Positions 1 through 64,000 of a stretch of 64,000 nucleotides of DNA are shown here, one piece after another. The stretch lies in contig NC_134842.1 of assembly GCF_965363235.1 (NCBI RefSeq), positions 31,186,958-31,250,957 of the forward strand, given 5' to 3'. This stretch comes from Mytilus galloprovincialis. Taxonomy: Eukaryota > Mollusca > Bivalvia > Mytilida > Mytilidae. The translations under genes were made by a program, and so were the position numbers. Numbering within the stretch: position 1 is the first letter of the stretch; each line of letters begins with the position of its first letter. The notes under the pieces are model-generated. The model did not search any database and had not been told where the DNA came from. It saw nothing but the letters and a program-made list of their open reading frames with translations.

Positions 1-825
1 ATTAGTATCGAAGATGCTCGCAGTTACGTCGACTTGAAGTTGGTCACATTGGTATATATACAGTTGCTGCTATGTTTATTGTACGTACAGGGATTTGAAT
101 TTTAAAACCGAGGAAAAAGAAACGATGCGAAACAGGAACAATGTCATATGTCATGTATATATATGTTGTTTGAATCGAAAAAATCTGTACAATAAAATAA
201 AATTAAATGTTGTATCGCAAGTGAAAAAATATGTTACTGCGAGCAACTAATCCTATATCTGTGTTTGTATTGTTTATAGCCAATTGAATTAAGAGATTAA
301 ATAAAGTTAGGTTTAAACGATTACACTTACATTAATTGACATAGCGAGATAAATAATGCATACGGTTGGTTTCCTTTTCGAAGTCTATATGGTTGCCAAG
401 GACATTAGAGGTTGGTAATCTTTATATGCCGTTATATAAATGTACCAAATGCAGATATGGGTCTGGTATTCCATTCAAATATTGTGTTATAGAAACGTCC
501 ATGACATAAGAAAGACAAAGTTGACATCTTGCTAGTAAATGTATGTGTTTTGCTAAAAAGGATGGCTTAGGCTTTTACCTCGCACATTTAGATAACATAT
601 AACAAAATAAATCAAATTATAGAAGTCTCCTGCCTTAACAAAAGAAGATAAGAACATGTATAATGTTAAATGTTGTGGCATTATAAGAAAGCAATGATAT
701 TTTTTTAATTTATTTGTTTGTCATGTTGTACAATTCATATTACACGTATAACTCAAATAGGAAATAAATATATTTCAAATTTGCATTGCACATATGACAA
801 CAGCAATATGTCTTGTTATTTTCAG
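1..825 (+). other. intron of IgR1 (left part outside window)
   Basis: No exon is recognised here. The following exon starts in phase 1, and the paralogues place a signal-peptide exon and a six-cysteine Ig exon before it, so this stretch is read as the intron between the missing type D exon and the type A exon. No D-type or signal-like exon can be found in these bases. Confidence 0.6.
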
Positions 826-1155
826 TTCCAATCACAAATGTCAATTTAAGAGTTATTCCATATGATAAAAACCCGATAGAAATTTTATCCGGTTCAATAC
901 AAAAGTTTCAATGCACAACTAATGCCGGTCGGCCATCGTCCAGGATAGAGTGGTATATATCTGGTGCCAACATAACCGAAGAAGCTTCTGTTAAGACTGA
1001 TCAATGTAATCCTGGATGTAATGAAACAGTGATATCGTCAAGTATTCTAAAATATACTGGTAACATCACAGACATTGGGAAGACAATTTATTGCATAGCT
1101 GAAAATGTGAAGGAGCAAAGTGTCAGATCACAAGACAGAAGAATAGATATTTTGT
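826..1155 (+). CDS. IgR1 exon: Ig domain type A
   Basis: Acceptor TTTTCAG, donor T|GTATGT, 330 nt, phase 1-1. The same length is found in IgR2 and IgR3. The B-strand cysteine lies in FQCTT and the F-strand cysteine in IYCIAEN. An extra close pair, CNPGC, sits between them and probably forms a local disulfide. The segment GRPSSRIEWY supplies the core tryptophan. Confidence 0.88.
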
Positions 1156-4100
1156 GTATGTAGACATAATTTCAGACGAGCGAGTAAACGATTTAAATAT
1201 AAGCTGAACTTTTTAATCACATACAATTATAAAGGAGAAATTAAGCTTCTCATTTATCAAAATTATTTATATATCAATTGAAATTATTCTTGAAAATTGA
1301 GAGGTTAAAGTTTCTTGAATATTTTATATTTATTTAGGTCAGAATAAATATTTTTTAAAAATGTAATGAAAATTAAACAATCAAAATCAAAGTGTAAGTT
1401 CCCTCTCAAATATTGTACAGATTATACTAGTTTTAAAACCAAATATTTAGAAACTCGAATCCCACACACTATGATGTTGACCTTAAGTGCTCGTAAGTTA
1501 CGAAGTGAAAAAGAGGCGATTGATATGATTATGTATTTCTTTGGTACCATCATTATAAATGCTTGACGTAATTTAGAATTTTGATAGAATGTTCAAACAC
1601 TATGATGTTCAGTTCTTAGGGTTTGAAGCTGGTATAAGAATGACAAGCAGATAAAAATCATAATTAGCAGTACAAACTGAGATATGTTTGTATTAGGTTG
1701 ATATTATTTTCCCAAAAGTAATGATTTACGGACTTTATATTCTCGATTTTTTTACCGTGAAAACTACATGAACGTGTTAGTTTGCATATCCGACAGGGCA
1801 TTGTACATGTGAACTGTATACTTTGTGTTGTTCCGGATTACTAAACCCGTTTTTAAATGATGAGATTTAACTTTATTTCTGCCCATATTTGAGTATATAA
1901 TATTCAAAAGATAATAACAATGCAACTTATTTTTATCCATCAAATACCCAAGAAAGACGATTTCAGCAACCATAACATGTATAGGTTATCCCCGCGGCCT
2001 TCAACAATTATCAACACATGTATCGCGTTTCAGGAAAATGTTCATTTACATTTTATTCTTGTTACTTAAGTATTACAGTAAAAAATATCATCAATTTCAA
2101 AGTCTCATTTGACGTTCTTGTAGATCCACCTGTATACCAGACTACAACATCACAGAAGGGAGCATTTTATTCATAACCACTTCTATTGATGCTAATCCTC
2201 ATCCAATATCTGTTTGGTGGACTCGTCAAAATGATCCCAGTTTCAAATATAGTGGTATGAATCTTACAATCAGCAACATAAAGAAAAATTTCAACGATTA
2301 CTACAAATGTAATGCAATGAATACCATTACCATTCCAAGCCAACCAACCCAGAACAAAACAACAGAAGAATTATTCAAAGTGAATGTACTATGTAAGTAA
2401 AATTCTTCGATAACATAAAAACATGTATGTTGATATATATAATAGCATTGTATTTATATGTTGTTTTTAGTTGGATTGATATGATAAATTTCTAAGGGGG
2501 TTGTTGTGAAAGAATTTGGTAATTGTTTTTTTTTTAATTTGGTAATTTTAATCTGGATTAAATATGTTAAATTCAAAATGCCTTTAAGTCTGAGGGAAGA
2601 TAAGGGTCAAATAATTTGAATTTATAAGTCTATACAAACGACCATTCAGAAAATGAATTAGGTAACAGATTATCTAAATTATCTGAAATAGGTATTATTA
2701 CCCAAACGTGACAAATAGGAAAATATTATAAAAGTCTGAATAACTGTGCAAATAATCTGCATCAAGTAAGTGAAATACTACTAAGAAGTAATAAAACCAT
2801 AAAGACAAATAATTGTCTTATGAAACAATCCCTACTAATGATGCAATAACCTGTGCAAAAAAGCTAATTTCAAACATACATGTAAACACCTATCGTATAG
2901 CATTTGATAAAAAGAAAACTAAAGAAGAGGGTGAATTTATTTAGTTTCAAGCGTGTCTGATGCTTTTTGCAAGAAAATACTGTCTTTGAACGTGAACTGA
3001 TAACATAATTTTTAATAGGAATGTACGAGAATGGTGGTAAAATCATAACAAAAAAGTTCCTACACTCTTATATTATATAAACTAGTGTAAACGCCGAATA
3101 ACAAAATGTCCCCCTACAAATGGCTATTCATTTAGTTGTTATAGAACTATTGACGACCAAGAGCATAATTCAACGAATCAAGCATTGTATTTGAATTTAG
3201 GCAATAGTATTGGGCCAATCTTCAAACGTTATGAATTCAAGATTACCAAAAAATAAACCCGGAGGAAATGGAATGAACTACAAACTCAGCCGGAATAGGC
3301 GTGTTCTCTGGTAAATCGTCTCAGTCTGTGTTTTTTTACCAAGAAATATGTCTCATGACCTTCAACTAGGAACTGATATCAAAACTCAACGAATGTACTT
3401 TTTCACAATTATTTTTAATGACATTCTTTACAGTAAAACTAATGTTTGTAAAAATTTTAGAAATATTTATATTTACATTTTGACGACCCTGTTATACCTT
3501 TTCTTTAAAAGATTTTTTTTGATCTTTTAGAAATCAGCATTATGACGGAAATTTTCATCATCCTTTTTATATAAACACACTCGGGTATTTTGTGCATGAT
3601 AAAGTAGAAACATTAAAATTACCAATTTTACTGCACCAGAATAGCAGTCCGACAATAAAGATCTCTTCAATTATGCTGAAGATTAAAATAATTGAAAATG
3701 AAAAACTGATTGAGCTACTAAAACCTACCAGGATGTTTTTAGGCAAAGTCGGCCAAAGAATTAAAGATCTGCATATAATATATTCCTTTATTTTAGATTA
3801 TTTAGAAAAATTTTAACATCCTATTTTAATCACGCAGTATCCTTAATTTAATGCCAGTTAAAAGTACTGGTTACTGTACTATTGAAACACCGGGACTAAT
3901 GGATAAGCAGCCGATATATGAACCCAGCGATAGAAGTACTCTATGTAACATTAACGGTACCAATATTTCTACACCTGATGTTCAGTTTGATAATAAATGC
4001 CCAAGACCAAAACTTATTTTAAAATCTAAAACTGATTAATCATCGAAGAGCTGATCAAACCAAACAAGACACAAAAGTATAGTCATACTTGGCAAAAAAT

Positions 4101-7100
4101 CAGAGGTTTGCATGAGGGATTCATATTCCTTAATTGAAAATATTTTGAAAAAAGGGTATATGATATATTAGGATTTCCTAGTTCAGCTGTTAATCTTATT
4201 ACTTTATTTCACAGTATATTTCAATGTTTTACTGTATGGAACCTTTACCTTTTCATGTTTTTTTATGATCAATATTAGATCCACCTTCAGTTTATATGGA
4301 ACCTATGTATAGTCCGTTAATTGTGCAAGAAGATCAACAGAACATCAGATTATCCTGTGTGATAGCTGAAGCTAATCCTGTAGATACTATAATGTACCAA
4401 TGGAATTATCCTGCTGGTACCATAAGGAATGGAGTTCTTACCATACCAACTGTCTCAAGAAGGCACAATGGACAATATTACTGTTCTGCTACTAATTCGG
4501 TTGGAACATCAGTTAGAACGGTGAAACAAATAGATGTACATTGTTAGTTTATTAAAACATATTAAGGAGGCTCGAGGGTATAAAAATTTCAGAAAAAAAA
4601 TAAACATTTGTTTTTCATTTCAAATTTTTATTTGTTACCTTTTGTAGTTGTTACTTATCATATGGTACAAAAATCATTCAAAACAAACAATTTTTGTTGG
4701 CCCCAGATGACTTTTAAAATGTATACATCATTGAAAAAGTTCCAAATTATCTCCCTTTGGTGGAAAAATGACATTTTTTGGCTTTAAAATTGAAATATCT
4801 TTTTTAACTCATCGGTGACCTATATTTTTTAATATAATTTCCATATAAGCTGTACTTAAACTAAATTATTGTAAAATTTGAGCGATTTCTGTAATAAATT
4901 TCTTTCTTTTTTTTTCGATATTACCTTTATTTCTCCTATTACTTCAACAGAAAAAAAACACCTTTACAAAAATGTATGCTTCTTTCGAAGGCAGATTGTG
5001 AGCGCAAATGAACGGTGACCCCACTTTTTTATTTTATTTTTCTGTTAACTCTAAGATAAAGTTCATTTATAGAAAAATATAGAGAAATCCTATATAAATG
5101 ATTTAGACCCGCGAACCCCCTTAACTGTAATTTAGTTCCCACTCCAAATTGTTTCATGTATCATATTGTATTGTAATGTACCTGTCGACGTCCATTTCTA
5201 ATAGCTATTTCGAAAGTGTGTTGTATCTTTTTATGAGCTCATTACTATGATAACCACAACGAGAATAGATTTCAACGAGACATTCAATTTTATTAGACAT
5301 GGCTATATGCGATATACAAAATTTTAGCGGGAAGATTGGCTAGCCATCTAGCCGTTTAACACACCATTCGTTCGCATGTATCAAATAGTCTTTGTCTATG
5401 TATGTTGACGATTAATTTTACTGCATTTTATATTTAGTGTGTATATTTTTCCGTTTGTTATCCTCTGATAGTTGAAGTGTTTCCCGTGCTTTTAGTTTGT
5501 AACCCGTATTTGTTCCAGCTTAATCGATTGGTGACTATAAAACAGTGGCATGCGATTGTTTCTTATTTATTTTTCTTTATTTCAATCTTACTTAAAATAC
5601 AACAAGTGTATTTGTATATGCATGAATGTTAGAAGAAAGAAATGATGATTAAGAAATGCAATTACCATTAAATATCAAAGAAAAACATTTCAGATGCACC
5701 TGTGATTTCTGGCATTCAAGAATATAATGTTGATGCTGGCAGAACATTTAATGTTTCTCCAACAGTAGATTCTCATCCACCCCTTACATCTATATGGTGG
5801 ACTCGTCAAAATGATATCAAATTCATTTACTATGGATGGAATCTTACAATCAGTCACATTCAAGAAAAGGACAGTGATAACTATACATGTCATGTGATGA
5901 ACACTTTAACACCATCTGGGTTGTCTGCACGGAACAGAACTTCAATAAAAGTTTTCAACATTAATGTTCAGAGTAAGTAAATAATTATGATGTACAAGAA
6001 GGAAAATGTTTACAATGTCTGTCTTTTAAACTTTACTCAATAATGGTCTCTTCGACAATTCAATTACATCCTAACTTACCATTATGTTTTATGAATAACA
6101 ATACTGCATTATGTATAGACATACATTAAACTCACAGAGTAAATAATTTCATTCGTCCCTTGATTGTCCTTATACTGAAAACAAATTATTCGTGGAATGT
6201 TGGATTTAAACATAAGATGTATATCATTCCCCAAAAACTTAACTTACACTAAAAATGATAAATAGAGATCACCATAGGGCCTTTAACAATAAGTAAAACC
6301 CATATAACATAGGCTGGCAGTAAAGGCCCCGAAATTTTAATAAAAAACAGTTCGAATGTAAACTAAATGCATATTTTATGTATAAAATAATGAACGAAAA
6401 ACAAATCTGTTACACAGCAACACACGACAACCACTAAATTACGGGCTCCTGACTCGGGACCTGCACATACATAATGTAGCGTAGTTAGAAGAGAAAACAG
6501 TGAGCCAGTACAACATAAGAACAACTATAAAAAAACATTTAAAAAGTCTTTACTCAGCAGATGAATACGAATATTTACATATAACAAATAAAGCAAAACG
6601 TTGACATGTTTTTCAATTATTTGGTTTTCCAAATGTTGGTGAGTTTGTGAATCTCATATATCTCTTGAAACTTGAAATTTAAAATACTAACGAAACTAAC
6701 AGGCGTGGATCATATCTTGATCTTTTTCTCTATATTAACATATGCATAGGGTTAACTTGTCTCTAATATAGTTATTATGAAGAATGATTTTAATAACCAT
6801 ATCTGTCTTACTGTGAACAACACAAAGTTATTTGTTCGATACGATTTGTCTGTGTCTCAACTCACTAGCGACATATGTTCCTGTTATATTAGCAGATACT
6901 AGAGTATTTGTCATATCTTTAAATTCTATATCGATTGTCTCATTTTATATCTGTTATTTGATGTTTTAATAACCATGTTCTGATGGCCTATTGTTGGAAT
7001 TTTTAGGTTAACAAGGCATTTTAAAAGAGGGACGAAAGATACCAAAGGGACAGTCAAACTCATAAATCCAAAACAAACTGACAACGCCATGGCTAAAAAT

Positions 7101-10100
7101 GAAAAAGACAAACAGAAAAACAGAAAAACAATAGTACACACGACACAACATAGAAAACTAAAGAATAAACAACACGAACCCCATTTAACTTATTCACTTT
7201 CGATTTTAAACTATTTTATGTTGAGTGCATAAAATCTAGAAGAAATGAAATTATGATCTCAATATCTTTGATGAAGTTTCTTTTCGAAAGGTATTTTTGG
7301 TATCATGCGAATTTATGTTTAAATTTGTAATTTCTGTTCCCCCCCCCAAAAAAAAAAATAAAATTGCAGAATGTAATCTTAAGGTGGTATGGGTGTCTTC
7401 CTCCATCTTGGATTGTAAAAAACAGAGATTCAAAGGTCCAGATTTTCAATCAAGTTAGCAAAATTTGACGCAGGAATGCAGATGTTTAATGTACATTTTC
7501 ATTTAAAAGTACCAATTTATTTGTATCTTATAATCAAGTTAAATTATTTTAGAAATACCAAATGATGACTCAGTAAACAGCGCTGCGATCGGAGTAGGAA
7601 CGGGATTGGCTGTTATCATATTAATATTAGGAGCTGCAAGTGTATTCTTTTTTCTGTATAGAAAACGTCGAATGGCAAAAAGAAAAGGTAAACACAATCG
7701 TACTTTATAAATTGATAAATTTTGAAGTTTTTTGTTGTTGTTTTTTTTTGTTGGTGAAATTAGAATCTTAAAGTAGCTTATACATTTGATAAATCCCTAA
7801 ATGAGAAAATGGATAGTGGTATAAATTTCGTAAGAATTACAATATGACGAAAGTATAGAATATAACACTATCAAAGTAATTCGAAAACACCACAATATAT
7901 ATAGTCCTGGTGACAGCTAAAAGTACAAGATAGCTCGAATAGACACCGAACATTTAACTTTTTTTCAACCCATTCCTGTCCGTTAGACGTCCGTTCTTTG
8001 TACCAATGTGTAGACAGTGGTTTTAAAGAATAAAATTTTTCTTATCCGTTAGATGTCCGTTCATCGTTCGCCTTATCCGTCGACGTCCGTTCTGTCCGTA
8101 GGATTTGTTTTAGCATGATCATATCTTTAAACACTTCCAACGGATGATGTGTCCATTGCACGTCCGGTACGAGTCTTTTTTTTTTATAGTACTCATTCGT
8201 TCAGTTTCCGTTTTGTAACCGTTACTTGTCCGTTATACATTCCTTTTCTACCCCTACTCCTTTGATAGCGTTATGATGAATAAACCAAAACCAGTTACAC
8301 GGTAACTATTAATCATTTTAAGGTCACTTGTATTTGATTTACATATATAATGTTTGACGCCTTTAATTTTCGCTTATCTTGTTCATCCGTTTTATCCGGT
8401 ACTCTTCTGTTAGGTGCCGTGGGACATTCGTTTTTCGTACGCAACATATCCTGTGTGTGTCCATTGACATTCGTTACGCGTCTGTTTTTATTAGGTCAGT
8501 ACATCAACGCACTCATAACGGATACACAATTTGTCAACGAAAACATTTTTTCTTCATCCTATCGACGTCCGTTTGAGCGTTTTGATAAGGTGTGACCAGA
8601 CCTTATGTTCTCATGCAGGATTAAAATTAATGATACATACCTTTGATGGTCACCTTACATGAATTGGCTGAACGACACGATGTATCTTCTTCTTAACATG
8701 GTTCCGTTGCATTTACGCTGGTGTTTTCTTGATACTAAAATATTAATCAGATGTATAAATTCACAGATTGTGTCATATTGCGTCATTGGTGATCATTTCA
8801 TAAAGCATTATTGTGAATTTTTTATTGATATAAAAAGATTTGGTGCTGTATACAATTCCAAGGAATAAATAAAGATAAATAAAGAGCTGCTGAACCAACG
8901 CCTCTTATGTTTTGTGCTGGTAGAGTTCCCTTAAGTGGATACCAGATGGTATGCAAGGAATGTATAACTTAATAATCGAACGCGGAATAAATTGTACTCT
9001 TCTTATAAGAATTTGTTTATTGCTGTTGCACATCGATTTGCGACTTGAAATCACACAAAAAGAAAGCGGTTAACTTGCCTATGAAACTCGTTCCTTTTGT
9101 TTTAATATTTTGTAGATGTTTTTAAGGCATTTGTTGTCGCGATCAGAAGATATTAGTAAGACATCAAAAAAGTCATTCTTAAAGGAAAAATGGTATTAAA
9201 TCAGGACACAAAGACCCTTGGCAAATCATCAGAAAAGGAATTGAGTTTTTATTTTTGTCAATAATGTTAAAACCAAAGCGAGATATCAAACCAAAATTGT
9301 AAGAGACAAAGGAATCGAACAATTTTCGTAATATACTATACGAATATCTCATTTAAGAATACACATTTATACGAAAACAAAGACAACATTTAGATTAAGA
9401 CATCTACATACCATGTCACAAAAACTGCTATGTAATTTGAACGGTTGTTATTATGAATATCTCTAAATGGCAATAATTAATAACTATTCTTTCAGAAAAC
9501 AGCAACAGCAAAGTATATGAATCAGAATTCGACAAACCCAGGTAAATAAACATTTTAATCCCGGAATAGACCAAATCATTAGCTTTACTATGCTGACTTG
9601 GAGTATGAACAATGTTTAACAGGAATGATTTTGGTATCAAAAAAGAATTATCAAATTGTGTCTGAATGTCATAAATTCTGTCTGCACACTAACATGTTAA
9701 TAGTTCTTTTCCGCAATGGTCTAAATCCTCTTGAATTTAATTATCATTTACAAAAGTTGTGTCTCAACACATTTCTTACAATATGGAAACTGAAAAAAAT
9801 CTCTACACATTTTCAAATTTTCATAAAAATCTTATACAAGGTCATTTATTGTCCATTGCAAAACGCTTAATAGTGTTAGTATGATCAAGTATGATGCTAT
9901 AGCAAAAGTCAACATCTAAAATGTTAAAAAAAAATCAACTAGACCTAAATTTCAATATTTCATGATATGTATTGGCAAGAATTCATCCTACCAACCAGCT
10001 TATATTGAATATATAGGGGATAAAAAGTCACCAATGCACTTGAAACCTTTTATGTGGCAACTTAGAATATGCTAAAACCTTTGTGCTGATAACTTTACGG

Positions 10101-13100
10101 TTTCACAAGCGTTGTGATAAGTAGTAACGTTCAGATTTAAAAGAAGATCATGACTTTAGGATCTGCTTAAAATTCACATTGAACACCCGAAAGTTTTTCT
10201 TGGGCCATGAGTTGCCCAGTCGTTTTTTTTTCTGTGTTTTTTTTGTGTATTTTTTTGCTATGGCATTATTAGTTTGTTTTTGACTCATGCCATATTTGAT
10301 ATGAGACGTTGCATATTTATTAAACATAATGAAATAACTAAGCTGTAGACTTGTGTATTTAATGTATGCTGCATTTTATATGCATGTTAATCAAGCCATG
10401 AAAATATAAAACCTCTTTATATATTTAAGGGGTTTTGATTTCCGATATTGTTGTATATAGTCTTATTTGAGTGTTCTTTTTTACGTTTGTATTGATCTAA
10501 TACATGTAATTATTTAAGATACACGAAAGAAGTCGTGTTATTATTATAGATTATAAAATTGAGAATGGAAATGGGGGAATGTATCAAAGAGACAACAAAC
10601 CGACCATAGAAAAAACAACAGCGGAAGGTCACCAACAGGTCTTCAATGTAACGAGAAATTCCCGCACCCGGAGGTGTCCTTCAGCTGGCCCCTAAACAAA
10701 TATATACTAGTTCAGTGATAATGAACGCCATACTAATTTCCAAATTGTACACAAGAAACTAAAATGTATGTTTGTCTAAATGGGATGCATTTTCTCATTC
10801 TCATCTGATATAAAAACGGCGTAACCTTGAGATTAGATAAGAATTAGAAAATGCATCGAGTTTAAAAAAACAAAACAAATAATCTATGTATCCCAATTTT
10901 GTGTATTTTCGAATAACATTTAGGTCAAATTATAGTAAAAAATTTTATCTAGTACGATTAAAATGCATCTTCTTTTTTGTTACTATTTTTTCATGCAGGC
11001 TTATTAAAACAATATAATGATCAACGACTTGAATCCATTTAAAAAAAATGCGTTTGAACTAATCAGCCTGTGTGTTTTTTACATTGCAAACACTAACAAT
11101 ACATACAAACAGACAGACACGTGTGTAGCAGATTTATGTAAAAATGGATACTTATTATTTTGTGTTTACGTGTAGTTTTTTTTTTATAGTTCCAGCTATT
11201 TTTGTTCTCTGGTTGGTCATTAATCTAGCGCTTGGATATTGATAAATACGCTGTTACGGGGGACTATAGAAGGTAGCGATGATTTACATTTTCAAGCGAG
11301 TCGGGAGAGAAGAAAAATAACACATAAGAAGATCAAAGAAAAAATAAACATTATAGCGATATTAAAGTGAAATTGATTGACATGTCAAATGCTTTTCTGT
11401 TTTATGGTTTACAGACAAACGTCCGGAGTAGACAATCATTTGTATAATGAACTGCAAGATCTAAAATCAGGTCAGTGCAAACATTATCTAATATTTAAAT
11501 GTATTGTAGCTTAAATAACTTTTTCGTGAATAAAACCAAAATGATGTACATTTAGTCTTTTTTTTTAACCATTTCACAGTTATCTTCAACTTTGTACTTT
11601 GTTGGGCCTTTAATATTTTTCTTGTAAACATACCTTAGAGTGTTTCTTAGACGAAATGTTTTTTTTCAGCCAGCTGGTACCTTTGAATATGCTTTTTGGA
11701 TGACATCACAAAAAAAAAAAACGTAAGAAAGAAAAAGAATGTTATCATAAACGATAAGTCTGCTGAACAAACACTTTGGCGATAGAAATGTCTAGAAAGT
11801 AAAAAAACATCATAGCAAAAAATTATTTAATTCGCCTCGTACTGCAATCTTGGAAAGATGTAGTTTTTCTTTCAATGATATCAGATCTGATCTAGAAAAA
11901 AAACTGAAATGTATGTACCTTTTTATTTATATAAACGATACACATGACAAATATTCATAAATACAAGCCGATTTATCAATTTACAGATGGTAAACAGCAG
12001 AACAAAAGTTCAGAAAGATGGTAAGTAGTGTTTTCATCTTATCTCAAACAAATATATTCTGTTCACAGTTAACGATCAAGTCATGGGAGGCGTTATGTTA
12101 GCTAAGCTACATTTGTTCATATTTGATTCCTCTTTAACAATTTCTTTATGAAAAAGTAAAATCACAAAAATACTGAACTCAGAAGAAACTTCAAAAATTG
12201 AAGTCCCTAATCAAATGGCACAATCAAAAGCTCAAACACATCAAACGAATGGATAACAACTGTCGGATTCTTGACTTGGTACAGGCATTTTTAATGTAGA
12301 AAAGGGTGGATTGAACATTGTTTTAAAGCTGCATTTGTATGAGAGTCGCATCAAATTGCAATGCATTGACAACTATGCATGTGAGCAAAGGCTCCGTGAT
12401 GAAGACCGTACTTTGACCTATAATAGTTTACGTTTATATAGTTGTGACTTGGAAGGAGAAATGTCTAATTGGCTCTCATACCGCATCTTCTAATATATAT
12501 TCAAACAAACTCACTATTAAAAAATGTTTCTCATTAAATATACAAGAGGGACATGCAAAATCAACTTAATGAGTGTCATAACTGTTTCTCTGCAGCTCGA
12601 ACACTTACGAAGAATTTGGAGAAGTCAAGAGCAGTGCGAATGATAATATTTACGAAAACCTGAAAATATCAACAAACGGTAGGTAGCATGTTCTTAAATG
12701 TTATTACATATTAGGGTTTTCAGCATTTTAAAACATTCTTTGACATAACAGCTGATGTGTAAATAATTAAATAACATTAATCATACCTCTCGTTAGAAAG
12801 AGGTGTACCAATCTGTCCGTATTTCCAGCGTTCCTTCTTCCTTTCGTTTCTTCATCTGTCTGTCCAGTAATTTTTTTTCAGGATCTTTGTTAGGATCTAC
12901 CAAGACCGTCCTGAATTTGTATATACTTGATATGAATATGCAAACTGATGCTTTTTCTTATTATGTCATCACATTCCTGTTAACAACTACGTATAGTGAT
13001 GCCATGATTTGTATACAGTAGATTTCTGTACATATAAATCAATTGCAGATATTTTTGATACATTTGAACTAATAATTGCCTGATCCGACAACACAAATTA

Positions 13101-14008
13101 TGATAACCAAAAAGAAGCAAGGAGTGAAATAAATAAAAAAAACATAAATTGTGTATGAAGCGTAAAATACGAAACAAATTGAGTAATGTGTTGGTTATTT
13201 GTAACTTTGGGGAAGGTAACTAATTCAGATGTTAAAAGGCCACTAGCTGTCATGTTCCCTGATTTGACTCAAATTCTCATATAAAGTCAAAGTCAAAGAT
13301 ATGATTGATATAAAATCCAAAAACTGGATAGCAATTGTCATCAAAGCACAAACAAAGAACAAACACAATATCATTACAAGCAGTTACATATCAATACAGA
13401 ACAGTAAAAAGAAATATATAATGATATCTATATAAAATATTGTAATTTTCAATTACCCCCTTCTATTTATTTGACCGAGGAGATACAGATTTAGATATTT
13501 GTAATACAATTTATACAATATATAACATAAAATAACTTAAGTTAGTGAAGGTCTAAACTTATTCATCTCAGTAATACCTTTTATGCAACATGTACGGACA
13601 TCATAATCGTTACTTCGAAATATGAGATAGAATTTTTCAACGTCTATAAAAAAGATGATTGAAAAATGGTAAAATACATGATTTATCTCGTAGCGAGTGC
13701 CCCTTTGATACTACATGTATATCAATTACCTAAACACATGAAAAGCCGTATATTTTATGCATACATATCTATTTCATAATACATTCGTCTGTTATTGGAA
13801 TACTACTAATTTTGCAAACTTATATTTTTCGAAATGTTTATGTTAATATTTATTTATTCATTGGTAGTCTCATTGATATATATCTCATTTTGTGATTTTT
13901 TTATATCAGTATCAATTTTTTTTTATATTTATTTCAGAGATACAAATACATCAAAAAGATACGAATTTATATGTAAACCTGGAACTAAAACCTTCAACAA
14001 GAACCTAG
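826..14008 (+). CDS. IgR1: IgSF transmembrane receptor with tyrosine-rich tail (5' end outside window)
   Basis: Membrane receptor of the immunoglobulin superfamily; no ligand can be named. Exons seen: 826-1155 (Ig A), 2141-2392 or 2124-2392 (Ig B1), 4279-4542 (Ig C), 5694-5972 (Ig B2), 7553-7687 (transmembrane), 9496-9541, 11415-11470, 11987-12020, 12596-12678 and 13938-14008 (cytoplasmic, stop TAG). All Ig exons and the TM exon are phase 1 at both ends, and the cytoplasmic phases run 1-2-1-2-1 exactly as in the two downstream paralogues. The TM segment is a run of small and hydrophobic residues after GVGTG, followed by the stop-transfer RKRR. The tail has tyrosines in VYESEF, LYNEL, TYEEF, IYENL and LYVNL. 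The signal peptide and first Ig domain must lie left of position 1. A Yxx[L/I] signalling tail is seen; an immune role is inferred. Confidence 0.82.
1156..2123 (+). other. intron of IgR1
   Basis: AT-rich intron. Two short ORFs inside it have no recognisable domain and no splice context. No repeat recognised. Confidence 0.5.
2141..2392 (+). CDS. IgR1 exon: Ig domain type B1, unusual 5' end
   Basis: Homologous to the type B exons of all three genes: the SVWWTRQND core is present and the donor is T|GTAAGT. Compared with its paralogues the start is about 10 bases short. From the expected acceptor (TTGTAG, exon from 2124) the frame fails and soon meets a stop. A second AG at 2139-2140 (TACCAG) would give a 252-nt exon, phase 1-1, fully open and in frame with both neighbours. 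The domain would then lose its first strand. It has a single cysteine (YYKCN) and lacks the NYT sequon present in the other type B domains. It is either a shortened functional exon or a dying one that is skipped; skipping also keeps the frame. Confidence 0.55.
2393..4278 (+). other. intron of IgR1
   Basis: Nothing firmly recognised. ORFs at about 3592-3816 and 3851-4039 have no Ig signature, no matching counterpart in the paralogues and no clear splice sites, so they are not called. Confidence 0.5.
4279..4542 (+). CDS. IgR1 exon: Ig domain type C (only in this copy)
   Basis: Acceptor ATATTAG, donor T|GTTAGT, 264 nt, phase 1-1. A canonical I-set or C2-like Ig domain: B-strand LSCVIAEANP, core YQWNYP, F-strand GQYYCSATNSVG. 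It resembles nephrin- and CD22-type extracellular Ig repeats. IgR2 and IgR3 have no counterpart between their A and TM exons. Confidence 0.85.
4562..5124 (+). mobile_element. MITE-like element with TTAA ends, in IgR1 intron
   Basis: The left end reads TTAAGGAGGCTCGAGGGT. The right end, read inward on the other strand, is TTAAGGGGGTTCGCGGGT. That gives imperfect terminal inverted repeats of about 18 bases bounded by TTAA. The interior is A/T-rich with no coding potential. The TTAA border suggests a piggyBac-type or other TTAA-targeting non-autonomous DNA transposon. A related end occurs near 30245. Confidence 0.6.
5694..5972 (+). CDS. IgR1 exon: Ig domain type B2
   Basis: Acceptor ACATTTCAG, donor A|GTAAGT, 279 nt, phase 1-1. 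Length is identical to the type B exons of IgR2 and IgR3. Core SIWWTRQND, F-strand DNYTCHVMNT with an N-glycosylation sequon overlapping the cysteine. There is no B-strand cysteine (NVSPTVDSHP occupies that strand), so the F-strand cysteine is unpaired within the domain. Confidence 0.88.
6290..6560 (+). repeat. dispersed mussel-type repeat fragment
   Basis: Contains the landmark string GAACGAAAAACAAAT followed by a variant of GGCTCCTGACTCGGGAC. The same block recurs near 44450-44600 and 53700-53810. Non-coding and degenerate. Confidence 0.5.
7025..7190 (-). repeat. tail fragment of reverse-transcriptase element (family R2)
   Basis: Starts GAGGGACGAAAGATACCA and runs through CAACGCCATGGCTAAAAATG to AACACGAACCCC. 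It is the same block as the non-coding end of the element at 45250-45980, whose RT reads on the minus strand. The short ORF in this stretch is therefore repeat DNA. It lies in the IgR1 intron before the TM exon. Confidence 0.65.
7553..7687 (+). CDS. IgR1 exon: transmembrane segment
   Basis: Acceptor ATTTTAG, donor G|GTAAAC, 135 nt, phase 1-1. It encodes a short stalk, then GVGTGLAVIILILGAASVFF as membrane helix, then the basic stop-transfer RKRRMAKRKG. The same layout is found at 29203-29340 and 47739-47873. Confidence 0.88.
7974..8600. repeat. degenerate array of TCCGTT / GACGTCCGTT motifs
   Basis: The words TCCGTTAGACGTCCGTTC, TCCGTTAGATGTCCGTTC and CGTCGACGTCCGTTC occur close together at 7978-8100. 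Weaker versions (CCGTT, CGTCCG, TATCCG) continue to about 8590. It looks like an old short-unit repeat in an IgR1 intron. The overlapping ORFs here (8350-8595 in two frames) follow from the scarcity of stop codons in this motif. Confidence 0.45.
9496..9541 (+). CDS. IgR1 exon: cytoplasmic 1
   Basis: 46 nt, acceptor CTTTCAG, donor AG|GTAAAT, phase 1 in and 2 out. It encodes about 15 residues with NSKVYESEF. The matching exons in IgR2 and IgR3 are also 46 nt with the motif VYE. Confidence 0.85.
10205..10330 (+). repeat. short degraded copy of family R2 tail, opposite orientation
   Basis: TTGCTATGGCATTATTAGTTTG and the following bases match the reverse complement of the CAATGCCATGG(C)TAAA block of family R2. 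Old and partial. Confidence 0.4.
10553..10765 (-). repeat. 3' tail fragment of Penelope-like element (family R1)
   Basis: AAATTGAGAATGGAAATGGG, then the GGTCACCAACAGGTCTTCAA block, ending at CAAGAAACTAAAAT. It matches the terminal part of the element at 18.6 kb, so it is a truncated copy whose element strand is minus. Confidence 0.7.
11415..11470 (+). CDS. IgR1 exon: cytoplasmic 2, YNEL motif
   Basis: 56 nt, acceptor TTTACAG, donor CAG|GTCAGT, phase 2 in and 1 out. It contains DNHLYNELQDL, a YxxL half-ITAM-like motif. The paralogue exons are 56 nt with HFYNELGDL and HLYNALQDY. Confidence 0.87.
11471..11986 (+). other. intron of IgR1
   Basis: Short intron; nothing recognised. Confidence 0.5.
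11987..12020 (+). CDS. IgR1 exon: cytoplasmic 3 (micro-exon)
   Basis: 34 nt, acceptor TTTACAG, donor TG|GTAAGT, phase 1 in and 2 out. About 11 hydrophilic residues, no tyrosine. The same length is kept in IgR2 and IgR3, which supports a micro-exon that is too short to find without comparison. Confidence 0.8.
12150..12320 (+). repeat. dispersed repeat fragment
   Basis: Contains AAAAGCTCAAACACATCAAA and a degraded CTTGACTTGGTACAGGCA block, as at 44280-44500 and 33700-33800. It covers part of an IgR1 intron. Confidence 0.5.
12596..12678 (+). CDS. IgR1 exon: cytoplasmic 4, YENL motif
   Basis: 83 nt, acceptor TCTGCAG, donor G|GTAGGT, phase 2 in and 1 out. Two tyrosines: NTYEEFGEV and DNIYENLKI. 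YEN fits the Grb2-type SH2 ligand pattern YxN as well as YxxL. Confidence 0.87.
12679..13937 (+). other. intron of IgR1
   Basis: AT-rich; no repeat or exon recognised. Confidence 0.5.
13938..14008 (+). CDS. IgR1 exon: last, YVNL motif and stop
   Basis: Acceptor TATTTCAG, 71 nt to the TAG stop. It encodes TNLYVNLELKPS near the C-terminus. The longer ORF in another frame through this exon (13834-14148) is a shadow; the frame used here is the one that matches the phase and the ends of IgR2 and IgR3. Confidence 0.86.
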
Positions 14009-14324
14009 TTTTAATTGTTTGTTTTTTTTGTTCCTTACTCACAAAATTTCACAGTTTTTTCATCATGAATCAATTCAACTATGGACCGTATTGCTTTGGG
14101 GAAGGATGTCTGCATAGTAGACAATTCAGTTCATGTGGTTTAAATTGAACAGTTATTGTACTGAACTATTGTATTATACAAAGTGAATTTCAAGATTATG
14201 TGTGCTTGTTTACCATGGTTTTGTTTGCAATTCAAACCAAGATCACTATAAATTAATATCAAGTATTATGTTTTTATGAAGAAAAAAGATAAACAATGTC
14301 ATGGAAGTGGAAAGTTAAGCTATC

Positions 14325-14330
14325 AATAAA
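14325..14330 (+). terminator. candidate polyadenylation signal of IgR1
   Basis: AATAAA about 320 bases after the IgR1 stop codon, the first good hexamer downstream. Confidence 0.45.
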
Positions 14331-16477
14331 ATCTCGTTTAAACCATCATTTGCTCCGGAAATGCCTGCTCCAAGTGAGGACAATGGAAGTTTTGTTTCAC
14401 ACTTATCCCGTTAAATGATAATGTTTGATTTATCAGTTTTTCCCCTTTTTAAATATTCCCTTGGAGTTCGGCATTTTTAATACTACAATAATGAATCTAA
14501 CATCCATCATAAATTTGAATTTTAGCTGATTAACAATACTTTTTTGTGATTTACCAAAAATGATATAGTATGTCTTGTTTTTCTTCTTCTTTTCGCTTTA
14601 AAAAAAATATTCATATTTCAACCTTTTATTATGTTTATGGAGATAATAATACCATCGTGATATTCAAACTCATCAGTCGAAGACAAGGTGACAATGACAT
14701 GGCATACAAGGCTAAACGATGAACAGATAAACAACTTCTACAAAGCACACCATAGAAAACAACAGAATGAGAACACAGAATTCACCAAAATACGGGAGAT
14801 AATGTCAGTTACTTCGAAAGGTTCTAAAGATCCTGCTCCACAAGAGTGTTTTGCATGATCTGAAATGGGTCTTTGGAACTATTATGAATTGATGCTTTAC
14901 AAAAAGGTCTCTTGCATGCAATTAAACGATATCCTAAAAAGTGTACGTCTTCATGATAATAAAGATAAAGTATTTTTTCAAACGTTATACGGCCACAGTG
15001 TCTTGCGTTGAGGTGCCCATATGCAATATGACATGACTATTGATTTAGTCAATGCTGTATTGAAAAGAACTCGTTTTTTCTTTTCAACTAATTGAATCAT
15101 GGAATATCAATCGCCTAGTCAGAAAATATTTGATGAACATTATTAATTTCATACTGGCCATGCAGGAATTACTGTCTATTTTGGAAAGCGAATTTGAATT
15201 AAAACTACCAATTTGTGTTTTTGTCTAATTTCTCGATTTCTGCTATTATTTGCCACATCCTTATATGTTTACATTTAGTACCTATATATTGACAATATTT
15301 TATGCAGTTTGAGTGTAAAGATATAACTACATATAAATATATAATGCAATAAAGTGTCGTAAGATACCAAGGGGACATTCAATACGCATAAGAATATTAC
15401 AGAAATTGTCGGTATTTATGTGAAAGTTCGGAATATATGTTTGCACTTTTGATATATAAAAAAAAGTAACTGGTCTTATATCAGAAAGTGAAAATATTTT
15501 AAATAAGAGATTGTTCAGTAATTTTGCATTAAACTAGTACAGTTTTGTCAACCAAGTTAACTAGAATGCAGTAAAGTAAGGTGTGTTTGTCCCTTGACAC
15601 ATCGGTGAAAATTTTGACTATCAGTAGCAATATTAGATCTCAAAGGATTGATTAAGTAAGGTTTTAAATACAAATATACATGTAAGGCCGTACAGTGACC
15701 TATAGTTGTTAATTTCTGTGTCATTTTAGTATATTGTGGAGAGTTGTCTCATTGACAATCATACCATATCTTCTTTGTTTAATATGTAGCAGTATTATGA
15801 GGTGTGTGGATGTCATTATAACAATACAATATGTTGAATTTTAGACATAGAAGAAAAAAAACAAAGGTGTGAATTCTGAAATAAAGAAATGTTAAAACAG
15901 ATGTTACTTGCCTGGTGTCCTAAGAAATACTATTCTACAATTTCAAACAGACAAATTAACAATGAAACTAACAAATTTAAGAAATAAATTTTTAATGCTC
16001 TATTCTCATTCCAATATAGTGTCAACATTGTACACCTCAGAATCAAGCTTTATATACTCACAATCATTTTCATTCTTGTAGGTCCATTTATAAACAATAG
16101 ACCTTTAAACACGTTCAAACGACATACATTACGACTGAATGAAACTGAAAGGTAATAAAATACAAACCTCGAGAGTTATAAAACATTATGGCCAAAAAAT
16201 GACAAACAAAAGAAGAACATCAAATTCATTCAAGCTTACTGAAGTTACAAACCGGACAACTAAACTACAAAATTAGGTTGACCGTTATGATATTTCTGTT
16301 TCACAGATGACGACGAATATATTCCAATCGTCGTAACAACAATCCCCTCTTCATGTCGGATGTGACCTACATGTACTAATTGAGACTTAACAACGGGTGT
16401 GTACTTACACGAGCAACATGTCACATGTAAATCAGGATGCAGTTATTCCTCTGACGCACCCGAAACTACAGCCGGAA

Positions 16478-16625
16478 TTTGGTGAGGTTTGTGTTGCTCA
16501 GTCTTTCGATAACTATTTTGTATACTTATTTTTGTCTGATGTTCTATTTCTCTTTTTGCCATGGCGTTGTCAGATAATTTTCCATTTGCGTTTTGAATGT
16601 ACTTTTTGTATCTTTCGCAAATCAG
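16478..16625 (+). repeat. family R2 tail fragment, opposite orientation
   Basis: TTTTTGCCATGGCGTTGTCA with the neighbouring GTGTTGCTCAGTCTTT is the reverse complement of the R2 tail seen at 7025 and 45250. It explains the 87-residue ORF at 16397-16660. Confidence 0.6.
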
Positions 16626-17309
16626 CTGCTCTCTGTGAGTGTCAACTGTTTAATTTGTAGAGACTTACGGGTTTAATCTTTCATCACTGTTTTGAAAATT
16701 GAAACAAATTATCTTTGTTAGAAACATTTGATTTTAAGATTGGATATTTCCGAGGCTTTATGTGAGTTTGAGATATTTGTATGAACCTCCTAGGCAGTTG
16801 CTAAAGAGGATTTTTTGTATAGTCGAAATGCAATAATTGTTTAAATGATAAAAACTGCAATCAGATTAACAAAAAGACAAATAGGATAGAGCTGGCTTTT
16901 ATCCTACTTGCCCTAGTCATTATCTTTTGTAGACATGAAGTATGCATCATATTTGGAACTTAGAATTGTCTTTCTATATGCCAACAACGTAATGTTATTT
17001 ACCGATGAGAAACATTCTGTCTCTAAGATAACATACTCTGACACTACTAAACTAGTGAGGAACTGGTTGTAGCAGAATTTTGAAATCAAAGATAAATACA
17101 AACACCGTTGACAACATCAGTCGATATGAAAGTTTGTAGTCTGTTATAGGAGAGAGTCAACTACGAAAAGATTCACATTGTCAGATGAATCTAGTTAAGA
17201 TATCAAGGACGACAAATATCCAACTTAATTACAAACAAATTTTGCAATATGCCTACAATATAGAATTATACAGCTACGATAAACGCCTTACATCATGGTC
17301 GGGACTCGA

Positions 17310-17460
17310 AAAGAGGGACGCAGATACCAGAGGGACAGTCAAACTCATAAATCGAAAATAAACTGACAACGCCTGGCTAAAAATGAAAAAAGACAAACAG
17401 GCAAACAATAGAACACATGACACAACATAGAAAACTAAAGAATAAGCAACACGAACCTGC
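17310..17460 (-). repeat. family R2 tail fragment
   Basis: GAGGGACGCAGATACCAGAG through GACAACGCCTGGCTAAAA to AAGCAACACGAACC matches the other R2 tails in the minus orientation. Confidence 0.65.
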
Positions 17461-18454
17461 AAGACAAAATTGTAAATAGAAAACACATATTGGACAAATT
17501 ATGTAACTTAAAAAAGAAATTATCGAAAAAATCTCCTTCACGGAGTTGGCAAATCCAATCTCGGGAGATATACATAAAGTTCCATCACAAAAAAAATAAT
17601 GTTTATCTATTTACAGGAAATCCTTTTAAAACTTTTAAATACTAAAACAATTTGAGAATGACAATTTCCATCATGCGGGGATTGCAACGTAATAAATCAT
17701 TTCCCATCACGGGACAATTAATATCTGATTTTTTTCAGTTCCTAAAATCTAACTTCAAGAATAGAACATTCTACTTCTAGTTAAATTCTGAATCTAAAAT
17801 TTTTTTTTTAACTACATAAATATATCTCCCTGATGCGATATTTTGATTCCTTGTCTGATTTTGGCTTCACTTTTTGTCGTATTTTGTTAATAGCTCTTCA
17901 TCTTTTTAATAAGCTTTGGATTTTTATTTTTGTTTTGGTCTCGGGCATCACTAAAAAGACATTGATTGTCGATATTCTCTTTTGGTGAAAAATTTTGGTG
18001 TCATTTATGTTATTGCGGGGCTCACAGTTTTTATTTGTTATATAGATTTGTTTCTTTAAATTGATTTGCGAGATTTGAATATCGATTAATATGATTACCT
18101 TAATTGAATCAGCCATATACATACGGGGAGTGTTAAACTAAGATTAAAAAAAAATAATTCGATTATTGGACTAAACTCATTGTAAAGTTAAAAAGGTTTT
18201 TAAAGGTATAAATTTAAAATATACAAGCATACTTAAGTTATACCTTCCCCCTTTTTCTTACTCAGGTAAACTTTAAACTAAATGCACCTTTGTTTTAAAC
18301 AAAAGAAGCATACACGTGTTTGTGATTTTAAAAGTCACTATTGTGAATTAACACATGGCATAATTATAACATATTTGATTGTTTAGGTCAAGGAGTTTTA
18401 AAATCAAAATAAGAGGTGACCAATAAGGATGTTAAAATATACAAATATTTGTGC

Positions 18455-18524
18455 ATGATGAATGCCTGTATCTATTCGTGGATTTTCGGTTTATATTTAC
18501 TTGTACTTGAAGCATATTCATCAG
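18455..18524 (+). CDS. IgR2 exon 1: start codon and signal peptide
   Basis: Opens with two consecutive ATG codons at 18455 and 18458. It encodes a hydrophobic leader (core SWIFGLYLLVL) ending AYSS, with donor G|GTATGT in phase 1. The first ATG is chosen arbitrarily; use of the second shortens the leader by one residue. The frame joins exactly to the next Ig exon. Confidence 0.8.
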
Positions 18525-21500
18525 GTATGTAGTTGCTTATGCATATTGAACTCCAATAATTATAGAAATATAATAATTTCTAAGATGTATAACCAATAAA
18601 ATTGAGAATGGAAATGGGGAATGTGCCAAAGAGACAACAACCCGACCATAGAAAAAAACAACAGCAGAAGGTCACCAACAGGTCTTCAATGTAGCGAGAA
18701 ATTCCCGCACCCGGAGGCATCCTTCAACTGGCCACTAAACAAATATATAGTAGTTCAGTGATAATGAACGCCATACTAATTTCCAAATTGTACACAAGAA
18801 ACTAAAATTAAAATAATACAAGATTAACAAAGGCAAGAGGCTCCTGACTTGGGACAGGCGCAACAATGCGGCGGGGTTAAACATGTTTGTGAGATCTCAA
18901 CCATCCCCCTATAACTCTAGCCAATGTAGAAAAGTAAACGCATAACAATACGCACATTAAAATTCAGTTCAAGAGAAGTCCGAGTCTGATGTCAGAAGAT
19001 GTAACCAAAGAAAATAAACAAAATGACAATAATACATAAATAACAACAGACTACTAGCAGTTTACTGACATGCCAGCTCCAGACTTCAATTAAACTGACT
19101 GAAAGATTATGATTTCATCATATGAACATCAGGCACAATCCTTCCCGTTATGGGTTGAGTATCATACCATCATAAAATATATGAGAAGAGAACATAACCC
19201 GTGTCAATCCAACTGGTTTTTGAATAAATATGTTTAGTTCCGATGCAAAGACCCTATAAGTGAATCAATATTAACGCCAAAATATGCAATCTTTAATGAC
19301 CTGACAACAGTATCGTAACTATATCCCTTCTTAATAAGTCTATTCAAAGGTTTTGTTAGTTTTTGAGGTGAATACTGACACCTTTGTGCTTTATAAAATT
19401 TCCATAAAAAAATTGGATGTGAAATACCTGAACGTATAAGAAGTCCGCATGGTGAGCTATATTTACGAATGATATCCTTATACCGATGATAAAATTTAGT
19501 AAATGTTTTGTGATATCGAAAACCCTGGTGTAATAATTTTTCAGTAATACATAAATTTCTCTCGTTAAAATCTAAAACATTGTTACATACACGAGCGAAT
19601 CGTACAAGTTAAGATATATAAACACCGTAAGATGGTGACAAAGGAACGTCACCATCTAAATATATATAATTAACGATAGGAAATGAAAAATTATCTCTTT
19701 TATCATAAATTTTAGTATTCAGCTTTCCGTTAGTGATATAGATATCAAGATCGAGGAAAGGGCAGTGGTCATTGTTAGTATTAGCTTTATTTAAAGTAAG
19801 TTCAACAGGATAAATTTTTGTTAAATATACATACTGAAGTCGTCATTATTGAGAGCCAAAATATCATCTAAATATCTAAAAGTATTATTAAATTTGTTTA
19901 TCAGATGTTGTTTCGATGGGTCTTTGCTTATTTTTGTCATAAATTGTAACTCATAGCAATACAAAAACAGGTCCGCAATAAGTGGTGCACAGTTAGTCCC
20001 CATTGGAATTCCGATAATCTGACGATATACGGAATCCCTAAAGCGAACAAAAATGTTATCTAGTAAAAATTCAAGGGCATATATAGTATCAAAGCATGTC
20101 CAATTGACATAGTTTTTTTGTTTATTGCTACTGAAAAATGACCTAAAAGAGTTTGAACATATATATTCACATTCTGACTTTTTAAATGCCCATTTAATTA
20201 GGTGTGTGAATTTTTTCTTAATGAGAATTTGAGGCAATGTGGTATACAGGGTAGAAAAATCAAAACTTTGAACAGATTTAAAATCACCAATATAAGCATG
20301 CAATTTATCAAGTACTTCCAACGAGTTCTTGCACTCCAAAAGTAATTGATTCCACTATTTTCGAAGGCCTTATCTGAACAATTTGTTATCAGGTTTTTAA
20401 TTGTCCCAAGTGTTCTGGTAAGAAGAATAGACAATTTAGTAGTGGAACAATGACTTGAAGACGAAAAAAATCTATATTTGTAAGGTGTTTTGTGTAGCTT
20501 CGAAAGCCAGTACATAGTTGGGACTTTCATTGTATTTGGCTCTGCTTGTAAAGCGGTAGGTAAAAGTTTATGTTTGTAACAGATGTCCTTTTCTGAAAAT
20601 GGAGTCAGTTGGAATGTTGGTGAATTGGTGATTTCTTTTTTCAGAACCTCAATGTAAAATTTACGTCAAACAATAATAATATTATTAGCAGCTTTATCGG
20701 CCGGGACAAAAACAAATTTCTTGGCTAGTTCTTTTAGTTTATGTTTGATACGAGAAATAGGGTTTTTGAGGTTATTGTTAATAGTAAAATGTTCTTTAAA
20801 ATGTTGAATACGTATATCAACTATCTTCATTACTGAATTAAAAAAAGAGTCCAAAGATTTTTTGTCAGCTTTTTCCCGTTTTATCCATTTCATACAGTAA
20901 GTATGGAGTGAGTCGTGGATGATATTACGACACTCATGCCAATTAATAATTGACGGGGGACGATATTTAGGTCCTTTACTGAGGAATGATTTGAACTCTC
21001 GGTCTTGAACGATGTTAAGATCTCCTGTTATAACATGGGAAATGGGTCCATAAATATATTCGGAGGTACTACAATTACATGAAGTAGGTGTATTTTCACT
21101 GATATTAACATCTTTACACAGTTGACTATAATTAAACGCAAATTTCCGGGTAGATTTCATGTAAATATAACAAATAAGAGGTAGCTCAGTATTGTCAAAA
21201 TATCCAGGAATTTGTTCTTTAACAGAATGGTCGTTAAATATACCGGCAATATTTACAAAATCAAAACCTTTATTGACATACTTTATTTTAATAAAATGTT
21301 TTTATGATCTTCAGAGCGATCAATTTTGGGAAATAGTTTAGAATAACAATATGCCATAATAATTTGAACAATTTCATACTTAGGACTGCTATATGAAATT
21401 GTGTTGCAATCCTCAAAAATTTTATTTAACTTATTAACCGGTAATGAACAGAGTTTTGTTAACAGATAATATCTGCCGTTGTTTTTTGAAATAGAAATTA

Positions 21501-24500
21501 GGTCCGAAATATTGGTATGATTGGTCCGAAATTTTCTTTGATTGCGATTTGTCCTACGACCGTGAGAACGGTTTTTACGAACATTTTTAGAAACTATATC
21601 CAAAATGTTAACGGAATCGGTTCTAGATATATTACCAATTCCCATGATATTATCATTAAGACCGAGAGGGTAGACCGTAATTTTTTAATCCAATTTTATT
21701 CAATTATTTTCCGTGATCGTACAAACTTTGAATGTGATTCACCAGACTGCTTATTTACTACTTCTAAAAGTTGAACTGCTAAATATTTAAAAGGATGGTT
21801 GTGCTTCTTAAGGTGTTGGTAAATGATACTTTTGAATTTATTGGGTCTTTTAAAACGATACAGATGTTTTTGAGTGCGTTTAGATAAATATCGTCCAGTT
21901 TATCCTACGTACTGAATACCACACCCGGTGTGTTTCATGTGAGTAAATAAATAATACTGTTTGTTTTTCAAGTTATATCAGTTTCAAAATTCAAAGAAAA
22001 TGTGCGACCATTAAACGTGGACCTAACCGTATTGTTGGTGGAAAATTAAAGGCAACAGTAGTATACCGCTGTTCAAACTCATAAATCCATGGACAAAAAA
22101 CAAAATCGGGGTAACAAACTAAAACTGAGGGAAATGCATAAATATAAATATGGAAAGACGGGGACATGTAAGTCTTTTTTGGCATGACACTTATCGATAT
22201 AAGGGTAACCACGATTTTTATTATGGTAGTATTTTTAGATAACCGATTTTGAAGATTGAGACGTGTAGATACCCTTTGAACAAGTTAAGTATTTAATATT
22301 TTTCCATTTCTAAGCTTCATAATTGTTTTTTGTTAGTGAATTATATTATAAAGGAGCAATGACTGGCGTCCAGAATATGAACCAGCATACAATAATTTAA
22401 GTTATGTAAAATTGATAAATCTGTTCGGCTAAAAATGTCAAACGCTATCAGTATTAATTACCCGAAAAAGATAGGGTATATCAGGGTATAGGACTGATGG
22501 CTGACTAAATAGTAGAATGGGGCTGAATATTGAAATACTACTTTTTGATAAATATTCCTAAACTAATGAACTAGAGCAGTTCTCGCTCGGACACACACTC
22601 CATAATCTAGTATATTATAACAGCATAAACCTGAAGCACGGGGAGGCACTTTACTGCCTCCACACGGCAATAAAGACAATCTCTGTAAAAAATAAAATTA
22701 AGAATGGAAATGGGGAATGTGCCAAAGAGACAACAAGAAACTAAAATTAAAATAATACAAGACTAACAAAGGCAAGAGGCTCCTGACTTGGGACAGGCGC
22801 AACAATGCGGCGGGGTTAAACATGTTTGTGAGATCTCAACCCTCCCCCTATAACTCTAGCCAATGTAGAAAAGTAAACGCATAACAATACGCACATTAAA
22901 ATTCAGTTCAAGAGAAGTCCGAGTCTGATTTCAGAAGATGTAAGCAAAGAAAATAAACAAAATGACAATAATACATAAATAACAACAGACTACTAGCAGT
23001 TAACTGACATGCCAGCTCCAGACCAATTAAACTGACTGAAAGATTTTGATTTCAACATATGAACATCAGGCACAATCCTTCCAAACAAATATATGAAAAC
23101 TGATTATCATTTATTGAAAGTCATTTTATTTGTGCAGCGTCCGGGAATGATTTTATACGACAACATTTTTTTGCTCATGTGGCTGATATGACCAAATGTG
23201 CTTTTTCCCAGACCTGACGTCTTTTGTTGTCTGTTGTCTCCGCTGTCAAGTATCTTTTACAAAAATCTTCGTCTCTGACATTTTCAGGTCAAATGTGGGC
23301 TATTTATCACTCGGGTATATGTGTCCAATGCACACGCCTATCAAAAACAAATGCCGACATAACTAACAATGGAACATAGGGATGAAATGCAAGATTGTCA
23401 TTTATTTTACAAACAGATGTATAGAAGGAAAATAATTTACAATGACAGATATGCGTCCCGAATGAAAGATTTTTTTTATTCATTTTTTTAACCTGAATAA
23501 AGGTAAAGGATGTATATCTCTATTTGAGCACTTTTCATAACAGGGCTAAAACAAGTATTTTAGAACAGTTTCCATTTGTATACCTAAAAGACATGACGAC
23601 TTTCTATCTTTTATAATTTGTGATTCTATGCTAAAATTCAGTTTTATCAATCATTTTTGAAATCTGATTCGAGAGAAAAGTAGATTATCCAAGATAAATG
23701 TGCAAAATGTGTTGTATGTGTGGTTCTTGTCAGTTAAATGCACGTGACATTTAAAGATCTTGTTACATAAAAGTGGAGGTCCATCAATTAATATTTCACT
23801 TATTATAATCTGTATTGAAAACACCTAACAATAATAAGTGCACCTCATTCATTTCATATATTATCTTTATTTTCTTTATCAGGATAGGAAGTGGCTCAAA
23901 TATATGTTTGTTGAGAGTAAAAGTACATGCAATTTTCCACTAAGAAATAAAAAAATAATGTGCATCAGACCATACTGTATGCAAAGAAAGCTGAATGTTA
24001 GAATCCTTTTAAATACAAACGTCTTGTATCATGACATTTTAACACAGAAATGAGTTAAAAGTTAAAATCTTATTTTAAAACTTATGTTTTCTTTTTTATA
24101 TGTTAATATGTGTGCATGTTTATTGTAACACTTGTTTCAATTAAACATTCATTGTTCATGTATGAATGGATACTTTATGGTAAAAAAAAACTTTAAAAAA
24201 TTAAAATTGGTTGACAAAAATGTATTTTAATGTAAGACCTCCCTAAATTTCGAAATTTCCATTATCTTGCACAGGCCCATATAAATTTGACATTTGAATC
24301 ATTGTGATAAATCTAGTTAACTAAATGAGTGAACAGATGCTTTATATACATAATAAATTATAAAGAAGGCATTTCTGAATCAGATTTTTGCAGAATCTAT
24401 TTTTTTCACCCCCAAAGTCATGATAGTTAATATGGTTCGATTTAAACGTCAAAAATAGTCAACAAATGTTCAATATCAAAATTACATTGTTTCTCTAATA

Positions 24501-27500
24501 TATATCTTATGACCGCGAAACGTGGCCAACTATCTTTTAATATACTATCTTTGGCCATGTAAAGTTTTATGAGAATGTCTATCCTGTTACATCCGAGAAC
24601 ACAGTTATCGTCCTTTAATTTACTTTGTCTACACAAATAGTCCATAGTGTATATGGTTTTCTTTAATAAATTGTTACTTAGATAGAGAGTTGTATCACTG
24701 TCACTCTTACCACATCTTCCTTTATCTATCTAATGTACATTTTGCATCTTGCAAATTTGTTCATACACTTTCAATTTGTTTTTATATTTTATGCATGAAT
24801 TATTAACTTGAAGAATAAAATTACATGTTAAAAAAAAAATGGCTGATGAATTTTTTTAAAAACTAGTGATATGGTCAATTTGAATAAAGTAATAAAAAAT
24901 TGGTGTGTCTGAAGCTGTCAAATTGATTAAAGACCTAAACATAGAATTGTCCATATTTTGAGTTAGAACTTGTTTTTTTTATAATTTTTTTTTTTTATAA
25001 TTTTGATATTATTTTTTCCAGAATTAGTACACTACATTGTAATAAAAATGTGATTTTTTTTTGGCGATAAAGCAGATGGGCTTTTTAAAATTTTAATTGA
25101 TTGTCTAAAAGAAATGTACTACTAAATGAACAAATGTGTGTTCTTGCTAGTCGACTCCTTGTTGGATTTTGTGGACGACTTTTATGACTATTTTCTAACA
25201 ATATAGACAGACACTTTAAAAAGCAAAACTTATCAGCAAGACAACATCTACATAAAAAAAATACAGTTATGCGAAATCGTTAATCAATTGTTGATGATGC
25301 ACATAGATCTAGATTATCGAGACATCCTCTAGTTTGAAACCCGAAAAAAAGTGTAATCAATTCGCTAGATAATTCTAAGTATGCGTTGACACTAAATACA
25401 GTATGTTCGATAAATTAATGTACAACAAGAAGAAAGGAGAGAGGGGGTTATGATATATTTGGGGCCGTAATTATCTTTTTATCACAGTTTATTAAAACAA
25501 CACATCCCAACCCATCAATTGTATTCAGAACTTAAAAGAACTAATCAACTGTTAGTATAACTGACACTGTGCATTACTGCATTAATAATAGTTAAAGAAT
25601 TGTTAATTTGTTGTAGCATATATATTGACAACATCCTCTGACAAGGCTACTACTGGAATCGACTTTAATTTCACTTGCTATTTCTCTTCAATCGAATATG
25701 ACCTAACTATATCAAGAGATAACGCATTTGAATGTAGTTTTCGAAGACATTGCAGATTGTATCGTTACAATGAAAACTTCACGTGTACTTGTAGCGATAC
25801 AACCGTCACCTTGACTGTACCTGGAACATTTGATATAGAAACCTTACACGGATCTCAATGGATATGTAAAGATTATTATTACGGTGAACGCTCAAATGAG
25901 GTGCTGTTAAATGTCAATGGTAAGTACAGTACGATAGCGATACGTTGATATGCAAACAGCGTACCTGTAATGATAAAAAAAAATTATGATACAATACCTT
26001 ACACTTCTATGGTCTTAAATATAATATAATTGTGAAGGATAATTATCTTGTTTTATTCAATTCAAAGTAAGAATAATATCTTTTATAGTAAGTTTGTTTC
26101 TTTGAATTAAATAAGAAGAGAGTATACTTTTTTAACCTTATGTACATTATCATTCATTTAAATTGTTGTTCATCCTAGTTTATAGCAGTACGTAATACTT
26201 CAATTGTTACATTGAAATCATTTTTATAAAATTACATGTACTCAAAGAAAATTAACAACATTTTCAGCTCCAGAATGAATAGTACATGACCAATAAAGAA
26301 TTTGCAGTTTATTTACATAAGTTGAAAATAAAGTATAACAGTGTCCTTGTAATAACAAACACAATACGACATGGATTTTCCAGATATTATTAAAATGACA
26401 CAGAGTTTGGAGGATGATAGGGCGAATTGTTACCCCGAGAAAACATTGCTTTATAAAGGCAACAGTGGTATACCAGTGTTCAAAAATCATAAACGAGGCG
26501 AGGTCAAGGTTGACAATGTTTTTTCGAGGGTTTACATTTTGTTCTATAACCTTTTCAGTTATACGTTATACAATTTATCATACTAAATAAACAGTACAAG
26601 ACCAATGAAGAGTTTGCAGTTTATTTACATAAGTTGAAAACGAGAGTACAACAATTACCAAATGACGTTTAAATAACAACGAGCCAGATTCTATCCCGAT
26701 ATGTTTGTTAAAATGTTGTGTCTGGTGTTAAAAAGATAACTAATATACAACGTTATTCTAGATCTTCATCGCTGGTATCAATCAAAGAAATTTGTTTGCA
26801 AATCATATGTTATGCTAATATTAAACTATTCATTCCAGTGAGCTTAATATATATATGAGCTGCGGCAATAGAAATTGACGATGTTGGACTGATGCATGTT
26901 CTCAAGTACATTTACATGTAGAAAACTTTAATCGATTTGGGAACATTCAAAAACAAAATTACATGATGGTTTCTTTTTCAGTTTTTTTGGGTCGTTTAAG
27001 AAATTCAATTTAGAAAAAGTTACAGACTTTATGTGTATATTTTTTCAAACCCGAAATAAGTTACCAGATGTATTGATATTCATTTGCATAAGGCCGATGA
27101 TTTCCATATCGCATTCGACGCAGCTAAGTTCAAATGCACGTTTTTGAACTAACTTACAAACATAAAGCTATCTAACTAACAACTGAATATGTTGTATCAT
27201 TATTTCATTTCCAGTTTGGACACATCTCTTTCCTTTTTTGTGTATTTCAGTTCCGATTAAACAAGTCAAGTTAAAAGCAATTCCAAATGATATGAATCCA
27301 ATAGACATTTTGTCTGGTTCAAACCAGCAGTTTACTTGTACAACTGGCGAAGGTCGACCGTCATCAAGGATCCATTGGTTTATGTCTGGTGTGAACATAA
27401 CTGATGATGCTGTTGTTAAGCCTAATACGTGCAATCAAGGATGTAATGGCAAAGTGATATCATCAAGTGTTTTGATATACATTGGTCATATTACTGACAT

Positions 27501-30500
27501 TGGGAAGACAATTTACTGCACAGCTTCTAATTTAGATGAAACAAGTGTCCGATCACAAGACAAAACGTTGAATATCTTATGTATGTATACACAATAGCAT
27601 GATATCGAAATGTAAAAGATGCTCTAAAGAGTCAGATAAATATGTTTTTCACAAAAAAACAGTGGCTGTATTTTATAATGGAAATAGATGTATTTTATAC
27701 AAATATAGTTGGTAATTCTTTGATTTGGATCTTATGCCTCTCGAAATTTAACAACATCTTTATATATTTCCATATTACCAATTGGTATTTTGTTATTCAA
27801 ACTGCATAAGACAAACTAAAAAATCATAAAAGCTATAAAAGAGGGACGAAAAATACCACAGGGACAGTCAAACTCATAAATCGAAAATAAACTGTCAACG
27901 CCATGGCTACAAATGAAGAAGAAAAACAGACAAAAAAATCTTACTCATGACACAACATAGAAAACTAAAGAATAAGCAACACGAATCCCACCAAAAACTT
28001 TGATCTCAGGTACTCCGGAAAGCGTATGCAGATCCTGCTCCACATGTGGCACCCGTCGTGTTACTCATGTTATAACAAATCCGGTAAATAGTCTAATTCG
28101 GTAGGTCAAATTCATGAAAGGTTTGTAGTTACGACGTAAGGAACATATCCGATATCATTTGTGAATCGGTTATTCTGTAACAGTCAATCAACTCGTGGTT
28201 GTGCCTGTAAAATTTACGAAGGGATGATTTCAACTCCACCATTTGGAACTCTTGGTTTAATAGCTTCCTTGTGTTTATAAATTATAAACATAGTTAATCT
28301 CAAAACGTAAATATCCATATATCTTCGTTTAATATCGACAGTCTGTACCAATGCAGCAAATTGTTTGTACAATTTTTTGAAACGTATTCTTACTGTACAA
28401 CGATGTTTTCTTTGTTATCGTGATTTCATCACCATTTCATGAGAAAGGTGTTCACAATTCAAACAATTTCCAAATTTATCGCTATAGTCAAACCAGTCAT
28501 TTTAGAAATACCAGATTACAACATTACAGAAGGGAGTAATTTGAACATTGACCCTACAATAAATGCCAATCCAGATCCTATATCTGTATGGTGGACACGT
28601 CAAAATAAACCCGAATTCATATATCATGGTAGGAACCTTACAATAAGAGGCATCCAAAGAGTGTCTAGTGATAACTACACGTGTCATGCTATGAACACTA
28701 TAACAGCGCAAGGACATCCAACGAAGAATAGATCATCCGAGGAAATATTTAATGTCAATGTACAATGTAAGTAAAAATCTACCGTAACAATAAAAATTCA
28801 AAACAAATCTACGATTTATTCGATATTTGTCTTTGTGATGGAAGTCAGAAGATTTTCATTCATAAGAAATTTGTGTGCAATATTTTTTTTCATCTCCATC
28901 ATGGTTTATTCTTAAACTTGATTTTGCATTGGTGCTTTTTTAATACCTTATTTTGTTTGTTGTCTTGCATAAATGCTGATCTTTTCGTGATAGTTTGTTG
29001 GTGAAATTATTATTTACAAAATCTATGAATTTTTCGAACTTTTTATAGAATTTACATTGTTTCAACTTATATAAAAAAAATGGAACATGCATGTGTACAT
29101 TAGCGACGAATAGTATAGCGTACTTTTTATAAAGCAATAATATGTACGGGTCTTGTTTATTATCCCTTTTTGTCACTTTTACTTAGTGTTTTCTAATTGC
29201 AGTTGTACAACGGCATGGAGATGCAGTTAATAGTGCTGCAGTTGGAGCAGGAACAGGGATTGCTGTTACCATCTTTATAATCGGAGTTACCATTTTGAAT
29301 ATTATTTTGTTCAGAAAACGTCGACTGTCTAAGAAAAAAGGTATACTTAATGTGCAGAATACATTGATAAAACCTCTACATCGGGACTTCTTTTAGTTGT
29401 TAAACTGAGCATATATTCTAATTGTCTAATGAGTATTACAATTTGTAGAGTGCACATAATTTGAAAAATGGCCTTATATCACAATGGATTAGGAAACGTG
29501 ATGTTATAAACATTCACAAAAGCTTACACGTTACATTTTAATGTATATGTAATATTTTTACGAACGATTGCAACAAAAATCTTATCGTCAATGTTAAGAT
29601 GCATTGTAGAATAAATGTACATCTGATCAAATAGCTGACCATTCAAAGATATCAAAATTATTTGTCATAACATATCCAAACATCTCACGGTAGTGTACAC
29701 GTTAACACGAACACAACAACAAAAGAAACAATTGAATAAATACAGAACGCATAGGTAATGAAGATTTATAAGGTTTAAAACTTTACATTGGAAACGGGGA
29801 TGTGTCAACGAGACTACAACCCGAAAGAAAAACAGAAAAAAAACATTCAACAATAGTTCTTCAACACATTTAGAAAATCCCATACCAATAGACTAGAGCT
29901 GGTCACTAAACAAAAATGTGCACTCGTTCAGAAATGTGACGTCACTCCTAACTCCAAAACATATTGATAAACCAGCAATTAAAAAGATACGTACATAACT
30001 AACAAATGTTAGAGGTTCCTGAATTTGACAGGCGCACATATGCGGCGGGGTTAATATATTTTTGTGAGATCTCAACCCTCCCTTTTACTTCTAGCTAATG
30101 TAGAATTAAGAAACACACAGCAACACGAACAGTGTCACTCAGTTCACAAGAAGTTTGATGTCAGAATAGGTAGCACAAGAAACTAAATACGTATTTTAAC
30201 AAAGGACTACTAGCAGTTTCTGATATGCCAGCGAAACATTCAATAAAGGGGGCTCGCGGGTATAAATCAAATGTTTTTTTAATATGAGATTTCGTTAGAT
30301 CTTTTTAAAATGAAGTTTATCATATACGTAAGAGGGTAGACCTTGTATATGGGAGACAACTCTTACACATATATTGAAATCATTAGTTTTAACATAGCAG
30401 TAAATTAAACAGTGATCAAGCATTTATGTTGTATACATTTGGCTGTGAGAATGATGCAGACATATCTAGTAAGCTGTACATGTTTGACACCACCAAACAT

Positions 30501-33500
30501 TAAACAAAAAACATCTTGTTTTAATAATGTGGATGAAAGGGTAGAAAATTACCATTCATACGTGAAATGCTTAAAAATGTGAGTTCTGAAGCAATTATAA
30601 TACAATGACATGGGAACGAACTACATCTTATGATGTATTTTTACAATCGACGAATTGATAATTAATAATCATTAAGCTTCCTGTTAAAGATATAAATATC
30701 AAAATCAAGGAACATCAATGCATGTTTGTTTTTTATCTCCCAATATTGTTTGTCTTTCTATAGAACAGAGCAACAGCGAAGTTTATGAAACAGAACTTCA
30801 TGTGCCAAGGTAAAAACTGGTTTATCTTCTTATACTGATAAGTTTGATAACAACTACTTTATACGACTATGTAAAATGTCTAAATTAAGGCGACAGTAGT
30901 TTATTGGTATTCAAATTTCGTACATCATTTAGCTATAGAGAAATCAAGATAATCGACATAAACTGAGGGAATTGAATGACATATAAAAGGAGAGAAACTG
31001 TGTGTGGACAGGATAAACGTCTCCTGCTATGCATGCAGCATCCGTCATTTGAATCAAGACTCTGTAGGGATGTCACAATTGGGAATAACATACAATTGGT
31101 AATAATAGACATGCCGACTATATCGATATCTTTATATCACAAACCGCTAATACATGTCATCAGTGAATTGAAAAAACTACCAATTGGTGATGCTGACCGG
31201 AAATCTATTGAGGTGTATATTGCAGTCGTCTTTTTATAACTTAGTTAATGAAATCCTAGTAGTGTAAAGTGCGTACATTACATGAAGGTCAAGCTCCTAT
31301 AGTACACATTGTCTGATTATTTGAACTAGAGCAGACATTCGATTGTGTATCAACTCTTTTAGATTAAGTATAATATCTTCTATTGAGCTCAGCAGTCAGT
31401 GCTTCGATAATCATATTAAAATAACATAGAAATAATAAGATAAGAAATGTGTGCTAATAAGACAACTCCACATGAAAGTCACAATATGTAAAAACTAAGA
31501 CAAAGTACAGCCTTCTATACGAATTGATGGCTCACATCGAACAACAAGATAGAAATAGTCTAACAGTCTAAAAATGACTTGTGTAAAAACAACGCAAACA
31601 GGAAATCAACAGTCTAAACTATATATAAAAAGGAGAAACTAGAAACGCTTATGAATGATGAACAACAACTAAACAATAGGTTCCTGACATAAGACAGGTG
31701 GCTTTAACATTTTAACAGGTTTGAACCTTTATTCTCATCTGAAATGGCAGTTTAACATTACAACACAGAAAGACACACTATAAGCATGCTAAAATATTAA
31801 TCAAAATGGCTTAAAAGCGGGGCGAAAGATACTAGAGGGACAGTCAAAATAATAGATTGAAACTAAACTGACAATGCCATGGCTAAAAAATAAAAAGACA
31901 ACCCGACAAAAAATAGTATACAAGACACAACATAGAAAAACTACAGACTTACTCAACCAAAAAAAAAAAAAAAGTAAACATACCCATCATATGTATAATA
32001 AACACTGATAAATTTGAAAAGTTTAAGAGGCATCTAATTTTCTAGATTGGGATATTAGTTGTTTCGTTTCTAGTCTGAATTATTTTATATTGTCCTCTTG
32101 CATGGTCACACATTTGCCTTAGACTTGACTTATCGAATATAAGCGAACGTGATGAACAACTGAAGTGAACGATATCTCGTATAAACGTCATGGACAATTC
32201 ATAATATCTCATTAAGATTATGGTCTTCATAATAGTTTAAAATTTTTGCATTATACAAAGAAATTGACCTTGTGAATATCGAAAAACGAGACTATCGAAT
32301 ATGCCGTGGTAAGTGTGGGATTTCAACATTGAAACAAAGTATTTTTTCTAATTTCATATGATTAATGGCGTGTTAAATAGTCCTTAAATAAATCGTACAA
32401 TAACAGTATTGTTTTTTTTTAATTTATTTACAATTGAAATTCAAGCTATAATTTCAAGTATTTGTATTTATTTATAGAGAAACGCCACAGACGGACAAAC
32501 ATTTCTATAATGAATTAGGAGATCTTAGAACGGGTAAAACGGGTAAGACGGGTAAATAGTGAACTAATATAGTCATTGCTGAATCAAACTTGTTAACATG
32601 ATGTCTTAATCTTGTAGTTACACTAAATACTGAGACACAGTATGACAAGATGGTACTATATTCGTTTAAGATTTGAATATAAATGTATCATAACGAATTC
32701 ACGGTCAACTAAAGGTATAATACATTCATTAATTTGAATTCGTTTTTATACATCTATTGTTTCAAGTATAGTAAAATTTTGACGTCTATCTTTACATCAA
32801 TTATTACAAAAACCACAAAAAGAATATTTTAATTTGGAGGATATACCTTAAAGGCAATTGGAAATAAAACAATTTCCAACAAATTAAGACTACACCATGG
32901 CCAATGTAAGACAATCTAATTTAGAACAACAATTAAAATATAACATATATTGAGCACATAAAGGATTCTTCAATGTTTATGCATTGATTTAATTACTTCT
33001 TCAGCAGTTACTTTAAAATGTAGTTCATGAAAAGTCCTATTGCTTTCTAATTTATGAAATGAATCTTATGTACATACTTTTAATCTTAGTCCAAAATTAG
33101 GAGATACTTTTCAAATATGAAACAAACTTATCAGCAGAAATCTTAAATTATTTCGAAAGTCTACTGTTTGTATTTTTTCAAACTTCTTTAAAGCGTCCTA
33201 AATTTAATAGGGATTGTTTTAATATTAAAAAAGCAGTTTTGAAATCATTTTAGTCAAAACGTTTCTATAATTTAAATGACAGATTTGACTCTTACTGTTT
33301 CTGTGTATGAAGAAGCTACCACTTATTAACAGGGTCATATGGAAATTTAGGCAGTGACATTTTTTTTTCGTTTTAGGTGACTTCTATTTGAATGATCTTT
33401 TTGCTCCTTATTATAAAACATTGTGCAAAATACATGCTACCCGTATTCTCACTAACTAATTTTTGATTTAACAGACCACCGATTTTACACTAATTTCCAC

Positions 33501-35414
33501 AAACTCAATAGAAGCCAACATTCATTTGTTGAATAAATTCTACGAAATAGAACTTTTATCTATAACACTATTACCACTATTCTATCATGTCTATAAAGAT
33601 GTAAACTTTTCTGATAATCAATAAGGAAATCAGAAGGACAATTTAAGATACAGGCTTTTTTTTATTGACAACTGGCGTAAATGAAAAATATAGAAAAAAA
33701 AAATAACAAAAATAACCGAACTGCCAGAAAATTCAAATTGTAAAGTCCATAATGAAATAGCGAAATCAATAGCTCAAAAACATTACACGAATGAATATAT
33801 AAAAATGAAGGTATCACCTTTTTACTTTTTAGTGCAAGTGAGTACAGTCAGAGAAAGCACAATGATATTCATGAACCAGCAATTAAGGAAGTTTGCTTGT
33901 CATGTTATGGAAATTTTGTCATATTTTAGAAATCCTCTTGTTTTATCCATTGAAGTGCCTTAAAAACTGCCCATTGACACCCCTTGTCTTTTTATAAATC
34001 TTTTGCATATTTATAAGCCATCTGTTCAAGTCTTATAATTTCTTAATAGTTTTTGAGACATAAAACTTGTCAATAATAAAACATTAAGAAATCAAAAGAG
34101 ACATTTTTTCCAGCCAAAATTCTAATGGCTAATATCTCGAAGACAAGCACATTGACCTTTATAACGTTTTTGCTCCTTTGTTTCAACTAAAATCCTTTTC
34201 TTAAATATAAAAAAAAATTGCCAATAAGACCGCTCCCACAAAAGAGACAAAATGAAATTAACGACTATATGTCAACGTATGGCCTTCAACAAGATCAAAT
34301 CCCATACCACATACTTATATGAAAGGCAAAACAATTCAAACGAGTAAATTAAGTGTCTAATCAATATAAAAAATAACAAAAAACAAATATTTAAAAAAAA
34401 GCAAAAAACTTCAACCACTGCTTTACAGGATCCTATTCAAAACAATGAAAAATGAAACTGAACTGATTCTTTTTGCGTTCAAGGAGAGTGCCGGTTTACA
34501 TCCATTGTTGTAAAAAGATAGATCGGAATAAGAACGTAAATGAGAGATATTTTTTTTTTTATCAAATTATGATATATTTTGAAATGGTATTGAAACAAAC
34601 TGGTTTGATGTATTATTTTCTAGATGTTGATCAACCACAAAAGAGCCCAGAAACAAGGTATTTACAATCAAATTTTGTTCAGATCTATTATGATTTTTTT
34701 TTTTATTTGTGGGTTTTTTTTTTCGTTATCTCTTTCTCAAAATGAAGTTATTTGTCTTCATTAAACATGTTAAACTATTTAAAGATAAAAGCTAATCTTC
34801 ATAAACAAATTTGTGAAGCGTTATGTACATTAAGCATTGTTTATATATACTGTTTGATAAACAAATGTGCGAAGCGTTATCATGTACATTTAGCATTATA
34901 TATACTATAATTTTGTTTCTACAGTGCGAACTGTTATGAAGATGTTGGTGAAGAATACAGCAATACAGCTGGTTATGTTTACGACAATTTGAACATATTA
35001 GACAACGGTACGTTGAAGGATCACACATGAAAATAAAAAAAAAATTACCGGTTTCAAAATTTTAAGCATTCTTTAAATTTTATATTGTGTTGGATAATAC
35101 AACAATGTTGTACCTTTGGAACTAAAAAAGGCACCTGGAAAAAAATGTCAAACATAAATATTCATATTACGATGTGCGTTATCATTTGTGTATGTTATCA
35201 AATTCTTCTATTCCTACGTATTTAGATTTCATAAAAAGCAATACGATTTATTTTCGTTAACTATCGTCTTGTTGCAATAATTTCACGTTGATGTATACCC
35301 TTTATCTGTCTTTGTTTGTATCTAATTTGAAAATTATTTTCACCTTGTACATTTATTTCAGAAAAACAAATACATCACAGGGATCCAGCATTATATGTGA
35401 ACTTGGACTTATAA
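18455..35414 (+). CDS. IgR2: IgSF transmembrane receptor with tyrosine-rich tail, 10 exons
   Basis: Apparently complete. Coding exons: 18455-18524, 25617-25919, 27251-27580, 28488-28766, 29203-29340, 30764-30809, 32478-32533, 34624-34657, 34925-35007 and 35362-35414 (stop TAA). They total 1392 nt, or 463 residues, with the first donor of exon 7. Residues about 1-23 are a signal peptide, 24-124 a six-cysteine Ig-like domain, 125-234 Ig A, 235-327 Ig B, 328-373 stalk plus TM plus RKRR, and 374-463 the cytoplasmic tail. The tail has VYETEL, FYNEL, CYEDV, EEYSN, YVYDNL and LYVNL. All extracellular introns are phase 1. It is a type I surface receptor likely to signal through SH2-domain partners. 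The ligand is unknown; an immune or self-recognition role is inferred only from architecture and tandem duplication. Confidence 0.86.
18595..19200 (-). mobile_element. 3' non-coding part of Penelope-like element (family R1)
   Basis: Begins AAATTGAGAATGGAAATGGG and includes GGCTCCTGACTTGGGACAGG and AATGCGGCGGGGTTAAACAT. The reverse transcriptase lies directly beyond it on the minus strand, so this is the element's 3' tail. Truncated copies are scattered through the window (10553, 22688, 29785, 37985, 42800). Confidence 0.7.
19235..21965 (-). mobile_element. Penelope-like retroelement: GIY-YIG-like module plus reverse transcriptase, degraded
   Basis: Lies within IgR2 intron 1, antisense to the gene. 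Read on the minus strand, the order is: a GIY-YIG-like module with CGIQYVG followed by TGRYL (about 21960-21780), a basic linker, the region VPADKAANN (near 20690), MYWLSKLHK (near 20510), the RT core FDFSTLYTTLP and GIPMGTNCAP, the catalytic YLDD in FRYLDDILALNN (near 19870), and a downstream region with YDKRDNFSFPIVN. Frames are interrupted, so the copy is not functional. The N-terminal position of the GIY-YIG-like part suggests the permuted Penelope group (Naiad type). Family assignment is from motif order by eye. Confidence 0.7.
21998..22200 (+). repeat. dispersed repeat (family R3)
   Basis: AAAGGCAACAGTAGTATACC, CATAAATCCATGGACAAAAA and CGGGGTAACAAACTAAAAC. The same block occurs in reverse at 46320-46520, with degraded pieces at 26455 and 30888. 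It lies between the Penelope-like coding part and its second tail copy. Confidence 0.6.
22688..23095 (-). mobile_element. second tail copy of the Penelope-like element (pseudo-LTR-like direct repeat)
   Basis: Same orientation as 18595-19200 and very similar by eye, but lacking an internal block of roughly 190 bases near its start. Together the two copies bracket the coding region as direct repeats, as Penelope-like elements often show after tandem or partial insertions. Confidence 0.6.
23096..25616 (+). other. remainder of IgR2 intron 1
   Basis: AT-rich intron. A short reverse fragment of the ACCACATCTTC family lies near 24690-24730. The ORFs at 23838-24053 and 24442-24645 have no recognisable domain. 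Nothing else seen. Confidence 0.5.
25617..25919 (+). CDS. IgR2 exon 2: six-cysteine Ig-like domain (type D)
   Basis: Acceptor TTGTAG, donor G|GTAAGT, 303 nt, phase 1-1. It begins LTTSSDKATTG just after the predicted signal cleavage. Cysteines lie in FNFTCY, AFECS, RRHCR, FTCTC (two) and QWICK. The last lies in HGSQWIC, then comes SNEVLLNVN. It looks like a V-like or I-set variant with extra disulfides. It is the most N-terminal domain and the most different in sequence from the IgR3 copy. Confidence 0.85.
27251..27580 (+). CDS. IgR2 exon 3: Ig domain type A
   Basis: Acceptor TATTTCAG, donor T|GTATGT, 330 nt, phase 1-1. B-strand FTCTTGEGRPSSRIHW, extra pair CNQGC, F-strand IYCTASN, end SVRSQDKTLNIL. 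Confidence 0.88.
27839..28270 (-). mobile_element. fragment of reverse-transcriptase element, family R2
   Basis: Starts GAGGGACGAAAAATACCAC, includes AACGCCATGGCTACAAATG and AGATCCTGCTCCACATGTGG, and extends into the RT C-terminal region as far as the part read as FYGR in the copy at 45600. It lies in the IgR2 intron between Ig A and Ig B, antisense to the gene. Truncated at its 5' side. Confidence 0.7.
28488..28766 (+). CDS. IgR2 exon 4: Ig domain type B
   Basis: Acceptor GCTATAG, donor T|GTAAGT, 279 nt, phase 1-1. Core SVWWTRQNKPEFIYHG, F-strand DNYTCHAMNT with a glycosylation sequon. The B strand (LNIDPTINANP) has no cysteine, so the F-strand cysteine is unpaired within the domain. Confidence 0.88.
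28767..29202 (+). other. intron of IgR2
   Basis: Short AT-rich intron; nothing recognised. Confidence 0.5.
29203..29340 (+). CDS. IgR2 exon 5: transmembrane segment
   Basis: Acceptor ATTGCAG, donor G|GTATAC, 138 nt, phase 1-1; one codon longer than in the paralogues. The helix is GTGIAVTIFIIGVTILNIIL, followed by FRKRRLSKKKG. Confidence 0.87.
29785..30240 (-). repeat. old tail copy of Penelope-like element (family R1)
   Basis: GGAAACGGGGATGTGTCAAC, then CATATGCGGCGGGGTTAAT and TTTGTGAGATCTCAACCCTC match the tail at 18.6 kb with many more differences than the copy at 22.7 kb. It is therefore an older insertion, in an IgR2 intron. Confidence 0.6.
30243..30345 (+). repeat. end fragment of the TTAA MITE family
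   Basis: AAGGGGGCTCGCGGGTATAAA resembles the left end of the element at 4562. No matching right end was found, so only a fragment is called. Confidence 0.4.
30764..30809 (+). CDS. IgR2 exon 6: cytoplasmic 1
   Basis: 46 nt, acceptor TCTATAG, donor AG|GTAAAA, phase 1 in and 2 out. Contains NSEVYETEL, a YxxL motif in this copy. Confidence 0.85.
30888..31010 (+). repeat. degraded repeat, family R3
   Basis: AAGGCGACAGTAGTTTATTG and ATAAACTGAGGGAATTGAA resemble the block at 21998. It lies in an IgR2 intron. The following ORF (30976-31239) overlaps its end and has no recognisable domain. Confidence 0.4.
31430..31945. repeat. two adjacent degraded repeats in IgR2 intron
   Basis: 31430-31740 resembles the family AAGATGTGGTATGATTGCCA with AAAGTACAGCC and GGTTCCTGACATAAGACAGG. 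31808-31945 is an R2 tail (GGCGAAAGATACTAGAGGGA, AATGCCATGGCTAAAAAAT). Confidence 0.5.
32478..32533 (+). CDS. IgR2 exon 7: cytoplasmic 2, YNEL motif, tandem donors
   Basis: Acceptor TTTATAG, 56 nt to the first donor, the length kept in both paralogues. Contains KHFYNELGDL. The donor region is a 9-base tandem repeat giving three GT sites at 32534, 32543 and 32552 (GTAAAA, GTAAGA, GTAAAT), all in the same phase. The middle one fits the donor consensus best and would add three codons (Gly-Lys-Thr). Exon end is therefore 32533, 32542 or 32551. Confidence 0.82.
33690..33800. repeat. degraded dispersed repeat
   Basis: TAAAGTCCATAATGAAATAG and AATAGCTCAAAAACATTACA resemble the blocks at 12150 and 44330. 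Confidence 0.35.
34210..34400 (+). repeat. dispersed repeat (GATGTGGTATGATTGCC family), degraded
   Basis: TTGCCAATAAGACCGCTCCC, GTATGGCCTTCAACAAGATC and AAACAATTCAAACGAGTAAA match the better copy at 53500. Confidence 0.5.
34624..34657 (+). CDS. IgR2 exon 8: cytoplasmic 3 (micro-exon)
   Basis: 34 nt, acceptor TTTCTAG, donor AG|GTATTT, phase 1 in and 2 out. Encodes DVDQPQKSPET; no tyrosine. Length matches both paralogues. The 90-residue ORF over this place (34473-34745) is a shadow. Confidence 0.8.
34796..34913 (+). repeat. imperfect tandem duplication beside exon 9 of IgR2
   Basis: Two head-to-tail copies of about 57-60 bases, each with ATAAACAAAT, GCGTTAT, GTACATT and AGCATT, directly before the polypyrimidine region of the next exon. 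Confidence 0.6.
34925..35007 (+). CDS. IgR2 exon 9: cytoplasmic 4, YDNL motif
   Basis: 83 nt, acceptor TCTACAG, donor G|GTACGT, phase 2 in and 1 out. Four tyrosines: CYEDV, EEYSN, GYVYDNLNI. YDN fits YxN and YDNL fits YxxL. Confidence 0.86.
35362..35414 (+). CDS. IgR2 exon 10: last, YVNL motif and stop
   Basis: Acceptor TATTTCAG, 53 nt to TAA. Encodes HRDPALYVNLDL and ends six residues earlier than IgR1 and IgR3. The neighbouring bases after the stop still resemble the paralogues' last codons, so an earlier stop is likely a copy-specific change. Confidence 0.85.
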
Positions 35415-35727
35415 ACCTTCTACATATACTTTGTGTACAGATATGTCTAGTTATCTTTCTTCATATGGTAATTTTCTTAGATACAATGCAGATATAGACA
35501 ATACTGCTTGAAAATGATGACTAAATAGCTGGCTTCAATGTAAAAAAAAACCCCATGGAGGATGATAAAACCAAAACATAACTCAAGTATAGCATTTCTA
35601 GCAATATTCGGTTTTCTTTATAAAGTTAATCGGACTAAATTCCAACACCGTAATTGAATTAGGATACGGGTTTTCAAATGTCCTTATGAAATATTTATTG
35701 TTTGATGTTACACATAGTCTGCTACAA

Positions 35728-35733
35728 AATAAA
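35728..35733 (+). terminator. candidate polyadenylation signal of IgR2
   Basis: AATAAA about 310 bases after the stop codon, close to the spacing seen for IgR1. Confidence 0.45.
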
Positions 35734-36503
35734 TTTTACAACGAACGTTTTGTGAATGTATTTTCTAAAACAGGATAATGAAAAACGCTTATATTTTAGA
35801 AAAACTTATACCAAACATTTCAAAAATTCATGGCTAATTTTTGCACAACCTTATTTGATTAAATCATATACTACTTACTTGATGTTTGAACGCCAACCTT
35901 TCTTTTGCTTTTTTATGCATCTGTACATCCTGGTAGGTAGCTGGTACCAGTACAAATGTACGAGGTTTATTAATCAGTACAAATAACTGAAGATGTTTGA
36001 ATACATGTACGATAAAATAGATTTGAATTAACTATGATGTTGAATCTTCTAAATTCATTTTTAATCCATGTATTGATACATGCTCGTCAAGGATATTGAC
36101 TTCTGCTATAGTCATCTGAATGGAGTTAATACTAATTTACTCATGTTCTTATAAAATCATCCATACAATGTATTTAAAATTCACGACGTTTCATAATGCG
36201 GTTAGCCTTTGTTAATGAATCATATAAATATCGTCTGTGGACATTTGCTTGTAATAAGCATTCCGAAAATGGCAAAAGTTTCATGCCCCTGTAACTCCGG
36301 AGGTCTCTAATTTTCTTCTGGTTTTTACAAAGTTTGTGTCTGTCTTTCTTTGAGTTATGCTTGTATTGAATCCTCTGTTGTTTAATTTTACATTTTCGAG
36401 GATAATTTGATCGTATTCTTTACTCCATATATTTAAAATAAAAATGTATGTTCTGGTTTTAAATTGGTCTCATATCAAGTAGAATGAGGTACAATATATG
36501 ATC

Positions 36504-36608
36504 GTAAATGTGACAACGATTAACCAGAGACCAAAGGACGCAAATTTCAGCAACTGGTAAATGTGACAACGATTAACCAGAGACCAAAGGACGCAAATTT
36601 CAGCAACT
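36504..36608 (+). repeat. perfect 53-base tandem duplication
   Basis: The unit starts GTAAATGTGACAACGATTAA and ends CAAATTTCAGCAACT. The second copy follows immediately at 36557. No difference between copies was seen, so the duplication is recent or the sequence is held constant. Confidence 0.85.
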
Positions 36609-37984
36609 TCACTTGTATTTATCACTGTATGGCTTTCTACAATAAGAGAAACCAATATCGTTAAGTGAGTTTTCAAATGTCCCGAAATGAAACATATTTC
36701 TCAACTCGAATGAAAAAATTAATGTTTTTGTTTTGAAATAAACTCTTGAAAGTTGAAAAGGATTCATACCAGCACTACACAGATAATCCATATGATATAC
36801 CTGAATACGTTTCGTCCCCAGGGTATCGTCAACGAAGTAGTCAGCACTTTTGAATTGACATGAAATATCATTCAAATGCTCATTTCCTGTTCTGAATCGT
36901 TGAACTATTAAAAACACTATATTTTTCATTCGCAAACATGGATAGCCTTAGTTCTGACCTTTTTAATGTTCGGACTTTTTGGTTTGCAATGGTCCTTGTT
37001 TTTGTTTAAAACTGTTTTAATTTGAATGTAACTGATGAGTATTGTGTGAAAGAAACGTGAGTCTGACGCATTGAATTATAACCCTCGCAGTTTTTCATAC
37101 ACGTATCTCATTACATAAATACGAACAAAATGTCTGTGTTGTAAGAAATATATATGCTTGATTTCCCCGAGAAAGCTTACGACGGAAATTTGGAAGTAAA
37201 GATGAATAAAAAGGGACCAATGTAATAACATTTAACGATGTTATACAACATGGTTAACATGGCATATTTTTTTTTGTTCTGATTTTAGAATACAACAGGG
37301 TTTATAACATTTGTACATACTGTAGATTTTACTACATAAAAAGGTATTTTACTAAAGGTAAGGCAAGGTATAGATTGCTTTTGCCGTATTTTGCACACAT
37401 TTTTGGACGTTTTGGTTGAAACATTACTGCAACTTTGTATTTAATCTGGCCTTCTTATTGTTTGAATTTGGACGCCACTGATATGTACAGAAAACTCGTG
37501 TTTGGCGTTTAAGATCATAAGGTTGGCTTTTTCATGTTATGTACATAAAAGATAATTCTGGCAGGTATAAGATGAGAGAGTGTTTAATAGGTTTTGGAAA
37601 ATGATTTTTTTTTGGTTCAACGTTCTTTAAAGCAACTTGATATATAATCTAACGGCTGGTACACACAGTTATGTCAAAACTAAATTTTAAGTTGTGCGAT
37701 TTTCACTACTAGAAGATAGATGCTTGAAACATCATTTATTTGACTCAGATCATCGAGTAGGAAAAATAAGGAAAATTAAGTTGTATATTCTTTAATTTAT
37801 CTTATTTCTAGATGCATTAACAATTCCAGGTACAAAAAACCGATAACGACACATATAAAATGAATTCGATAATTTTACTCACATGACACAATACCACAAT
37901 GGGCGTTGTCTAGACATTGGTGATGATGTTGAATGGAAATGCGTAGAAAATCATACAGTTGGCATGAAACGGGTTATATTCATC

Positions 37985-38576
37985 TCATATATTTTATGAT
38001 GGTATGATAGTTAACCCCTAACGGGAGGGATTGCATTTGATTTTCATATGATGAAGACATAATCTTTCAATTAGTTTTATTGAAATCTGGAGGTGGCATG
38101 ACAGTAACTGCTAGTAGTCCTTTGTTAATTTATGCATCATTGTCATTTTGCTTATTTTTTTTATACCTATTATGAAATCGGACTCAGACTTCTTTTTTAA
38201 TATCGTGAGTATTGCTATGTGTTTCTTCAATCTACATTGACTAGAGATATAGGGTAAGGGTTGAGATCTCACAAAGCATGTTTAACACCGCTACGTTTTT
38301 GTGCCTCTCCCAACTCAGGAGCATCAGACCTTTGTTAGTCTTGCATGTTTTTTAAATTTTAGTTCATTTTATGCTTTGGAGATTAGTGTCACGTCCTTTT
38401 TCACTGAACTAGTACTCAATTTCTTTAGGGGCCAGCTGAGGACCACCTCCGGGTGCGCGATTTTCTCGCTGCGTTGAAGACTCATTGGTGGCCTTCGGCT
38501 GTTGTCTGCTCTTTGATCAGATTGTTATCTTTTTTACCTATTCCCAATTTCCATTCTCAATTTTTATAGTTCATTG
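37985..38576 (+). repeat. tail copy of Penelope-like element (family R1), plus orientation
   Basis: Read on the plus strand it runs from GATGGTATGATAGTTAACCC through GTTGAGATCTCACAAAGCAT and CCTCCGGGTGCGCGATTTTC to CCATTCTCAATTTTTAT. It is the reverse complement of the copy at 18595-19200 and nearly full for that tail. Confidence 0.65.
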
Positions 38577-40344
38577 TCAATTATTTATGCTTCGCGAAAT
38601 CGTGAATTAATGTGTTGGTCGTCACTTGTTCAATATTTGTCTTTATTTTAATTCTTTGATTTGTTATTCTATAACTAATCTTCACATTATACAGTTCCTT
38701 AAATATGTTTCATATTTTACACTTCTGTTATTTAAAAAAAAAGGAATAAAGTTTGTTTGAATACCAATGGATGACTATCTCAACAATACGTAACACAATA
38801 GCATCATGTGAGATCTGCACAATATCCTGAGACACGAAAGGGAATTTTCAGTTGTTTTCTTTCACGTTTTAGTCGACAGTATATATGTGTGTTCAGACCC
38901 GACCATTAACACAGAGTATTTTAATAGTAATGCAATATATGTTTGATAGTATAAAGTTAGATTTTAAAAAATCTTTCCATGGTTACATTTCTACATTTAT
39001 TATTGACTGAACATCTTACGTATTATTTTCTATCAAGTGAAAGTTAATGACGGATCTTTAAATATAGAACATGGTAAAACAGTTTTTTGTTTTTTAAAAT
39101 TAGTGTTTCATTGAAAATAACAAATTAAATAAATCAATATGTATTATACCTAAATTATGAGCATATTTCGCTGATTTTACAACTTAATCTTTTGATCAAC
39201 ATTTGTATAGAGTAATACGAGAACAAGAAACCGAGATCTGAGTAATCTGATTAAATTGAAAAACAATTTCAAAAATTATTATGTCACTCTGATCACTAAA
39301 CATATTTAAATACAAAATAAAGAAGAGAAAACAGTACAGGTGTGCCAATTAATCATGAATTGCCACAGTTAAGTTACCAATACATCTTTTTATCTGATTT
39401 CCTTTGATAGATCGTAAATATCATCACAAATTAAAACAATTACCAAGAGTACCATACACATTGAAATTATCAAAATGTACAAATTTAATATTCATTTTTG
39501 TTAAAAGAAAGTTTTTTGAAACTTTGAGTTATTGACTGAACAGTCTGGCATCGGAATCAAAGTCATTGATTTTTTTCGGACAATTTTAGAACTTTGAAAA
39601 GAATTTTTATAAAACTGGAACTGCATTATTGGTCTCTCTCTTTTTTTTTATGTCCATTCGACTTTCTTACTTTGTTCCTGTAACGTTGATTTTTTTGCTT
39701 GTTTTTAATTTACGATATTTGACCATCGTTAAACTACTGTCACCAAAATATAACAATTATCAATACTTTACAAAGATTGAAAGATACACAACTTTAAATC
39801 CCGTCCAATCACTGTTGTCAATGTATCATGCGTTAACGATACTCTGTATTTACCGAAGATGTACAGTGTCTTGAATATCATTTTGACAGGACTTTTATCT
39901 ATGCCAAGCTTAGTTTTTCGTCTATAAAAGATCAGTCGGGTCTAACTCTCATTTGAGCGATCTCTGGTAGTGTTTTCTGAAAATCAATGTGAATTGAAAA
40001 TGTCCGCTGTGACTTTCCATAATAAGATACTTTCATATGTGTCTTATGTTTCCATGTTGTTATATTTTATAAGATCTTTAAAAAAAAAGTGTTATTGATT
40101 TTATACTTAATTGATAAAGATTGACCAACTTTAAAGGGAAGTAGAATATTTGTTCAGGGTCATTGTTTTAGGATTACGGAAATTTATGTTTAAATGCATT
40201 TACAATATCATTTTGTATTTTATTTTCATAATCCCTGTTGATAATATAATGGACATTGAACATTAAACACTAAACAACGTATAACGAATCTGTCGCTCAC
40301 GTCACTTACAAAAGGAAGTTAAAATCTGATTATCTCTGTGCAAG

Positions 40345-40405
40345 ATGACTGCTTATTTATGGAGGATTACAGTATATTTCCTCACGGTCGAGGGATTTAC
40401 GTCAG
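40345..40405 (+). CDS. IgR3 exon 1: start codon and signal peptide
   Basis: ATG at 40345, leader MTAYLWRITVYFLTVEGFTS, donor G|GTATTA in phase 1. It joins in frame to the type D exon exactly as in IgR2. The hydrophobic core is shorter than in IgR2. Confidence 0.8.
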
Positions 40406-43400
40406 GTATTATACATGTTATATTTTCATTCTTATTTTTGTATTTGAAAATCAATCAATATTTTCAGAAAAAGAGATGTTAAATTATCATTCTTTGAGCA
40501 TTATGTAAAATTGACTGACATTCAGGCTGTAAGGAATATATCTGCTGTGTACTGCTTTCATATGTTTTAAAGATATGTTCTTCAGCAATAAGTATGACAT
40601 ACCTATATATGGTTCGTATGTGAAATCTCTTACCTGTTTCTTCGATTCATTTTAGTATATACTTAAACTACACATAGGTATTATCTGGTATAGTTCTGAT
40701 TGGATGAGCCCCATTGCCGTCTAGGTTTAATAGATAAGATTTGCTAGTTTTTCAAAACATTCTGCCCTAAACACCAGAAAAAGGTTTAAAGGTTTAAGGT
40801 ATAACAACACTAATTCATAGCCCCATTGCTTTCTATGTTAAATTCTGAAATTTCATGCAGAAATGGTTACTTTGTCTTAATTTCAAATAAAGTAATAGTG
40901 GCAGTTAGTTCATGTCAAAACTATACCTTATCCTGACTTGTGTTAAAACTTCCAACACACCTTTAATTGCAGATTAAAGCGTACTGTTTTCCAAAAGTTT
41001 GATAGTAGAAAACAGGTACTTCTGATCTGAACAACATGACAAATGGTCCCTCCTATTATAGTTTTATACTTGTTTAGTAATCAAAAGAAACTTTCAGCAA
41101 GGGTTCTACAGTGATTCCAAGTCTCAAAGCTTTTATTTGATACCAAAACTACTCAAATATGTAACCTATTGACAAAGAAACAGCTATGTGTAGGAACTAT
41201 TAGTTTGAAATATGTACTATTGTCTTGTATGTTCTTTTCGACCGTGCCCGGATAAGTGGTTCTATACCTATAACAGCACTAAACTTTAAAAATTTATCTC
41301 TCCTTTACTTAATTTTCTTCTCAATGTATGATCTATTTCTAGCATAGACAAATGCATACAGCAATTTTCAAAACACTTAATCACCGAATTCAAGCTCTAA
41401 TTAGACTGGTAGTAACATATGTCTGATACATGTACAAAGAAAACTCAATATGGATACTGATAGTGACAGATATGATACCTTTAAAAATTTTACCAGATCT
41501 TATTTTTTAATAAACATGTATCGACCCAAATTACAATGTTCTTATCTTATGGTTGTGGTTTGTTATCTATTTCTTGCATGAATAGATATTTCTCGTATCA
41601 CACTGCACGAAGTGTAAAAAGACTAGATCAAGAATTTCTAATTTAACACAATGAGAGTGTAGACCATAAAATAAATAGGTTTAACTAGTAAGAATTAAAC
41701 ATCACTTGATACCAACTCTCGTTATCTAATTTAGATAGTAATAATAAACTCTTCGAAGTCTCGTTTATTATTACTTTGAAATTAAATATCTTGAGTTGAC
41801 GTAAAGCGATATCCCATGCTTATAAAGATCAATTATGATAATATGGATTTTAATTTGTCAAACCTTTTTCTTTAATTCAAGGATGTATTTATCGGGTGAG
41901 CAAAAAGGTGGCCATTCCTATTTCAATTTCATTTAAAAAAAAATATGCAATAAGTGATTTACCGTTGGATTTTTGTACAATGAATCTGTGCAATGTTTTA
42001 TTTTAGCCTTTTTACTGACAACATCTTCTGACAGAGCAACTACCGGAAATGAATTTAATTTTACATGCAATTTAGCAAAAGATGCGAATGGAATTATATC
42101 GATAGTAAGAGATCATACAGATGAATGTATAATAGATGTTGACCAGTCTTGTAGATTCCAAAATTGTAATCCAAACTATGCGTACTCTTGCAACGGAAGT
42201 ACCTTTTACTTGACTATACCAGTAAAATTGGATATAGATAGTTTGCATGGATCTCGCTGGAAATGTCACGATATATTAAGAGACATTAACTCTAATGAGG
42301 TGTTGTTGTATGTCAATGGTAAGTATAGAAGAATAGATATATTTAGATATGTGGATTTTTTACTCTTTATCGTTTTTATATCTGGATCCATCTGTCTTTA
42401 TTTTGCAGATATTACTTGTTTCGTATATAATTAAAGACTGTATGTTCGATAACATTATTATCCTTACATGTACTGACAATTTTATATTTAACGAATATAT
42501 ACATTTACTTCATATTTTAACTCAATTGATGTTTGAATATTATATATTCATCTGTCTCATGTTAATGCTTTGATCTTTTTACAACCGTAAGGTCGATCCA
42601 ACCGTATGTTTCTCTTAGTACTCAGCAAAACTGTGTAGCATGAACTATTTTTGATGTGTTCCTTTGCTGAAAATCTTCTTTTGATAAAATGTGGAATAAT
42701 TTGTAACACCAGGTTAGAGTTTGACACCGAAGTAATTAACTGTACATTTAGAGATAATCTCGGCAGTCTATTGTATTTCGGATAAAATATATACAACATT
42801 GGAGTTTTATGTGACGTCCATTGGCACTGAACTAGTACACATTTTGTTTGGGGGCTAGCTGCAGCCCGCCTCCGGGTGTGGTATTTTCTCGCTTTGTTGA
42901 AGACCCATTGGTGACCCTCAGCTGCTCTCTGCTCTTTGGTTGGTTTGCTGTATCTATAACACATTCCAGATTTTTATTCTAGATCTTAGCTATATTTTTT
43001 CATAGCTCTTAAATCAAAATAAGTTTTTTTGTGTATAACTTAAGACAACAGAAATGTACTGACGTTCATATAATATAAATCGATTTAGAAGATACAAACC
43101 AAATACATGTTTTGTTTTATTGAAATTGCATGAAGATTAAATATTGCGAGACCGATTGCGTCAACGCAGTCATTTTCTTACAATACGTAAAAGGGCACAA
43201 TAAGTAAAATTTCAATTCAAACGACAATTGGGGTATCTAAATGTATAAAACTGCTAAAAAAGGGTCGATGAAGAGTTAGTACATACATTATGTTCATGCT
43301 TAGTCTACGGAATCATTATGAAGTGCATGTTTTCGTTAAACTGAAATCCCCTAGCCCTAATCTAATTTTATTTGTGTGAAAATCAAAACCAGTTCAAGTG

Positions 43401-46400
43401 ATTTTCAGTATCAGTTTCTCTCAGACAATAGTATTTGACCAATAGAATGATTTGCAGGTGTTCCTGTTGGTGCTCAAAGAGAACCTGACATAGCTTTTGT
43501 TTTCATTTTTTAATAATTACGTTATTTGTTGCGCTTCTATCTAGTTGTTTAGGTTAAAAAAAATCATACAAGGATGCACTTATACATGTACCAGGTATAA
43601 AACCAAAATTAGTCTGGTTATGGGTTGAATTTTGGTTTTGTAATTTCGTCAACGTTTGTATTAAATTTGGACTTTAAATCATTTTAGTAACGATGTTTAT
43701 TGAAGAGATATAACTTGTCGATTTGCGCATCAGCTGGAATAAAAGGGGTACTGTCAATGTTATTGCGTCACCTTTGACCTATGGATATGTTGATAAAAAT
43801 TTGTGCTTGTATATTTTTCAGTTCCAATAACACAAGCAAATTTAACACCAATTCCGTACGATATCAACCCGACGAAAATTATTTCCGGTTCAAGTCAATC
43901 GTTTAAATGTACAACTGATGCTGGTCGGCCGTCGTCCAGGATACAGTGGTATCTCTCTGGCTCCAAAATAAGTGATAATGCATCTGTTCAAACTGACACG
44001 TGTAATTTTGGATGTAATGGAAAAGTGATATCGTCAAGTGTTTTACTATATACTGGTAATACCACCGATAATAAGAAGTCAATTTATTGCTCTGCCGTCA
44101 ACATAAAGGGAGAGGGAGTACAGTCACAATACAGAGTAATTGAGATTCTGTGTATGTATACATTATCTTGAATTTTCTTTTGATATGGCATTGTCAGTTT
44201 GTTTTCTTCGACTTATATGTTTGAATTTCCCCTTTTCCTCTATTTTATTTCTAGAACTTTTGCCTGATTTGTGTAAAAAGTAAAATCACAAAAAAAAACA
44301 AACTCCGAGGAAAATGCAAAACAGAAAGTCCGTTATCAAATAGCAAAATGAAAAGCTCAAACACATCAAACAAAAAGATAACAACTGTCATATTCCAGAC
44401 TTGCAAAGAACGAATACAAACAATGATCGAATACAAACCTGACAAAGAGCGACAAACAACAACCACTAATTACAGGCTCCTGACCCGGACAGGCATACAC
44501 AGAATGTGGCGGGGTTGAACATGTTAGCGAGCGCCCAACTCTCTCCCTAACCTGGGACAGTGGTGTAACAGTACAGCATATGAACAAACTATAAAAAATC
44601 AGTTGATAAGGTCTTAACTCATTAGAACAATAAAAAGATGAAAAACAATAAATAAAAACACAGACCGAACGTGATATATATATAACTGCTAATTATGGTT
44701 AAGTTTCTGCTTTTCGTAATGTGAAGGATGTAGGCACCTGTAATTTAATTGACCTCTCCGATAGGTTTAGAAAAATCCAACCTGAACAAATATGGAACAC
44801 GGACACTATCTAGTATGCTGCAACGTATGCCATTATGTTTATCGAATATAAAAAAAAATCAAAAATTACTCGGGGTTATTTTTATGACTAACTGACCCTT
44901 CAAATACTACATAAAGAAGGATAAAAGGATTAACAAAAATATTTTATTATTGAAACATCTCTAAAAATAATATCTAGTGTGATTTGGACACTTAATGACA
45001 GACACATTATAAATAGAAACAGGCAACATACTACAACCAACAACGGTCGGACACCGAAGAACTAAAACACTAAATTCACAAAATCCAACGAACAATACCT
45101 GGCCTTTTTTGCCAGATTAGCTACAGACACGAATGCTTTAGTACATTAACCATTAACATCTTTGAAATGTTGAAGTACACGGTCAAACGTTTATAAGTGA
45201 TCCTTTCTTCTGGTACCTTGTCAGTCGTAAACAAAAGCAATCAGGATACAAAAAAAGGGGGACGAAAGATACCAAAGGGACAGTCAAACTCATAAATCTG
45301 ACAACGCCATGGCTAAAAATGAAAAAGACAAACAGAAAAACAATAGTACACATGACACAACATAGAAAACTAAAGAATAAACAACACGAACCCCACCAAA
45401 AACTAGGGGTGATCTCAGGTGCTCCGGAAGGGTAAGCAGATCCTGCTCCACATGTGGCACCCGTCGTGTTGCTTATGTGATTACAAATCCGGTAAATAGT
45501 CTTATTCGGTAGTTCACATTCATGAAAGGGAAGGGGATTGTAGTTACGACGTAAGGAACATATCCGATATCATTTGTGAAACGGTTATTCCATAACGGTC
45601 AACCAACTCGTGCTGGCGTCCGTAAAATTTACGAAGGGATGATTTCAACTTCACCATTTGGAACTCTTGGTTTAATAGCTTCCTTGTGAGCAGTAACCCT
45701 CTATCAAGAAAATCATGATAGGAAATGCAAGCAGGGGAATATCGTATCAATTGGGAGATATATACCCCGTATGCAGGTGCTGCTGGAATGTTGCTACATA
45801 GAAATGGAAAGTTCACTATTGGAAAGCTGAAATCATCTCTTTTGTCGTAATGTTTTGTTTTCAACCGACCCTCATTGTCAATTTCTAGATGTAAGTCAAG
45901 ATATGAAGCCGACTTAACTGTATCTGTAGTATCCTTTATCTCCAATTCGATGGGATAGATGCGTTTCACATACAAAGATGCAAGACCAGGAAAAAAGTTA
46001 CAATTGAAGGAAAGAAAATATCATGACCGAGACAAAAAAGATATCCCCCCCCCCCCAAAAAAAAACAAACAAAAAAAACAACAACAACAAAAAACAAAAC
46101 CGGTATTAACACTATATCCAGAAAAATATTGAAGTTTACGAACTGCAAAACAATTTTCAATTGTAAACAATGTGAGATTGTAATTAACAAGAGAATGATT
46201 GGTTTATTAGTAACGTAGCTACAGTCTTTTAAAGCATAAACCGTATGATGAACGTTAACAAAAGTATATTAAATGAACATGCAAACTTTTATAAAAAAAT
46301 GTATTTGGTTTTCATGTTACATTTGTTATTCTCGTGGTGTTTTGTCTGATGATTGGTCTGTTTCTGTGTGTGTTGCGTTTCGATGTTGTGTCGTTGTTCT

Positions 46401-49400
46401 CCTCTTATATTTAATGCGTTTCGCTCGGTTTTGGTTTGTTACCCCGATTTTGTTTTTTGTCCATGGATTTATGAGTTTTGAACAGCGGTATACTACTGTT
46501 GCCTTTATTTATATTCGAGACATTTTGAAATAAATGTAATTTCATCAGTGTATCCTGTTTGAGATAAAAAAAAAAAAAAGAGAAGGTTTTAATGGCGATA
46601 AAAATTGATAACACGAACTGAAGATGACGTGTTATATGTTATATCCTGACTTATAAACAGACTCATTCTTCTATATTCATCTTCATTATTCTGCTATTGT
46701 ATGTTCAACATTTAAACCTAAGTAAAACGTATCAATTCTGTTTGCAACTTTCAAACATTTATTATATGCACCATTTTAGAAATGTTGTACCATTAAACAT
46801 GTTTTATAATTACCGATTTGGAAATTCATATTTAAAGTTGAACCAGTGATCTTAAACATACCAGATATCAATATAACAGAAGGAAGTAGTCTGAAAATAA
46901 CCGCTACCTTTTATGCTAATCCAACCTCTGTATACGTATGGTGGACACGTCAAAATGATACTGCCTTTAGATATTATGGTACAACCTTATTTATCAGAAA
47001 TATACTTAGATATTCCAGTGGTAACTACACCTGTCATGCTATGAACACTCTTACAGCATCAGGACATCTCCCACAGAACAGGACATCAAAGGAAACATTT
47101 TATGTCAATGTACAATGTAAGTGAAAATGTACAAAAAAACTAGATTTACATACTTGTTCGATATGTATTTGAGTTCATAGTAAGAATGTTTATTAACATA
47201 AAAAAGAAGATTTGTTTTGTTATCCGAACATGATTTCCGATAGTTATATTGTTAAGTACAATTTTGTCCTACAAGTAATGTACTTTCATTGGCTAAGGTT
47301 TTGTTAAAATAATCTAAAACATTGTAATTGATATGATGATTGTCACAAGGTAGGTGTTGATTTAATAATAAAGACTTTTTATCAAATCCTGCCATGCTGT
47401 TAAAGTAATTTTTCAAAGCTTAAATTAAACGCATGTAATATAAACTAGTGCTTATAATTCAGTTAAATTTTTCCGATGATAAATAAAGAAAACATTTTAA
47501 ACAAAAGAAAAACAAACTTCGGTCATCTTCAAGCAGACAAATTTTGAACTTATATAAGGAAGTTTATAAACAAATAGCTTTCAGTTGTTATAATTATAAT
47601 AAAAAATCTATGAAATTGTTACATATATGTTGACTTAAATTTGATTATAATAAGGGGAGAGAATCTCAGTGTATGTTATCTTAAAAGGAATGACACAATG
47701 TCATTGGACGAAGTATAATTGATTTTTTCTTAATGTAGTGTCACCGAATGATGAATCAATTAATGGGACTGCAATTGGTGTAGGAACAGGATTTGCTGTA
47801 ATCGTATTTACATTAGGCGTCACCAGTTTATTTGTGTTGATGCACCGTAAGCGTCGAATGTTCAAGAAAAGAGGTACAGATATAAGATTATTTAACGGCC
47901 ATTATTTATACAACGTATAATTTATAATCTAATAACTGTAGCTTACTTTGTTTATAAATACGTCTTTTTGGTTCGCTCATGAGATGTATGAGATTTGAAC
48001 AACGGTAAACTACAGTTGACTATACTTGGACAAAACACAATGCAAATTTAAAAAAAAAAAATCAACAAATGTTTTTGCAAAATCATTGAGCCCATCAATA
48101 TATTGTTAAGAACACTAGAAATGTGTTTTACATTATTGTAAATATTTTTTTTTTCTTTTTCTTCAGAAGACAGCAACAACATTGTATATGAATCAACATT
48201 TGTTGAGCTAAGGTAAATAAATGTTGGTTTTTTTCTCTCCGAATACATGAATGCTTTTGGGAAAAAAAACCAAATATCAATTAATACTAAGAATAAATAA
48301 AACAAAATCACCTTCCTGTATTTTTCTGTTTTATCAAAATAAGATCCAACATTAAAATAAGGAGATAATGTATGATTGCCAACGAAACAACTATCCATTT
48401 CACAAAATAATTACAGTTCACCCTGTAGTCTTAAACAGTTTTAAAAAAAGGGCTATGCATCTAAAGATAGGCGAAATATGCCAAAAGGACATTAACACTA
48501 ATAAGTAGAAAATAAACTGATAATGACATGGCTAAAAAAGAAAAGGCCAACAGACAAACAATAGTACACAAAACACAACATGGAAACTAAAGACTGAGCA
48601 ACACGAGTTAAACTTCACAAGACACTGATATGAAAAGATGACACAGTTCGAAAGACCAACACTCTGTACAATTATATAAACGTTACTTATTCTCGGTTTG
48701 GTATAGGCATAAAACGAATTTGGCGGTGTTAACCAGTTAACCGTGTAAAAAATGGATATGATCGAAAATAAACTGAGAATGTCATGGCAAAATGAAAAAA
48801 AGATCAAAGACAAGCAGTATACAAAACACAACATAGAAAACCAAAAAGATTGAGCATCCGGGCCCCACCAACAACCGGTGGTGATCTTATGTGCCGAAAG
48901 GGTAAGAGGATCCGCCTCCACATGGAACAACCATCGTTTTACTCATGACAAACTGTATTTGTATTTTCACTGAAAGGAGAACATGGAACATGATATCTTG
49001 CATTTAAATTGCCACTTTAGGTATAAGACATCAAATATGTTGGCGGTAAGAATGGTTGAAACATGAATTGCTATGAAATACATGTATTCAAAGGATCGAC
49101 ATATGATGCATGTTTTAATTACCAAAGTATGCCTTTGTTTTAAAATTTACAGACAAACGGCGCAATCGGACCAGCATTTGTATAATGCGTTACAAGATTA
49201 TAAAACAGGCGAGTGTATAATTGGTAGAATATTGTATAGACTGTATAGCTTGTGTATGTCTTTTTTGCACCTGAATGATCAAATTCTGACCAAATACATT
49301 TATAAACTGCACGAACAAAAGTGAGAAAATAATTGGAACTGTAAACGTTTAAGATTGTGGATAAAACAAGATAACATTTTAGAACGTAGCTTATTTTACA

Positions 49401-52400
49401 CATTGAGGATATCATTGCACTGTCAATAAAGATATTGTTGTTACCAACATGAACAGCATCACCAATAGCTGCATGGTGACTCATTCATATATTTAGTCAA
49501 ATATAGCATGTGTACTTTTATGCCATTCTCACAACTTTACACAGAAAAAATCAACAATATCGTTGGATCTGAAGAATTTTATAGAAAAAGCTATGCAACA
49601 AAAATATTAAAAAAATATAGATCTACACAGCGATAGGTCACCATGCTGCCTTCAACAACAATAACATTACCCTGAGTTTCCTTTCTTTTTAGAAAGTTTT
49701 CAAAAACTTGAGTAGTTCAAGCATCAATAAAATATATGAGGAATTTAGACTCACCCCTTTTTATAAGTATGAACAGGTTTATATGTTGTTGTATTACTTT
49801 TTAAAAGAAGCAAACATCTATCAAGAAAATCATGATATAAAACACAAGCTCTAGAATATCGTATTGAGATATATACTTCTTATGGAGCAGATACTGGTAT
49901 ATAACTTCATAGACGCGGAAAGTTTACAATTTTAAAGGGTCATTTATCTCGTTTGTCGTAAACATTAATTTTCATCAAACCTCATATATCTTGATCTAAA
50001 TGAACATGTATTGTTGTCAACACAAATTGTGCATTTCAAACATTCAACTGCTTCGAACTGACTTTTTTTCAGATGATGATTATCAGCAAAATAGAGCGAG
50101 CAAAAGGTATATTAGTAAGTAAGAAAGAGCGTAAAAGAAACAAGTGGTCGATCAGATACTGTTATTCCCAAGAAATAGATAACATCGCGACAAAAAAGTA
50201 AACAAAAATCAATGAAACGAAAAGCAATAGTACTAAATAGCAAACTGAATACTGAATATAAATATAGTAACAAAAACGGGGAGTGAACTCAGTACTCCGA
50301 ATTGATAGGCAATTAATGATACCTATCGTTATGCTCATCGCAAGTTCAAATCGGTGAGTATTTTAATTCGTTGATACCACATTCGGTATAAGAGTCGACA
50401 GTTACATTACTACGACAAGGGATCATACGTGCATGATATTCAGTGTCACACAAAAATAACGAGTCATCTAACCATTATGACGATAGAACTTATTCAAATG
50501 TACCATTTAGAACCACTGGTTGGTTTGGTTCCTTTTAAAACAACTGTAGAAAATACAAAGAGAAATATTTAACTAAAACAATGCAGACAACAACACGAAG
50601 CATCACGAACGCTACCTAAAAACTGAGAGTGAGCCAAATTGCCCTAAGAGGTTAAACATGCATTATCTTCTAGACGTGTCAACCGTCATGTTACATGTAT
50701 GATTATATCCTCTTTTTGTTTTCATTAATTTGATAAGTAAAATGATGTATGCGATGAAAAAAGGGTTGCCGTTTCGACAACCTGTTCTTTGACTACACAA
50801 TCCACCAGTATCAACCAAATATTGTAAAACTATTAAAAGAATGATTTTTCATTTTCAGTCCTTTGTGAATTACCCCCTCAACCCGGTCCCCTTTCTCAAC
50901 AACACTCATCTATCAGGAAATCAGTATTCATATTAGACACGCTAGCCCTTGTTTATCGCGTAAATTTGGGGATAAACTCTTAAAAATGTAGACGTAGCTG
51001 GAAAATTGCTATGCAGAAACTGAGTTCACAAGGCAAAAACAATTAGATGAATTGTATCGCTAATTTTCAAAACTAAAATGTCTCTACTGTATTTGTTATT
51101 CAGTTTTCTTTGATAGGTGCGATCAACAGGAGTGTTGAATGACTCATGAAAGTTTTCATTATAATTTGTTTCAACGACTTTGAAGCCTTCGGCTATTCGA
51201 AAAGATATTGTATGATTTACTTTCCCCGTTTTGTCTATTAATTTGTCTGTTGTGTGGCATTATCCTCGACTAAGTCAGTTGGTGGATATTTTACCGCCTG
51301 TTTTTATGTTTTTTTGTGGAATCTTGAAAGTAGACTTGGCAGATAAATATTAAAGAATTTTGCAAAATTCTGAAGACTTGGCCTTTTTTGTTCCGATTTT
51401 CATCCACAAAATAACGAAACACTTACATGTAATAGTAAGACTAGTAGGTTTGCTTCATATGTTGATATTTTTCTTGAAACGAAAAACATGGAAGACGTCG
51501 AAATTATGTCTTTGACGAAATTGCTGATTTAAGCTTTGCCATTTTCGACTACCAGTTATCCTATTGGTTGGTGGATACTCATCCAAATTGATATATAAGG
51601 TTCGTGCATGATCACATTATATGGACGTCATAAAAAAGTACTGTTCCATTCATAAAAAACTGCTCAAACAGGTTAATGATTAAGAATCACTGCTGATCGA
51701 CAATGGTTCAGCTAATGAGCCATTACCGGTAGTTAACCGATACAATATTTGTGTGTCTCAACTAACTAGCTACATGTGTTTTTTTTTTGTACATTTTGTA
51801 CAAAAACATAGTCGTTTGATCTGTAAATTATTAATTTTAATATATAGCTTATTATGTACTTAAGTATGTGATTAGAAGTGTAACACATACTAAGTAAAAG
51901 AGGCCTATCCGGTCGACACACTCGGTTTCGTTACTTTTTTAGTTCAATCGATTTTCTCAGGTTTTACTGATTTTACCTTACTTTGTATGTGATTATGGAA
52001 CATCAGTTAACGACTGGTGTCTCTGTTTATTAATAAATAGAATATTGTTTTACAGTTATTTGTCATTATGTTTTTTTTTTCTGCAGCTCAAGCACGTATG
52101 TAGAACTTGGTGAAGTAAAGAGCAACAACACTGTATATGCTAACAAAACTATGAATAATGCAGCCGGTAAGAAATGAAAACAACACGTTATATAAATTAC
52201 ATGCTTCCCAAGCATTTTTCTGGGATTTTCGTCAGAAACGCTCAAAGCTTTATAATTGAAAAGGCTAGGGTTTATAAGAACCGAAACAATTGAAGAGCTT
52301 TATGACAAAAAATAACCTAATAAAATACCCAAATCCTTCTAATGCCATTTTTGCCTGTGGGAGTGGAAACCTCAGTTTCTTTATAATTTCAAAATTTATA

Positions 52401-53111
52401 AACGAACAATTTTTAGAAAGGATGAATCATGTCAGTACCGAAGTACTGACTACTGAGATGATGATATCCTCGGAAACTGATAGTCCATCAGAAGAGGTAC
52501 CGACCCAGTGATGAAAAAAAATGAAAATAATACGTTATATAAATTTCATGCGTCCGAACCGCTTTTCTGGATTTACCTTCATCAGGAACGCTCAAAGCCA
52601 AATATTTGAAAACCTAGGATTTAAGACTACGGGTGTCGTTTTGAAATACGATAATTTTAAAGAATGATCATATTTTCATAAAATTTACACTAGTTTTGGC
52701 AAAGACGTTGGCGTCTTACATTAACACTTTTCTTTGAATAAAACCGACACAAATACCTAATGCATTAAGATAGGTAATAATACTCAGTAATCTAGCATAC
52801 AAACAAGAAAAAAAAGCAAAAAAGTGATAGTGATATATCAATCTTTTAGAAATAAGTTAAATTGAAACATTTTGCAATGATCAAAATTATTCACAATAAC
52901 CGACTTTTATTTTATTCAACTAAATTTGCTTTAAAAACAAAGTTATATCTTATGGAGGACATCCGTACAACTTTAATTTATTGCATTTTACAAAAAGGCA
53001 GTTTTGAAAAAGTTGATATTATTACGAACGTTTATTTCAGAATTGCATAGGAAAGACATGGACACGGATCTATATGTCAACACAGAATTAAAACCGTCAA
53101 TGAAAACCTAA
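40345..53111 (+). CDS. IgR3: IgSF transmembrane receptor with tyrosine-rich tail, 10 exons
   Basis: Apparently complete paralogue of IgR1 and IgR2. Coding exons: 40345-40405, 42007-42318, 43822-44151, 46838-47116, 47739-47873, 48167-48212, 49153-49208, 50073-50106, 52087-52166 and 53041-53111 (stop TAA). They total 1404 nt, 467 residues. Residues about 1-20 are a signal peptide, 21-124 a six-cysteine Ig-like domain, 125-234 Ig A, 235-327 Ig B, 328-372 stalk plus TM plus HRKRR, and 373-467 the tail. The tail carries VYEST, LYNAL, QDYKT, DDYQQ, STYVEL, VYANK and LYVNTEL. STYVEL fits the ITIM pattern [S/I/V/L]xYxx[L/I/V], and YANK and YVNT fit YxN. One intron uses a GC donor. It is probably a surface receptor with SH2-dependent signalling; ligand and role are not known. 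Confidence 0.86.
40406..42006 (+). other. intron 1 of IgR3
   Basis: AT-rich; no repeat or exon recognised. It is far shorter than intron 1 of IgR2, which carries the Penelope-like insertion. Confidence 0.5.
42007..42318 (+). CDS. IgR3 exon 2: six-cysteine Ig-like domain (type D)
   Basis: Acceptor ATTTTAG, donor G|GTAAGT, 312 nt, phase 1-1. Starts FLLTTSSDRATTG. Cysteines lie in FNFTCN, DECII, QSCRF, QNCNP, YSCNG and RWKCHD; the closing pattern is HGSRWKC, then SNEVLLYVN. The flanks agree with IgR2 but the middle of the domain differs strongly. Confidence 0.86.
42800..42990 (+). repeat. tail fragment of Penelope-like element (family R1), plus orientation
   Basis: CACTGAACTAGTACACATTT, CCTCCGGGTGTGGTATTTTC and GAAGACCCATTGGTGACCCT match the reverse complement of 18595-18760. 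It accounts for the minus-strand ORF at 42557-42964. Confidence 0.65.
43822..44151 (+). CDS. IgR3 exon 3: Ig domain type A
   Basis: Acceptor TTTTTCAG, donor T|GTATGT, 330 nt, phase 1-1. B-strand FKCTTDAGRPSSRIQW, extra pair CNFGC, F-strand IYCSAVN, end VQSQYRVIEIL. Confidence 0.88.
44170..44650. repeat. cluster of dispersed repeat fragments in IgR3 intron
   Basis: 44175-44235 is a short R2 tail in opposite orientation (GATATGGCATTGTCAGTTTG). 44270-44650 carries AAAAGCTCAAACACATCAAA, ACAGGCTCCTGACCCGGACA, GTGGCGGGGTTGAACATGTT and ACCTGGGACAGTGGTGTAAC, shared with 12150, 6290 and 53750. The ORFs 44251-44466 and 44366-44587 are repeat DNA. Confidence 0.55.
45250..45980 (-). mobile_element. reverse-transcriptase element fragment, family R2
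   Basis: Lies in the IgR3 intron between Ig A and Ig B, antisense to the gene. The minus-strand ORF 45544-45975 is the C-terminal part of an RT-type polyprotein: SYLDLHLEI, YDKRDDFSFPIVNFP, YGVYISQLIRY, LTRKLLNQ, then KFYGR. The rest down to 45250 is the non-coding tail seen elsewhere as R2 fragments. Motifs resemble the corresponding part of the Penelope-like element at 19.4-19.8 kb, so it is probably a related Penelope-like family. The catalytic core is absent (5' truncated). Confidence 0.7.
45981..46100. repeat. low-complexity C-run and A-rich tract
   Basis: A run of C followed by A-rich CAA repeats near 46045-46100. The minus-strand ORF here is an artefact of the tract. Confidence 0.7.
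46310..46525 (-). repeat. dispersed repeat, family R3
   Basis: Read in reverse it matches 21998-22200: TTTGTCCATGGATTTATGAG, GAACAGCGGTATACTACTGT. A better-preserved copy than that at 22.0 kb. It explains both ORFs in this place. Confidence 0.6.
46838..47116 (+). CDS. IgR3 exon 4: Ig domain type B
   Basis: Acceptor ATTTAAAG (weak pyrimidine tract), donor T|GTAAGT, 279 nt, phase 1-1. Core YVWWTRQNDTAFRYYG, F-strand GNYTCHAMNT. The B strand (LKITATFYANP) has no cysteine. Confidence 0.87.
47117..47738 (+). other. intron of IgR3
   Basis: AT-rich; nothing recognised. Confidence 0.5.
47739..47873 (+). CDS. IgR3 exon 5: transmembrane segment
   Basis: Acceptor TAATGTAG, donor G|GTACAG, 135 nt, phase 1-1. 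Helix GVGTGFAVIVFTLGVTSLFV, then HRKRRMFKKRG. Confidence 0.87.
48167..48212 (+). CDS. IgR3 exon 6: cytoplasmic 1
   Basis: 46 nt, acceptor TTCTTCAG after a long T-rich tract, donor AG|GTAAAT, phase 1 in and 2 out. Contains NNIVYESTF. Confidence 0.85.
48355..48960 (-). repeat. three repeat fragments in IgR3 intron
   Basis: 48355-48400 belongs to the GATGTGGTATGATTGCC family. 48455-48610 and 48750-48960 are two successive degraded R2 tails (GACATGGCTAAAAAAGAAAA; CACAACATAGAAAACC, GGGTAAGAGGATCCGCCTCC). They account for the long minus-strand ORFs here. Confidence 0.55.
49153..49208 (+). CDS. IgR3 exon 7: cytoplasmic 2, YNAL motif, GC donor
   Basis: 56 nt, acceptor TTTACAG, donor CAG|GCGAGT, phase 2 in and 1 out. 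Encodes DQHLYNALQDYKT. Both paralogues have GT at this donor. The conserved exon length and intact frame argue for a GC-AG intron, not for a broken exon; the rest of the donor is a strong match. Confidence 0.82.
49810..49995 (-). repeat. degraded RT-element fragment, family R2
   Basis: CTATCAAGAAAATCATGATA and GCGGAAAGTTTACAATTT match the RT region at 45710-45890 with many changes. Confidence 0.5.
50073..50106 (+). CDS. IgR3 exon 8: cytoplasmic 3 (micro-exon)
   Basis: 34 nt, acceptor TTTTTTTCAG, donor AG|GTATAT, phase 1 in and 2 out. Encodes DDDYQQNRASK; gains a tyrosine absent from the paralogues. Confidence 0.82.
50240..51125 (-). repeat. strongly degraded R2-like sequence
   Basis: Scattered matches to the R2 element, for example CATCTATCAGGAAATCAGTA, GTAGCTGGAAAATTGCTATG and AACCACTGGTTGGTTTGG. 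Probably one or more old copies; boundaries uncertain. Confidence 0.35.
52087..52166 (+). CDS. IgR3 exon 9: cytoplasmic 4, ITIM-like STYVEL
   Basis: 80 nt, acceptor TCTGCAG, donor G|GTAAGA, phase 2 in and 1 out. Tyrosines in STYVELGEV and TVYANKTM. One codon shorter than in the paralogues. Confidence 0.86.
52175..52640 (+). repeat. two head-to-tail repeat copies in last intron of IgR3
   Basis: The block from ACGTTATATAAATTACATGC (52182) is followed by a second partial start at 52533 (ACGTTATATAAATTTCATGC), both with CAGAAACGCTCAAAG-type continuations. The ORF 52290-52511 lies inside the first copy. A dispersed element of unknown class. Confidence 0.55.
53041..53111 (+). CDS. IgR3 exon 10: last, YVNT motif and stop
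   Basis: Acceptor TTATTTCAG, 71 nt to TAA. Encodes TDLYVNTELKPS. Length and C-terminal residues match the last exon of IgR1. Confidence 0.86.
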
Positions 53112-53422
53112 TTCTATGGAGTTTTCTGGTTTACTTATTTAAAATGAAATGTACAACTGATAGAGCTCAGTACAAATTTAAACAGTCTAGTTGAAAACAG
53201 TGCTTTATTGACAAAATCTGTATTAACAGAGGGATATTATAAGTACTTCGACTGCGGTAGAGAAACAAATATCGTATCTTGAATGATGAACAAATTAATT
53301 CCATTACTTTACATTTTGTTTTAAATATTTGAAGTTTTCTATAAATATGATGAACTTGTAAATATATATATTGATAACGGCCGGTTTCCGTTGGAAATAT
53401 TTTGTCTTAATTGTTTCTAATG

Positions 53423-53428
53423 AATAAA
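53423..53428 (+). terminator. candidate polyadenylation signal of IgR3
   Basis: AATAAA about 310 bases after the stop, the same spacing as in IgR1 and IgR2. Confidence 0.5.
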
Positions 53429-53494
53429 TCTCATCACAGGACACAGCAAACCTTTTGGAAAATATCCCTATATTACAGAAATAAGTTAACATAA

Positions 53495-53815
53495 TATAAA
53501 AAAGAAGATGTGGTATGATTGCCAATGAGACAACTATCCACAAAAGACCAAAATGACACAGACATTAACAACTATAGGTCGCCGTACGGCCTTCAATAAT
53601 GAGCAAAGCTCATACCGCATAGTCAGCTATAATAGGTCCCGATAAGACAATGTAAAACAATTCAAACGAGAAAACTAACGGCCTTATTTATGTAAAAAAA
53701 TGAACGAAAAACAAATATGTAACACATAAACAAACGACAGTTAAACATGTTAGCGGGATCCCAACCCTCCCCCTAACCTGGGACAGTGGTATAACAGTAC
53801 AAGTTCGTTTTAGCA
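53495..53815 (+). repeat. dispersed repeat, GATGTGGTATGATTGCC family, well preserved
   Basis: AGAAGATGTGGTATGATTGC, GTCGCCGTACGGCCTTCAAT, AACAATTCAAACGAGAAAAC and CTAACCTGGGACAGTGGTAT. The best copy of this family in the window; shorter ones lie at 34210, 48355, 57238 and, in reverse, at 12455, 15715, 24690 and 54790. Confidence 0.65.
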
Positions 53816-54198
53816 ATATAAACATTGTACTGTCTTGGCGTTTGAAGTAAACACTTTCGGATTCTGCACCATTGCTTATGATGAAAAGTAGGAAATTGGT
53901 ATCGAAAAAAAAGATGTAGGTTTTATTAAATCATGGAGAAAATATTGACTAAGACATATGCATGGCGTCATATACTGAATATCATGAAATGGTGTCGATC
54001 TTGATACTTCAGATGTGCATTCAGACAAACCAAATTTCATTTTACCAAAGACAAATATTTTTAAAACTTTTAGTTTAAAACATGCATTGATGAGCTGCGA
54101 AATTGGATATTATCATAAATTTCGAGCGAATATCAATGAATATATCAGAAGAACAACTTCAAAAAATCAACATCTCAGATTCTAAGATTTCGTATGAC

Positions 54199-54945
54199 AT
54201 TTGCGCCGATTTTGAAAATATTCATTCTTTTATTTGCGCCTATTTCATTTTTTCATTTGCGCCGATTTTATATTTGCTCCTAATTAGATTTACAGGTAAG
54301 TTAATACTTGTACATCTACTATGTACTGTACTATACTATTGGTAAAATCTGGTTATAAATGTTGTTCATTTATGTTAATTTTGATTTATATTGTTCTGAA
54401 ACTTCATAGTAACATGATAGACATATTGCACACTGAAAAGAGTCGAGGAGTCAATTCTTTAATCATCGAGGGCCATACATATCGGAAGATGAGTGTCCTG
54501 ACACATATCTTACTAATGTACCATAAAATCGTGTACAGCCAGAGTCACCACGGATAATATTGTCAAAACACAGAACGAGCATAACCATGTGGTAGATGTC
54601 CGAAAGACAGCGGGTACAGTCAAGGTAAAGTCTGGAGATGTATCTTGTAGGTCTTCTTTCACCTACCAGTGGTGAGCAGGGGACAACAGTTATATACAAG
54701 TTATGATTGATAATTCATTAAATTTGTACAAGTGGCTAACTGAGGAGGTCTATAATGATAAATGAAAAATAACATGACTTGGAGTGAGAGTTCATTCATT
54801 GGCACTCATACCACATCTTCTAATATCTATTCACCTGTAATTTACCTGTAAAAAAAATCGGCGCAAATGAAAAACAAAATCGGCGCCAATGAAAGAAAAA
54901 ATCGGCGCAAATGAAATGCAGGTCGGCGCAAATGCAAAACGCCGA
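54199..54945. mobile_element. inverted-repeat element with iterated GCGCCGA motif in both ends
   Basis: The left end (54199-54298) holds TTGCGCCGATTTT, TTTGCGCC and TTTGCGCCGATTTT and ends TTTACAGGTAA. The right end (54841-54945) holds the reverse: TTACCTGTAAA, then AAATCGGCGCAAATGAAA three times and GGTCGGCGCAAATGC. It is therefore a non-autonomous, MITE-like element of about 750 bases whose inverted ends are made of short tandem units. The interior has overlapping short ORFs (54463-54699 minus) without a recognisable domain. Confidence 0.6.
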
Positions 54946-55605
54946 CCAAAACCTAGGGTAACACATCAACTATAGGGGAAAACAACGGAATAACAAAACA
55001 CTTAACTGCTACATAAACAAAAATAAAACCAAATAAACTCATCATATATACCAGGATTCAAATTGTATACGACGTTCTAGTAGACGGCTCATCGGTGATG
55101 CTCCAATCAAAGGAGACAAAAAAGTCAAAATGTACGAAGTTGAGAAACATTGAGGACCCAAAATTCCGAAAGGTTTTGCCAAAAAATTCAAAGCTTTGTT
55201 TAACAATTTGTTAAACTCCTGTTGATAAAAATCATTTATGTATCAAAGCAACAACTTGCTGGTTTCATACAAGAATAGGTACCGGAACAAAAGGGAATAT
55301 TGTTCTATGATTTTGACTGTCATAAGGAATGTTAGTCCAAACATGTTGGTGCAGTGAAACTTGCCGTATTAGGGTTAAATTAATCCTTCAGTGTTCCGTT
55401 GTAAAACAAAGACGGCATAATTCGGTTAATATTTTTCGAGACTGCGCATCTGTGTAGTACATCAAATCTTAATACATTTAAAAAAAAATAACAACCCAAA
55501 TTTAGATAAAAATGTGTCTCATTCGATCTTATTATTATTATTGGTCAATTAGTATAAACATTCTTTCATTAATTACATAATTCAATACATAAATGTACAT
55601 GCATT
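54946..55605. other. intergenic between convergent genes
   Basis: AT-rich spacer between IgR3 (plus) and the EEP gene (minus); nothing recognised. Confidence 0.5.
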
Positions 55606-55716
55606 TCAATAATGGTGATGACAACCAGTTTTACAGTTAGTTTCTACAGTGACTTCAATTCCATAATGATCTGATAAAGGATACGATTTTCCATATATGG
55701 TTTGGTCCATAACTCT
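55606..55716 (-). CDS. EEP gene: distal alternative terminal exon
   Basis: Acceptor TACTACAG, phase 0, 37 codons to TGA. Begins RVMDQTIYGKSYPLSDHYG, then a cysteine-containing tail ending in HHHY. It is homologous to the proximal terminal exon and joins in frame to the exon at 57564-57727. Confidence 0.75.
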   Translation of the reverse strand, partial: RVMDQTIYGKSYPLSDHYGIEVTVETNCKTGCHHHY

Positions 55717-57727
55717 CTGTAGTAGAAATAAAAAAAATGTTACATCATCCGGTGAATTAACTATGATCGTTTATTTGAATTTAAAAACAAACTAGGTTGA
55801 AATAGTTATTGCAATTGTAACTGTAACTATATCTTTGGGTCATCTATAAATTATTTTGATATATGACAAGGTTACCTGTATCTATACATTTTTTGTGATG
55901 TTTAATAGAAATATTTTTGTGATATTCAAAAGAAATATTTTTGTGAACTGACAATCCTCAACCCCTATTCTGATAGTAAAACTCTTGTTGTGCTAAAGTA
56001 ATTTGCATTGATGTAGAATACTTGGCAAAAGTATCATTTTGTAAAGAAAATGACTAATAGGATTCATTTAAAAAAAGTATCAGTATATACATTTGAATAT
56101 ATAATTCGTGAGGTCTTTTGAAAACACTTATATTCAAATTTCCTGGTACAGTAGTAAAATGCATTAATATATTACAAATTTAATACTATTACATTAATTT
56201 TTAAAAATCAATATGAAACAAAATGCACTCAAACAGTTATATGCAGCATCACTTCAGCTTTTCCTATCACTAGAAAAAAAAGATAAACTAAACGCAGCTT
56301 GTGCAGAGTCGTCTACTTGTATTTTCTTGAGAGCGTCAATGGAAGACAAAAACGCTCAGAAATAAACTTAAGGATGTAGTCAGGTGAAATTAATAAAATC
56401 AGGAATTCAAAATTGATACTATCAATCAGATATTGTATATTGATTTTTAAAATGGCGGGAAAAGGCTGTCTCGGATTTTTACCTTACATTTAGCATACTA
56501 GGCTTTATTTGGGTTTCAAATCGTAAAAAAATAAATCTAGAATCTGCTTAAATTTTGGTAATGAATTTTAATGAGCTATTGAAGTCTTTTATGAAAAGAA
56601 AAGGGGTGATATTGGGCAAAATAGTATACCCTGTATCGTAGGAAAAAACCAAGGAGTCAAAAAATCTGACAAAAATGCCTAAACCGGAAATGACTACATC
56701 CTTAACGTATGTGTATAGTAACTTTATCTACAAGAAATGCATGCAGCTACTATCAATATATATAAATAAACTTTAATCTAATCGCTTTATATAGCATAGA
56801 TAAATTATTAGATCGCTTAGCAAAATGTTATGCGTGTGCTTTAATCAATCAAATCTTCCGAATCCTTCAAATCGCTGCGACAATTAGTGCGCACAGATAT
56901 TTCTGCTCCGTAGTGGTCAGACAATGGGAACTTCTGTTCAGGCGGAAGTTGGTCAAGTACTCTCTGTAATAGTAAGAAAATGGGTGCTCTTTCTTTTGAC
57001 ACTATAATTATGATAATAGTATGTATATGTCAACTTCACAATATATATTGTAGAACATAAAGAGAAGTAAAATTTTGAAAAAATAATTACCAAAATCAAG
57101 GAAAATTAATCCACACTTAAAATAAAAATGATGAAATTTTGCTTCATAAAAGTAAACTAAAGATAAAAAGCAGTGGATATATATGGCAAACTTATTAAAG
57201 TTATTTTCACATTTGGTTCTATGAGATAATTACATAGATATAAGAAGATGTGGCATGAGTGCCAATGAAACAACTCTCATCCAAGTCACAATTTGTTAAA
57301 GTTAACCATTATAGATCAAAGTACGGTCTTCAACACTGAGCCTAGGCTCACACCGAACAGCAAGCTATAAAGGGCCCCAAAAATCATATCAACAGATATA
57401 AATACAACGCACTAAATAAAAAGCCATGCAAAGCATCTATTTTTAGACACTAACTAATATATTACTCAGACGTCTAAAATCAAATATTATTATATATTAT
57501 TTGGTTGCAATAACTTATGGCATTCTTTTTTTATTTATTTAGCCTTTATTATAATTAAAATACCTTAGCTCCTAATATTTTATAACCACGGGTGAGAATG
57601 TGATCTATTATGCTGGTATCATCATGTCCATCTGTCAGTGTGTTTTCGTGCGGTGAATACGTAGGCTTTCCAACCAGCTCTGCGTAGGGAGAACGAAGAT
57701 TGCCTTTCATAAACTGTTCAAAAGATG
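55606..57727 (-). CDS. EEP-superfamily phosphodiesterase, sphingomyelinase-like, 3' part of gene
   Basis: Minus-strand host gene, 3' exons only: 57564-57727, then a terminal exon at 56841-56963 or at 55606-55716. The upstream exon encodes YSPHENTLTDGHDDTSIIDH, the stretch holding the Asp-His of the EEP fold. The terminal exons supply the closing catalytic SDHYG. This order fits the C-terminal third of neutral sphingomyelinase and bacterial sphingomyelinase C-like enzymes, which hydrolyse sphingomyelin to ceramide and phosphocholine. Other EEP enzymes (DNase I-like, inositol phosphatases) share the SDH motif, so the substrate is not certain. The 5' exons, expected to the right, were not recognised and may lie beyond 64000. 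Confidence 0.75.
56368..56705. mobile_element. MITE with perfect TTAAGGATGTAGTCA ends
   Basis: 338 bases from TTAA to TTAA with a perfect 15-base inverted repeat at the ends. The interior is non-coding. It sits in the intron between the two terminal exons of the EEP gene. The TTAAGG start is shared with the element at 4562. Confidence 0.75.
56841..56963 (-). CDS. EEP gene: proximal alternative terminal exon
   Basis: Acceptor TATTACAG, phase 0, 41 codons to TAA. Begins RVLDQLPPEQKFPLSDHYG and ends in an acidic tail (SEDLID). It shares RV-DQ, PLSDHYG and the TNC cysteine with the distal exon but has a different C-terminus. Confidence 0.8.
   Translation of the reverse strand, partial: RVLDQLPPEQKFPLSDHYGAEISVRTNCRSDLKDSEDLID
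57238..57400 (+). repeat. dispersed repeat, GATGTGGTATGATTGCC family
   Basis: AGAAGATGTGGCATGAGTGC, AAAGTACGGTCTTCAACACT and CTCACACCGAACAGCAAGCT. It lies in the EEP gene intron. Confidence 0.6.
57564..57727 (-). CDS. EEP gene: penultimate exon
   Basis: 164 nt, acceptor ATTTCAG, donor AAG|GTATTT. Enters with two bases of a split codon and ends on a codon boundary. Encodes SFEQFMKGNLRSPY and a following HDDTSIIDHIL segment. Either terminal exon continues the frame. Confidence 0.8.
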
Positions 57728-58139
57728 CTGAAATTATAATAATGTGTTAATGAAAGCGGTGTTGAAGTACAAGTAAATGTTGTTTTTTTTTAATATTTTT
57801 TACAAACTACTAAAATATGAGTAATTTAACCTGGAGTGAAATCTCTGAGTGAAATCTCAAATTTATTATGTGTTTCTACTTATTCGTAAAATTTCTCATG
57901 TTTTCCCCTTAAACTTCAGAATTTAAACATTCGAGCAAACCAAAAAAGAAATTTGTTGATTTAACTGAGATTCATGCGAGTTAGACATACATGAGGTCCT
58001 ATTTGAAATTGAAAAAAAAAACTCAGAGATATTAGTCACGCATAACGAAAAACGAAAAAAAATACATTATAGATTAGAAAAATTCAAAAAAATAAATAAA
58101 AGAAAATTACCCGTAGTTTCATAAAATGATCTTGGCAAA

Positions 58140-58572
58140 TTACCATCATGGACAAATATGATGTCATACGAATGAAATATTTCAAGCTGGCAATTATTCC
58201 GTTATGTTTACACATTAAAATCAGCTAATAACTCACTTATTCATATATCTTTTTAATTTTAGATTCTATAATTGCATAATTCAAACATTTGTGGATTTCA
58301 GCAAATCAGTACGACGGCTAACACATTAGCTACGACATGTCATGTGTGGATTTGACAATAAATATATTTTTGTATAAGCTGTGACGCTGACTAAAATAAC
58401 ATAAATATTGACTGCTGTATACCTATGTTTGACAAGTTCACCTAATAGTATTGTTTCTGTTTGTTTTGTTCACAAATTGTTGTCAATATAATGGATTTTA
58501 ATGTGTGAAAATAACGGAATAATTGCCAGCTTGAGATCTTTCATTCGTATGACATCATATTTGGCCATGATA
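58140..58572. mobile_element. MITE with long inverted repeats
   Basis: The left arm (from ATCATGGACAAATATGATGT) and the right arm (ending ACATCATATTTGGCCATGAT) are inverted copies over about 85 bases, including CAAGCTGGCAATTATTCCGT and CACATTAAAATC. About 430 bases in all, with a non-coding centre. The long arms would form a strong hairpin. Confidence 0.7.
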
Positions 58573-58609
58573 AAATATGTGATCCTGATCACATAGTCGT
58601 TACCTTTTT

Positions 58610-58640
58610 AAGGTCTTTCCTCTCCGCGAGGAAAGACCTT
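58610..58640 (+). repeat. 5' hairpin of unit 1
   Basis: Arms AAGGTCTTTCCTC and GAGGAAAGACCTT with a 5-base loop. Unit 2 has it twice, at 60662-60692 and 60713-60743. Unit 3 lacks it. Confidence 0.85.
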
Positions 58641-58654
58641 ATTGTTTTTCTCCT

Positions 58655-58686
<32 letters not shown>

Positions 58687-59236
58687 CATCCAGCATTTGT
58701 TTAACATGGCCTCCCCTTGTTTCTATTGGAGTTATCAAGACCAAATATGGACCATCGGTAGACCTCATCATGAAGTATTACCAGATGAGGCTGTGTAGGA
58801 TTTCATCATCCCCTTTAGAAGTTATCTCCCTTTTATTGGTTTTTTTCGACATGGCCCCCCCTCGTTGTTTTTAAAGATATCATGACCTTATTTGGACAAT
58901 AGTTAAATCTCATCATGATGTGTTACCATATGAGGCTGCTAAGGATTTCATCATTCCCTATGAGAGTTATGTCCCCTTGAAGCAATTTCTTTCTTTTACA
59001 GTTTTCTCAAAAAGTATTCAAGATAGAATTGATTTGAAAACGGCAACATGTACAGGACCAGATGGCAATGTTAATTAACATATACAATCATTTTGTTGTT
59101 AACCCTTATAAGGAGTTATTTCTCTTGAAAAAATATAAACAATTTTTGAAAAATTGTATCTCGAGAATCGGAAGTCGTAAAGACTTGGGACCTACACCAA
59201 TTATCTTAAGTTCATGTGACCTTTAATTTGCACCCA

Positions 59237-59249
59237 AGGTCAAAGGTCA
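59237..59249 (+). promoter_or_regulatory. perfect DR1 nuclear-receptor-type site in unit 1
   Basis: AGGTCAAAGGTCA, two half-sites with a one-base spacer. The same site is found at 61350-61362 and 63319-63331. Motif only; binding is not shown. Confidence 0.5.
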
Positions 59250-60044
59250 CCGAGTGCAAAAAAAAATTAAGCTGCAATTTCAAGCTTTCATATTAAGAAA
59301 ACGATAAGAGTTTGCTGCATACTTACAGCGTATAAAATGTTCCTCTCGACGAGCTCTACATTTTATACACTGACCTCAAAAGAGTCCGACTGTCTGTTCA
59401 AAAGTTACGACGGGATGATTCTTAAAAGTATAGTATTGTGTGTATATCTTTTTAAAGGTAACAGATATCAACCTACTATAAACTGCAAAGATGATCAGTA
59501 GTTCAAGACCTTCAATTTGAGGTCAATGTCAGGTCATGATGAAATTTCACCTTGACCTTCACATTTTACTATGACCTTGACCTTGTGATATTTGAAAGGT
59601 CAAGTGGTCCTGAGTTGAATGGTGATAGTCCCATGTCTCTACGACTTCAGGTTCTCAAGTTTTGTATTGCATCATATATTTGATGATTAATTATGACCTT
59701 GGTGAACTTTGAAATTGTCCCAATTCTTTTTCTATAATGTTGTCCTTCAACTGTAGATCATTTATCATTTAACAGATTTGAGATATCTATTGTCGTTTTA
59801 GAGATAATGCAGTTTGAAGTTTTTCGAGCGGAGGCATGTATTTCTGAATCATCAAGAGCTTACCACTTAAAATGTTTTAGAAATTGAAGAGGTTGACATA
59901 GTGACATGTTTGACCAAATACCAAAAACATTCCATGGAAAAAAAACACCAAAAAATCAATTTGAAATTTTCAAGTTTTGCATTGACTTTGTAAGTTTCAT
60001 AACTTCTATTTATATAATTGATATTGCATCATTATTTGCACTTT

Positions 60045-60570
60045 GTCAAATGGGGTCATCTGATATATCAAATTGAAGGTCTTAATAAACTCTACTTAAA
60101 AATGAAAATTTTAAACCCCCTTTTCATCGCAGGGGGACGGGTGGGGTCATTTAGTGCAAACATTCAAATTTCTCAGATGGTAAGGTTGTCGCATATCAAA
60201 TGAAAGAACATAAAGCGTACATTTCACATTTCAAATTGACGTCTCCCAAAAATGGGTTGGATGGGGTCATTGAGTGCAAAAAATAAATGTTCTTTTATGG
60301 TAGGGTTGTTGTATATCAAATGAAAGGTCATGATGTGTACATTTGAAATATCAAATTCCCGACCTCCAAAAATTTGTTGGATAGGGTTATTAAGTGCAAA
60401 AATCAAACTTTCAAGAACATGGTGTTGTCGCATATCAAACGAAAGCTCATCTACTCTGTTCCATATATCATAATTCCGATCTCAAAAATGTAGACGGATG
60501 AGGTCATTTAGTGTAAAAAGCGAAAAGTTTCAGAAGGTGTGCTTGTCGTATATCAAACGAAAGGTCGTAC
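60045..60570 (+). repeat. tandem repeats of about 120 bases inside unit 1
   Basis: The phrase ATATCAAA(T/C)GAAAG recurs at 60062, 60191, 60311, 60430 and 60548, with the accompanying GGGGTCATT-AGTGCAAA. Copies are degenerate. The same set is in unit 2 (about 62157-62690), which explains the minus-strand ORFs 60224-60433 and 62336-62545. Confidence 0.75.
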
Positions 60571-60612
60571 AAAGTACAATACGAAAACATCACTTTTACA
60601 GGAAAGACCTTT

Positions 60613-60642
60613 CAATTGTTTTACAAACAATTGAGATACTAG
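60613..60642 (+). repeat. 3' terminal hairpin and CTAG end of unit 1
   Basis: Stem CAATTGTTT / AAACAATTG with loop TAC, five bases, then CTAG and a T. Unit 2 has the same structure at 62725-62754 with loop AAC. Confidence 0.75.
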
Positions 60643-60757
60643 TTGTTTTTCTCCTGTTTTTAAGGTCTTTCCTCTCCGCGAGGAAAGACCTTATTGTTTT
60701 TTTAATGTTTTTAAGGTCTTTCCTCTCCGCGAGGAAAGACCTTATTGTTTTTCTCCT

Positions 60758-60799
<42 letters not shown>

Positions 60800-63700
60800 C
60801 ATCCAGCATTTCTTTGACATGGCCTCCCCTCGTTTCTATTGGAGTTATCAAGACCAAATATGGACCATCGGTAGAACTCATCATGAAGTATTAGCAGATG
60901 AGGCTGTGTAGGATTTCATCATCCCCTTTAGAAGTTATCTCCCTTTTATTGTTTTTTTTCGACATGGCCCCCCCTCGTTGTTTTTAAAGATATCATGACC
61001 TTATTTGGACAAAAGTTAGATCTCATCATGATGTGTTACCATATGAGGCTGCTAAGGATTTCATCATTCCCTATGAGAGTTATGTCCCCTTGAAGCAATT
61101 TCTTTCTTTTACATTTTTCTCAAAAAGTATTCAAGATAGAATCGATTTGAAAACGGCAACATGTACAAGACCAAATGGCAATGTTAATTAAGATATACAA
61201 TCATTTTGTTGTTAACCCTTATAAGGAGTTATTTCCCTTGAAAAAATATAATCGATTTTTGAAAAATTGTATCTCAAGAACCGGAAGTCGTAAAGACTTG
61301 GGACCTACACCAATAATCTTAAGTTCATGTGACCTTTAATTTGCACTCAAGGTCAAAGGTCACCGAGTGCAAAAAAAAATTACGCTGCAATTTCAAGCTT
61401 TCATATTAAGAAAACGATAAGAGTTTGCTGCATACTTACAGCGTATAAAATGTTCCTCTCGACGAGCTCTACATTTTATACACTGACCTCAAAAGAGTCC
61501 GACTGTCTGTTCAAAAGTTACGACGGGATGATTCTTAAAAGTATAGTATTGTGTGTATATCTTTTTAAAGGTAACAGATATCAACCTACTATAAACTGCA
61601 AAGATGATCAGTAGTTCAAGACCTTCAATTTGAGGTCAATGTCAGGTCATGATGAAAATTCACCTTGACCTTCACATTTTACTATGACCTTGACCTTGTA
61701 ATATTTGAAAGGTCAAGTGGTCCTGAGTTGAATGGTGATAGTCCCATGTCTCTACGACTTCCGGTTCTCAAGTTTTGTATTGCATCATATATTTGATGAT
61801 TAATTGTGACCTTGGTGAACTTTGAAATTGTCCCAATTCTTTTTCTATAATGTTGTCCTTCAACTGTAGATCATTTATCATTGAACAGATTTGAGATATC
61901 TATTGTCGTTTTAGAGATAATGCAGTTTGAAGTTTTTCGAGCGGAGGCATGTATTTCTGAATCATCAAGAGCTTACCACTTAAAATGTTTTAGAAATTGA
62001 GGAGGTTGACATAGTTATATGTTTGACCTAATACCAAAAACATTCCATGGAAAAAAACACCAAAAAATCAATTTGAAATTTTCAAGTTTTGCATTGACTT
62101 TGTAAGTTTCATAACTTCTATTTATATAATTGATATTGCATCATTATTTGCACTTTGTCAAATGGGGTCATCTGATATATCAAATTGAAGGTCTTAATAA
62201 ACTCTACTTAAAAATGAAAATTTTAAACCCCCTTTTCATCCCAGGGGGACGGGTGGGGTCATTTAGTGCAAACATTCAAATTTCTCAGATGGTAAGGTTG
62301 TCGCATATCAAATGAAAGAACATAAAGCGTACATTTCAAATTTCAAATTGACGTCTCCCAAAAATGGGATGGATGGGGTCATTGAGTGCAAAAAATAAAT
62401 GTTCTTTTAAGGTAGGGTTGTTGTATATCAAATGAAAGGTCATGATGTGTACATTTGAAATATCAAATTCCCGACCTCCAAAAATTTGTTGGATAGGGTT
62501 ATTAAGTGCAAAAATCAAACTTTCAAGAACATGGTGTTGTCGCATATCAAACGAAAGCTCATCTACTCTGTTCCATATATCATAATTCCGATCTCAAAAA
62601 TGTAGACGGATCAGGTCATTCAGTGTAAAAAGCGAAAAGTTTCAGAAGGTGTGCTTGTCGTATATCAAACAAAAGGTCGTACAAAAAACAATACGAAAAC
62701 ATCACTTTTACAGGAAAGACCTTTCAATTGTTTAACAAACAATTGAGATACTAGTTCTAATGGTTTTTTTTCCAACATTTTTTCTAAATGCCCTCCCCCC
62801 GTTTCTATTGATGTCATCAAGACCAAATATGGACCATCGATAGATCTCATCATGAGGTATTACCAGATGAGGCTGTGTAGTATTTCATCATCCCCTTTAG
62901 AAGTTATCTCCCTTTTATTGATTTTTTTCAACATAGCCCCCCCTCGTTGTTTTTAAAGATATCATGACCTTATTTGAACAAAAGCTAGATCTCATCATGA
63001 TGTGTTACCATATGAGGCTGCTAAGGATTTCATCATTCCTTATGAGAGTTATGTCCCCTTGAAGCAATTTCTGTCTTTTGCATTTTTCTCAAAAAGTATT
63101 TAAGATAGAATCGATTTGAAAACGGCAACATGTACAAGACCAGATGGCAATGTTAATAAACATATACAATCATTTTGTTGTTAACCGTTATAAGGAGTTA
63201 TTTCCCTTGAAAGAATATACACAATTTTTGAAAAATTGTATCTCGAGAACCGGAAGTCGTAAAGACTTGGGACCTACACCAATAATCTTAAGTTCATGTG
63301 ACCTTCAATTTGCACCCAAGGTCAAAGGTCACCGAGTGCAAAAAAAAATTACGCTGCAATTTCTAGCTTTCATATTAAGAAAACGATAAGAGTTTGCTGC
63401 AAACTTACAGCGTATAAAGTGTTCCTCTCGACGAGCTCTACATTTCATACACTGAGCTCAAAAGAGTCCGACTGTCTGTTCAAAAGTTACGACGGGATGA
63501 TTCTTAAAAGTATAGTATTGTGTGTATATCTTTTTAAAGGTAACAGATATCAACCTACTATAAACTGCAAAGATGATCAGTAGTTCAAGACCTTCAATTT
63601 GAGGTCAATGTCAGGTCATGATGAAATTTCACCTTGACCTTCACATTATACTATGACCTTGACCTTGTGATATTTGAAAGGTCAAGTGGTCCTGAGTTGA

Positions 63701-64000
63701 ATGGTGATAGTCCCATGTTTCTACGACTTCCGGTTCTCAAGTTTTGTATTGCATCATATATTTGAGGATTAATTGTGACCTTGGTGAACTTTGAAATTGT
63801 CCCAATTCTTTTTCTATAATGTTTTCCTTGAACTGTAGATCATTTATCATTTAACAGATTTGAGATATCTATTGTCGTTTTAGAGATAATTCAGTTTGAA
63901 GTTTTGCGAACGGAGGCATGTATTTCTGAATCATCAAGAGCTTACCACTTAAAATGTTTTAGAAATTGAAGAGGTTGACATAGTTATATGTTTGACCAAA

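What the first reader, a model, noticed from the sequence alone, without database searches (positions are those of the whole stretch)
826..53111. Tandem cluster of three IgSF receptors with a conserved ten-exon plan
Seen: three head-to-tail genes whose extracellular, transmembrane and five cytoplasmic exons can be aligned one to one. Conserved lengths include 330, 279, 46, 56 and 34 nt, and intron phases are identical. Ig ectodomain, TM helix with RKRR, and a multi-tyrosine tail match the plan of signalling immune receptors such as CD22- or SIGLEC-like proteins. Inferred: a local receptor family grown by duplication, possibly much larger outside the window. I do not recognise a named family for the tail.
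Basis: partly seen in the sequence, partly recalled or inferred. Interest (0 to 1): 0.72.

Follow-up and report, generated by a model that had tools for sequence, protein, structure and literature searches.

The report
Mussel Ig receptors with tyrosine-rich tails
A marine mussel carries a small tandem family of cell-surface immunoglobulin-type receptors whose inner tails keep five matching tyrosines, so they probably pass recognition signals into cells much as vertebrate immune receptors do; none of this has been tested in the animal.

Summary
The window is most likely from a Mytilus genome. Genes B (463 aa) and C (467 aa) each have ten exons: signal peptide, V-like domain, two Ig domains, transmembrane exon, five tail exons. 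Lengths of 330, 279, 46, 56 and 34 nt and the intron phases agree. Gene A is not a one-to-one third copy: its V exon lies about 6 kb left of the window, it has an extra Ig exon, and one Ig exon is frameshifted. A fourth gene, Z, outside the window has the same 46/56/34-nt tail exons, an independent check. None was seen in about 30 kb downstream; relatives sit on another contig.

Five tail tyrosines are invariant in all four genes. Strict ITIM and strict ITAM each occur in 1 of 4 tails, so the tail is YxxL/YxN-type rather than CD22/SIGLEC-type. The N-terminal domain folds like an antibody or TCR V domain. Best reading: surface recognition receptors signalling through phosphotyrosine/SH2 docking, probably in immunity. 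Ligand, sign and expression are unknown. New variant of a known kind.

The parts
826..1155 (+). Gene A, Ig2 exon (330 nt)
   Evidence: 64% aa identity to C exon; AG/GT borders
2124..2392 (+). Gene A, Ig3-type exon, 269 nt, out of frame (probably decayed or skipped)
   Evidence: 62% match to B Ig3 in a frame that does not fit phase 1
4279..4542 (+). Gene A, extra I-set exon Ig4 (264 nt), not found in B or C, present in two C6 relatives
5694..5972 (+). Gene A, Ig3-type exon (279 nt)
7553..7687 (+). Gene A, transmembrane exon (135 nt, RKRR)
9496..9541 (+). Gene A, tail exon c1 (46 nt)
11415..11470 (+). Gene A, tail exon c2 (56 nt, YNEL)
11987..12020 (+). Gene A, tail exon c3 (34 nt)
12596..12678 (+). 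Gene A, tail exon c4 (83 nt, YEEF-x11-YENL)
13938..14008 (+). Gene A, tail exon c5 with stop (YVNL)
18455..18524 (+). Gene B, signal-peptide exon (70 nt; by hydrophobicity, phase and donor only)
25617..25919 (+). Gene B, V-like domain exon (303 nt)
27251..27580 (+). Gene B, Ig2 exon (330 nt)
28488..28766 (+). Gene B, Ig3 exon (279 nt)
29203..29340 (+). Gene B, transmembrane exon (138 nt)
30764..30809 (+). Gene B, tail exon c1 (46 nt)
32478..32533 (+). Gene B, tail exon c2 (56 nt, YNEL)
34624..34657 (+). Gene B, tail exon c3 (34 nt)
34925..35007 (+). Gene B, tail exon c4 (83 nt, YEDV-x11-YDNL)
35362..35414 (+). Gene B, tail exon c5 with stop (YVNL)
40345..40405 (+). Gene C, signal-peptide exon (61 nt; read by eye: ATG, hydrophobic run, phase 1, GT donor)
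42007..42318 (+). Gene C, V-like domain exon (312 nt)
43822..44151 (+). Gene C, Ig2 exon (330 nt)
46838..47116 (+). Gene C, Ig3 exon (279 nt)
47739..47873 (+). Gene C, transmembrane exon (135 nt)
48167..48212 (+). Gene C, tail exon c1 (46 nt)
49153..49208 (+). Gene C, tail exon c2 (56 nt, YNAL; GC donor)
50073..50106 (+). Gene C, tail exon c3 (34 nt)
52087..52166 (+). Gene C, tail exon c4 (80 nt, STYVEL = ITIM consensus)
53041..53111 (+). Gene C, tail exon c5 with stop (YVNT)

Best explanation
A tandem family of four single-pass IgSF receptors (Z, A, B, C) in a Mytilus mussel. Shown from sequence: an N-terminal V-type Ig domain, further Ig domains, one TM helix without charged residues, and a tail of about 100 residues split over five short exons with five invariant tyrosines. 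Inferred: the V domain, the least conserved Ig exon, binds a ligand (microbial, self or allogeneic). Clustering lets a Src-family kinase phosphorylate the tail, and SH2 proteins dock on YxxL/I and YxN sites: Syk- or SHP-type on paired or single YxxL, Grb2-type on YxN, Src-type on YEEI (preferences recalled). The signal then passes into the cell, most likely a hemocyte. Copies may differ in sign: gene Z has an ITAM consensus in exon c4, gene C an ITIM consensus in the same exon.
Against: No expression, phosphorylation or ligand data. Strict ITAM in only 1 of 4 tails (0 of 4 in the tighter x6-8 form), strict ITIM in 1 of 4; an ITIM match arises in 932 of 5000 shuffles of tail C, so that one is weak. 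YxN counts are not above shuffles for Z, A and C (747, 522 and 657 of 5000; B 46 of 5000). The tail B-C pair (42% identical, dN/dS 0.50) diverges as much as V. The best ectodomain matches are neural adhesion molecules such as DSCAM, CADM4 and IgLON, which suits adhesion as well as immunity. Whether this genome encodes Syk was not tested.
Confidence: 0.55

Rival explanations
1. Neural or developmental adhesion molecules (homophilic or heterophilic, DSCAM/IgLON/SYG-like), whose tail tyrosines recruit adaptors for cytoskeletal signalling rather than immune signalling.
For: DSCAM, CADM4, SYG-2 and IgLON are among the top sequence or fold matches of the Ig2/Ig3 part.
Against: Those matches cover generic I-set/C2 domains. 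No FN3 domain was listed for B or C. Copies 40-46% identical in the V domain, changes in the number of Ig exons and decayed exons are, in my judgement, unusual for conserved neural molecules.
Confidence: 0.25
2. CD22/SIGLEC-like inhibitory sialic-acid receptors.
For: V plus C2-type Ig domains, TM, tyrosine tail; CD22 among the weaker PDB hits.
Against: No invariant arginine in the V domain of 7 sequences; ITIM in 1 of 4 tails.
Confidence: 0.04
3. Partly dead cluster: some copies (A above all) are pseudogenes or chimeric models, and only one or two genes are functional.
For: A has a 269-nt out-of-frame Ig3-type exon; Z has two decayed Ig3-type exons.
Against: The other nine exons of A in the window are open, in phase and have splice sites; its tail tyrosines are all kept; NG86 dN is below dS. 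The bad exon lies between phase-1 borders and can be skipped.
Confidence: 0.2

Closest known systems
Oyster IgSF receptors CgIgIT, CgIgIT2 and the 'BCR-like' receptor (CgIgR, name recalled), Crassostrea gigas
   Same: Bivalve IgSF receptors with several Ig domains, one TM and a tyrosine signalling motif. PMC11999971 (passages) gives CgIgIT2 an ITAM and cites two inhibitory-receptor papers and one 'ancient BCR-like' paper by title.
   Different: The review gives five Ig domains for CgIgIT2; B and C here have three. No oyster sequence was in reach, so homology is untested. The primary 'BCR-like' paper was not held.
Hydractinia Alr allorecognition complex
   Same: IgSF family with V-set and I-set domains in one complex; the review speaks of 41 genes (PMC11999971).
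   Different: Four genes in the cluster here, no data on polymorphism or allorecognition; tails not compared.
Vertebrate CD22/SIGLEC, KIR/LILR receptors
   Same: Tandem clusters, Ig domains, tyrosine tails with activating and inhibitory kinds (recalled; a LILR abstract seen in the listing).
   Different: Tail motifs mostly not ITIM; only Ig-domain similarity to CD22 was seen.
DSCAM
   Same: Best PDB sequence match of Ig2-Ig3 (E 2.6e-9); gene Z has an array of homologous phase-1 Ig exons.
   Different: No FN3 domain listed for B or C; no evidence of mutually exclusive splicing.

Membership tests
Immunoglobulin superfamily | Ig-fold domains | tested here: met
   Ig_3, I-set and C2-set_2 above cut-off in B and C; V domain by fold; Ig3 by fold
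SIGLEC/CD22 | conserved sialic-acid arginine in the V domain (recalled) | tested here: not met
   No arginine among the invariant columns of 7 V domains; the test is by alignment only and does not exclude a binding arginine in a single copy
SIGLEC/CD22 | ITIM [SIVL]xYxx[ILV] in the tail | tested here: not met
   1 of 4 tails (C only)
ITAM immunoreceptor | Yxx[LI]x6-12Yxx[LI] | tested here: inconclusive
   Strict in 1 of 4 (Z); relaxed (V or F allowed) in Z, A, B; none in C. The tighter x6-8 form in 0 of 4
Oyster CgIgR/CgIgIT receptors | sequence homology and Syk/SHP recruitment | not testable with these tools
   No mollusc protein database; primary paper not held
DSCAM | Ig domains followed by FN3 repeats | tested here: not met
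   No FN3 family listed for B or C at E <= 1
Tandem paired (activating/inhibitory) receptor cluster | neighbours with opposite signalling motifs | tested here: inconclusive
   Z has an ITAM, C an ITIM in the same exon, but an ITIM match is common in shuffles of C (932 of 5000)

The most novel reading that the evidence does not exclude
A mollusc counterpart of KIR/LILR-type paired receptors evolved on its own. One duplicated tail exon (c4) is tuned to an ITAM in gene Z and to an ITIM in gene C, while the ectodomains diversify by gain and loss of phase-1 Ig exons, including an array of nine intact exons in Z that could be alternatively spliced. These receptors would feed the molluscan Syk-CARD/Bcl10/MALT1 pathway, for which upstream ITAM receptors have been predicted.
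Probability: 0.13. Interest if true: 0.7.

Novelty: new variant of a known kind. Interest (0 to 1): 0.42.

Why it matters
A published analysis links Syk with the CARD-CC/Bcl10/MALT1 module in invertebrates, molluscs among the groups named, and infers conserved ITAM receptors upstream (PMC5978004, passages). A small, well-delimited mussel family with YxxL/YxN tails gives concrete candidates, and phosphopeptide pull-downs could test them directly. It would also show how animals without antibodies build and diversify receptor clusters.

Tried and rejected
Tried without result: C6 transmembrane exons for the 22.56, 22.73 and 23.04 Mb genes were not found in the stretches held, so the TYEECG exons near 22.56 and 23.04 Mb belong to those genes by position only. 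A genome-wide search with the c4 tail exon found only A and Z (2 matches at E <= 10) and missed B, C and the C6 copies, so it says nothing on rarity. Phmmer of tail Z against the PDB: 0 matches at E <= 10. In one search the Z Ig2 rows were read out of frame and are discarded; Z has no tail row there, and the tail rows include the TM exon. Papers: only open-access text was searched. 'Mytilus' with 'ITAM' as whole words gives four papers, seen in the listing only; none of their titles names this family, and I did not read them.

Considered and rejected: SIGLEC membership (no invariant V arginine, ITIM in 1 of 4 tails); chance alignment of short exons (gene Z repeats the plan); recent duplication (NG86 dS 0.64-2.03 between A, B and C exons). 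The tree of 13 Ig2 domains does not resolve the four C5 genes as one clade apart from five C6 domains, so 'one local radiation' is not shown.

Full report
Setting. The window is C5:31186958-31250957 of a 1.385-Gb genome. A 60-residue query of the mussel foot-protein-1 decapeptide (recalled) matches 60 of 60 residues at C4:52.62 Mb inside a 770-codon open frame, so the organism is most likely a Mytilus mussel; the species was not determined.

Gene models. Exons were located by comparing the window with itself and refined at splice sites. Gene B: signal exon 70, V 303, Ig2 330, Ig3 279, TM 138, then 46, 56, 34, 83 and 53 nt; 463 aa. Gene C: 61, 312, 330, 279, 135, 46, 56, 34, 80 and 71 nt; 467 aa, one GC donor. 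Phases are 1,1,1,1,1,2,1,2,1 in both (the signal exon of C was read by eye). Signal peptides rest on hydrophobicity, phase and donor only.

Its V exon lies outside the window at C5:31180805-31181113. In the window it has Ig2 (330 nt), a 269-nt Ig3-type exon that cannot stay in frame, an extra 264-nt I-set exon, a 279-nt Ig3-type exon, and then the same TM and five tail exons. Leaving out the 269-nt exon gives an open chain. The extra I-set exon has counterparts in two C6 genes with the order V-Ig2-Ig4-Ig3, so B and C may have lost it (inference).

Ectodomain. Pfam lists Ig_3, I-set and C2-set models for B and C and no V-set model over its cut-off (positions are shown only for the best stretch of each). 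AlphaFold2 of seven V exons gives pLDDT 87, pTM 0.80. Foldseek returns chains of antibody complexes and TCR V domains, 19 matches at E <= 1e-3, TMq 0.54-0.70 in the 50 rows shown. Four cysteines and the W of WxC are invariant in seven. The Ig3-type domain lacks the B-strand cysteine in 14 of 15 examined (judged by eye; one of the 14, Z_I4, has a cysteine one place off) and keeps the F-strand cysteine in 10 of 15. It is still predicted as an Ig fold, pLDDT 94, with IgLON, FGFR, DIP/Dpr and SIRP-alpha among the matches shown. The best PDB sequence match of whole C is DSCAM, E 2.6e-9.

Selection. NG86 dN is below dS for all twelve A/B/C pairs: ratios 0.42-0.58 in V, 0.28-0.39 in Ig2, 0.20-0.30 in Ig3 and 0.25-0.50 in TM plus tail, dS 0.64-2.03. 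So the copies are old and the frames constrained; V is the least conserved Ig exon, but the B-C tail pair overlaps it.

Literature. A 2025 review describes oyster CgIgIT2 as ITAM-bearing (PMC11999971, passages), while a title in its own reference list calls CgIgIT2 inhibitory, so its account is inconsistent. PMC5978004 (passages) infers ITAM receptors upstream of Syk and the CARD-CC/Bcl10 complex. My paper searches did not turn up this mussel family; they cover open-access text only, and apart from those two papers I saw listings only.

Verdict. A real tandem group of phosphotyrosine-type IgSF receptor genes by sequence, not CD22/SIGLEC. Shown: gene structure, shared plan, conserved tyrosines, predicted V-type fold. 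Inferred: ligand binding by V, SH2 signalling, immune role. Open: ligand, sign, expression, splicing of the Z array.

Noticed in passing
C5:31154041-31165014 (L014, L015), left of window: Gene Z holds nine intact phase-1 Ig3-type exons and two decayed ones; Z_I3/I4, I6/I7 and I8/I9 look like three copies of a two-exon unit, one type without and one with the F-strand cysteine. Alternative splicing untested.
   Followed up: partly
C6:21402186-21409914 (L035): Ig2-type exons every 2.3-2.7 kb (four in 10 kb), among 14 hits at E <= 2.2e-8 across C6:21.3-21.8 Mb; no convincing V, Ig3 or open TM exon seen beside them in this 10 kb.
   Followed up: partly
window 19234-21684 (-) and 45544-46020 (-): Broken reverse-transcriptase-like ORFs (YLDD motif, label recalled) between or inside the genes; four ORFs scanned, no Pfam match at E <= 0.01.
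   Followed up: partly
window 58605-64000: About 2.1-kb units repeated head to tail at 95-98% identity, with inner 120- and 145-bp repeats.
   Followed up: no
window 7022-7183, 17309-17457, 27837-28273, 31813-31947, 45253-45688, 48478-48606: A dispersed element of about 150 bp (up to 440 bp) recurs in at least six places between or inside the genes at 77-89% identity.
   Followed up: no
window 49209: GC-AG intron after tail exon c2 of gene C, where A and B have GT.
   Followed up: no
window 36504-36608: Perfect 53-bp tandem duplication between genes B and C.
   Followed up: no
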